Assembly (NCBI GenBank): GCA_001799715.1
Contig: MGTZ01000039.1
Coordinates: 1 to 35,574 of the forward strand
Length of the DNA: 35,574 nucleotides
Origin: Elusimicrobia bacterium GWB2_63_16
GTDB taxonomy: Bacteria; Elusimicrobiota; Elusimicrobia; Elusimicrobiales; UBA9959
Direction of reading: 5' to 3'
Positions 1 to 35,574 of this stretch are shown here, one piece after another. Positions within the stretch are counted from its first letter, which is position 1. Each line of letters begins with the position of its first letter. The translations under genes were made by a program, and so were the position numbers. The notes under the pieces were generated by a model. That model did not search any database, had not been told where the DNA came from, and worked only from the letters and a program-made list of their open reading frames with translations.

Positions 1-351
1 ATGATAGCTACCGCCGGCACCTCGGTGGTGCGCATCAACGGCAAGACAGTGCGCGACGGCAAGACCTGCTACTACGTCAACGACGGCGCCTATCACTCGT
101 ACTCGGGCATCATCTTCGACCACCAGCACTGCAACATGTTCTCCTTCCGCAAGGGCAAGAAAGAAGAGAACTGCGCCGTGTTCGGCCCCACCTGCGACGC
201 GCTGGACGTGATCTCCACCGCGATGCCGCTGCCTACCGACCTGCAGCTGGGCGAACTGATGTACAGCACCAATATGGGCGCGTACAGCCACGCCTCGTCC
301 ACCTGGTTCAACGGCTTCCCGCCGGCGAAAGTGGTGCACGTCAACAGGTAG
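1..351 (+). CDS. Ornithine/lysine-type PLP decarboxylase, C-terminal part (5' end outside window)
   Basis: This is the C-terminal beta-domain of a fold-type III PLP decarboxylase of the eukaryotic-type ornithine decarboxylase family, which makes putrescine (or cadaverine) from the amino acid. Family landmarks seen are ATAGTSVV, a YYVNDGAYHSYSGIIFDH segment, FGPTCDALDVIS with the Cys that contributes to the dimer-interface active site, and GELMYSTNMGAYSHASSTWFNGFPP near the end. Complete family members are about 380-420 residues, so roughly two thirds of the protein lies upstream. The ATG at position 1 is probably internal and not the start. A strong terminator follows the stop, and the next two genes make and use agmatine, so the locus looks dedicated to polyamines. 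Ornithine versus lysine preference cannot be read from this fragment. Confidence 0.9.
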   Translation: MIATAGTSVVRINGKTVRDGKTCYYVNDGAYHSYSGIIFDHQHCNMFSFRKGKKEENCAVFGPTCDALDVISTAMPLPTDLQLGELMYSTNMGAYSHASSTWFNGFPPAKVVHVNR

Positions 352-375
352 TACCCGGGCGCGAGCCTGAAGAGA

Positions 376-407
376 ATACCGCGGGCCCGCCCCGCGGTAT
401 TTTTTTA
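376..407 (+). terminator. Intrinsic terminator after the PLP decarboxylase
   Basis: A perfect 10-bp stem (ATACCGCGGG at 376-385 with CCCGCGGTAT at 391-400) has a 5-nt loop and is followed by six T. The T-tract runs straight into the -10 box of the next gene. Confidence 0.9.
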
Positions 408-408
408 T

Positions 409-420
409 TATAATTAGACT
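409..420 (+). promoter_or_regulatory. Leaderless-type promoter of the arginine decarboxylase gene
   Basis: A perfect TATAAT lies at 409-414 with 6 nt before the ATG at 421, so transcription should begin at about the A of the start codon. There is no Shine-Dalgarno sequence. The -35 region falls inside the preceding terminator and does not resemble TTGACA. The same spacing recurs at five other genes in the window. Confidence 0.65.
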
Positions 421-972
421 ATGTCACTACACCTCGTACCCAAAGAAGTTTTTCTTACGAAGGGCCTCGGCCGCCATAAGGAAAAGCTGGCGAGCTTCGA
501 GGAAGCCCTGCGGGACGCCAAGATAGCCAAGTACAACCTTGTGCACGTCTCCAGCATCTTCCCCCCCTACTGCAAGGTGATACCGGCCAAGAAGGGGCTG
601 GAGAAGCTCAGCGACGGGCAGATCCTGCACTGCGTGCTGAGCCGCAACACGATCAACGAGAACCACCGCCTGATCGCCTCCTCGGTGGGCCTCGCGGTGC
701 CCAAGGACCGCTCCCATTACGGCTACATCTCGGAGCACCACACCTTCGGCGAGACCGACGAGAAGACCGGCGATTACGCCGAAGACCTGGCCGCGATGAT
801 GTTGTCCACCATCCAGGGCGTCGAGTTCGGCAGCGACACCACGTGGGACCAGAAGGAAGAGATCTGGAAGCTCAGCGGCAAGATCGTGCGCGCCGCCAAC
901 ATCACCCAGTCGGCCATAGGGACCGAGGGCGTCTGGACCACCACCGTGGCCGCCGCCGTCTTCCTCTTCTGA
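421..972 (+). CDS. pdaD: Pyruvoyl-dependent arginine decarboxylase
   Basis: It converts arginine to agmatine using a pyruvoyl group made by self-cleavage of the proenzyme. The diagnostic segment NLVHVSSIFPP is at about residues 39-49. By analogy with the archaeal enzyme, cleavage is between Ser44 and Ser45, and Ser45 becomes the pyruvoyl group of the alpha chain. SSVGLAVPKD, the EHHTFGETDEKTGDYAEDLA segment and the C-terminal TEGVWTTTVAAAVFLF are also family-typical. The length of 183 residues fits the archaeal/bacterial family (about 150-190). The start is fixed by a TATAAT box 6 nt upstream and by the lack of an SD. Agmatinase follows 69 nt downstream on the same strand, so the pair should run arginine > agmatine > putrescine. 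Confidence 0.95.
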   Translation: MSLHLVPKEVFLTKGLGRHKEKLASFEEALRDAKIAKYNLVHVSSIFPPYCKVIPAKKGLEKLSDGQILHCVLSRNTINENHRLIASSVGLAVPKDRSHYGYISEHHTFGETDEKTGDYAEDLAAMMLSTIQGVEFGSDTTWDQKEEIWKLSGKIVRAANITQSAIGTEGVWTTTVAAAVFLF

Positions 973-1041
973 CCGCTACCCTGCAGGCGGGGCCAGGGCG
1001 CTGACGCGCCCCGCATCTTCGGGCTTTCAACGGAGACCATC

Positions 1042-1902
1042 ATGAAATTTAAACCGGCTAAAAAACAGTTCATGCGCAACGACGGCGTGAGCCTGGAGAA
1101 CGCGGCCTTCGCGGTGCTGCCGGTGCCCTACGAGCGCACCGTCTCCTACGGCAAGGGCACCAGGCGCGGCCCGGCCGCCATCATCGAAGCCTCCCCGCAG
1201 GTGGAACTGTGGGACGAGGAGACCAAGACCGAGACCTGGAAGAAGGGCATTTTCACCGCGCAGCCGGTGGACTGCTCGCTGCCGGAGGCCAAATTTTTCC
1301 CGCACCTGGAGCGCACGGTGGAGGGGTTGCTGGCCTCCACCAAGGCGATACCGTTCTTTCTCGGCGGCGAGCACAGCGTCACGCAGGCGCTGCTGCCGCC
1401 CTTCATCCGCCGGCACAAGGACCTGTCCATACTGCATTTCGACGCGCACGCGGACCTGCGGACGGAATACCGCGGCTCCCGGCATAGCCACGCCTGCGCC
1501 GTCTACCCGGCCTCGCGCAGCAACAAGGTGGTGCAGGTCGGCATCCGCAGCGTGGGCCACGACGAGCGGCAGTTCCACAACGCCGGCAACGTGCGCACCT
1601 TCCTGATGCACGAGAATTTGGACCTCAAGAAGCTGGAGCGCGACGTGCTGCGGGAACTGAGCGGCACGGTCTACATGACGCTGGATTCGGACGGCTTCGA
1701 CCCGTCCGTCATGCCGGGCACCGGCACCCCGCAGCCGGGCGGCTTCCTGTGGTACGACGCGCTGCGCCTGTTCAAGGCCGTCTGCGCGAAGAAGAGAGTG
1801 GTGGGCGTGGACCTGGTGGAGGTGTCCCCGGTGAAGGGGTCCAACATTTCCGAGTTCAACGCGGCCAAGCTGGTCTACCGCCTGATGGGCTACCTGAGCT
1901 AA
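1042..1902 (+). CDS. speB: Agmatinase (ureohydrolase family)
   Basis: A binuclear-manganese ureohydrolase that splits agmatine into putrescine and urea. The metal-binding motifs are all present in order: GGEHS (His ligand), FDAHADLR (DAHxD) and TLDSDGFDPSVMPGTGTPQPGG (the DxDxxDP motif plus the following Gly/Pro loop). The C-terminal VGVDLVEVSPVKG is also typical. The length of 286 residues is slightly short but complete. The ATG at 1042 is preceded by GGAGA at a good distance. The gene directly follows the arginine decarboxylase, which supports agmatinase over arginase, formiminoglutamase or guanidinobutyrase; the last is the main alternative. A strong bidirectional terminator ends the unit. 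Confidence 0.92.
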   Translation: MKFKPAKKQFMRNDGVSLENAAFAVLPVPYERTVSYGKGTRRGPAAIIEASPQVELWDEETKTETWKKGIFTAQPVDCSLPEAKFFPHLERTVEGLLASTKAIPFFLGGEHSVTQALLPPFIRRHKDLSILHFDAHADLRTEYRGSRHSHACAVYPASRSNKVVQVGIRSVGHDERQFHNAGNVRTFLMHENLDLKKLERDVLRELSGTVYMTLDSDGFDPSVMPGTGTPQPGGFLWYDALRLFKAVCAKKRVVGVDLVEVSPVKGSNISEFNAAKLVYRLMGYLS

Positions 1903-1918
1903 CGCGTCACGGCCGACA

Positions 1919-1949
1919 AAAAAACCGCGGGTGGTCCCGCGGTTTTTTT
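1919..1949. terminator. Bidirectional terminator between speB and a convergent small gene
   Basis: A 12-bp stem (AAAAACCGCGGG with CCCGCGGTTTTT) closes a TGGT loop, with A-tract and T-tract on opposite sides. It can stop speB transcripts on plus and the small gene on minus. Confidence 0.88.
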
Positions 1950-1966
1950 GTTTCCCCGAAATGAGC

Positions 1967-2260
1967 CTAGGGCAGCGCCCCGCTCAGCCAGGGGATCTCG
2001 GCCTTGGCGGCGGCCTGGGCCTCATCCAGGCTCCGGTATTCCTCAACGTGGCCGTGCTTCATGGGGATCCAGCAGGCGTCCATCGTCCTGTCGTCATAGA
2101 CCTCCTCCCGGAAGCCGCAGATCCCGTCCTCCTCGCGGCGGAAGAAACAGACCCGGTGCTTGCCGTCGGGGGCGTGCAGGGTCCTGACCAGCTTTACGGT
2201 GCCGCCGCCCGGCGTCCCGGTAAACAGGGCCGCTAGGGCCTTAAGTATTTTTTCGAGCAT
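1967..2260 (-). CDS. Small hypothetical protein (97 aa)
   Basis: I do not recognise a family. The protein starts with a short hydrophobic, weakly amphipathic stretch (LEKILKALAALFTG) and continues as a soluble-looking acidic/basic region with a HRVCFFRREEDGICGF core and a C-terminal SLDEAQAAAKAEIPW helix. I chose the ATG at 2260 because a G-rich SD (GGGGGGTC) lies just upstream. The longer reading from a TTG at 2275 is less likely. It looks real because the convergent terminator at 1919-1949 sits immediately behind its stop and its composition is that of a normal protein. Its 5' end faces the divergent receiver-domain gene. Confidence 0.62.
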   Translation of the reverse strand: MLEKILKALAALFTGTPGGGTVKLVRTLHAPDGKHRVCFFRREEDGICGFREEVYDDRTMDACWIPMKHGHVEEYRSLDEAQAAAKAEIPWLSGALP

Positions 2261-2282
2261 AATCCGACCCCCCAAAATTTGA

Positions 2283-2294
2283 TATTATTCTGCC
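2283..2294 (+). promoter_or_regulatory. Leaderless-type promoter of the receiver-domain gene
   Basis: TATTAT at 2283-2288 is followed by exactly 6 nt and the ATG at 2295, with no SD. No convincing -35 is visible. Confidence 0.55.
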
Positions 2295-2672
2295 ATGGCT
2301 CCGCGGAAAAAAATACTGGTCGTCGACGACGACAAAACGCTGCAGATGATACTGAAAACGGCCTTCAAGAAGGCCGGCTACCAGGTGATCCCCGCGCTGG
2401 ACGCCATGCAGGGCCTGATGATGGCCAGGCAGGTCAAACCCGACCTGGTAGTGCTCGACATGATGATGCCGGCCGGAGGCGGCCAGTCCGTCTACGAACG
2501 GCTGCAGATGATGGCCGGCTCCTTCGAAGTCCCGGTACTGATCTACTCGGCCATGCCGCCGCAGGAGATCGCCAAGTTCATCCCTGAAGGGCCGCAGATC
2601 AAAGTCCTGAACAAATCCGCCACTATCGCCGAAGTGCTGGCCGCGGCGGAAGCCCTGCTGGCCGGCGCCTAG
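2295..2672 (+). CDS. Stand-alone response regulator receiver protein (CheY-like)
   Basis: A single receiver domain with no output domain. The acidic pocket is DDD at residues 11-13, and the phospho-acceptor is Asp55 in LVVLDMMMP. A Ser in LIYSAMPP sits at the Thr/Ser switch position, and KVLNKSA gives the conserved Lys, here followed by Ser and not the usual Pro. Such proteins act as phosphate shuttles or bind a target protein; no histidine kinase is encoded nearby, so the partner is unknown. The start is preceded by a -10 box with leaderless spacing. Its stop overlaps the stop of the convergent dehydrogenase gene: both TAG codons lie within one CTAG at 2669-2672. Confidence 0.88.
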   Translation: MAPRKKILVVDDDKTLQMILKTAFKKAGYQVIPALDAMQGLMMARQVKPDLVVLDMMMPAGGGQSVYERLQMMAGSFEVPVLIYSAMPPQEIAKFIPEGPQIKVLNKSATIAEVLAAAEALLAGA

Positions 2673-3778
2673 AAATTTTCCAGCGAGTCGAACTCCGACA
2701 CCTTCTTCCTCTCCATCAGGTGGCCCATGTCGCGGCTGAACGCGAAGGGCCCCTTGGGCCAGCCGAAAGCCAGCTTTACCGCCGTCTCGATATCGTACTC
2801 CGAGGCCATGATCTCGGAGGCCAGCAGCCTGGCCTCCTCCACCACCGGCCGCATGATCTCGGCGAAGATGTCGTCCTTGAAGGTCTTCTTCAGCCCCAGG
2901 TACTTGACCAGATTCGGCAGGATGGGGTTCTCGCCCACTATGCGGCCTTCCTCGTAGATATAAAAACCTATCGTGGACTTGCGGCCCAGCTGGCCGTACT
3001 GCACCAGCCGCTGCAGCGTGGCGGAAGGCGCCAGCCGCTCGGGCTTGCCCAGCGCGTTATAGAGGGCTTCGGAGGCGGCGTAATCCGAGTCCAGGCCGGC
3101 GCAGTCGGCCATCTCGAACGGGCCCAGCGGCGCGCCCGACACTTCACGGAAGGCGGCGTCTATCTCGTGCGGGTGGCCCTTGCCGGAATCCATCAGGCGC
3201 AGCGCGGCCAGCAGGAAAGGCCGGGTAAGCCGCTCCACCACCTGGCCGGGGTTGTCCTTGGTGATCACCGGGGTCTTGCCGATCTTGCGCAGCAGCGCGG
3301 CGGCGGCTTCGAGATACTCGTCCTTGGTATGGTCCGTGCGCACCACCTCCACCAGCGGGTTGGAGCGCACCGGTTTGATGAAATGGAAACCCAGCGTGCG
3401 CTCGTTGGGCAGCTCGCCGAAACCTATCACCTCTGACAGCGGCTGCACGGCGCAGCGCGCAGCCACCACGCAATGCTGGTCCAGGTGTTTGCGCAGCTTG
3501 GAGAAATAGAGGCGGCGCTCGTCCTGCGACTTGGAGGCGGCCTCGATGACGATGTCGGCCCCGCTGAACTTGGAGAGGTCCTGTATGCCCTCTATGTTCC
3601 CCATCAGCTCTTCCTTGCCGGCCTGCCGCAGCGACCAGGCGATCTTGGCCAGCGCCACGTTGAGGCTGTCCTTGAAATCGTCGTAGAGGCGCACCTGGAA
3701 GCCGTGCTTGACGAACAGCTCCGCCGCCGCTGCGCCGGTGGTGTTGGACCCCATGATACCGATAGCGTTTATTTCCAT
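2669..3778 (-). CDS. 3-hydroxyacyl-CoA dehydrogenase-family protein with altered active site
   Basis: The layout is an N-terminal Rossmann domain (residues about 1-185; glycine motif GIMGSNTTG at 7-15) followed by two copies of the helical 3HCDH C-terminal domain. The first copy has SGAPLGPFEMADCAGLDSDY and the second GWPKGPFAFSRDMG. Family members oxidise 3-hydroxyacyl-CoA with NAD+ in beta-oxidation or related pathways. The catalytic His132 (GFHFIKPV) and Glu144 (LVEVV) are kept. The usual Ser of the SNTSS motif is replaced (AARCAVQ, about 108-109), and the usual Asn of PGFxxNR is Glu182 (PGQVVERL). Activity or substrate may therefore differ from the classical enzyme. There is no thiolase or enoyl-CoA hydratase nearby. 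It follows the membrane-protein gene by 23 nt and may be co-transcribed with it. Confidence 0.82.
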   Translation of the reverse strand: MEINAIGIMGSNTTGAAAAELFVKHGFQVRLYDDFKDSLNVALAKIAWSLRQAGKEELMGNIEGIQDLSKFSGADIVIEAASKSQDERRLYFSKLRKHLDQHCVVAARCAVQPLSEVIGFGELPNERTLGFHFIKPVRSNPLVEVVRTDHTKDEYLEAAAALLRKIGKTPVITKDNPGQVVERLTRPFLLAALRLMDSGKGHPHEIDAAFREVSGAPLGPFEMADCAGLDSDYAASEALYNALGKPERLAPSATLQRLVQYGQLGRKSTIGFYIYEEGRIVGENPILPNLVKYLGLKKTFKDDIFAEIMRPVVEEARLLASEIMASEYDIETAVKLAFGWPKGPFAFSRDMGHLMERKKVSEFDSLENF

Positions 3779-3801
3779 AGTTGCAGACCCGGCGGGCCGC
3801 G

Positions 3802-5352
3802 TCAGGCGACCTTCACTTCCTCAAGCCGCACGATGCCTTCCTTGTTGAGCACGATGCGGATGCGGTCGTAATGCACGTTCTCCTGCGCTTCCCTGTCGAA
3901 ATAGGTGTACTTCAGGATGAGGTTCAGGTGGTAGACGCGCGCGCAGGCGGCGGAACGCAGCTCGCCGGTGGCGGGCTCCACGTACGGGTAGTCCACCGAG
4001 GCGTCGTCGGCCTGCTCCACCAGCTCGCGGATATTGAAGCGCATGATATCGTTGAGGTCGCGGCGCCGCTCGTGCGCCCGCATGATTACTTCGGGATAAA
4101 GCTGTATCTCTTTCTTGTACTTGAAGACGCGCTCCGGCTTGCCTTCCTCGTCCACGGAGGTGATGTTGTCTATGCGGCGCAGGCGGGAGATGTCGGGGGG
4201 CACGTCGCGGCCGGGGATGAAGGTGGCGCCCTCTTTGAGCAGGCCTATGCGCCCGCCGCCGGCCGAGTCGAGAATGTCGATCTTGCGGTCGCTGATCCAG
4301 CGGGTCAGGCTCCTGGAAAACAGCAGCTTCAGCCAGTCCTTGATGCGGTCCTTGAAGATATAGCTGATCACGAGCGCCAGCACGAAAGGCAGGCTGTCCA
4401 TGGCGTAGCGGCGCTGGAAGAACAGCGTGACCAGCACGGCGAACAGCATGGCCGCGCCGGCGGCCAGGCCGAAGAACACCTGCGTCAGGCTCTCCCACTC
4501 GGAGAACTCGGCCTTGAGGTAGAGCACGGCGCTCATGAACTTCTTGAGCACGCCGCGGCGGTAGATGATGGTCTCGTTGGAGGAGCCCGGCACCAGCAGC
4601 GACGGGTACTTCATCGCCTGGCGGTAGCGGTTCTGGGCCGTCACGATGGCCAGCACGCCCTGCTCCACGCCGGCGAAGCGCCCGCCCGCGCCGGGGTTGG
4701 CGCGCAGCGCCTCTATCAGGGAGGTCAGGTACTCCTCGAGCACCAGGCTGACGTACTCGTCGAAGAAAGCCATGGTCTCGCGCACCTTCACCGGCACCGC
4801 CGGGTCCGAGATCTCGGCCTTCAGCGAGCCCAGCGCGGTCTCCAGCGCTTTCAGGTCGCCCAGGAAATTGTCCAGGCCCTCGCCCACGAACAGCTTGCGC
4901 TGCGCGGCCGGCACGGCGGACCCGTAGGTAGCCAGCCCTTCCACGAAAACCTTAACATAGTCGCGGATCTCGCCGCGGATGATGCAGCCCAGTAGGCGGA
5001 GCTCGTCGCAGATCTTGTCGGCCAGCGCCTGGTCCCCGGCGCCGGACAGCACCCGGGAGAGGTCCGCGCGCACGCGGTTGAGCGGCGAGGTGGCCAGCGC
5101 CGGGTCGCACAGCTTGCCCAGGCTGATCTTGGGCGTGCGCCAGCGGATATAGCGCTGCGTGGAGTTGTAGAAACGCTCCTTGCCGTAATTGTGCGGGCCC
5201 ACGTTGAGCGCGCGCGGGATGAAGAAATAGGTCTCCACCTCGTACGAGCTCTTGGCCGAGGCGTCGAGGTCGATGTCGAGCTTGATCTCGAAGCGGTGCC
5301 TGTCGTGCAGCTTGATGCGTGAGTCTAAAATGTCGTTCTGGTCTTCCATCAT
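3802..5352 (-). CDS. Two-TM membrane protein of unknown function (516 aa)
   Basis: No family is recognised. The N-terminal half (about 290 residues) is soluble and rich in charged helices. Two hydrophobic helices follow: LTQVFFGLAAGAAMLFAVLV at about residues 293-317 and SLPFVLALVISYIF at about 328-343. A basic segment (KDRIKDWLKLLFSRSLTRW) and a C-terminal soluble domain of about 150 residues with beta-strand character come next. Both soluble domains are probably on the same (cytoplasmic) side, because the hydrophobic pair forms a hairpin flanked by Arg/Lys. Two ATGs are adjacent at the start (5352 and 5349). An AT-rich stretch on the minus strand just upstream (5370-5392) could hold the promoter. 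The gene lies upstream of the dehydrogenase homologue with a 23-nt gap. Confidence 0.8.
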   Translation of the reverse strand: MMEDQNDILDSRIKLHDRHRFEIKLDIDLDASAKSSYEVETYFFIPRALNVGPHNYGKERFYNSTQRYIRWRTPKISLGKLCDPALATSPLNRVRADLSRVLSGAGDQALADKICDELRLLGCIIRGEIRDYVKVFVEGLATYGSAVPAAQRKLFVGEGLDNFLGDLKALETALGSLKAEISDPAVPVKVRETMAFFDEYVSLVLEEYLTSLIEALRANPGAGGRFAGVEQGVLAIVTAQNRYRQAMKYPSLLVPGSSNETIIYRRGVLKKFMSAVLYLKAEFSEWESLTQVFFGLAAGAAMLFAVLVTLFFQRRYAMDSLPFVLALVISYIFKDRIKDWLKLLFSRSLTRWISDRKIDILDSAGGGRIGLLKEGATFIPGRDVPPDISRLRRIDNITSVDEEGKPERVFKYKKEIQLYPEVIMRAHERRRDLNDIMRFNIRELVEQADDASVDYPYVEPATGELRSAACARVYHLNLILKYTYFDREAQENVHYDRIRIVLNKEGIVRLEEVKVA

Positions 5353-5479
5353 AAGGGCGCGGCCTGCGCGGCTATTATTTTATATATATTAAGCCGCTTC
5401 CGCCATTGCCCCCTGCGCGCCATTAACAACAGAGAGCGGCTTTTAAGGCGGTGGAAGGCATGGATCGCGTTCCTGCGGG

Positions 5480-6952
5480 CTATTTCCGGTACTTGGCGAC
5501 CAGGGCTTTGAACTCCGGGGTGGTGTTGAGCCCTTTGAGGAAATAACCGTCGCCCAGCTCCGAGGTGAGCAGGTCCCACTCGGCAAAACCCCGCTGGAAT
5601 TCCAGCTCCAGGTATTCCAGGGCTTTCCGCCTGTCCTTTTTATGGGCCCAGTAATAGTTGGCCAGGTTCCCGTAAGGGTGGGGCAGGGCCGGGTCCATGC
5701 CGATGGTTTTCTCAAAGTCGGCGCGGGCCTTTTCCCACTCGCCGCCCCAGAGATAGGCCCAGCCCCTGTCGTTGAAAGAGTACGGTATGCCCGTATTCGG
5801 CGCCATGGAGGCGTGGCTCAGCTCCACGGCTTTGGCGGCGTCGGCGCGGGCCTCGGCGTCCCGCTTGAAATAAAAGTTGGCGATGGCCCGCTGCAGGTAC
5901 TCTTCGGAGGAGGCCCGCTGGGCTATGGCCGCCGCGTAATCCTCCAGGGCTTCCTTCCGGAGGTTCAGCCGCAGCCGGGCCTGGGCGCGCAGGCCGTAAA
6001 CCCCGAACACCGTCGGCCTGATGGCCACGGCTTTGTCGCAGTCGGCCGCGGCCTCGGCGTAGCGCTTGAGGCCGTAATAGGCGCTGGCGCGGTTAAGGTA
6101 GGTCTCGGCCGGGGCGCCCGGCAGCGCCGCCGCCCGGGTTAAATAATCGACGGCCTCCGGCAGCAGGCCGGCACTGAGGCAGAAATAGCCCTGGCTGTGG
6201 AGCGTGCCCACGGCGCAAGAGGGACAGACTTCCAGCGCCTTGTCTATGTCGGCGCGCGCTTTGTCGGGCTGGGCGGTAAAGGTGTAAAGCCGCGCCCGCT
6301 CCTGGTAGTAGCCGTTTAAATTGGGGTTGAGGCGGATAGCTTCGTCGAGGTGCCTCGCCGCCAACTCCACCTGGCCCTTAAAGAAGTAATACCTGCCCAG
6401 GTAGTAATAGTGGTCGCTCTCCTGCGGAGCTATTCTAAGGGCGGTCTCGAAATCCTGCAGGCCCTCCGCGGGCCGGTTCAGCGCCATGTAGGTGTCGCCG
6501 CGTTTGTGGTAAGTCTGATATTTCCAGGGATTCAGGGCGAGCGAAAGTTTGTATTTCTCCAGGGCTTGCTCGCTGGCTCCCAGGTATTGCCCCTGCGCGG
6601 CCAGGTAATCGGCCAGGCCCAGGTTGGGGCCCCCGTTAAGCCGGAACACCCTGATCTCGCTGGCGAGCCCCGGGCCGAAGGCCACCGGCGCCAGCAGAAA
6701 GAGCAGGAACAGTTTCCGGCGCCGCCAGCCCGAGAGCAGCGCCGCCGCCACCGAGGCGCACCAGATGAGGGCGCCGGCCAGGGCCGCCTGGCGCATCTGC
6801 CCGGCGGTGAGCGGCTCCAGCCGCATGAGCAGGTAGGGCAAAAAAGCCAGCGGCACACTGAGTACCGCCAGCGCCAGGGTTACGCGGGGGCTGTAAAAAC
6901 CTTCTGGCCGGGGCGCGGCGTTGCCCGGCACCGGTACAGGTATCGTTTTCAT
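5480..6952 (-). CDS. Membrane-anchored TPR-repeat protein
   Basis: The N-terminal 100 residues hold about three hydrophobic helices (VTLALAVLSVPLAFLPYLL, AALAGALIWCASVAAALL and LFLLFLLAPVAFGPGLAS). About nine to ten tetratricopeptide repeats follow to the end, recognisable by the recurrent A/G-x-x-Y...A...D...A/L-x-P spacing (for example AEGLQDFETALRIAP, ARADFEKTIGMDPALP). TPR arrays bind proteins and scaffold complexes; with this anchor the array would sit on one face of the inner membrane. No partner is evident from neighbours. The start at 6952 has a modest purine-rich upstream (GAAAGAAAAT). A TATAAT box on the minus strand at 7015-7010 would give a leader of about 50 nt. Confidence 0.85.
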   Translation of the reverse strand: MKTIPVPVPGNAAPRPEGFYSPRVTLALAVLSVPLAFLPYLLMRLEPLTAGQMRQAALAGALIWCASVAAALLSGWRRRKLFLLFLLAPVAFGPGLASEIRVFRLNGGPNLGLADYLAAQGQYLGASEQALEKYKLSLALNPWKYQTYHKRGDTYMALNRPAEGLQDFETALRIAPQESDHYYYLGRYYFFKGQVELAARHLDEAIRLNPNLNGYYQERARLYTFTAQPDKARADIDKALEVCPSCAVGTLHSQGYFCLSAGLLPEAVDYLTRAAALPGAPAETYLNRASAYYGLKRYAEAAADCDKAVAIRPTVFGVYGLRAQARLRLNLRKEALEDYAAAIAQRASSEEYLQRAIANFYFKRDAEARADAAKAVELSHASMAPNTGIPYSFNDRGWAYLWGGEWEKARADFEKTIGMDPALPHPYGNLANYYWAHKKDRRKALEYLELEFQRGFAEWDLLTSELGDGYFLKGLNTTPEFKALVAKYRK

Positions 6953-7009
6953 ATTTTCTTTCGCAATGCCGCCTCCCGCCCGGCTTAAAGCCGGACCCCG
7001 TTATTCCCA

Positions 7010-7015
7010 ATTATA
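7010..7015 (-). promoter_or_regulatory. Candidate -10 box for the TPR gene
   Basis: A perfect TATAAT on the minus strand lies about 58 nt before the ATG at 6952. No clear -35 is seen, so this is a position-based guess. Confidence 0.35.
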
Positions 7016-7127
7016 AGAAATTAATGCCGCGGCGGCGGGCCCGGCGTAGAAAGCGGCCCGCCGTAAAGAGCTATGCGTCTCGGACAGCCAAGGGCGCGCC
7101 GGAATACTAAAGAGACAGGTTCCGGAT

Positions 7128-8015
7128 TTATTTGTCGGGGTGGAACTTGTCGTGGGCGCGCTTGATGTCGCCCTTGTCTACGTGGGCGTAGATCTGGGTG
7201 GTGTTGAGGCTGGCGTGGCCTAGCATCTCCTGCACGGAGCGCAGGTCGGCCCCGCCCTGCACCAGGTGGCTGGCGAAGGTGTGGCGGAATAAATGCGGGT
7301 GCGGCTTTATCTCCACGCCCGCCTCCCGGCCGAAGGTCACTATGTCCTTCCACATCTGCTGCCGGCTGAGCCGCTGGCCGGAGCGGTTGACGAACAGCTC
7401 GTCGGCGGCGGGCTGGCCGCCGAACTTCAGCTGCCGCGCGGCCAGGTATTCCTTGAGGCGCGCGAGCGCCGCCGCGTTGACCGGCACCATGCGCTCCTTG
7501 GCGCCCTTGCCGAAAGCGCGCAGCCAGCCCTGCTGGAAATTCACAGACTCCAGGCGCAGGCCCAGCAGCTCGGAGACGCGGATGCCGCTGGCGTACAGCA
7601 GTTCTATGGCCGCGGCGGCCCGCACCTTGGCGAAAGCCTCGCCGGCCGGGTAAACCAGCAGTTTTTCCATGTCGCGCTTATCTAGAAAGCGCGGCACCTT
7701 GCGGGGCAGCTTGGGGGCGCGGAAATTAGAGGTGGGGTCTTTCTGGGCTTTGCCTTCCAGCCGCAGGTAGCGGTAGAAGGCGCGCAGGGATTCCGTCTTC
7801 CTGAAGATGGAGGCCGGCCCGAGGCCCCTCTCCTTCTTGAGGGACCACAGGTAGCCTTCCACGAAGGTGGTCTCGGCCAGGGCGGGGTCGGTCTTCCTGG
7901 CCTCGCAATAGGCCAGGAAGGCTTCCGCGTCACCGGCATAGGCGAGGCAGGTGTTCTTTGCCAGGCCGCGCTCCATGCCGAGGTGACGCGAGAAATCCGC
8001 CGCGAGGGGCCGCAC
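7128..8015 (-). CDS. Tyrosine recombinase of the XerC/XerD type
   Basis: A full-length (295 aa) phage-integrase-family recombinase. The N-terminal SAM-like core-binding domain spans about residues 1-90. The catalytic domain shows the complete set: Arg in LLYASGIRVSELLGL, Lys in the AFGKGAKER hairpin, HxxR in HPHLFRHTFASHL, the second His in MLGHASLNTTQIYAHV, and Tyr in the same motif. Xer proteins resolve chromosome dimers at dif near division; a second Xer partner is not in the window. The start is GTG at 8015, directly abutting the recA stop (TAA then GTG), so translation is probably coupled to recA. No integrase-type neighbourhood or att site is seen, which favours a housekeeping Xer over a mobile-element integrase. 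Confidence 0.9.
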   Translation of the reverse strand: MRPLAADFSRHLGMERGLAKNTCLAYAGDAEAFLAYCEARKTDPALAETTFVEGYLWSLKKERGLGPASIFRKTESLRAFYRYLRLEGKAQKDPTSNFRAPKLPRKVPRFLDKRDMEKLLVYPAGEAFAKVRAAAAIELLYASGIRVSELLGLRLESVNFQQGWLRAFGKGAKERMVPVNAAALARLKEYLAARQLKFGGQPAADELFVNRSGQRLSRQQMWKDIVTFGREAGVEIKPHPHLFRHTFASHLVQGGADLRSVQEMLGHASLNTTQIYAHVDKGDIKRAHDKFHPDK

Positions 8016-9104
<1,089 letters not shown>

Positions 9105-9150
9105 ATATTTCGTAACCTCCGTTAAATTTTCTTACCCGAATAGTCTACAA

Positions 9151-9179
9151 GGTCAACCCGACAACGGTGTGTCGGGTTG
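9151..9179 (-). promoter_or_regulatory. Candidate recA -35 element overlapped by a 9-bp dyad
   Basis: CAACCCGAC (9154-9162) and GTCGGGTTG (9171-9179) form a perfect inverted repeat with an 8-nt centre. On the minus strand the proximal arm overlaps TTGACC (9156-9151). The expected -10 region (TAAGAA about 16 nt downstream) is weak. An operator for the neighbouring LexA-family protein is a reasonable inference. The same sequence could also form an RNA hairpin, and the T-tract at 9190-9202 lies on its plus-strand side. The remaining intergenic DNA (9203-9303) is AT-richer and holds a 10-bp palindrome, ATGTTAACAT, at 9221-9230. Confidence 0.45.
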
Positions 9180-9303
9180 CGGCCGGCTATTTTTTTATTT
9201 TTTCGGCCCGTTTCATCATTATGTTAACATTTCCGCTCAGCTTCAAAGATCAACTTCGGCTCAATTCTCATTTAGTATAGACGATTTTTCGGTGCCTGTC
9301 AAG

Positions 9304-9351
9304 TATTAAGGAGATATTGACTTTAGCGCTTTAATATACTATCCTTAATAT
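9304..9351 (+). promoter_or_regulatory. Leaderless promoter and nested dyad (probable autoregulatory operator) of the LexA-family gene
   Basis: TTGACT (9317-9322), a 17-nt spacer, TATCCT (9340-9345) and 6 nt lead to the ATG at 9352; no SD is in position. The whole promoter lies inside an inverted repeat: TATTAAGGA at 9304-9312 and TCCTTAATA at 9342-9350 are perfect arms. Inside them are ATATT/AATAT (9314-9318, 9333-9337) and a central AGCGCT (9325-9330). A repressor dimer bound here would cover both promoter boxes. Confidence 0.7.
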
Positions 9352-10008
9352 ATGCATCCTATACAAGAGAAGCTCCTGAACCTTTCCAAAGAGCGCAATT
9401 TGGCCCAGGCCAGCCTGCGCGAGATGGCCGCCGCCATAGGCCTGCCGGACGAATCCCCCCAGAAGATCAAGCATCACCTGCAGCAGCTGGAGAAAAAAGG
9501 CTTCTTCACTATAGACCGCGCCAAGGGCCTGATGGAAAAAGCCTCCCTGCTGCCCGGGCTGGCCAGCGGCCTGCTGAAAGAGGCCTCCTCTCTTTTCTCC
9601 ATTCCCATAGTCGGCATGGCCAATTGCGGGCCGGCCACGGTTTTCGCCGAGCAGAATTTCGAGGGTTTCCTGCGCGTCTCGGGGCGGCTGCTGGGCCGGA
9701 GCAACCCGGCCGGCCTCTACGCCATCCGGACCAACGGCTCGTCGATGAACCGCGCCGAGATAGCCGGCAAGAAGATAGAGGACGGCGACTACGTGGTGAT
9801 CGACAGCAACAAGCGCGTGCCCGGCAACAACGACATCGTGCTGGCCATCATAGACAACAAGGCCACCATCAAGCGCTTCATAGACGACCGCGCCAACGGC
9901 CAGGTGATCCTCAAGGCCGACTCCTCCCACGATTACGACCCCATCTACCTGCACCCCGACGACGACTTCCTCATCAACGGCAAAGCCGTCGCCGTCATCA
10001 AAAAATAG
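9352..10008 (+). CDS. LexA-family transcriptional repressor (S24 self-cleaving)
   Basis: The N-terminal winged-helix DNA-binding domain spans residues about 1-55 (ASLREMAAAIGLPDESPQKI then HHLQQLEKKGFF, as in LexA). A linker and an S24 peptidase domain follow. The catalytic Ser is Ser131 in TNGSSMNRAEI and the Lys is Lys174 in ATIKRFI. The position of the usual Ala-Gly cleavage bond reads VGMANCGPA, so the scissile bond would be Cys92-Gly93, the pair cut in UmuD. Under DNA damage, RecA filaments would stimulate cleavage and relieve repression. The divergent neighbour is recA and the promoter carries a dyad, both supporting a LexA role; a phage-type repressor is the alternative. Length is 218 aa, near LexA. 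The stop TAG is supplied by the first copy of a palindromic repeat. Confidence 0.88.
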   Translation: MHPIQEKLLNLSKERNLAQASLREMAAAIGLPDESPQKIKHHLQQLEKKGFFTIDRAKGLMEKASLLPGLASGLLKEASSLFSIPIVGMANCGPATVFAEQNFEGFLRVSGRLLGRSNPAGLYAIRTNGSSMNRAEIAGKKIEDGDYVVIDSNKRVPGNNDIVLAIIDNKATIKRFIDDRANGQVILKADSSHDYDPIYLHPDDDFLINGKAVAVIKK

Positions 10009-10050
10009 GGACAGCGCCCTATTTTAAAACTAGGGACAGCGCCCTGTTTT
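10002..10050 (+). repeat. Two tandem palindromic repeats, TAGGGACAGCGCCCTA core
   Basis: Copy 1 (10002-10025) has 9-bp arms AAAATAGGG/CCCTATTTT around ACAGCG. Copy 2 (10026-10050) follows directly and keeps the TAGGGACAGCGCCCT core, with C/G changes in the flanks. The stop codon of the LexA-family gene (10006-10008) lies in copy 1. The look is that of REP-like or small non-autonomous hairpin elements, possibly mobilised by a REP-associated transposase elsewhere in the genome. Confidence 0.75.
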
Positions 10051-10134
10051 CAGTTCTTCCAGCCCTTCAACTCCCCAGGCAAACCAAGAGGAAGGCCTTC
10101 GTCTTCCGCCGCGGGCGTCCACAAAAACTGCGTT

Positions 10135-10162
10135 AAAAAATAGGGCGCTGTCCCTAGTTTTT
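10135..10162 (-). repeat. Third copy of the palindromic repeat, inverted
   Basis: TAGGGCGCTGTCCCTA (10141-10156), flanked by A6 and T5, is the reverse complement of the two copies at 10002-10050. Its flanks combine those of copies 1 and 2. The 84 nt between (10051-10134) contain no gene I can support, so 10002-10162 may be one inserted unit. Confidence 0.72.
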
Positions 10163-10228
10163 ACTTGCCTCCCCGGTGCCGGATTAGGTTTAATTTGACG
10201 GTAGTCAATTGACCGGAGGCAACAACTA

Positions 10229-11173
10229 ATGAAAAACCAACTTATACTTTCCGCCGCCATCGCGCTCTGCGCTGCCGGCTCCGCCGTAGCGGCCGACAAG
10301 GTCATATACGGTTCCGACGACCGCCTGGACATCTACCAGGTCACCGATTCCCGCCTGCTCAAACTGGCCGACTCCACCGTGGGCCTGTTCCAGGCTTCGG
10401 ACGTGTACGTGACCGGCTCCCGCGCGCTGCTTACCACCGAATCCTACGCCGACGGCTACAACCTCTGCAAGGAAGAGCCCTTCTACGAGCAGGTCACCGG
10501 CGCCTTCTGCTCCGGCTCCCTGGTGGCCCCCGACATCATCATGACCGCCGGCCACTGCGTAAAGAGCGCCGACGCCTGCGAGGGCACCAAGTTCGTCTTC
10601 GGCTTCGCGGTAAAGTCCAAGGGCGTGAACCCCTCCGAAGTCCCCGCTTCCGACGTCTACTCCTGCTCCGAGCTGATAGGCCGCGAGCAGGTGGGCACCG
10701 GCGCCGACTGGGCCCTGATACGCCTGGACCGCAAGGTCACCGGCCATGAGCCGCTCAAGTACGACACCTCCGATTCCGTCAAGAACGGCGACCCGCTGGT
10801 GGTCATCGGCCACCCGGCCGGCCTGCCCACCAAGGTAGCCGGCGGCGCCACCGTGCGCGACGCCTCCCCCAAGGGCTACTTCGTGGCCAACCTGGACACC
10901 TACGGCGGCAATTCCGGCTCCGCGGTGTTCAACGCCAAGACCGGCGTGATAGTGGGCATTCTGGTGCGCGGCGAGAACGACTATGTCTACAAGGACGGCT
11001 GCTCCGTCTCCAACGTCTGCCCCTCCACCGGCTGCCGCGGCGAGGACGTGACCAAGCTTAACGCCGTCACCTCCCCCTTCTCCAAGGCCGCCGCCGCCCC
11101 CGCGGCCGAAGCCATGGCCAAGGCTGCCCCCGCCTTCGAACTGCTCAAAGGCCTGACCCCGGAAAACAACTGA
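10229..11173 (+). CDS. Exported trypsin-like serine protease (S1 family)
   Basis: A Sec signal peptide (residues 1 to about 21, AAIALCAAGSAVAA) leads into a chymotrypsin-fold domain. The triad is visible: His109 in MTAGHC, Asp160 in GADWALIRLD and Ser229 in GGNSGSAVF. The IGHPAGLPTKVAGGATV strand is typical of V8/glutamyl-endopeptidase-like bacterial members. Many Cys residues (about 80, 94, 110, 117, 146, then a CSVSNVC and GC cluster near 258-269) suggest disulfides, fitting periplasmic or extracellular action. The mature start VIYGSDDRLDIYQVTDSRLL is shared with the second protease at 13221. The C-terminus is an Ala-rich tail. The ATG has a GGAGG SD at 10215-10219. TTGAC-GGTA-GTCAA (10195-10208) just upstream is a small dyad. 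Confidence 0.9.
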   Translation: MKNQLILSAAIALCAAGSAVAADKVIYGSDDRLDIYQVTDSRLLKLADSTVGLFQASDVYVTGSRALLTTESYADGYNLCKEEPFYEQVTGAFCSGSLVAPDIIMTAGHCVKSADACEGTKFVFGFAVKSKGVNPSEVPASDVYSCSELIGREQVGTGADWALIRLDRKVTGHEPLKYDTSDSVKNGDPLVVIGHPAGLPTKVAGGATVRDASPKGYFVANLDTYGGNSGSAVFNAKTGVIVGILVRGENDYVYKDGCSVSNVCPSTGCRGEDVTKLNAVTSPFSKAAAAPAAEAMAKAAPAFELLKGLTPENN

Positions 11174-11190
11174 TCCGGCCCTCATAAAGG

Positions 11191-11217
11191 ACCCCGGCCC
11201 CGCGGCCGGGGTTTTTT
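11191..11217 (+). terminator. Intrinsic terminator of the first serine protease gene
   Basis: A 9-bp stem ACCCCGGCC/GGCCGGGGT (11191-11199, 11204-11212) is followed by six T. Confidence 0.92.
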
Positions 11218-11310
11218 ATTGCCCCAAAAAAGGCCGCAACTTGCCGGCGGTTTATATGCTAGTATCTAGGCATACCCCTCTAAAAGAGGTCATTTTAAGG
11301 AGATATTAAC

Positions 11311-11559
11311 ATGGCAAACGAGAAATTCATGAAAACGATGCAGCCTGACGCCGAACTGGGCGCCGTCATTGGGAACGAGCCCGTCGCCCGCCCCACCGCC
11401 GTCAAGAAGATCTGGGACTACATCAAGAAGAACAACCTTCAGGACAAGGTCAACAAGCGCAACATCAACGCTGACGAGAAGCTCCTGAAAGTGTTCGCCG
11501 GCAAGAAGCAGGTCACGATGTTCGAACTGGCCGGCATCCTGGGCAAGCACCTGAAATAA
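11311..11559 (+). CDS. SWIB/MDM2-domain protein (82 aa)
   Basis: The whole protein is one SWIB domain: a short N-tail, then RPTAVKKIWDYIKKNNLQD, KRNINADEKLLKVFAGKKQV and MFELAGILGKHL, which match the conserved blocks of eukaryotic SWI/SNF-complex B domains and their small bacterial relatives. Bacterial SWIB proteins are mostly stand-alone and poorly studied; DNA- or chromatin-related roles are proposed, for instance in Chlamydiae. It is strongly basic. The ATG is preceded by an excellent AAGGAG SD at 11297-11302 with 8 nt spacing, suggesting good expression. The leader also contains a small CCTCT/AGAGG hairpin. A dedicated terminator follows, so it is probably monocistronic. Confidence 0.9.
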   Translation: MANEKFMKTMQPDAELGAVIGNEPVARPTAVKKIWDYIKKNNLQDKVNKRNINADEKLLKVFAGKKQVTMFELAGILGKHLK

Positions 11560-11579
11560 GGCGCCCCCGCCCCGCAAAG

Positions 11580-11606
11580 AAGGCCGTCCGCTGGCGGCCT
11601 TTTTTG
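11580..11606 (+). terminator. Intrinsic terminator of the SWIB gene
   Basis: Stem AAGGCCG (11580-11586) with CGGCCTT (11595-11601), then a run of T to 11605. Confidence 0.85.
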
Positions 11607-11653
11607 CTTGGGCCGCCCTTCCAACAGGCCGAGAACCGGCCGCCAGAGGCAAT

Positions 11654-11962
11654 ATGATAGATCTCAAACCCGCGCACCTCAAGAAAGTTAAAAAGATACT
11701 CTCCGGCAGCGTCCCCGAGTACGAAGTCATGGTTTACGGCTCCAGGGCTCAGGGCAAGGCCAAGACCTACTCCTACCTGGACCTGGCCATCATGACCGAC
11801 AAACCGCTGGGCGCCCCGCGCCTGGAGAAGATAGCGGCGGCTTTCGCCGGCGCCAACCTGCCTTTCCGCGTGGAGACCATAGACTGGGCCGCCACCGGGG
11901 CCGGTTTCCGCAAAGAGATAAAAAAAACCGCCATAGTACTGCAGCCGCCCCCGAAGGCCTGA
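11654..11962 (+). CDS. MNT-type nucleotidyltransferase-fold protein with a lost metal Asp
   Basis: A minimal nucleotidyltransferase domain (102 aa) with the GS motif in VMVYGSRAQGKAKTYS and the following LDLAIM strand. The classical motif is hG[GS]...DhDh, with both Asp residues binding magnesium. Here the first Asp is Tyr41 (TAC at 11774-11776) and the second, Asp43, is kept. Typical MntA-type antitoxins transfer AMP or NMP to a HEPN toxin, but no HEPN gene is adjacent. The substitution suggests an inactive or binding-only domain. There is no strong SD (GAGGCAATATG). Terminators on both sides make it a single-gene unit. Confidence 0.8.
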   Translation: MIDLKPAHLKKVKKILSGSVPEYEVMVYGSRAQGKAKTYSYLDLAIMTDKPLGAPRLEKIAAAFAGANLPFRVETIDWAATGAGFRKEIKKTAIVLQPPPKA

Positions 11963-11975
11963 GCCCCCGTGGCAT

Positions 11976-12011
11976 GAGAAAGGCCGCCCCAGGGCGGCCT
12001 TTCTCTTTTTT
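11976..12011 (+). terminator. Intrinsic terminator of the nucleotidyltransferase-fold gene
   Basis: GAGAAAGGCCGCCC pairs with GGGCGGCCTTTCTC over a short CA loop, followed by a T6 tract. Confidence 0.92.
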
Positions 12012-12167
12012 GCCTGCCAAAGGCCATCCTAAGGCCAGCGGGTTGAGCTGGCAGTCTTCGTCCGGAGGCCGCGTTTAGAATGCCATATATCGAACATCGC
12101 CCGCGCCGTCTTCCCCGATGGGCCTATGTTATATGTGGGCCTTAAGGCCTTGTCAATCTGAAGTCAG

Positions 12168-13217
12168 ATGCACAATAATATTCACATGATCAACATAAAG
12201 AACGCTTTCGTTCTGTCGGCGCTGGTTGTTGCGGCAACGGCGCCGGGGGCAGCAGCTCAGGAACTCTCTTTTGACGCGCTTTATAAGAATACGGGGCTGA
12301 TAAACATGTTCCCGGCGGCCGCGCCGGGGGTCCCCAAAGTCCGGGAAACGGCGGAGAAAAACGCCGCCGGCGCGGCGCAGGAGCTGGCTTATGAAGATCT
12401 CCTGGTGGCCCCGCTGTGGAAAGCCGTTCCCGGCGCGGCCGCCGCGGTGGACCTGAAAGAGGGCTTCTCCCCGGCCAGGTACCAGGGGAACCGCAACGTC
12501 TGCAGCGTGTTCGCCACGCTGGGACTGGCCGAATACCTTTTATTGCGGAAAGAAAAAGTAAATGTGGACCTCTCCGAAGAATTCCTTTACTACAACGCCA
12601 AGCTGAAGTTCACCGACTCGCCCGGGCTGCAGGCCTATAAAAAGGAGCAGGGCCTGGTCGGATACGTGGCGGTAGAGGCGTTGACCGGCGGCGTGGTGGC
12701 GGAAAAAGAGTGGCCTTTCCTGGCCGTGCTGCCTCAGCACGTCCCTGTGCCGCCCTTGACCGACCCGGACATGGGAGTGCCCCCGGCCGGTATCTCCGGC
12801 AAAACCCTGCAATACAGCTTCGCCCCGCAGGCGGTGCGCCGCTCCGAGATAAAGCACTTCCTGGCCGCGGAACGCAAACCCGTGGTGATGAACCTGATGC
12901 TTTATTTCGGGAATATCGACAACGCCTCCGGCCGGGTAAAAGACCCCTCCGAAAGCCAGCGCGCCCGGTGTTTCTCCGCGGGCGACAACTGCAGCGGCCA
13001 CGTCGTGCTGCTGACCGGCTATGACCCGGCCGCGAGGGAATATTATTTCCGCAACTCCTGGGGCGCCAATTGGGGAAGAGCCGGTTTTGGCACCGTCTCG
13101 GAAAAATATGTCGTGGAAAACTGCGAATCCTGCCATTTCCTGCCGCAGCTGGGCTCTTTAGGCTGGCGTGCGGTGGCGCTGAACGCCGCCTATGGCTGGT
13201 CCGCCGAGCTGGAATAG
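12168..13217 (+). CDS. Exported papain-like cysteine protease (C1 family)
   Basis: A signal peptide (to about residue 30, ATAPGAAAQ) and a pro-region-like segment (31-95) precede a papain-fold domain. Gln106 and Cys112 are in YQGNRNVCSVFATLGLAEYL, His278 in CSGHVVLLTGYD and Asn296 in FRNSWGANWGRAGFG. The triad and oxyanion Gln are therefore present, although the first motif is a variant of QGxCGSCWAF. Extra Cys pairs (268/275 and the C-terminal CESC) may form disulfides. The next gene, a serine protease, starts 3 nt after the stop, so the two are an operon. The start is uncertain: an ATG at 12186 gives an equally good signal peptide and lies 4 nt after a TAATAT box (12176-12181), with TTGTCA at 12150-12155. 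No SD is seen at either ATG. Confidence 0.88.
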   Translation: MHNNIHMINIKNAFVLSALVVAATAPGAAAQELSFDALYKNTGLINMFPAAAPGVPKVRETAEKNAAGAAQELAYEDLLVAPLWKAVPGAAAAVDLKEGFSPARYQGNRNVCSVFATLGLAEYLLLRKEKVNVDLSEEFLYYNAKLKFTDSPGLQAYKKEQGLVGYVAVEALTGGVVAEKEWPFLAVLPQHVPVPPLTDPDMGVPPAGISGKTLQYSFAPQAVRRSEIKHFLAAERKPVVMNLMLYFGNIDNASGRVKDPSESQRARCFSAGDNCSGHVVLLTGYDPAAREYYFRNSWGANWGRAGFGTVSEKYVVENCESCHFLPQLGSLGWRAVALNAAYGWSAELE

Positions 13218-13220
13218 ACC

Positions 13221-14156
13221 ATGAAAAAAAAGCTCGCGGCCGCTTTTGCCCTGTTTGCATTCACCGCTCCGGTCCTGAACGCTACGGGCCCGGGCCCGCG
13301 GCCCCCTGTGCTGCAGCCGCCAGACCGCCTTATCTTCGGGAGCGACGACCGTGCCGACCGCTACCAAGTCCGGGACGCGCGGCTGCTGGCCGCGGCCGAC
13401 GCCATCTTCACCTTCATTCCCAAGGAAGGGCTGGAGCGGCTGCCCGGCGGAGGATTCGCTTTCAGCAAGAAGCGCACCCACCAGGAATACCTGAACCTGT
13501 GTCCCGGCGAAAAATTCGCGTCGCAGCCGGCGCCCGGGACTTTTTGCACCGGTTTCCTGGCGAAACCCGACGTGGCGGTTACGGCCGGCCACTGCGTGGA
13601 GGACGACGAACTGCAGAATTTCTGCGACAAATATTACCTGGTATTCGATTATTCCATGCAGGGCCAGGACTCGGCGCGGACCACGTTCAACGACTCGCAG
13701 GTATACGCCTGCAGCTCGGTACTGGCGCGCCGGTTCGAAAATACCGCGGCCGCGGATTACGCCATACTGCGGCTTTCACGGCCCGTCATGGACCGCGCCC
13801 CGCTCAGAATTCGGACGTCGGGCAAAGTGGCTTCCAATGCCCGGCTGGCGACCATAGGCCACCCGAAAGGCCTGCCGCAGAAATTTGTCGGCAAAGCCTC
13901 CGTACTCGATAACTCCCCGGCGCTGTTCTTCGGTTCCGACATTGACGCTTTCCACGGCAATTCCGGCGGGCCCGTGATAAATATGGATACGATGGAAGTG
14001 GAAGGCCTGGTTATCCGGGTCTCGGGTTATTACCAGGCGGACGGCGATTACGTCGCCGACCCGGTACGGCAATGCAACAGGCTTTTCGTGACCACCGGTC
14101 AACGCACCAGTCTTCTGATAGAGCGCCCCGCGGTTTTCTCGGACCTGCTGCCGTAA
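13221..14156 (+). CDS. Exported trypsin-like serine protease, second copy
   Basis: A signal peptide (MKKKLAAAFALFAFTAPVLNA) and a Pro-rich linker precede the motif RLIFGSDDRADRYQVRDARL, shared with the protease at 10229. The chymotrypsin-fold triad is His124 (VTAGHC), Asp179 (AADYAILRL) and Ser248 (FHGNSGGPV). IGHPKGLPQKFVGKASV parallels the same strand in the other copy. The two copies are clearly paralogues but diverged: this one lacks the Ala-rich tail and ends with FSDLLP. It starts 3 nt after the papain-like protease stop with only a weak GGAA upstream, so translational coupling is likely. A serine and a cysteine protease exported from one transcript suggests joint protein degradation or a processing cascade outside the cytoplasm. 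Confidence 0.9.
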   Translation: MKKKLAAAFALFAFTAPVLNATGPGPRPPVLQPPDRLIFGSDDRADRYQVRDARLLAAADAIFTFIPKEGLERLPGGGFAFSKKRTHQEYLNLCPGEKFASQPAPGTFCTGFLAKPDVAVTAGHCVEDDELQNFCDKYYLVFDYSMQGQDSARTTFNDSQVYACSSVLARRFENTAAADYAILRLSRPVMDRAPLRIRTSGKVASNARLATIGHPKGLPQKFVGKASVLDNSPALFFGSDIDAFHGNSGGPVINMDTMEVEGLVIRVSGYYQADGDYVADPVRQCNRLFVTTGQRTSLLIERPAVFSDLLP

Positions 14157-14163
14157 CATGCGG

Positions 14164-14187
14164 GCCCGCGCCCGGCCGGGCGCGGGC
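14164..14187. repeat. 24-bp perfect GC palindrome between convergent genes
   Basis: GCCCGCGCCCGG is followed at once by its own reverse complement. It lies between the second protease and the convergent epimerase gene and could stop both transcripts. However, there is no T-tract behind it in either direction (A7 follows on plus), so it is not a standard intrinsic terminator. Confidence 0.7.
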
Positions 14188-14223
14188 TGAAAAAAACATT
14201 CCAAGACTTTCTGACCGGCCGCC

Positions 14224-15261
14224 CTAGGCCCTGCGCAGGCGCGCGAGGATGCGCTCGTCTCTGGCGAAGCCGGGGGCGGAGGCCGGAGCCGGCTGCGGCT
14301 TACCGGCCCTGTCCCGGAGGCGCCAGTCATAAGCGTCCCTGATCCCGCGCTGCAGCCCGTACGCCGGCTGCCAGGCGAGGTCCCTGGCCGCCGCGCTGGT
14401 ATCGTAGTACACGCTCTCGTCGGTAGCGAAGGGGAACACGGGGTCTCTCATGTTATTGAGCTCCTCCGGCTGGAATACCCGCTGCAGGAGGCCCGGATCG
14501 TAAGCCCTGATATCCGCTTTTTTTCCCGCCGCCGCGGCGCATAGCCAAGCAAAACCGGCCGCGGTTACGGTTTCAGGCCCCGCGATGTTGTACGCCTTGC
14601 CGAAAGCGGCCGGGTTCAGCGCCGCCTTTATGAAAGCGTCCGCCAGGTCGTCTACGTGGATGAAGTGCAGCATGTTATGCCCGCCACCCGGGATCAGTAT
14701 CTGCCTTCCCGCTTCGGCGCGGTCAAAGAAGTACGCCTCGCGATAAATGTAATTGAGCGGGCCGTAGATGTACGCCGGCCGGATTATCGTAGCCGGGAAG
14801 GTCCCGTTGGCGAGCAGGGCGCGTTCGCACAGGATCTTGTTGCGGCCGTAGTCCGCGAACGGGTCCCGGCTCTTCCCGAATTCAGAGAGCAGCGGGAAGT
14901 CCTCCCGCACGGGACAGAATTTTATCGCCTCAAAATCGTATACCGCTACAGAGCTGCAGAAAACATAGTGCTTTATCCGCAGGCCGGCCGCGCCCAGCGC
15001 CGCGGCGAAAGACTCCACATCCGCCGGCAGATAGCCGCAGATATCAAAAACGGCGTCAAAGCCGCCGCGCGCGCCGGCTGCCAGCGCTGCCAGGAGTCCA
15101 GCCGCGTCCCTGCGGTCTGCCTTCAGCGCGCGGACCCCGGCGGGCAGCCGGCCTCCGGAGACGCCGCGGTTCAGCGCCGTTACGTCGTGCCCCTGCGCGG
15201 CCAGCTTGTGCGCCAGCCGCAGCCCTACGAATTTTGAGCCGCCGATGATCAGAGTGTTCAT
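14224..15261 (-). CDS. NAD-dependent epimerase/dehydratase (extended SDR)
   Basis: The Rossmann start LIIGGSKFVGLRLAHKLAAQGHDVTALNRG carries the extended-SDR GGxxFVG nucleotide motif. The catalytic pair is in YGRNK (Tyr and Lys three apart, as in YxxxK), with Ser in FCSSVAVYDF. IIRPAYIYGP and the FIHVDDLADAF block are typical of nucleotide-sugar epimerases and related reductases. The substrate cannot be told. The gene lies 32 nt behind glgB on the same strand with GAGG before its ATG, so it is probably co-transcribed with glgB and may act on a sugar or sugar nucleotide. At 345 residues it is full length. Confidence 0.87.
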   Translation of the reverse strand: MNTLIIGGSKFVGLRLAHKLAAQGHDVTALNRGVSGGRLPAGVRALKADRRDAAGLLAALAAGARGGFDAVFDICGYLPADVESFAAALGAAGLRIKHYVFCSSVAVYDFEAIKFCPVREDFPLLSEFGKSRDPFADYGRNKILCERALLANGTFPATIIRPAYIYGPLNYIYREAYFFDRAEAGRQILIPGGGHNMLHFIHVDDLADAFIKAALNPAAFGKAYNIAGPETVTAAGFAWLCAAAAGKKADIRAYDPGLLQRVFQPEELNNMRDPVFPFATDESVYYDTSAAARDLAWQPAYGLQRGIRDAYDWRLRDRAGKPQPAPASAPGFARDERILARLRRA

Positions 15262-15293
15262 TCTTGCCTAGCCTCAGCAATATATCGGGCCGG

Positions 15294-17192
15294 CTAGCCG
15301 CAGCACTTGAAGAAGCTGACCGAGAGCGGCGGCAGGGTGAGCGACAGGGAATAAGGCCGGCCGTGCGAGGCGTAGGCCCCGGCCGTCACGCCGCCCATGT
15401 TGCCCATGCCGCTGCCCCAGTAGGTGACGGCGTCGCTGTTGAGCAGTTCCTTCCAGAAGCCGCCGCGGGGCACGCCCACGCGGTAGCCGTGGCGCGGCAC
15501 CGGGGTGAAATTGCAGACCACCAGCACGTCGTCGCCGGGCTTGTCGCCCTTGCGGAGGAAGGCGGTAACGCTCTGCTGCGAGTCGTTGGCGTCCACCCAG
15601 TCGAAACCGGCCGGATTGCAGTTAAGCTCGTGCAGCGCGGGCTCGGCCTTGTAGAGCGCGTTGAGGTCCCGCACCCAGTTCTGCATGCCGCCGTGCGGCG
15701 GGTAGCCGGCCTGGTGCCAGTCCAGGCTGCGGTCGTGGTTCCACTCCCCCCACTGGGCGAACTCGCTGCCCATGAACATCAGCTTCTGCCCGGGCTGGGC
15801 GTACATGCCGCCGTAGAGCAGGCGGAGGTTGGCGAACTTCTGCCAGTCGTCGCCGGCCATCTTGCCCAGCATCGAGCCCTTGCCGTGCGTCACCTCGTCG
15901 TGCGAGAACGGCAGCACGAAGTTCTCCCCCCAGGCGTAGAGCATGCGGAAGGTGAGGTCGTTGTGGTGGTATTTGCGGAACACGGAATCGCGCGAGAAAT
16001 AGCGCAGCGTGTCGTGCATCCAGCCCATGTCCCACTTCAGGCCGAAGCCCAGCCCGCCTATGTAGGTGGGGCGCGACACCATGGGCCAGGCGGTGGACTC
16101 CTCGGCGTAGGTCTGCGCGTCGGGGAAGTTCTGGTAGACCACGTGGTTGAACTGCTTGAGGAAGGCTATGGCCTCCAGGTTCTCGTTGCCGCCGTGCTTG
16201 TTGGGCACCCACTGGCCGGCCTTGCGGGAATAGTCCAGGTACAGCATGGAAGCCACGGCGTCCACGCGCAGGCCGTCCACGTGGAACTTGTCCAGCCAGA
16301 ACAGCGCGGAGGAGAGCAGGAAGCTCTTAACCTCGTTGCGGCCGAAATTGAAGATGGCGCTGCCCCAGTCGGGGTGGTAGCCCTGGCGCGGGTCGGCGTG
16401 CTCGTAGAGGCAGGTGCCGTCGAACCTGGCCAGGCCGTGCGCGTCCGAGGGGAAATGCGCGGGGACCCAGTCGAGGATCACGCCGATGCCGGCCTGGTGC
16501 AGCGAGTCCACCAGGGACATGAAGTCCTGCGGCGTGCCGTAGCGGGACGTCGGGGCGAAATAGCCGGTGGTCTGGTAGCCCCACGAGCCGTAGAAGGGGT
16601 GCTCGGTGACTGGCATCAGCTCCACGTGGGAGAAGCCCATGTACTTCAGGTAGCCGGGCAGCTGCTCGGCCAGCTCGCGGTAGGTCAGCGGGATATTGTC
16701 GCCCTTACGGCGCCAGGAGCCCAGGTGCATTTCATAGATGGAGACCGGGCTCTTGAGGCCCACCTTGGCGCCGCGCTCCTTCATCCAGGCGGCGTCGCCC
16801 CACTCGTAGTCGAGCGTGGCCACCACGGAGGCCGTCTTGGGCGACTCCTCGGCGGCGAAGGCCACGGGGTCGGCCTTCTCGGCGCTGAAATTGTCGAAAT
16901 TGGAAACGATGAAATACTTGTAGTTCTGGCCGGCGACCACGCCGGGAATGAAGCCCTCCCAGATGCCGGAGGCGCCGCGCTGGTGCAACTGGTTGCGGCC
17001 CTTGTCCCAGCCGTTGAAGTCGCCTATCACGAACACCTGCCGCGCGTTCGGGGCCCAGACGGCGAAATGGGTGCCGTCCACGCCGTCCACCGTGGCCAGG
17101 TGGGCGCCGAGCGCGTCGTAGAGGCGCAGATGGTTGCCCTCGTTGAAGAGGTAAAGGTCCTGGTCGGAGAGGAGTTTAATATTATTGGCCAT
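15294..17192 (-). CDS. glgB: 1,4-alpha-glucan branching enzyme (GH13)
   Basis: It transfers alpha-1,4-glucan segments to 6-positions, making the branches of glycogen. A CBM48-like beta-sandwich lies at about residues 30-110 ([20 protein letters not shown]), followed by the (beta/alpha)8 barrel. Catalytic residues in GH13 order are Asp311 in [12 protein letters not shown], Glu364 in YAEESTAWP and Asp432 in [14 protein letters not shown]-terminal all-beta domain ends with LPPLSVSFF. At 633 residues it matches GlgB forms lacking the extra N-terminal module. I use the ATG at 17192 (AGGA upstream); a TTG at 17222 would add ten unlikely residues. The epimerase gene follows. It is divergent from rsmH, with 68 nt for both promoters. 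No other glg gene is in the window. Confidence 0.95.
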
Positions 17193-17224
17193 GGTGTTTA
17201 TCCTGTTATCTGAATAATACAATA

Positions 17225-17260
17225 TTGACCGCCCCGGCGGTTTATCGCTAACATTGGATT
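17225..17260 (+). promoter_or_regulatory. Leaderless promoter of rsmH
   Basis: TTGACC (17225-17230), an 18-nt spacer and TAACAT (17249-17254) are followed by 6 nt and the ATG at 17261. There is no SD. This is one of the two most complete promoters of this class in the window. Confidence 0.72.
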
Positions 17261-18322
17261 ATGACCGAAGAGGCCCCCAAGCCCCATAAACGCCGCGAGC
17301 GCTACAGCGGCAAACACCCGCGCAATTTCGCGCAAAAATATAAAGAGCTGGACCCGGCCAGGTACGCCGAACAGATAGAGCATATCATCGCCAAGGGCCT
17401 CACGCCGGCCGGCACGCACCGGCCCATCTGCGTGGACGAGATCCTGAAGATCCTCGATCCAAAGCCGGGCGAGACCGCCTTCGACGCCACGCTGGGCTAC
17501 GGCGGCCATACGAGGAAGCTGCTGGAAAAACTGCTGCCCGGAGGACGGCTGTTCGCGGTGGACGTGGACACGGTGGAGATGCCCAAGACCGAGGCGCGCC
17601 TGCGCGCCGAGGGCTACGGCCCGGAAGCCCTGGTAGTACGCAAAATGAATTACGCCGGCATCCTGGGCCTGCTGGGCGAGGCCGGCGGCGGCTTCGACTG
17701 CGTGCTGGCCGACCTGGGCGTGTCGTCTATGCAGCTCGACAATCCCGAGCGCGGCTTCACCTACAAGGCCGACGGCCCGCTGGACCTGCGCCTCAATCCC
17801 GAGCGCGGCCGCCCGGCCTCAGAATTTCTTAAGACCGTCTCCCGCGATAAGCTCGCCGCCCTCCTGGAGGAGAACGCCGACGAGCCCCACGCGCTGACCA
17901 TAGCCGCGGCCATCAAGGAAAGCCCGGCGGCCATCCTCACCACCGCGAATCTGGCCGAAACCGTGCGGGCCGGACTCAAGCGCGCCCACCCCAAGCTGGG
18001 CGAGGACGTGGTCAAGAAATCCCTGCAGCGCGTCTTCATGGCGCTGCGCATAGAGGTCAACGACGAGTTCAGCGCGCTGGACCGCTTCCTGGCGGCCCTG
18101 CCCTGGTGCCTCAAACCCGGCGGCCGCGCGGCCATCCTGACCTTCCACTCCGGCGAGGACCGCCGCGTGAAGAAGGCCTTCGCCAAGGGCGAGGCCGAAG
18201 GTTTGTACTCCGCCGTCTCCCCCGCCCCGGCGCGGCCTTCCCCGGCCGAGCGCCGCTCCAACCCCCGCTCCGCCTGCGCCAAGCTGCGCTGGGCCGTGCG
18301 CTCTCCCGCGCCGGCGGCCTGA
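17261..18322 (+). CDS. rsmH: 16S rRNA (cytosine-1402-N4)-methyltransferase
   Basis: An SAM-dependent methyltransferase for N4 of C1402 in the ribosomal decoding centre. Family marks are HRPICVDEIL near the start of the domain, ATLGYGGHT (SAM motif I), ADLGVSSMQLDNPERGFTY, DGPLDLRLN, RVFMALRIEVNDE, ILTFHSGEDRRVKKAF and RSACAKLRWA. It differs from standard RsmH in having a 45-residue basic N-terminal extension and the change FHSLEDR to FHSGEDR. It also sits outside the usual division and cell-wall (mraZ-ftsL) cluster. It could be the only RsmH or a divergent paralogue. The start is supported by a -35/-10 pair with leaderless spacing. The baeRF gene follows on the same strand after about 120 nt. 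Confidence 0.92.
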   Translation: MTEEAPKPHKRRERYSGKHPRNFAQKYKELDPARYAEQIEHIIAKGLTPAGTHRPICVDEILKILDPKPGETAFDATLGYGGHTRKLLEKLLPGGRLFAVDVDTVEMPKTEARLRAEGYGPEALVVRKMNYAGILGLLGEAGGGFDCVLADLGVSSMQLDNPERGFTYKADGPLDLRLNPERGRPASEFLKTVSRDKLAALLEENADEPHALTIAAAIKESPAAILTTANLAETVRAGLKRAHPKLGEDVVKKSLQRVFMALRIEVNDEFSALDRFLAALPWCLKPGGRAAILTFHSGEDRRVKKAFAKGEAEGLYSAVSPAPARPSPAERRSNPRSACAKLRWAVRSPAPAA

Positions 18323-18446
18323 ATACTTGCGCCGGCGGCCCCGAAATATTGTATTCTGTGCTTGGGTAAGGGTTAAGAATAACAACAAGCTTTCCACCGG
18401 TCCGCGCCGCGGGCCATAACCCCATTTGAAAGGGGGAGTCATGATA

Positions 18447-19592
18447 ATGAAGAGAGAGGAATTAAAAGCGCTCATGGACGTGAGGACGGGGCCCTGCGTC
18501 TCGATCTATTTGCCCACGGAGAAGGGCAGTATAGAGACGAGGCAGAACCCGGTGCGCCTGCGCAAACTGCTCAAGGAGGCCGAACACAAGCTGCTGGCCT
18601 CGGGGACCAGGACGCTGGACGCCAAAGACCTGCTGGCGCCCGCGAGGCAGATGCTGGAAGATAACCTGTTCTGGCAGTACCAGAGCGGCGGGCTGGCCGT
18701 TTTCCTGTCCCGCGGGATAAAGCGGGCCTATACGCTGCCGCTGGCCTTTACCGAGATGGCCGCCGTGAACGACAGGTTCTGCGTGCGGCAGCTGCTGCCG
18801 TTTTTCGCCGAGGACGGGCGCTATTGCGTGCTGACGCTGAGCCAGCGCTCGGTACGGCTGTTCCAGTGCACCCGGCACAGCGTGGCCGAGGCGGACCTGA
18901 GCCAGGCCCCCAAGAGCGTCGCGGACCTGCTGGAGCTCAACGCCGGAGAGAAGCAGCTGCAGTTCCACGCCAACGGCGCGGGGCGCGGCGCGCGCGGCGG
19001 CGGGGCCGGCATGTTCCACGGCCACGCCGAGGACACGGACGAGGCCAAGGAGAACATCCTGGTCTATTTCCACGGCGTCAACCGGGCGGTCAACTCGCTG
19101 ATAGGCTCCAACGGCCCGCTGGTGCTGGCCGGCGTGGACTACCTGACGCGCATTTACGAGAAAGCCAACACTTACCCCCGCCTGGCCGAGGACCGCATCA
19201 CCGGCAACCCGGCCGAGTTGAGGCCGGAAGAGCTGAAGGACAGGGCCTGGGAGATAGTGCGGCCCGGCTTCGAGGCGGGAGCCAGGGCGGCGGCGGCGGT
19301 GTTCGAACAGCTGCAGGGCACGCCGCGGGCTTCCAACCACCTCAAGACCATACTCGCGGCCGCCAACGACGGCAGGGTGGCCACGCTGCTGGTGTCGGCC
19401 AGGGACCAGCGCTGGGGCATCTACGACGACGCCTCCGGCGTGATAGATCTCCACGCCAAGCCGGACCCGGCCGACATGGAGCTGCTGGAGCTGTGCGCGG
19501 CGCGCACGCTGGACCACGGCGGCCAGGTATACGCCCTGGAGCCCGAGCGCATGCCGGGCCGGGCGCCCGCGGCGGCCGTCTTCAGGTACTGA
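18447..19592 (+). CDS. baeRF-domain protein (bacterial archaeo-eukaryotic release-factor homologue)
   Basis: It resembles the bacterial baeRF families (distant relatives of eRF1/Pelota) proposed to act at ribosomes. Seen are the N-terminal block TGPCVSIYLPTEKGSIETRQ, QNPVRLRKLLKEAE, a middle LSQRSVRLFQ strand, and a Gly-rich loop (NGAGRGARGGGAGMFHG) in the place of the release-factor GGQ loop, without a GGQ itself. The C-terminal part (HLKTILAAANDGRVATLLVS then WGIYDD) resembles the eRF1 domain 3 or L7Ae-like fold. I favour the ATG at 18447 because the SD AGGGGGAG (18431-18438) is 8 nt away; ATG 18441 would be too close. Lying behind rsmH, it suggests a translation theme. A bidirectional terminator follows. 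Confidence 0.78.
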   Translation: MKREELKALMDVRTGPCVSIYLPTEKGSIETRQNPVRLRKLLKEAEHKLLASGTRTLDAKDLLAPARQMLEDNLFWQYQSGGLAVFLSRGIKRAYTLPLAFTEMAAVNDRFCVRQLLPFFAEDGRYCVLTLSQRSVRLFQCTRHSVAEADLSQAPKSVADLLELNAGEKQLQFHANGAGRGARGGGAGMFHGHAEDTDEAKENILVYFHGVNRAVNSLIGSNGPLVLAGVDYLTRIYEKANTYPRLAEDRITGNPAELRPEELKDRAWEIVRPGFEAGARAAAAVFEQLQGTPRASNHLKTILAAANDGRVATLLVSARDQRWGIYDDASGVIDLHAKPDPADMELLELCAARTLDHGGQVYALEPERMPGRAPAAAVFRY

Positions 19593-19604
19593 AGCCGGAC
19601 AATG

Positions 19605-19636
19605 AAAAAGCCGGGCCGAGGGGCCCGGCTTTTTTC
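19605..19636. terminator. Bidirectional terminator between the baeRF and aminopeptidase genes
   Basis: AAAAAGCCGGGCC pairs with GGCCCGGCTTTTT, with A-tract and T-tract on opposite sides. The convergent genes end at 19592 and 19649. Confidence 0.92.
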
Positions 19637-19648
19637 ATGCCCGCTGTT

Positions 19649-20791
19649 TCAGCGCAGCAGCGCGCCCTTCTCTGCCCAGATCTTCTCCATAGCCTGCCGC
19701 GGCGCGGGCCGCGGCGCGTCCAACTCGCGCGCTATCACGCCCAGCAGTTCCACCAGGCCGTGGAAATCCGCCGCCGCCACATGCTCCTGACCCACGCGGG
19801 CCTTCTTACCCCTGGCCACGCCGTCGAGGTCGGCCATGTTGTGGTAATTGCCCAGCGGCAGGCACAGGCAGGTGGAACTGAGGCCGTAGAAAGAGAAAGC
19901 CGAGGCCTCGCAGACCCCGCCCGGCATCAGCTTGCGCTGGAATTTAAAGGCCGGGTTGGCCTTCTGGTAGGCCGCCGCGGCGTTGGAGACCAGATTGGTC
20001 AGCTCCGGCGTGAACACGCTCATCCTGTCGCCCACGCGCACTATGGGGCCGCCGCCGATGGGCGAATCGTGCGGGAAACTGCGGGAACATTCCAGGCAGA
20101 CCAGGCGGGCGTTCTTCGGGATGGTGCCGCCGCGCGCCGCGCCGATGGCGCCCACGAAGCCCACCTCCTCGGCCCGGGTGAACAGCAGCGCGGTATGGGC
20201 CAGTTTTTTGTCCCTCGATATGCCGTCGTAGGCGGTCAGCGCCGCCGCAACGGCGGCCAGGTCGTCGCAGGCCTGGGTGTAGGCCACGCCTTTCTTTATC
20301 GAAGCCGCGGGGAACTTCCAGCGCCCGAGACAGCCCGGCTTCAGCGGGGCGGGCCCGGCCAGCCGGGCCGTGACCGTCTTGAAAGGCTTGGCCGCCGGGT
20401 CCAGCGAGGTCACCCGGGCGGGGTAGCTGCGGGACAGGTCTTCGGAGAAGATCTCTATGGCCGCGTCCTTGAAATAGGCGTCCTGCACGCCGCCGCGGAA
20501 TTCCAGCCGCAACTCCCGGCCCTCGGCGGAGAGCACGATAAAAGCCGGGTGGTCCAGGTGGGCGGTGATGAACAGCGGGGGGTTGCGGCGGCACGCGCGC
20601 TTAAAATCGGCGCGGGTTATCAGCAGGTTGCCGTGCCTGTCGCTCGCAAGGGCGAGGTGGGGCCGGGCTTCGACCCAGGCCCCCACGAAACGGATAACGG
20701 CCCCTTCGTGCGCGGCCGCCGTGGGCAGCGAGGTGACTTCAAGCAGGAATTTCTCGCGTCTCTTGAGCTCGGCTGAACTGGTCTTTTTCAT
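19649..20791 (-). CDS. M42/M28-like zinc aminopeptidase
   Basis: A co-catalytic metallopeptidase of the clan MH type. Visible candidate ligand motifs are FITAHLDHPAF (HxD), ACDDLAAVAAAL (bridging Asp), FTRAEEVGFVGA (Glu-Glu, catalytic base and ligand), LVCLECSRS and LPLGNYHNMAD (terminal His). This order fits M42 glutamyl aminopeptidases, and the low similarity of the flanks suggests a divergent subgroup. There is no signal peptide, so it probably acts on peptides in the cytoplasm. The start is uncertain: ATG 20791 follows GGAGG but at only 3 nt, while ATG 20848 would add 19 Arg/Ala-rich residues. It diverges from the ChaN-like gene. Confidence 0.82.
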   Translation of the reverse strand: MKKTSSAELKRREKFLLEVTSLPTAAAHEGAVIRFVGAWVEARPHLALASDRHGNLLITRADFKRACRRNPPLFITAHLDHPAFIVLSAEGRELRLEFRGGVQDAYFKDAAIEIFSEDLSRSYPARVTSLDPAAKPFKTVTARLAGPAPLKPGCLGRWKFPAASIKKGVAYTQACDDLAAVAAALTAYDGISRDKKLAHTALLFTRAEEVGFVGAIGAARGGTIPKNARLVCLECSRSFPHDSPIGGGPIVRVGDRMSVFTPELTNLVSNAAAAYQKANPAFKFQRKLMPGGVCEASAFSFYGLSSTCLCLPLGNYHNMADLDGVARGKKARVGQEHVAAADFHGLVELLGVIARELDAPRPAPRQAMEKIWAEKGALLR

Positions 20792-20888
20792 AAGCCTCCG
20801 TCCCGGGCCGCCGGCTGAACGCCGCGCGGCCAGGTTTAGTTTTAGCATTTTTCACCGCGGCTCCGGAAAGGGGCCGGCCAGTTTTTAA

Positions 20889-20900
20889 TATAATTGAAAT
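20889..20900 (+). promoter_or_regulatory. Leaderless-type promoter of the ChaN-like gene
   Basis: A perfect TATAAT (20889-20894) with 6 nt before the ATG at 20901; no SD and no clear -35. Confidence 0.6.
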
Positions 20901-21920
20901 ATGAAGACTTTACTCTTTTCCCTGCTGCTGGTACTGCCCCTGGCCCTCTCGGCCAAACCCGTGAAGAAGCCCGAAGCCAATATAGAGAAGAGGAAAGCCG
21001 CGGCCGTTGAGGCCCCGGTAGTGCTGACCACCTCCGCCCCCAATTTCTGCCTGTTCGGCGGCCAGAGCGGCAAGCCCGCCAAGGGCGAGGCCGCCTTCAT
21101 GAGCGTGGTCTGGAAGAACGACGTGGTCTACGTCGGCGAGACGCACGACCAGGCGCTGGACCACCTGGCGCAGTACGAGGCGCTCAAGGCCATGAAGATA
21201 GCGCGCGGCTCGCGCATCGCCGTCGGCTTCGAGATGCTTAACCAGACGCTGCAGCCGGTGCTGGACGATTACGCCGCCGGCCGCATCACCGAGGAGGAAT
21301 TCCTCACCCGCGCGGACTGGAAGAAAGAATGGGGCTTCGACTTCGCCATGTACAAGCCGCTGTTCGATTTCATCGTGGCCAACAAATTGCGCGCGCTCGC
21401 GCTGAACGTGCCGCGCAAGGTGGTGGGCAAGGTGGCCCGCACCGGCCTGGCCAGCCTGACGCCGGAGGAGAAAGCTTTCCTGCCCGAGAAGGTGGAGATC
21501 ACCGGCCACAAGAAGTACAACGAGTACCTGAAGGCCACTTTCGGCGCGCACGGCGACTCGCCCATGGCCAAGATGTTCACCGTGGAGAATTACCTGGCCT
21601 CGATGGCCGCCTGGAACGAGGGCATGGGCGCGCGCGTGGCCGATTTCCTGACGGTTAATCCCGGCTACGCCGTGCTGGTAGTGGCGGGCAACGGCCACCT
21701 GCTCTACAACGCCGCCATCCCCGCCTCGGTCAAGGCGCGCGTGAAAGGCGTGCGGCAGGCCTCCTTCTACACCGAGCAGGCCGCCGCCTGCCCCGAGACC
21801 ATGCCCAAGGAGCACCGCGACATGGCCAACTACGTGTGGTACATCAACCACCCGCCCAAGCCCGAACCCGCGCCGGCCGCCATGCCCGCGGTCAGCACCG
21901 CCCCAGCCGCGGCGCAGTAA
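20901..21920 (+). CDS. Exported ChaN-like haem/iron-regulated protein
   Basis: A short signal peptide (LLFSLLLVLPLALSAK) and a charged linker precede a ChaN-type domain. Family-typical segments are VVYVGETHDQALDHLAQYEAL, VGFEMLNQTLQPVLDDYAAG, DWKKEWGFDFAMYKPLFDFI, LALNVPRKVV and VVAGNGHLLY. ChaN-like proteins bind haem or are iron-regulated; the fold relates to the EreA/TIKI hydrolase superfamily, so an enzymatic role is possible. The GETHD and GNGH motifs place His residues where that superfamily has its active-site pocket. The C-terminus is a Pro/Ala tail. It starts with leaderless spacing behind TATAAT. An MFS transporter follows 24 nt downstream, suggesting a shared uptake or efflux task, possibly for iron or haem. 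Confidence 0.85.
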   Translation: MKTLLFSLLLVLPLALSAKPVKKPEANIEKRKAAAVEAPVVLTTSAPNFCLFGGQSGKPAKGEAAFMSVVWKNDVVYVGETHDQALDHLAQYEALKAMKIARGSRIAVGFEMLNQTLQPVLDDYAAGRITEEEFLTRADWKKEWGFDFAMYKPLFDFIVANKLRALALNVPRKVVGKVARTGLASLTPEEKAFLPEKVEITGHKKYNEYLKATFGAHGDSPMAKMFTVENYLASMAAWNEGMGARVADFLTVNPGYAVLVVAGNGHLLYNAAIPASVKARVKGVRQASFYTEQAAACPETMPKEHRDMANYVWYINHPPKPEPAPAAMPAVSTAPAAAQ

Positions 21921-21944
21921 GCCGCGGCCGGCGGCCGCCACTCC

Positions 21945-23198
21945 ATGTCAAACCCCCTGCGCAGCTACGCCGCCGGCTTCACCGCCTTCAGCTCCAACGC
22001 CAGGAATTTCCTGCTGCTGACAGGCCTGATGTCGTTCGCGCAGAGCGTCTTTTCCCTGGTCTTCAACCTCTACATACTCGAACTCGGCTACGACCGCGAC
22101 TTCCTGGGCGTCATAGGCTCCATCCCCAACCTCACCGTGGCGGCGCTGGCCATACCGCTGGCCGTGTTCTGCGCGGCGCTGTCGGCGCGCAAGGCGCTGC
22201 TGGCCTCGCTGGGCCTGAACTTCGCGGCCATGGCCGGCCTGGCCTCTTTCACCGGCCGCGGCCCGCTGATGTTCTTCTCGGCGCTGTCGGGGGCCTCGGC
22301 CGCGCTGCTGGCCATCACGGCACTGCCGCTGATGGCGCGCAGTTCCTCCGAGCGGGAGCGCCAGCATCTCTTCAGCTTCCAGTTCGCGGTCTCCATGACC
22401 GCCGCCTTCGCCGGGAACCTGGTAAGCGGCTGGCTGACCAGCTTCTGGGCCTCGGGCTTTTACGGCGGCGGCGAGGGCGCGCAGGCCTACCGCGCCACCA
22501 TGCTGGCCGCCTGCGCGCTGCTGCTGGCGGCCGTGCCGCCGGCCCTGCGCATCCGCGAGCGGCGGGAAGGCGCTCCCGGCGGCGCCGCCTTCGCCTCGCT
22601 CCCCCCGGGCCTGGCGCTGCTGGTGCTGGCCCCCCAGCTCATCATCGCTTTCGGGGCCGGCATGATCATGCCCTTCCTCAACATCTTCTTCAAATCCGGC
22701 TTCGCCCTGCCCATCTCCAGCCTCGGCTTTTTCATGGCGCTGATGCCGCTGGCCATGGCCGCCGGCGGCCTCATAGGCCCCTGGCTCGTCGGCAGGCTCG
22801 GCCGCGTGCGCGCCATGATAGCCTTCCAGTCCCTCTCCATCCCTTTCCTGGCCACCATGGGCTTCTCCGGCCTGCTGCTGCCCACCGTGCTGGCAACCTT
22901 CGCGCGCACCATGCTGATGAACGCCAGCTGGCCGGTCTACAGCGTCTTCATGCTGGGGCATTTCCCCGCCTCGCAGCACCAGGCCGCCAGCGCGCTCTAT
23001 ACCGCCGGCTGGAACCTGGCCTCGGCCGCCGCCGCGCGGCTCAGCGGGCGGCTGCAGATGGACTTCGGCTTCACGCTGCCTTTCCTGATCACTATCACCT
23101 GCTACAGCGCGGCCACGCTGCTGCTCTCGCGCAAGTTCCTGAAAGAGGACAGCAAAAAGCCGGTCGCCGCCACCGCCATAAAAGAAGAGGCTGAATAA
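21945..23198 (+). CDS. Major facilitator superfamily transporter
   Basis: 417 residues with about twelve hydrophobic helices in two halves separated by a charged loop (RIRERREGAPGG at about 200). The first half has FSLVFNLYILELGYDRDFLGVIGSIPNL, a usual MFS helix 1-2 region. Helices 4-5 and 7-11 are rich in Gly/Ala/Ser, as in drug or sugar-phosphate efflux members. The substrate is not evident. There is no SD; the gene begins 24 nt after the ChaN-like stop within a GC-rich stretch and is most likely read from the ChaN-like promoter. A hairpin followed by T5 ends the unit. Confidence 0.9.
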   Translation: MSNPLRSYAAGFTAFSSNARNFLLLTGLMSFAQSVFSLVFNLYILELGYDRDFLGVIGSIPNLTVAALAIPLAVFCAALSARKALLASLGLNFAAMAGLASFTGRGPLMFFSALSGASAALLAITALPLMARSSSERERQHLFSFQFAVSMTAAFAGNLVSGWLTSFWASGFYGGGEGAQAYRATMLAACALLLAAVPPALRIRERREGAPGGAAFASLPPGLALLVLAPQLIIAFGAGMIMPFLNIFFKSGFALPISSLGFFMALMPLAMAAGGLIGPWLVGRLGRVRAMIAFQSLSIPFLATMGFSGLLLPTVLATFARTMLMNASWPVYSVFMLGHFPASQHQAASALYTAGWNLASAAAARLSGRLQMDFGFTLPFLITITCYSAATLLLSRKFLKEDSKKPVAATAIKEEAE

Positions 23199-23230
23199 GG
23201 CCGCCTCCCTTGCGGCGTCGGCCTCTTTTT
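23198..23230 (+). terminator. Probable terminator after the MFS gene
   Basis: AGGCCG (23198-23203) can pair with CGGCCT (23219-23224), with an inner GCCGC/GCGGC alternative, followed by a T tract at 23226-23230. The stem begins within the stop codon. Confidence 0.6.
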
Positions 23231-23262
23231 CCTATCATTCTTTCAGGTTTAGGGAGGATAAA

Positions 23263-24051
23263 ATGAAAATATTACTGAACATAGCGCTGGCGCTGGCCGT
23301 AGCCGCGCCCGGCCTCTGCCAGGCCGGCGAAGAGGCCGCGCAGAAGAAGAACCTGCTTACCCGCGACGAGGTGACGGTCTTCAAAAAGAAGCTGGTGACC
23401 GTGCTGGACGCCATGGGTCTGCCGCCGGCCGGCTTCGCCAGGCAGAAGGACGATTTCAACCTGCCCACGGAATTCTACCTGGAGAAAGGCAAACTGGTCT
23501 CCAACCAGGCCGGCGCCAGGCGCCATTTCGCCATCAAGGGCCTGAAGGAGGCCGAGGCGGCCAACAAGCAGGCCGGCGTGGACTACCAGAAAAAGATCCT
23601 CGAAGCGCAGGCCAAGGGCGACTACCAGGAGATGACCCGCATCATGCAGGAGATGCAGACCAAGACCAGCCAGACCACGCTGGCCGGCGTTAAGGCCCAG
23701 GAAGAGAAGAAGCTGCCCATAGAGGTGCAGGTGGAATTCAACCGCTCCGAACAGACCGGCATAGACCCGGACCTGGTGGTGGTGGAGCAGGCGGGCGTGC
23801 TGGGGCTCAAGACCCAGCAGGGCGAGGAAGGAGATCCGAAAGAGACCGTGACCCTCTACTTCCAGCCCGTCACGCTCAAGGATACCAAGACCCTCTCGCA
23901 GATAGAGCTTAAGACCGGGCCGGTGCCGGCCAAGACCAGCGTCTCTTCCATAACCATAGAACTGGAAGGTCCCGCGGCCGACGTGGAGGCCTGGGCGGCG
24001 CGCGTAGACTTCAAAAAGGTGCTGGCGCAGATAGACGCCACCGTGAAGTAA
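23263..24051 (+). CDS. Exported protein of unknown function (262 aa)
   Basis: I do not recognise a family. A clear signal peptide (ILLNIALALAVAAPGLCQAG) is followed by a soluble, Lys/Glu/Gln-rich protein. The middle (about residues 90-145) is a predicted long helix, possibly a coiled coil (AEAANKQAGVDYQKKILEAQ and TRIMQEMQTKTSQTTLAGVK). The C-terminal 100 residues look like beta-strands (IEVQVEFNRS, TVTLYFQPVTL, VSSITIELEG) ending in a short amphipathic helix. A Cys within the signal peptide (GLCQAG) could form a weak lipobox (PGLC), so a lipoprotein is possible. It has a strong SD (GGGAGG, 23252-23257) and its own terminator, so it is monocistronic. Confidence 0.83.
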   Translation: MKILLNIALALAVAAPGLCQAGEEAAQKKNLLTRDEVTVFKKKLVTVLDAMGLPPAGFARQKDDFNLPTEFYLEKGKLVSNQAGARRHFAIKGLKEAEAANKQAGVDYQKKILEAQAKGDYQEMTRIMQEMQTKTSQTTLAGVKAQEEKKLPIEVQVEFNRSEQTGIDPDLVVVEQAGVLGLKTQQGEEGDPKETVTLYFQPVTLKDTKTLSQIELKTGPVPAKTSVSSITIELEGPAADVEAWAARVDFKKVLAQIDATVK

Positions 24052-24070
24052 GGCGGAAGCGCTTTAAAAG

Positions 24071-24102
24071 GGAAAGGCCCGCTCAGGCGGGCCTTTCCTT
24101 TT
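24071..24102. terminator. Terminator between the exported protein and amylase genes
   Basis: A 12-bp stem GGAAAGGCCCGC/GCGGGCCTTTCC with a TCAG loop is followed by T4 on plus. On minus the hairpin is followed by CTTTT, so it can serve both convergent genes. Confidence 0.88.
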
Positions 24103-24118
24103 CGCTCGGCAGGCTGGG

Positions 24119-25570
24119 CTATTTGGGCATCGGCTGCGTCCAGACGGCGTAGCGTTCGCCGGTGGTCTCCAGCTTCCAGCCGTCGCCGGGGTTCCAGCCC
24201 CAGTTGCGGCCGAGCTTGAGGACTACGCGCTTGTTCTCGCCGTCTATCACGGCGGCGTAGAGCTCGTTGGCGGCCTGCAGCACCATCATGCGGCTGGTGG
24301 AGGTTATGCCGGCGGCTTTCCTTATATTGATCAGCGCCTGGATGCGGGCGCGGTAGTCGGAGCCCCAGTCGAAAAAATGGGGCCAGAACACCGACGGGAT
24401 GCCGGGGTGCGTGAGCAGGTAGGCGTAGCCCATCAGGCGCTGCGTGCGGTACTCCTGGGAGGCGTTGGGCAGGAAGTTCACGTCGCGCGGCGAGGTGTCG
24501 TGGTTCTCGATGAAGGTGACGGACTTGGCGGGCCACCAGCCTATCATGCCGGAAGGGCGGCCGCCCTCGTTGAGGATCTCGTAGCGCTCGCTCTCCACCG
24601 CGGAGACCAGGTTATAGCGGGTGGTAAAGTCGAAGATCGTGGAGGCGTTCTTCTTGCCGGGGCCGTTGTCGGTGCCGTCCACCCAGCTGGCCAGCAGCTG
24701 GCGGTTGGAGTCGTAGAATTCGCCCACCGAGAACAGCGGGCTGGAAGCCTCGTTGTACTGCCCCACGTAATAAGGCGGGTAGCCCTTAACCATGTCGTAG
24801 CGCCAGCCGTCGAAGCCCACCGTATTGCGCAGCCAGCGCAGGAAGACCTTGGCGTCGTTCTGCACCGCGGGGGCGCGGTGGTCGAGGTCGCGGCAGCCGA
24901 AGTCGCCCTGGCCCTCGTCGTCGTACATGCTCTTCGGGGAGCCCTGCCACTCGTCGTTGCGCACGATGGCGGTGGTGGGCCAGTCGGGGTTGATGAAATC
25001 GGCCCAGTCCTTGGTGCCGTTACGGTGGTTGAGGATGATGTCGGCCACCACTTTAACGCCGGCGCCGTGCATGGCCTTCACGGCCCTGAACAGCTCTTCC
25101 TTCTTCCCCCACTGCGAATCGAGGTTGTACCACTGGTTTGGATAATAGCTGCCGTTGGAGACCGGCGGGAACCAGACCAGGTCGAAGCCGGCGCGGCCCA
25201 CTTCGGGAGCCTTGTCCGCCAGCACGCCCCACCAGCCCTTGGGCGGGTGGTACCAGTAATCGTCGGCGTACCAGTGGAAGCCCTGCAGCAGGATCAGCTT
25301 GCTGTTATCGGTGTCCAGGCGCTGCTGCTTGGGCGGGGTGAAGACGCCGTCGGCGTAGCGTTTTTTCGCGTCCAGCCAGTAGGAGCGGGGCACGCTGAGC
25401 GGCGAGTTCTCAAGCCGGGAGGGTGCCGGTTCGGCGAAGCTGAAATCGCGGGGTCCGGCCTGCTCGCGGAGCAGGTCGGCGGCTGGGCCGGCGTTGAGGG
25501 CCGGTATACCGGAGAAGATCAAAGCCAGGAAGGACGGAAGGAAACGGGAAAGTTTGTTTTCTGACAGCAT
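24119..25570 (-). CDS. Secreted alpha-amylase (GH13, plant/archaeal-type)
   Basis: It hydrolyses internal alpha-1,4 bonds of starch or glycogen. After a signal peptide (FLPSFLALIFSGIPALNAG) and a linker, the barrel begins with LILLQGFHWYADDYW, characteristic of the plant/archaeal GH13 branch. Conserved regions are KVVADIILNHR, FDGWRYDMVKGY (nucleophile Asp259), FSVGEFYD (acid/base Glu284) and TFIENHDTS (Asp358). The C-terminal part with RIQALINIRKAAGI and a short beta domain ending in YAVWTQPMPK resembles the C2 domain of plant alpha-amylases. The length of 483 aa is normal. The ATG at 25570 has an AGGGG SD, and overlapping TATAAT/TATACT boxes lie about 30-40 nt upstream. Together with glgB, it points to glucan use, here outside the cell. 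Confidence 0.95.
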   Translation of the reverse strand: MLSENKLSRFLPSFLALIFSGIPALNAGPAADLLREQAGPRDFSFAEPAPSRLENSPLSVPRSYWLDAKKRYADGVFTPPKQQRLDTDNSKLILLQGFHWYADDYWYHPPKGWWGVLADKAPEVGRAGFDLVWFPPVSNGSYYPNQWYNLDSQWGKKEELFRAVKAMHGAGVKVVADIILNHRNGTKDWADFINPDWPTTAIVRNDEWQGSPKSMYDDEGQGDFGCRDLDHRAPAVQNDAKVFLRWLRNTVGFDGWRYDMVKGYPPYYVGQYNEASSPLFSVGEFYDSNRQLLASWVDGTDNGPGKKNASTIFDFTTRYNLVSAVESERYEILNEGGRPSGMIGWWPAKSVTFIENHDTSPRDVNFLPNASQEYRTQRLMGYAYLLTHPGIPSVFWPHFFDWGSDYRARIQALINIRKAAGITSTSRMMVLQAANELYAAVIDGENKRVVLKLGRNWGWNPGDGWKLETTGERYAVWTQPMPK

Positions 25571-25600
25571 CAGTTCACCCCTGTACCGTGATGTTGCGAC

Positions 25601-25611
25601 AGTATATTATA
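25601..25611 (-). promoter_or_regulatory. Candidate -10 region of the amylase gene
   Basis: TATAAT (25611-25606) and TATACT (25606-25601) overlap on the minus strand; either would give a leader of about 25-30 nt with the SD at 25582-25578. There is no clear -35. Confidence 0.45.
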
Positions 25612-25664
25612 CAACCTGGCGCGGCGGGCGCGAGGGCCATAAGGCCCGTACCGGCCTGGGCCCG

Positions 25665-26186
25665 TCAGCAGCTGACCAGGTCCACGCTGAAGGCGGCGTC
25701 GTTGAGCACCAGGTTCAGGCTCTGGCCGGCGGCCTCCCCGTAAACGTAGTTGCTCTCCTGCAGGGCGGCGTTCCAGCGCTTGAACTCCTCGCGGGGCCAG
25801 GCCCAGACGTCCACTTTGTCCGAGTTGCGGATCTCTTTGTTTACGACATCGCGCTGGCGCTGGCCGGCGTGCACATCTTCCTTCAGCACCACCAGCCGGC
25901 CTTCCTTGATGCGGCGGGCGACCTTGACCAGTTTGTTCTCGGCCACGTTGCCGCATTCTACCCAGGTCGTTATCCCGCCTGTGCCGTCCGGCACCAGCAG
26001 GTCCGGCACGAAGCCGATATCCGCCAGCACCGGGTCGTTGGGGCCGGGCTCCACCGGGTCCCCGTCGAAGAAGAGGATGGCGGCCGTCAGGCGCAGGGCC
26101 AGATGCTCGTGCGTTTCCTCGTCGTTACCTACTATGATGACGCGGCGGTTGCCGCCGTTGATATTGAGATCGCAGCGCAGTGTCAT
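25665..26186 (-). CDS. YaeQ-like protein of the PD-(D/E)XK nuclease fold
   Basis: The 173-residue protein has the YaeQ layout: an ETHEHLALRLTAAILFF helix, then PDLLVPDGTGGITTWVECG with Asp and Glu in the spacing of the PD...(D/E)X motif, then NVAENKLVKVARRI. YaeQ proteins share the restriction-endonuclease fold; the molecular role is unknown, although E. coli YaeQ has been linked to transcription antitermination. In this protein the usual Lys of ExK is Cys/Gly (VECG), so nuclease activity is doubtful. The C-terminus (QSLNLVLNDAAFSVDLVSC) is strand-like. The gene starts one base after the stop of the upstream lipoprotein gene (TAA-T-ATG), so it is the last member of the tightly packed clpC-side run. 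Confidence 0.68.
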   Translation of the reverse strand: MTLRCDLNINGGNRRVIIVGNDEETHEHLALRLTAAILFFDGDPVEPGPNDPVLADIGFVPDLLVPDGTGGITTWVECGNVAENKLVKVARRIKEGRLVVLKEDVHAGQRQRDVVNKEIRNSDKVDVWAWPREEFKRWNAALQESNYVYGEAAGQSLNLVLNDAAFSVDLVSC

Positions 26187-26187
26187 A

Positions 26188-27183
26188 TTAAAGTTTTTCC
26201 AGCAGGGCCAGCGCCGCGGCGGCGCGCCGCGCGGCGGCCGGGTTCTTCAGCGGCTCCACGGTCTTCTTTACCCCGAGCGGGCCGGAGACGGTTATCCGGT
26301 ACGGCTGCCCCAGCCGGCCGGCTATCAGGCCGTAAGCGGCCAGCTCGGCCAGGTCCTCGGCCCAGGATTTCGCCCCGTAGAGCGAGACGAAAGGGCTGCC
26401 GGCGAGGCCGGCGTAAACGCCGTCGGCGTCGGAAGCGGCTATCTTCGGCCCGCCGCCGAAACCGTAGAAGGTCAGCGCGTCCCTGAACAGGAAATCGTTG
26501 CGCGGGAGAGGCTTAGAGTACGCGCCCCAGGTCTCAGTAAAAAGCCCGCCGTCCGGGCGGCCGGACGGCCTGTAAGCCTCGGGCAGGCCCTCGTCCACCA
26601 GCGGGGTTACGCCGTAGATGTAATCCGCGGCGTGGGCGCCCTCGTGGAACAGCGCGTAGGCCAGGCCCTTGTACTTGCTCCCGGCGTCCACCGTTAAGCT
26701 CCAGCCCCTTTCCGGAATAAAGCAGCTACGCTCCCGCTCGGTAAGCGTCTCTGAAAGGCTGCGCGCCAGCGCGGCCGGGTTGAGCGTCATGTGGAAGTAA
26801 AGGTTCCCCTCCGGGTCCGCCACCCAGCTGGTCACGCCGTTGCCCTGCAGGTTCTCCACGAAATACAGGCCCACGCATTTTTCCCTGAAGACGCGTTCCA
26901 CCGGCGCCGGCATCAGCCGCAGGTACTCCAGCGTCAGCGCCTTGTCGGCGGCGGTAGGGCTATAGTTGCGGTAGTCGGTACGGCCGTCTATCTCGCGGTA
27001 GATCTCCAGCAGCCGCTCCGGCATGGGGCCGATGCGGCTCTCGAAGCTGGCACCGGGAACATAGGCGAAAGTTTGCAGCCTGGCCATCTCCGGCACGGCC
27101 GGGGCCGGGCCTTTTTTGGAGCAGGCGGCCAGCGGCAGCAGCGCGGCCGCGGCCAGGAGGAGGGCTTTAGCCGGGCTCTTCAC
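26188..27183 (-). CDS. Lipoprotein with an HExxH zinc-metallopeptidase motif
   Basis: A type II signal peptide with lipobox LAAC (Cys21) marks it as membrane-anchored on the outside of the inner membrane or in the outer membrane. The zinc motif HEGAH (residues 180-184) is in AYALFHEGAHAADYIYG. A downstream Glu in WAEDLAELAAYG could be the third ligand, giving a gluzincin-type site. Two Cys (about 103 and 154) may form a disulfide. I do not recognise a named peptidase family, so peptidase function rests on the motif. The start ATG at 27183 lies inside the U32 gene (17-nt overlap), and the YaeQ-like gene starts one base after its stop, so translation is likely coupled. Confidence 0.75.
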   Translation of the reverse strand: MKSPAKALLLAAAALLPLAACSKKGPAPAVPEMARLQTFAYVPGASFESRIGPMPERLLEIYREIDGRTDYRNYSPTAADKALTLEYLRLMPAPVERVFREKCVGLYFVENLQGNGVTSWVADPEGNLYFHMTLNPAALARSLSETLTERERSCFIPERGWSLTVDAGSKYKGLAYALFHEGAHAADYIYGVTPLVDEGLPEAYRPSGRPDGGLFTETWGAYSKPLPRNDFLFRDALTFYGFGGGPKIAASDADGVYAGLAGSPFVSLYGAKSWAEDLAELAAYGLIAGRLGQPYRITVSGPLGVKKTVEPLKNPAAARRAAAALALLEKL

Positions 27184-28999
27184 TCTTGCCCTCCAGGTAA
27201 AGTTTCATCTCGCAGCGGGCGCAGTCGAATTCCAGGCGGAATTTATGACCTTCCGCGTCCTCCATGAACAGCGGCTCCACACTCTTGCCTTTGCGGCACA
27301 GGCCCAGCTGCCGCCGCAGGCAGAACTTGCTGGTCATCAGCGGCTTGCCGGCCAGGCTTGCGCCGCCCTCGGCGGCCATGGCTATCTCCTTGACGCCGTG
27401 GCGCTTGTAGAAGGCCGCGGCCAGGGAATTGAGCACGTTGCCGGTATAGTCCAGCTTGTCGACCGGATAAGGATAGTCGTTGGGGACCAGCTTGACCTCC
27501 TCGCGGGCCGAGGCCAGCGCGGCAGCGGACTTCTCCAGCGCGGCCAGCGCGTCGCGGCGCAGGTCGTTGAGCGCCGAGACAGGCAGGAAGTACGGTTTGG
27601 AGAGCTTCAGCTCCAGCGCCTCCAGGTAGAAATCCGTTTCGCCCAGCTTGGAGAGCTGCTTGCGCATGGTGTCGAGCGCCTGCTCCGGTTTCTGCGCCTG
27701 GGATTTGACGCCGCGCCACCTGGCCTCGCCGGCGGCGCCGCGCTCGTCGGAGGCCTTGAGCAGGAAACCGCCGTCGCAGTCCGAGAACTCCAGCCGCAGG
27801 GCGAACTTGCGCTGCGCGCCCTCGCGCTCCAGGGCGCGCATGAAATCCTTGTCGAGGTTGCGGTACACCAGCGTGCCGTTCTCCATGCCCTTGAGGTTGT
27901 CGGCGCGCACGCGCCCGTCCATCACCCCGTTGACCAGCGACCCGGCCAGCACGCCGGTCTTGTCGAAGTAGCTGATGCCGTCGCCCGGGTGCAGCCGCTC
28001 GGCGCCGTGCAGCCGGAACGAGCCGTTCTTGACGTCGGTGGCGGGGCCCAGCTTTTCGCCCACGAACTTGGGCGTGTCGGGCGAGGCCACGTCGGCCGGG
28101 TTGCCGTCTATGAAATATTCCGTATACCCGCGGTTGAAGGTCTTGGCCGGGTTGGGCTCGAAGCCGGCGAAGCTTTTGCCTATGGAGGCGCGGGCATAGC
28201 CTTTCTTCTCTATCACTTTGTCTAGCTCGCGGCGGTAGAAGGAGACGATATTGCGCACATAGTCGCGGTCTTTCAGCCGGCCCTCTATCTTGAACGAGGT
28301 CACGCCGGCCGCGGCCAGGTGGGCCAGGCGCCGGGAGAGGTTGAGGTCCTTGAGCGAGAGCAGGTGCTTGTTGACGGCTATGGCCTCGCCGGAGGCGTCC
28401 TTGAGGGTGTAAAGTTTACGGCAGGGCTGGGCGCATTCGCCGCGGTTGCCGCTGCGGCCGCCGAGGTCGCAGGAAAGGTAGCACTGGCCGCTGTAGCAGA
28501 CGCACAGCGCGCCGTGCACGAAGCTCTCCAGTTCCACGGAGGTTTTAGCGCGTATCGCCTTGATCTGCTCGAGCGACAGCTCGCGCGCCAGGATGACGCG
28601 CTTGAAGCCGGCTTTTTCAAGGAAGAGCACCTTCTCGGGCGTGGTGTTATGCGTCTGCGTGCTGGCGATGAGCGGGATGGGCGGCAGGCCGGCCTCGAGC
28701 AGGCCCATGTCCTGCACTATCAGGGCGTCGGCACCGGCCTCCCAGATGCGGCGCACCAGCAGCCGCGCGCGGGAGAGCTCCTCCTCGTGCATGATCGTGT
28801 TCAGCGCCACGTAGACCTTGGCGCGGTATTTGTGCGCGTAGGCGGCCAGCCGCTCTATGTCGGCGATGTCGTTGCCGGCGGAGACGCGCGCGCTGAAGCG
28901 CTCGGCGCCTATGTAGACGGCGTCGGCGCCGCAGTTGACGGCGTCGATGCCGCAGGCCAGGTTCTTGGCGGGAGCGAGGAGTTCTAATTTTTCAGCCAT
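27167..28999 (-). CDS. U32-family protein (RlhA/TrhP-type RNA hydroxylation factor)
   Basis: A full-length U32 protein (610 aa) with the domain start LELLAPAKNLACGIDAVNCGADAVYIG. The signature ESFVHGALCVCYSGQCYLSC continues into GGRSGNRGECAQPCR, with Cys166, 168, 173, 177, 189 and 193 available for an iron-sulfur cluster. A long C-terminal extension follows, as in E. coli RlhA (23S rRNA C2501 hydroxylation). The name 'peptidase U32' is historical; E. coli members RlhA and TrhP act on RNA using prephenate-derived chemistry. A second Cys group near the end (FCLRRQLGLC and CARCEMKLY) could bind another metal. Its ATG overlaps the preceding membrane-protein gene by 8 nt. Confidence 0.87.
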   Translation of the reverse strand: MAEKLELLAPAKNLACGIDAVNCGADAVYIGAERFSARVSAGNDIADIERLAAYAHKYRAKVYVALNTIMHEEELSRARLLVRRIWEAGADALIVQDMGLLEAGLPPIPLIASTQTHNTTPEKVLFLEKAGFKRVILARELSLEQIKAIRAKTSVELESFVHGALCVCYSGQCYLSCDLGGRSGNRGECAQPCRKLYTLKDASGEAIAVNKHLLSLKDLNLSRRLAHLAAAGVTSFKIEGRLKDRDYVRNIVSFYRRELDKVIEKKGYARASIGKSFAGFEPNPAKTFNRGYTEYFIDGNPADVASPDTPKFVGEKLGPATDVKNGSFRLHGAERLHPGDGISYFDKTGVLAGSLVNGVMDGRVRADNLKGMENGTLVYRNLDKDFMRALEREGAQRKFALRLEFSDCDGGFLLKASDERGAAGEARWRGVKSQAQKPEQALDTMRKQLSKLGETDFYLEALELKLSKPYFLPVSALNDLRRDALAALEKSAAALASAREEVKLVPNDYPYPVDKLDYTGNVLNSLAAAFYKRHGVKEIAMAAEGGASLAGKPLMTSKFCLRRQLGLCRKGKSVEPLFMEDAEGHKFRLEFDCARCEMKLYLEGKSEEPG

Positions 29000-29342
29000 G
29001 ATATATCCAGTAGGGGAGCAGCAGCGTCAGCGCGATCCAGACCACCTGCCAGGGCAGCGCGCTGCGCTCGGGGTAAAGCCTGTCCGTAAGTATCAGCCAG
29101 GTCTTGCGCCAGATGCGCCAGCCGAAGAAGAGCACCGCGCCGCCGGCGGCGCAGCCGGTCAGCGGTTCCGCCAGCCCGCTCCACGAGCCGCCCTCGGCCA
29201 GCAGCGCCGAAAGCCGGTAGAGGTTGAGCGCCGTGTAGTGCAGCGCTATCAGCGTCAGCGGCAGCAGCCAGGCCAGGCGCAGGCCCAGCACCAGCCGTAC
29301 GAATTTGCGCGGAGGGCGCTGGGGTGCGCCGCGCCGCCTCAT
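28992..29342 (-). CDS. Small membrane protein (116 aa), unknown
   Basis: No recognised family. A very basic N-terminus (RRRGAPQRPPRKF) is followed by about three hydrophobic helices: LGLRLAWLLPLTLIALHYTAL, EPLTGCAAGGAVLFFGW and LPWQVVWIALTLLLPYWIY. By the positive-inside rule the N-terminus faces the cytoplasm. The ATG overlaps the stop of the serine-hydrolase gene as ATGA (29342-29339), and its own stop overlaps the U32 start, so it is embedded in a translationally coupled run. That position is the main evidence that it is a real gene. Confidence 0.75.
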   Translation of the reverse strand: MRRRGAPQRPPRKFVRLVLGLRLAWLLPLTLIALHYTALNLYRLSALLAEGGSWSGLAEPLTGCAAGGAVLFFGWRIWRKTWLILTDRLYPERSALPWQVVWIALTLLLPYWIYHG

Positions 29343-30382
29343 CCCGCGCTGCCGGACCGCGCGTGCCCGGCGAAGTCCGCGTCGATCTTGTAGTACTTGT
29401 AAGTCAGCTTGGCCACGCGCGAGATGAAAGTTTTGGCGCTGGAGTAACTGGGCACCTCCGAGGTGAGCACCGCTATCACGAAATCCCCGCGCGGAGAGAA
29501 CACGACGCCCACGTCGTGGCAGGCCTTGCGCAGCAGGCCGGTCTTATGGCCTATCTCCCAGCCGAGCGGCAGGCCGCGGCGCAGGCGGCTGCGGCTCTTG
29601 GTATGCTTGAGCACGTCCAGCATGAACTCGCTGGCCTCGCGGTCCACCAGTTTCCCGGCGTAGATCCGCTCCATCAGGCCGCCCATCTCGCGGGCGGTGG
29701 TATAGTTCTCCCGGCGCACCGGCCGCGAGGAGAGGCTCATGCCCTCGGGGGTGATGTTGGTCTGCTCCAGGTTCATCGCCCTGAAAGCCCCGGACAGGTA
29801 ATCCATGCCCACGGCGTCTATCAGCATCTTCGTGGCGGTGTTGTCGCTCTCGGTGATCATCTTGTAGATGATCTCCATCACGGAGAGGGAGGTGCCTTCG
29901 CGCACCCATTTCAAAGAACCCGAGCCGCCCACGCGCAGGCCGCGCGTCAGCTTGATCTGCGTGTCCAGGCTGAGCCGCCCGCCGCGGATGCTCTCGAAGA
30001 CCGCGGCCATGATCGGCACCTTGATCAGGCTGGCGGAGGGAAATCTGCGGTCGGCGTTGTACTCCCAGGACTTGCCGGTCTCGAGGTCCTTGATGTAGAT
30101 GCCCACGCGGCCGCTGTAGGCGCGCGAGGCCTTCTCCAGGTCCTCCACCAGTTCCAGCCACTCGGCGTCCCGGATAGGGGCCTCGATGACGCGCCTGGGC
30201 TCCTGTTCCGTCCCGGCGGCCCCGGTGAGCAGCATGGCCGCGCGGTACACGGCGAAGCCGCCGCCCGCGGCTATCAGCAGGGCCAGCAGCCCCTTGCCCG
30301 CGAGCCTGTAAAAGCCGCCGCCCCCCGGCTTGCGCGCGGGGGTCGGGGTATGGGGCTGGCTGTGGGCGCGGTGAGGCTGCAA
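29339..30382 (-). CDS. Class A beta-lactamase-fold serine hydrolase, membrane-anchored
   Basis: An N-terminal cytoplasmic tail and one TM helix (LLALLIAAGGGFAVYRAAML, about residues 32-51) anchor a periplasmic penicillin-binding-like domain. The three serine-enzyme motifs are present: Ser118-x-x-Lys121 (SASLIK), Ser179-Asp180-Asn181 (ESDNTAT) and Lys280-Thr281-Gly282 (HKTGLL). The omega-loop ExxLN motif that supplies the deacylating Glu of true class A beta-lactamases is not evident (NITPEGMSLSSRPVRRENY). It may therefore be a DD-peptidase-like or other esterase, and resistance should not be assumed. The start is a TTG at 30382, 23 nt after the clpC stop; no ATG is available before the TM helix. 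It ends in ATGA overlap with the small membrane protein. Confidence 0.8.
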   Translation of the reverse strand: MQPHRAHSQPHTPTPARKPGGGGFYRLAGKGLLALLIAAGGGFAVYRAAMLLTGAAGTEQEPRRVIEAPIRDAEWLELVEDLEKASRAYSGRVGIYIKDLETGKSWEYNADRRFPSASLIKVPIMAAVFESIRGGRLSLDTQIKLTRGLRVGGSGSLKWVREGTSLSVMEIIYKMITESDNTATKMLIDAVGMDYLSGAFRAMNLEQTNITPEGMSLSSRPVRRENYTTAREMGGLMERIYAGKLVDREASEFMLDVLKHTKSRSRLRRGLPLGWEIGHKTGLLRKACHDVGVVFSPRGDFVIAVLTSEVPSYSSAKTFISRVAKLTYKYYKIDADFAGHARSGSAG

Positions 30383-30405
30383 GCGGTAGTCCCGGGTGAG
30401 GGCGC

Positions 30406-32880
30406 TTACTGGACCTTGAGTTCCAGCGCGTCGCCCTCGCCCTTGTAATCCACTTTCACCACGTCGCCCTGCTTCATCGTGCTGTTGAGCAGGAACTCCG
30501 CCATCGGGTCCTCCAGGTACTTCTGCACGGTGCGGATCAGCGGGCGGGCGCCGTAGTTCGGGTCAAAGCCTTTCTTGACGAGGAAGGTCTTGGCGGCCTG
30601 GGTGATGGTGAACTTCACGCCCTTGGCTTCGAGCTTCTTATCCACCTTCACGAGGCTGAGCTCCAGGATCTTCTCGGTGTCGGCCTCGGTGAGCGGGCGG
30701 AACACGATGACCTCGTCGATGCGGTTGATGAACTCGGGGTTGAAGACGCGCTTCACCTCGTCCATCACCGTGTCCTTCATTTCCTTGTAATCCTTTTCCT
30801 TGTCGTCGGCGGGCATGAAGCCCAGGGTCTTGCCCTTGGAGATCAGGCGGGCGCCCACGTTGGAGGTCATGATGAGGATGGCGTTCTTGAACGAGACCTT
30901 GTGGCCCAGGCTGTCGGTCAGCGTGCCCTCGTCCATGATCTGCAGCAGGATGTTGAACACGTCGGGGTGGGCCTTCTCGATCTCGTCGAGCACGACCACG
31001 GAGTAGGGCTTGCGGCGCACCAGCTCGGTGAGCTTGCCGCCCTCCTCGTAGCCGACGTAGCCGGGGGGCGCGCCGATGAGGCGGCTCACGGAGAACTTCT
31101 CCATGTACTCGCTCATGTCGATACGCACCATGGCTTCCTCGTTGCCGAACATGAAGTCCGCGAGCACGCGGGCCAGCTCGGTCTTGCCCACGCCGGTGGG
31201 GCCCAGGAAGATGAAATTACCGATGGGCCGCTTGGGGTCCTTCATGCCGGTGCGGCTGCGCTTGATGGCCTGGGACACTATGGTGACGGCCTCGTCCTGG
31301 CCGATGAGGCGCTTGTGGATGGCGCCTTCCATGTGCTGCAGCTTCTGCGTCTCGGTCTCCGTCATGCGGGTGACCGGGATGCCGGTCCATTTGGAGGCGA
31401 TCTGCGCTATGTCCTCTTCCGTGACCTCCGGGAAAACTTTGTCGCGGCCTTCGCGCCACTTCTTCTTGGTCTCTTCGAGGGCCTTCTTCAGCTCCTTCTC
31501 CTTGTCGCGCAGCTTGGCGGCTTTCTCGTACTCCTGGCCGTAGATGGCGGCGTTCTTTTCCTTGGCCGTCTCCTCGATCTCCGCCTCCTTCTCCTTGAAC
31601 TCCGGCGGGGCGACGCTCAGCTTCAGGCGGGCGCGGCTGCCGGCCTCGTCGAGCAGGTCGATGGCCTTGTCGGGCAGGGCGCGGTCGGTGATATATTTGT
31701 CGGACAGCTGGGCCGCGGCGAAGATGGCCGGGTCCGTGTATTTGCACTTGTGGTGGCTCTCGTACTTGTCCTGCAGGCCCTTGAGGATCTCGATGGTCTC
31801 CTCCACGGTGGGCTGCTCCACCACCACCGTCTGGAAGCGGCGTTCGAGGGCCGGGTCGTGCTCGATGTGCTTGCGGTACTCGTCGAAGGTGGTGGCGCCG
31901 ATGCACTGCAGCTCGCCGCGCGCGAGCGCGGGCTTGAGCATGTTGGAGGCGTCGATGGCGCCCTCGGCGGCGCCGGCGCCGATGACGGTGTGCAGCTCGT
32001 CGATGAACATGATGATCGAGTTCTTGGCCTTGCGGATCTCCTCGATGATGCCCTTGAGGCGCTGCTCGAACTCGCCGCGGTACTTGGTGCCGGCCACTAT
32101 GGACGCGAGGTCCAGGGAAAGCAGGCGCTTGCCCACCAGCGTGTCGGAGATCTCGCCGGCGGCTATCTTCTGGGCGAGGCCCTCCACGATGGCCGTTTTG
32201 CCCACGCCGGGCTCGCCTACGAGCACGGGGTTGTTCTTGGTGCGGCGGCCGAGCACCTGGATCAGCCGGTCCACCTCGTTGGAGCGCCCTATGACGGGGT
32301 CCAGCTTGCCTTCCTTGGCCATCTGGGTCAGGTCGCGGGCGAACTCGTCGAGAATGGGGGTCTTGGTCTTGCCCTTGGCGGCGGAGTGGGCGTGGCCCTT
32401 GGCCGGCGGGGTCTGGGACTCCTTCGGGGAATCCTTCTGCTCCATCTCGCCGAGGATGCTGAGCACCTCCTCGCGGACGGTCTCGAGCTTGAGGCCCAGG
32501 TTCTCCAGCACGCGGGCGGCGACGCCCTCTTCCTCGCGGATGAGGCCGAGCAGGATATGCTCGGTACCGATGTAGGAGTGGCTCATATGCTGGGCCTCTT
32601 CCACGGCGTATTCCAGCACCTTCTTGGCGCGCGGGGTGAAGGGTATCTCGCCCAGCAGCATCATGTTGTCGCCGGTGCCCACGATCTTTTCTATCTCGGC
32701 GCGCACCTTGCGCAGGTCGATGCCGAGATTCTGGAACACCTGCGAGGCGACGCCCTCGGAGAGGGCGATCAGGCCCAGCAGTATGTGTTCGGTGCCCACG
32801 TAGTCGTGGTTAAGGCGCTTGGCCTCTTCCTGGGCGATAAGAATGACGCGCTGAGCCCTGTCGGTAAACCTTGTTCCCAT
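30406..32880 (-). CDS. clpC: ATP-dependent Clp protease ATPase subunit ClpC
   Basis: A hexameric AAA+ unfoldase that feeds substrates to ClpP. The domains are: a double Clp N-domain (residues about 5-145; FTDRAQRVILIAQEEAKRL); AAA-1 with Walker A GEPGVGKT (222-229) and Walker B MFIDELHT; a UVR-motif linker (about 443-470, YEKAAKLRDKEKEL) that marks ClpC over ClpA/B; AAA-2 with Walker A GPTGVGKT (560-567); and a C-terminal D2-small domain. The length is 825 aa. ATG 32880 has an ideal SD (GGAGG, 32891-32887), while a TTG 72 nt upstream is unlikely. clpP, ctsR and mcsB are not in the window. The next five genes follow closely on the same strand. Confidence 0.96.
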   Translation of the reverse strand: MGTRFTDRAQRVILIAQEEAKRLNHDYVGTEHILLGLIALSEGVASQVFQNLGIDLRKVRAEIEKIVGTGDNMMLLGEIPFTPRAKKVLEYAVEEAQHMSHSYIGTEHILLGLIREEEGVAARVLENLGLKLETVREEVLSILGEMEQKDSPKESQTPPAKGHAHSAAKGKTKTPILDEFARDLTQMAKEGKLDPVIGRSNEVDRLIQVLGRRTKNNPVLVGEPGVGKTAIVEGLAQKIAAGEISDTLVGKRLLSLDLASIVAGTKYRGEFEQRLKGIIEEIRKAKNSIIMFIDELHTVIGAGAAEGAIDASNMLKPALARGELQCIGATTFDEYRKHIEHDPALERRFQTVVVEQPTVEETIEILKGLQDKYESHHKCKYTDPAIFAAAQLSDKYITDRALPDKAIDLLDEAGSRARLKLSVAPPEFKEKEAEIEETAKEKNAAIYGQEYEKAAKLRDKEKELKKALEETKKKWREGRDKVFPEVTEEDIAQIASKWTGIPVTRMTETETQKLQHMEGAIHKRLIGQDEAVTIVSQAIKRSRTGMKDPKRPIGNFIFLGPTGVGKTELARVLADFMFGNEEAMVRIDMSEYMEKFSVSRLIGAPPGYVGYEEGGKLTELVRRKPYSVVVLDEIEKAHPDVFNILLQIMDEGTLTDSLGHKVSFKNAILIMTSNVGARLISKGKTLGFMPADDKEKDYKEMKDTVMDEVKRVFNPEFINRIDEVIVFRPLTEADTEKILELSLVKVDKKLEAKGVKFTITQAAKTFLVKKGFDPNYGARPLIRTVQKYLEDPMAEFLLNSTMKQGDVVKVDYKGEGDALELKVQ

Positions 32881-32953
32881 CGTAGTCCTCCGTAAATAAG
32901 CAAAAAATCGGCTAAAAAAATAACTTCGGCGAATATACACGCGCCGAACCAAT

Positions 32954-32959
32954 ATTATA
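32954..32959 (-). promoter_or_regulatory. Candidate -10 box of clpC, abutting the upstream terminator
   Basis: A TATAAT on minus (32959-32954) begins 3 nt after the T-tract of the preceding gene's terminator and gives a leader of about 65 nt. No -35 is visible because the terminator stem occupies that position. No CIRCE-like or CtsR-like repeat was seen. Confidence 0.5.
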
Positions 32960-32962
32960 TAT

Positions 32963-33012
32963 AAAAAGGGGGCGCCGCTGGGCGGTTTAAGAGGATAAAC
33001 CGGCGCGCCCCC
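32963..33012 (-). terminator. Intrinsic terminator of the NfeD-type gene
   Basis: On minus, GGGGGCGC pairs with GCGCCCCC and, within it, CGGTTTA pairs with TAAACCG around TCCTCT. A T5 tract (32967-32963) follows. Confidence 0.88.
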
Positions 33013-33024
33013 GTACCCGGGAGG

Positions 33025-34371
33025 TTACTTGGCGGCGCGGACACGCACCTTGAAGCCTTCCACGGCGGCAACTTCCACCTCGGCGCCGGCGGGGATGTCG
33101 CCGGAGACGCTCTCGGCCTCCCACAGCTCGCCTTCCACCAGCACGGTGCCCTTCGGGGCCAGCGCGGTCTTGGCCAGGCCGCGCTTGTCCTTGAGGCTTT
33201 CTATGCCGGTCACCACGCCGCGCAGCTGCGCACGCAGGGCGATATAGGCCACGCCGGCCACCACGGCTATCAGGCCGATCACGGTAGTAAGGAGCATGCT
33301 CATAGAAATAGTCAGACCTCCCAGGGAGGGCTGGTTGAACAGCATCAGCCCGCCCATCAGCACCGCCGCCGCGCCGGCCAGGGTCAGCAGGCCGTAGCTG
33401 ACCACCTTGATCTCGGCGATGAAGAACACGAAGCCCAGCAGGATCAGCGCCACGCCTGCGAAATTGGCAGACAGCGTCTGGAAAGAATAGAAGGCCAGCA
33501 CCAGCGACACCGCCCCCACCACGCCGGGCAGGATCAGTCCGGGGTTGTAGAGCTCTATGAACAGCCCGGCCGCGCCGAGGCTCATCAGGATCATCGCGAT
33601 ATTAGGGTCGGTGATGGTGGCCAGGAACTTCTGCCGGCGCGTCTGCCCGAAATATTCCACGGCGGCCCCGGCGCATTTGAGCGCGCCGAACTCCCCCGCC
33701 CTGCGGCCGTCGGCCTTGCGCAGGAACTCCTCTATGCCGGCCGCGGTGAAATCGGCCACGCCCAGCTTGACGGCCTCCTCGGCCGGGATGGAATCGCTCT
33801 GGCGCACCGCCTTGATGGCCCAATCGGCGTTGCGGCCGGTCTTCTGCGCTATGGACTTGATATAGGCCGCCGCGTCGTTGAGCATCTTCTCGTCCATCGG
33901 GTCTTTCCTGACGGCGCCTTTCTCCTTATCCTTCTCTTTGCCCATGCCGGGCAGGCCGCCCATCACCACCGGATGCGCCGCGCCGATATTGGTGCCAGGC
34001 GCCATGCCCACCAGCGGGGAAGCCATGGAGATGAAGACGCCGGCCGAGGCCGCCCGCGCGCCCTGCGGGGAGACATAGACGGCCACGGGCTTTTTGGAGG
34101 CCAGCATGGCCTTGATGATCTCGCGCATGGAGGTATCCAGGCCGCCGGGCGTGTCGAGAGCTATCACCAGCAGGTCGGCGCCGCCCGGGGCGTTCACCTT
34201 GGCCACGGCGCCGGAGATGAACTCGGCGGCGGCCGGGGTGATGACGCCGGAATAGGGCGCCACCACGACGGTTTTCACCTCGTAGACCGAGGCGGTTTTT
34301 TTAACCGGGGCCGCCGCGAGCAGCGGCAGCAGCGAGGCGAGCAGGATAATTTTTTTCATAATATTCCCCAT
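33025..34371 (-). CDS. NfeD-type membrane serine protease (ClpP-fold plus C-terminal OB domain)
   Basis: A signal/anchor (IILLASLLPLLAAA) leads into a ClpP/crotonase-fold protease domain. LLVIALDTPGGLDTSMREII provides the oxyanion Gly-Gly, and Ser109 in GARAASAGVFISMAS is the likely nucleophile. A Lys in DEKMLNDAAAY (Lys162) is the candidate base of the Ser-Lys dyad. About five TM helices follow (for example IAMILMSLGAAGLFIELY), then a C-terminal NfeD/OB domain (TVLVEGELWEAESVSGDIPAG). Related archaeal proteases cleave stomatin partners, but no stomatin gene is adjacent here. TATAAT with 6-nt spacing favours the ATG at 34371 (leaderless); ATG 34359, behind GGGGA, is the alternative. Its terminator lies just before clpC. 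Confidence 0.9.
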   Translation of the reverse strand: MGNIMKKIILLASLLPLLAAAPVKKTASVYEVKTVVVAPYSGVITPAAAEFISGAVAKVNAPGGADLLVIALDTPGGLDTSMREIIKAMLASKKPVAVYVSPQGARAASAGVFISMASPLVGMAPGTNIGAAHPVVMGGLPGMGKEKDKEKGAVRKDPMDEKMLNDAAAYIKSIAQKTGRNADWAIKAVRQSDSIPAEEAVKLGVADFTAAGIEEFLRKADGRRAGEFGALKCAGAAVEYFGQTRRQKFLATITDPNIAMILMSLGAAGLFIELYNPGLILPGVVGAVSLVLAFYSFQTLSANFAGVALILLGFVFFIAEIKVVSYGLLTLAGAAAVLMGGLMLFNQPSLGGLTISMSMLLTTVIGLIAVVAGVAYIALRAQLRGVVTGIESLKDKRGLAKTALAPKGTVLVEGELWEAESVSGDIPAGAEVEVAAVEGFKVRVRAAK

Positions 34372-34383
34372 TCGCTAATTATA
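34372..34383 (-). promoter_or_regulatory. Leaderless-type promoter of the NfeD-type gene
   Basis: On minus, TATAAT (34383-34378) is followed by TAGCGA and then ATG at 34371. A TTTTTA at 17 bp upstream, within the terminator T-tract of the preceding gene, is the only -35 candidate. Confidence 0.6.
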
Positions 34384-34400
34384 CATTTTGGCGCCGGCCG

Positions 34401-34433
34401 TAAAAAGAAAACCGGCCGTCAGCGACGGCCGGT
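34401..34433 (-). terminator. Intrinsic terminator of the receiver-domain gene
   Basis: A 10-bp stem ACCGGCCGTC/GACGGCCGGT with a 3-nt loop is followed on minus by TTTTCTTTTT. Confidence 0.92.
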
Positions 34434-34457
34434 ATCCGGGCAGGCGGCCGCGGGCGC

Positions 34458-34811
34458 TCAGCCCATGGCGGTCTGCACCAGTTCCATGAAGTGCTCCACC
34501 TTGAAAGGCTTTTCCACGAAGCAGTAATCCCCTTCGCAGCGCAGGTTCTCTATGGCGTAGGGGGTGCCGGTCACCAGCAGGCTCTTGCGCTCGCCGCCGG
34601 CCTCGCGGAACAGGCGTATCAGCTCCGTGCCCAGGCCGTCGGGAAACATGAAATCGGTTATCAGCAGGTCGTATTTGCGCTCGCGCAGCAGGACCGCGGC
34701 CTCCGCGAAGGTCTCCGCCTTGGACACGGAGAAATCGGTATTCGAGAAGATGCGCTCGTAAAGGCCCAGCATCGCCTTATCGTCGTCAGCCACAAGTATG
34801 GTCTTGGACAT
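34458..34811 (-). CDS. Single-domain response regulator receiver protein
   Basis: A 117-residue receiver domain: acidic pocket DDD (residues 9-11), phospho-acceptor Asp53 in LLITDFMFPDG, Thr in LLVTGTP and the Lys-Pro pair in FVEKPFKV. All key residues are canonical, unlike the receiver at 2295. There is no output domain, so it probably signals through protein contacts or a phosphorelay. The start ATG 34811 (MSKTILVADDD) is chosen at the conserved domain start with GGGG just upstream; a GTG at 34871 would add 20 unlikely residues. A TACACT box on minus at 34885-34880 may be its -10. It is followed by its own strong terminator. Confidence 0.9.
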   Translation of the reverse strand: MSKTILVADDDKAMLGLYERIFSNTDFSVSKAETFAEAAVLLRERKYDLLITDFMFPDGLGTELIRLFREAGGERKSLLVTGTPYAIENLRCEGDYCFVEKPFKVEHFMELVQTAMG

Positions 34812-34943
34812 GGTCCCCTTTCTTCCCCGGACATGTCCCCCCGGAGAGGCCGCGCAGCGGCTCCCCCTCACCCATCAATAGTGTATCAGTTGCGGCATGT
34901 GACCGTAAGCGGCGCAGGGCCCAGGCCAGGCCCGTTTTATGGC

Positions 34944-35574
34944 CTAGGAGTTTTTGGGCCCATTGCCCCCGGCCGGCCAGGGAGGAAAGACGGCCGACGC
35001 GTCGCCGGCCAGCAGGCAGACGTGCAGGCCGGAGCGGGGCTGGGCGGCGTGCACCGCGCGCGCCGCGCTGTCCAGGTCCGGGCCGCGCCAGGCCGCGGCC
35101 GGGAACAGCGGCCCGGCCACGAACACCACCCCGCCCCGGCCGGCCGGGGCGCGCTTGAGCGCGGCCCGCAGCTGCGCGGCTTTGCGCTCGCATTTGGCGG
35201 AAAGTTTTTTCACGGCGTCTGCCCCGAAGCCCCCGCTCACCCAGCGCACCTCGAACAGGTACTCCTCGCCGCCGCGGGTGGCGGCCAGGTCGGCCGTACG
35301 GCATTCGGAGCGGCCCTGCGGCTTTATGCCGGCGAAGCCCTCGCCCGCCAGGAACAGCGCGGCGCGCAGCTCGGCCAGGGCGGCGTCCAGCCGGCCGGGC
35401 GTGGCGTCGCCGGGCTCGAAACCGGTATAAAAAATGGTCTCCCCCGCCAGGCAGCCGAATAAGGCGCCGGCGGAGGAGAGCAATTCTTTCAGTTCTGCGG
35501 CCGCTGCCGGATGGCGCCGGAGCGCGGCCCGCAGGGCCGGGCTGGCGGCGCGCAGAACGGGGAGGGCGGGCCGC
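34944..35574 (-). CDS. Unknown protein, C-terminal part (5' end outside window)
   Basis: The frame is open to the right edge, so the gene is truncated at its start; the first in-window start-like codon (TTG 35483) is probably internal. The visible part is Ala/Arg/Leu-rich. It contains AALAELRAALFLAGEGFAGI, then RTADLAATRGGEEYLFEVRW, a basic helix (VKKLSAKCERKAAQLRAALK) and a strand-helix section (GGVVFVAGPLF, LHVCLLAGDA). An Asp followed by ExR after about ten residues, and then a basic helix, is reminiscent of PD-(D/E)XK nuclease-like folds, but this is a weak resemblance. No family is claimed. The gap to the receiver gene (34812-34943) holds only that gene's leader. Confidence 0.65.
   Translation of the reverse strand, partial: RPALPVLRAASPALRAALRRHPAAAAELKELLSSAGALFGCLAGETIFYTGFEPGDATPGRLDAALAELRAALFLAGEGFAGIKPQGRSECRTADLAATRGGEEYLFEVRWVSGGFGADAVKKLSAKCERKAAQLRAALKRAPAGRGGVVFVAGPLFPAAAWRGPDLDSAARAVHAAQPRSGLHVCLLAGDASAVFPPWPAGGNGPKNS

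Follow-up and report, generated by a model that had tools for sequence, protein, structure and literature searches.

Can a promoter that ends directly in front of a start codon serve as a regular route of gene expression next to ordinary Shine-Dalgarno (SD) leaders? This question is raised by contig MGTZ01000039.1 (assembly GCA_001799715.1) of the uncultured Elusimicrobia bacterium GWB2_63_16 (Elusimicrobiota). The whole stretch that was analysed, 35,574 nt long, is called the window below. A preliminary description had noticed six genes in it with the layout TANNNT-N6-ATG, in which a -10-like hexamer lies exactly 6 nt 5' of the ATG, and had proposed leaderless transcription as a regular, mixed and possibly functionally sorted mode. 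Direct reading finds the hexamer at all six genes (Table 1) and both of the -35 boxes that had been claimed; the leaders of recA, clpC and the genes at 1042, 10229, 11311 and 23263 indeed carry a GGAG- or GGAGG-type SD. No Rfam family in the window reaches its gathering score.

Transcription usually starts about seven bases downstream of a sigma70-type -10 element. If the TANNNT hexamers are such elements, the usual start point would coincide with the A of the ATG, and with the promoter exactly six letters before that codon the message should therefore begin at the AUG. RNA polymerase would thereby produce an mRNA without a leader, translated without an SD sequence, and genes of this kind would coexist with ordinary SD-led genes in one genome. 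The primary 5' end is accordingly predicted at the A of the AUG. Leaderless initiation is carried out by 70S ribosomes or by pre-loaded 30S subunits. The explanation as a whole (a sigma70-type -10 at N6, five window genes and about 5-6% of ATG-start genes) is given here a probability of roughly 90%.

Table 1. Features of the window discussed in the text
Feature	Position	Strand	Gene (Pfam)	Basis
TATAAT-N6-ATG, putative leaderless start of pyruvoyl-dependent arginine decarboxylase (PvlArgDC)	409..423; TATAAT 409-414, ATG 421	+	421-972 (PF01862)	direct reading, genus conservation
TATTAT-N6-ATG, putative leaderless start of single-domain response regulator	2283..2297; TATTAT 2283-2288, ATG 2295	+	2295-2672 (PF00072)	direct reading, genus rows
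-35-like TTGACT of lexA promoter, 17-nt spacer	9317..9322	+		direct reading
TATCCT-N6-ATG, putative leaderless start of LexA-like repressor	9340..9354; TATCCT 9340-9345, ATG 9352	+	9352-10008 (PF00717, PF01726)	direct reading, genus conservation
-35-like TTGACC of RsmH-like gene, 18-nt spacer	17225..17230	+		direct reading
TAACAT-N6-ATG, putative leaderless start of stand-alone RsmH/MraW-like methyltransferase	17249..17263; TAACAT 17249-17254, ATG 17261	+	17261-18322 (PF01795)	direct reading, relatives
TATAAT-N6-ATG, putative leaderless start of ChaN-like haem-binding protein	20889..20903; TATAAT 20889-20894, ATG 20901	+	20901-21920 (PF04187)	direct reading, genus conservation
NfeD-family gene from probable true start ATG 34359	33025..34359	-		GGGGA at 34369-34365; relatives
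TATAAT -10 of NfeD-family gene, likely part of an ordinary leadered promoter	34378..34383 (TATAAT 34383-34378, N6 before ATG 34371)	-		direct reading, relatives

Positional peak of the hexamer

The positional peak that the preliminary description had proposed to look for was found in 42% of the bacterium's own genome and in 23% of that of a second species of the genus (G110). In the own genome TANNNT stands at spacer 6 before 65 of 798 called ATG starts, against 4-29 (mean 14.4) at the other 35 spacers (Poisson P 1.7e-22). The peak of G110 is less sharp, with 32 of 552 ATG starts against 4-24 (mean 12.1) at other spacers (P 1.5e-6), and stands only slightly above the next-highest spacer (32 vs 24, P 0.07). 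Internal in-frame ATGs of called genes carry the hexamer at spacer 6 in 1 of 3818 cases, whereas in the first sample 38 of the 497 ATGs called as starts do so. Throughout the whole own genome the exact TATAAT-N6-ATG occurs 63 times, the reversed pattern 5 times and the N15 spacing 7 times. Chance proximity of AT-rich hexamers to the starts of a compact genome agrees with the lesser TANNNT counts seen at every spacing, but it would produce neither the peak at spacer 6 and its near absence at internal ATGs nor the hexamers of ChaN and PvlArgDC, kept amid diverged flanks, and is hardly credible. Above background, roughly one gene in twenty (about 5-6%) of those starting with ATG in the sampled genome is estimated to be leaderless.

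Comparison of the two species points the same way. Among 72 matched pairs (25 of 97 reciprocal best hits were dropped, having no matched ATGs) the N6 layout is present in 12 own genes and 6 of G110, and in both members of 6 pairs vs 1.0 expected; three of these six pairs lie outside the window. Hexamers at other spacers are shared too, most often at spacer 11 (3 pairs).

Conservation of the window genes

Across the genus, PvlArgDC shows N6 in 19 of 20 rows and N5 in one (best 20 loci, 30 genomes with a match), and ChaN N6 in 19 of 20 and N7 in one (best 20 loci, 29 genomes with a match), window included in both. The PvlArgDC hexamer is 1.00 identical to that of the window while its flanks reach 0.31-0.44; for ChaN the values are 0.99 and 0.31-0.40. 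These identities are ungapped from the ATG and cover solely relatives with TANNNT at N6 (18 each for PvlArgDC and ChaN, 17 for LexA, 4 for the response regulator). For ChaN and PvlArgDC the 6-nt spacer itself is only 0.37-0.44 identical. In L242 and L250, which are without one N-terminal codon, the ATG nevertheless stays at N6.

LexA keeps N6 in 18 of 20 rows and N7 in two (window included; 20 loci read, 21 genomes with a match), which is weaker evidence because its flanks are 0.80-0.81 identical as well and so have not diverged; its -35 element, counted by eye, reads TTGACT or TTGACA in 14 of the 20 rows and TTGCCT in 5. Of 20 loci for the response regulator, 11 were set aside as paralogues with identities no higher than 41%. 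Among the 9 that were read, five show N6 (window included), three more N7 or N8, and one, a paralogue with 38% identity, neither. The layout of the RsmH-like gene is conserved by half, with N6 in 6 of 12 close relatives and no hexamer at N6 in G110; its TTGACC also occurs in L041, L044, L046 and L080.

The sixth case, the NfeD-family gene on the minus strand, probably had its start misplaced at 34371. At the start codon closest to the position expected, none of 19 genus relatives (best 20 loci read, 29 genomes with a match) has TANNNT-N6. An SD-like purine run, by a loose pattern with no control, precedes the expected start in 18 of 19, and TATAAT lies within 60 nt upstream of it in 18 of 19, in 17 of these at 18-48 nt. 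The likely start is 34359, the fifth codon, behind GGGGA, which would leave a leader some 12 nt long. In four relatives an in-frame start codon occurs near a -10-like hexamer further upstream (TATAAT-N6-GTG in L260, TATTCT-N6-ATG in L271, TATAAT-N5-ATG in L277, TATAAT-N9-ATG in L261), so that an additional leaderless start of this gene is conceivable. With 34371 probably failing, five of the six genes originally named are supported as leaderless, and since one case of six is probably wrong, the motif alone over-calls.

It might be asked whether the remaining ATGs are mis-called likewise, the -10 belonging to a gene with a short leader and with its real start, preceded by an SD, a few codons further on. 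Such a reading, which probably holds for 34371 and was indicated for 2 of the 40 G110 candidates, is improbable for the set: an ATG at most 12 codons downstream with an SD match of at least 5 was found for 0 of 76 own candidates (a test blind to GGGGA, as at 34359), and in the rows read, orthologues of the genes at 421, 9352 and 20901 begin at the identical ATG or are shifted by one codon, nearly all keeping the spacing of the hexamer.

Promoter features and operon position

Features independent of the selection resemble a promoter: among 43 candidates the interior of the hexamer reads TAtAAT and positions -17..-15 are T-rich. An extended -10 TG is carried by 11 of 43 candidates vs 4 of 258 controls, a -35 element matching in four or more of its six positions by 13 of 43, where shuffles give about 3.9, and a pyrimidine at -1 by 81% of 59 own and 83% of 29 G110 candidates vs 62% of 258 controls. 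As expected of first genes of transcription units, the candidates are depleted inside operons both in the own genome (8/75 vs 425/893 operon-internal) and in G110 (2/40 vs 253/619); an excess of divergent neighbours in G110 is not significant. At leadered TATAAT promoters the extended TG was seen in 0 of 19 cases in the own genome and 5 of 14 in G110; as it is missing from all 19 own promoters, a likeness of the two promoter sets in this feature is unsupported.

An SD match of at least 5 occurs in 0 of 43 candidates, against 164 of the 615 genes overall, an absence partly forced because the hexamer itself fills the SD slot. This very position would suit a translation signal, namely an AT-rich non-SD ribosome site with no promoter, but the TG, the -35 enrichment, the pyrimidine at -1 and the depletion inside operons speak for transcription, as does the TATAAT that 17 of 19 NfeD relatives carry 18-48 nt ahead of their SD-led start, and such a signal is very improbable. 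The spacer-6 peak in two species, the operon depletion, the unselected promoter features and the conservation of hexamer and spacing back a mixed system in which leaderless expression is one of the regular modes. S1-domain matches are present in the genome and are undecisive for an SD-free mode of translation.

Sorting and other proposals

The suggestion of functional sorting found no backing. Of the 54 candidates outside the window that are complete within a single stretch of sequence, 30 were scanned against Pfam, as were 20 of the 91 first genes with an SD; judged by eye, with no formal test, functions are mixed in both sets. Sorting by expression is not robust either: leaderless genes have the lower codon adaptation in the own genome (0.656 vs 0.717, P 5.5e-5), while G110 shows no difference (0.716 vs 0.707, P 0.88). 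A fusion of terminator and promoter, with a GC hairpin and T-run adjoining leaderless promoters, was rejected on inconsistent results. Folding of -58..-14 at codirectional genes is more stable in the own genome (median -14.3 vs -9.6, 27 vs 207 genes, P 6e-4) and not significantly different in G110 (22 vs 161 genes, P 0.12), while at divergent genes the significance is reversed (own 26 vs 114, P 0.12; G110 8 vs 76, P 0.02). Hairpins whose stem ends 13-35 nt ahead of the start were counted in 6/23 vs 31/166 codirectional and 6/19 vs 6/92 divergent cases. Compact divergent leaderless pairs show no excess (own 4/101 vs 3.4 expected; G110 0/70 vs 0.4 expected).

Relation to known systems

The mechanism is already known in bacteria, Deinococcus included. 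Zheng et al. 2011 (PMC3160421) described TA-led genes, giving groups for 207 of 953 genomes; as here, a -10-like TANNNT lies about 12 bp before the start and SD-led genes occur alongside. Elusimicrobia is not among the groups named in the available portion of that study, which lists one genome as 'unclassified', and the fraction of about 5-6% is lower than the approximately 20% of Actinobacteria and 40% of Deinococcus-Thermus given there. In Deinococcus-Thermus, ORF-adjacent TANNNT elements about 6-7 bp upstream, with no pathway bias reported in the accessible text, have promoter activity shown by mutation (PMC12340547); that is another phylum, with about one third of genes concerned. Leaderless transcription was assigned by GeneMarkS-2 to 21.6% of bacterial species (quoted in PMC9581028), likewise with leaderless and SD-led genes in one genome. 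No description of leaderless expression in Elusimicrobiota was found in the literature searched. The conservation presented here supports, beyond motif counts, a maintained class of leaderless genes in a little-studied, mostly uncultured phylum. It also offers a simple rule for Elusimicrobia MAGs: TANNNT exactly six bases before an ATG, together with a check in relatives, may correct gene starts and promoters.

Spread across class and phylum

Class-wide, N6 is rare at these genes: for PvlArgDC it is found in 4 of 21 rows, for LexA in 3 of 27 (3 of 30 LexA loci gave no match), window included. N6 outnumbers N15 in the same-order family (33 genomes, 1692 vs 557), in the own family and in other families of the class; families f16, f17, f18 and f20 of the phylum, grouped after the counts were seen, show no N6 excess (389 vs 398 in 8 genomes). 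Nine of the 119 genomes, from families f11-f15, f19 and f21 (N6 232, N15 181), are not part of the family comparison. It is an unlikely, wider proposal that leaderless expression is an ancestral trait of class Elusimicrobia, maintained through selection for an exact 6-nt spacing, and that the leaderless cohort can be switched translationally apart from SD-led genes; the N6 excess within the class and its absence in f16, f17, f18 and f20 fit solely the ancestral half of it. How genes switch between SD-led and leaderless initiation could be studied through the turnover that the layout shows from genus to order level.

Positional peak and promoter features

The Elusimicrobia genes in which a -10-like hexamer TANNNT ends six nucleotides before the ATG (N6) are probably an instance of the already known leaderless kind. 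In the whole source genome (62 contigs, 2,866,887 bases; the window lies on contig 39) TATAAT-N6-ATG was found 63 times, against 5 for the reversed pattern and 7 for TATAAT-N15-ATG. Genes were called by a codon-usage score blind to upstream sequence, which yielded 997 genes from 42% of the genome (1.196 Mb) and, for G110, a second species of the same genus, 663 genes from 23% (0.79 Mb). The peak which the preliminary description proposed to look for is present in both samples: TANNNT stands at spacer 6 in 65/798 called ATG starts of the own genome, compared with 4 to 29 (mean 14.4) at the other 35 spacers (Poisson P 1.7e-22), and in 32/552 starts of G110, compared with 4 to 24 (mean 12.1; P 1.5e-6, only 0.07 against the highest other spacer). 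The own-genome excess amounts to about 50/798 ATG genes, roughly 6%, or about 42/798, roughly 5%, when restricted to hexamers at most one letter off TATAAT. Spacer 6 was noted in 7/188 GTG/TTG starts of the own genome (0 to 6 at other spacers) and in 1/3818 internal in-frame ATGs of the first sample.

Features which played no part in selection were compared between 43 candidates and 258 intergenic controls. The hexamer interior of the candidates is T 51%, A 70%, A 72%; an extended -10 TG occurs in 11/43 versus 4/258, T at -17 to -15 in 58-70% versus 20-26%, and a -35 match of at least 4/6 in 13/43 versus about 3.9 in shuffles. A pyrimidine directly 5' of the ATG was found in 81% (own genome) and 83% (G110), compared with 62% of the controls. 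Among leadered TATAAT promoters the extended TG was seen in 0/19 in the own genome and 5/14 in G110, so its generality is not established.

Genes of the window

All six layouts reported for the window are present in the 60 bases preceding each start, as are the -35 boxes TTGACT (17-nt spacer, upstream of lexA) and TTGACC (18-nt spacer, upstream of the RsmH-like gene), and the six genes regarded as ordinary have leaders of GGAG or GGAGG type. The leaderless mode proposed on this basis is supported for the sampled genome and for five of the six window genes. It probably fails for the NfeD-family gene at 34371, as TANNNT-N6 was found in 0/19 NfeD relatives at the start codon closest to the expected position. 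At that start a loose pattern for SD-like purine runs matches in 18/19, and TATAAT lies within 60 nt upstream in 18/19, 17 of these at spacing 18-48. The true start is most likely 34359, preceded by GGGGA; a second, leaderless start at 34371 could conceivably be used beside it, since four relatives (L260, L261, L271, L277) have an in-frame start codon near an upstream -10-like hexamer. Functional sorting of leaderless genes, also proposed, is not supported, nor is a special role for them.

Coordinates of features in the window and the source genome
Feature	Location	Position	Remark
PvlArgDC	window	421	N6 layout
Response regulator	window	2295	N6 layout
LexA	window	9352	N6 layout
Inverted repeat TATTAAGGA ... 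TCCTTAATA	window	9304-9312 and 9342-9350	flanks lexA -35/-10, overlaps -10
SWIB/MDM2-domain protein	window	11311-11559	
RsmH/MraW-like methyltransferase	window	17261-18322	stand-alone; N6 layout
baeRF-family (release-factor-like) protein	window	18441-19592	
ChaN-like	window	20901	N6 layout
NfeD-family	window, minus	34371 or 34359	
Divergent pair, both leaderless candidates	contig 46 (L035)	20387-20433	ATG-to-ATG gap only 46 bases
Second such pair	contig 37	L306:4550-5736	gap only 47 bases

Conservation among relatives

Orthologues were searched in 31 genus genomes and upstream regions compared; the counts refer to best loci and include the window row. N6 was found in 19/20 rows for ChaN-like (N7 in one), 19/20 for PvlArgDC (N5 in one) and 18/20 for LexA (N7 in two); the response regulator has N6 in 5/9, N7 or N8 in three, and a 38% paralogue without the layout. 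For ChaN-like and PvlArgDC the hexamer is 99-100% identical to the window's, the 24-base upstream blocks 31-44% (ungapped) and the 6-nt spacer 37-44%, and in PvlArgDC orthologues L242 and L250, one N-terminal codon shorter, the ATG is again at N6. This looks like selection acting on the hexamer together with its spacing from the start codon, as a leaderless promoter would require. LexA spacing is weaker evidence because its flanks are 80-81% identical. Reciprocal best hits between the own genome and G110 gave 72 pairs whose ATGs match; among these, N6 occurs in 12 own genes (including the doubtful 34371) and 6 of G110; both members have it in 6 pairs versus 1.0 expected, three of them outside the window.

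The lexA inverted repeat is likely an autoregulatory operator. ATTAAGGAG of its upstream half was seen by eye in 20/20 genus rows, and ATTAAGGANATA occurs three times in the 42% genome sample, once at the lexA site.

The RsmH-like gene has N6 in 6/12 close relatives, the window not among them (10 are recorded as Elusimicrobia or Elusimicrobiales, 2 simply as "bacterium"). The closest named ones are the Elusimicrobia MAGs HGW-Elusimicrobia-3 (91%), GWC2_64_44 (88%) and GWB2_63_22 (87%); matches listed outside Elusimicrobia (Rhodoferax, Omnitrophota, Bacteroidetes, other MAGs) show 52-61% identity. There is a hint of a separate, possibly transferred, RsmH lineage. In orthologues L043, L047 and L048, upstream of position 3001, a hairpin-like GC stretch with TTTTTTGCC reaches the ATG, and a -10 at N6 is absent in all three.

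Breadth in the phylum and known biology

TATAAT-N6-ATG and TATAAT-N15-ATG sums in 110/119 genomes, groups chosen post hoc from the counts
Group	N6	N15	Genomes
Own genus	220	52	4
Own family minus own genus	444	202	8
f2, same-order family	1692	557	33
f7, within class	137	40	5
Other class families	110	55	6
f9, within phylum	1717	1411	38
f10	447	411	8
f16/f17/f18/f20	389	398	8

Relative to the reversed pattern N6 is 1.6-fold in f9, 1.5-fold in f10 and 0.96-fold in f16/f17/f18/f20. The class therefore shows a strong signal and f9 a weak one, and none is visible in f16/f17/f18/f20. At single genes the layout turns over between relatives: same-family PvlArgDC orthologues L152 and L153 have TATAAT at N9 and N7 respectively (by eye), and in many orthologues from the same order purine-rich sites take its place. 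Across the class, few PvlArgDC and LexA genes have N6.

The TANNNT signal was defined by Zheng et al. 2011 (PMC3160421) and is present there in 207/953 bacterial genomes; the accessible part of that paper names groups without Elusimicrobia. Leaderless transcription is quoted for 21.6% of bacterial species in PMC9581028. In PMC12340547 the promoter role of such a motif was demonstrated in Deinococcus by mutation. In mostly non-subscription literature under the current phylum name, judged mainly by title and abstract, a description of leaderless genes in Elusimicrobiota was not found. Elusimicrobia are listed among classes with the anti-SD CCUCCUUU in PMC10783764, thus SD initiation is also available there.

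Genomic neighbourhood of candidates

Candidates avoid operon interiors, being operon-internal in 8/75 cases versus 425/893 in the own genome (P 6e-11) and 2/40 versus 253/619 in G110 (P 9e-7). Own-genome candidates more often have a divergent neighbour (37/75 versus 165/893); in G110 the difference (11/40 versus 129/619) is not significant.
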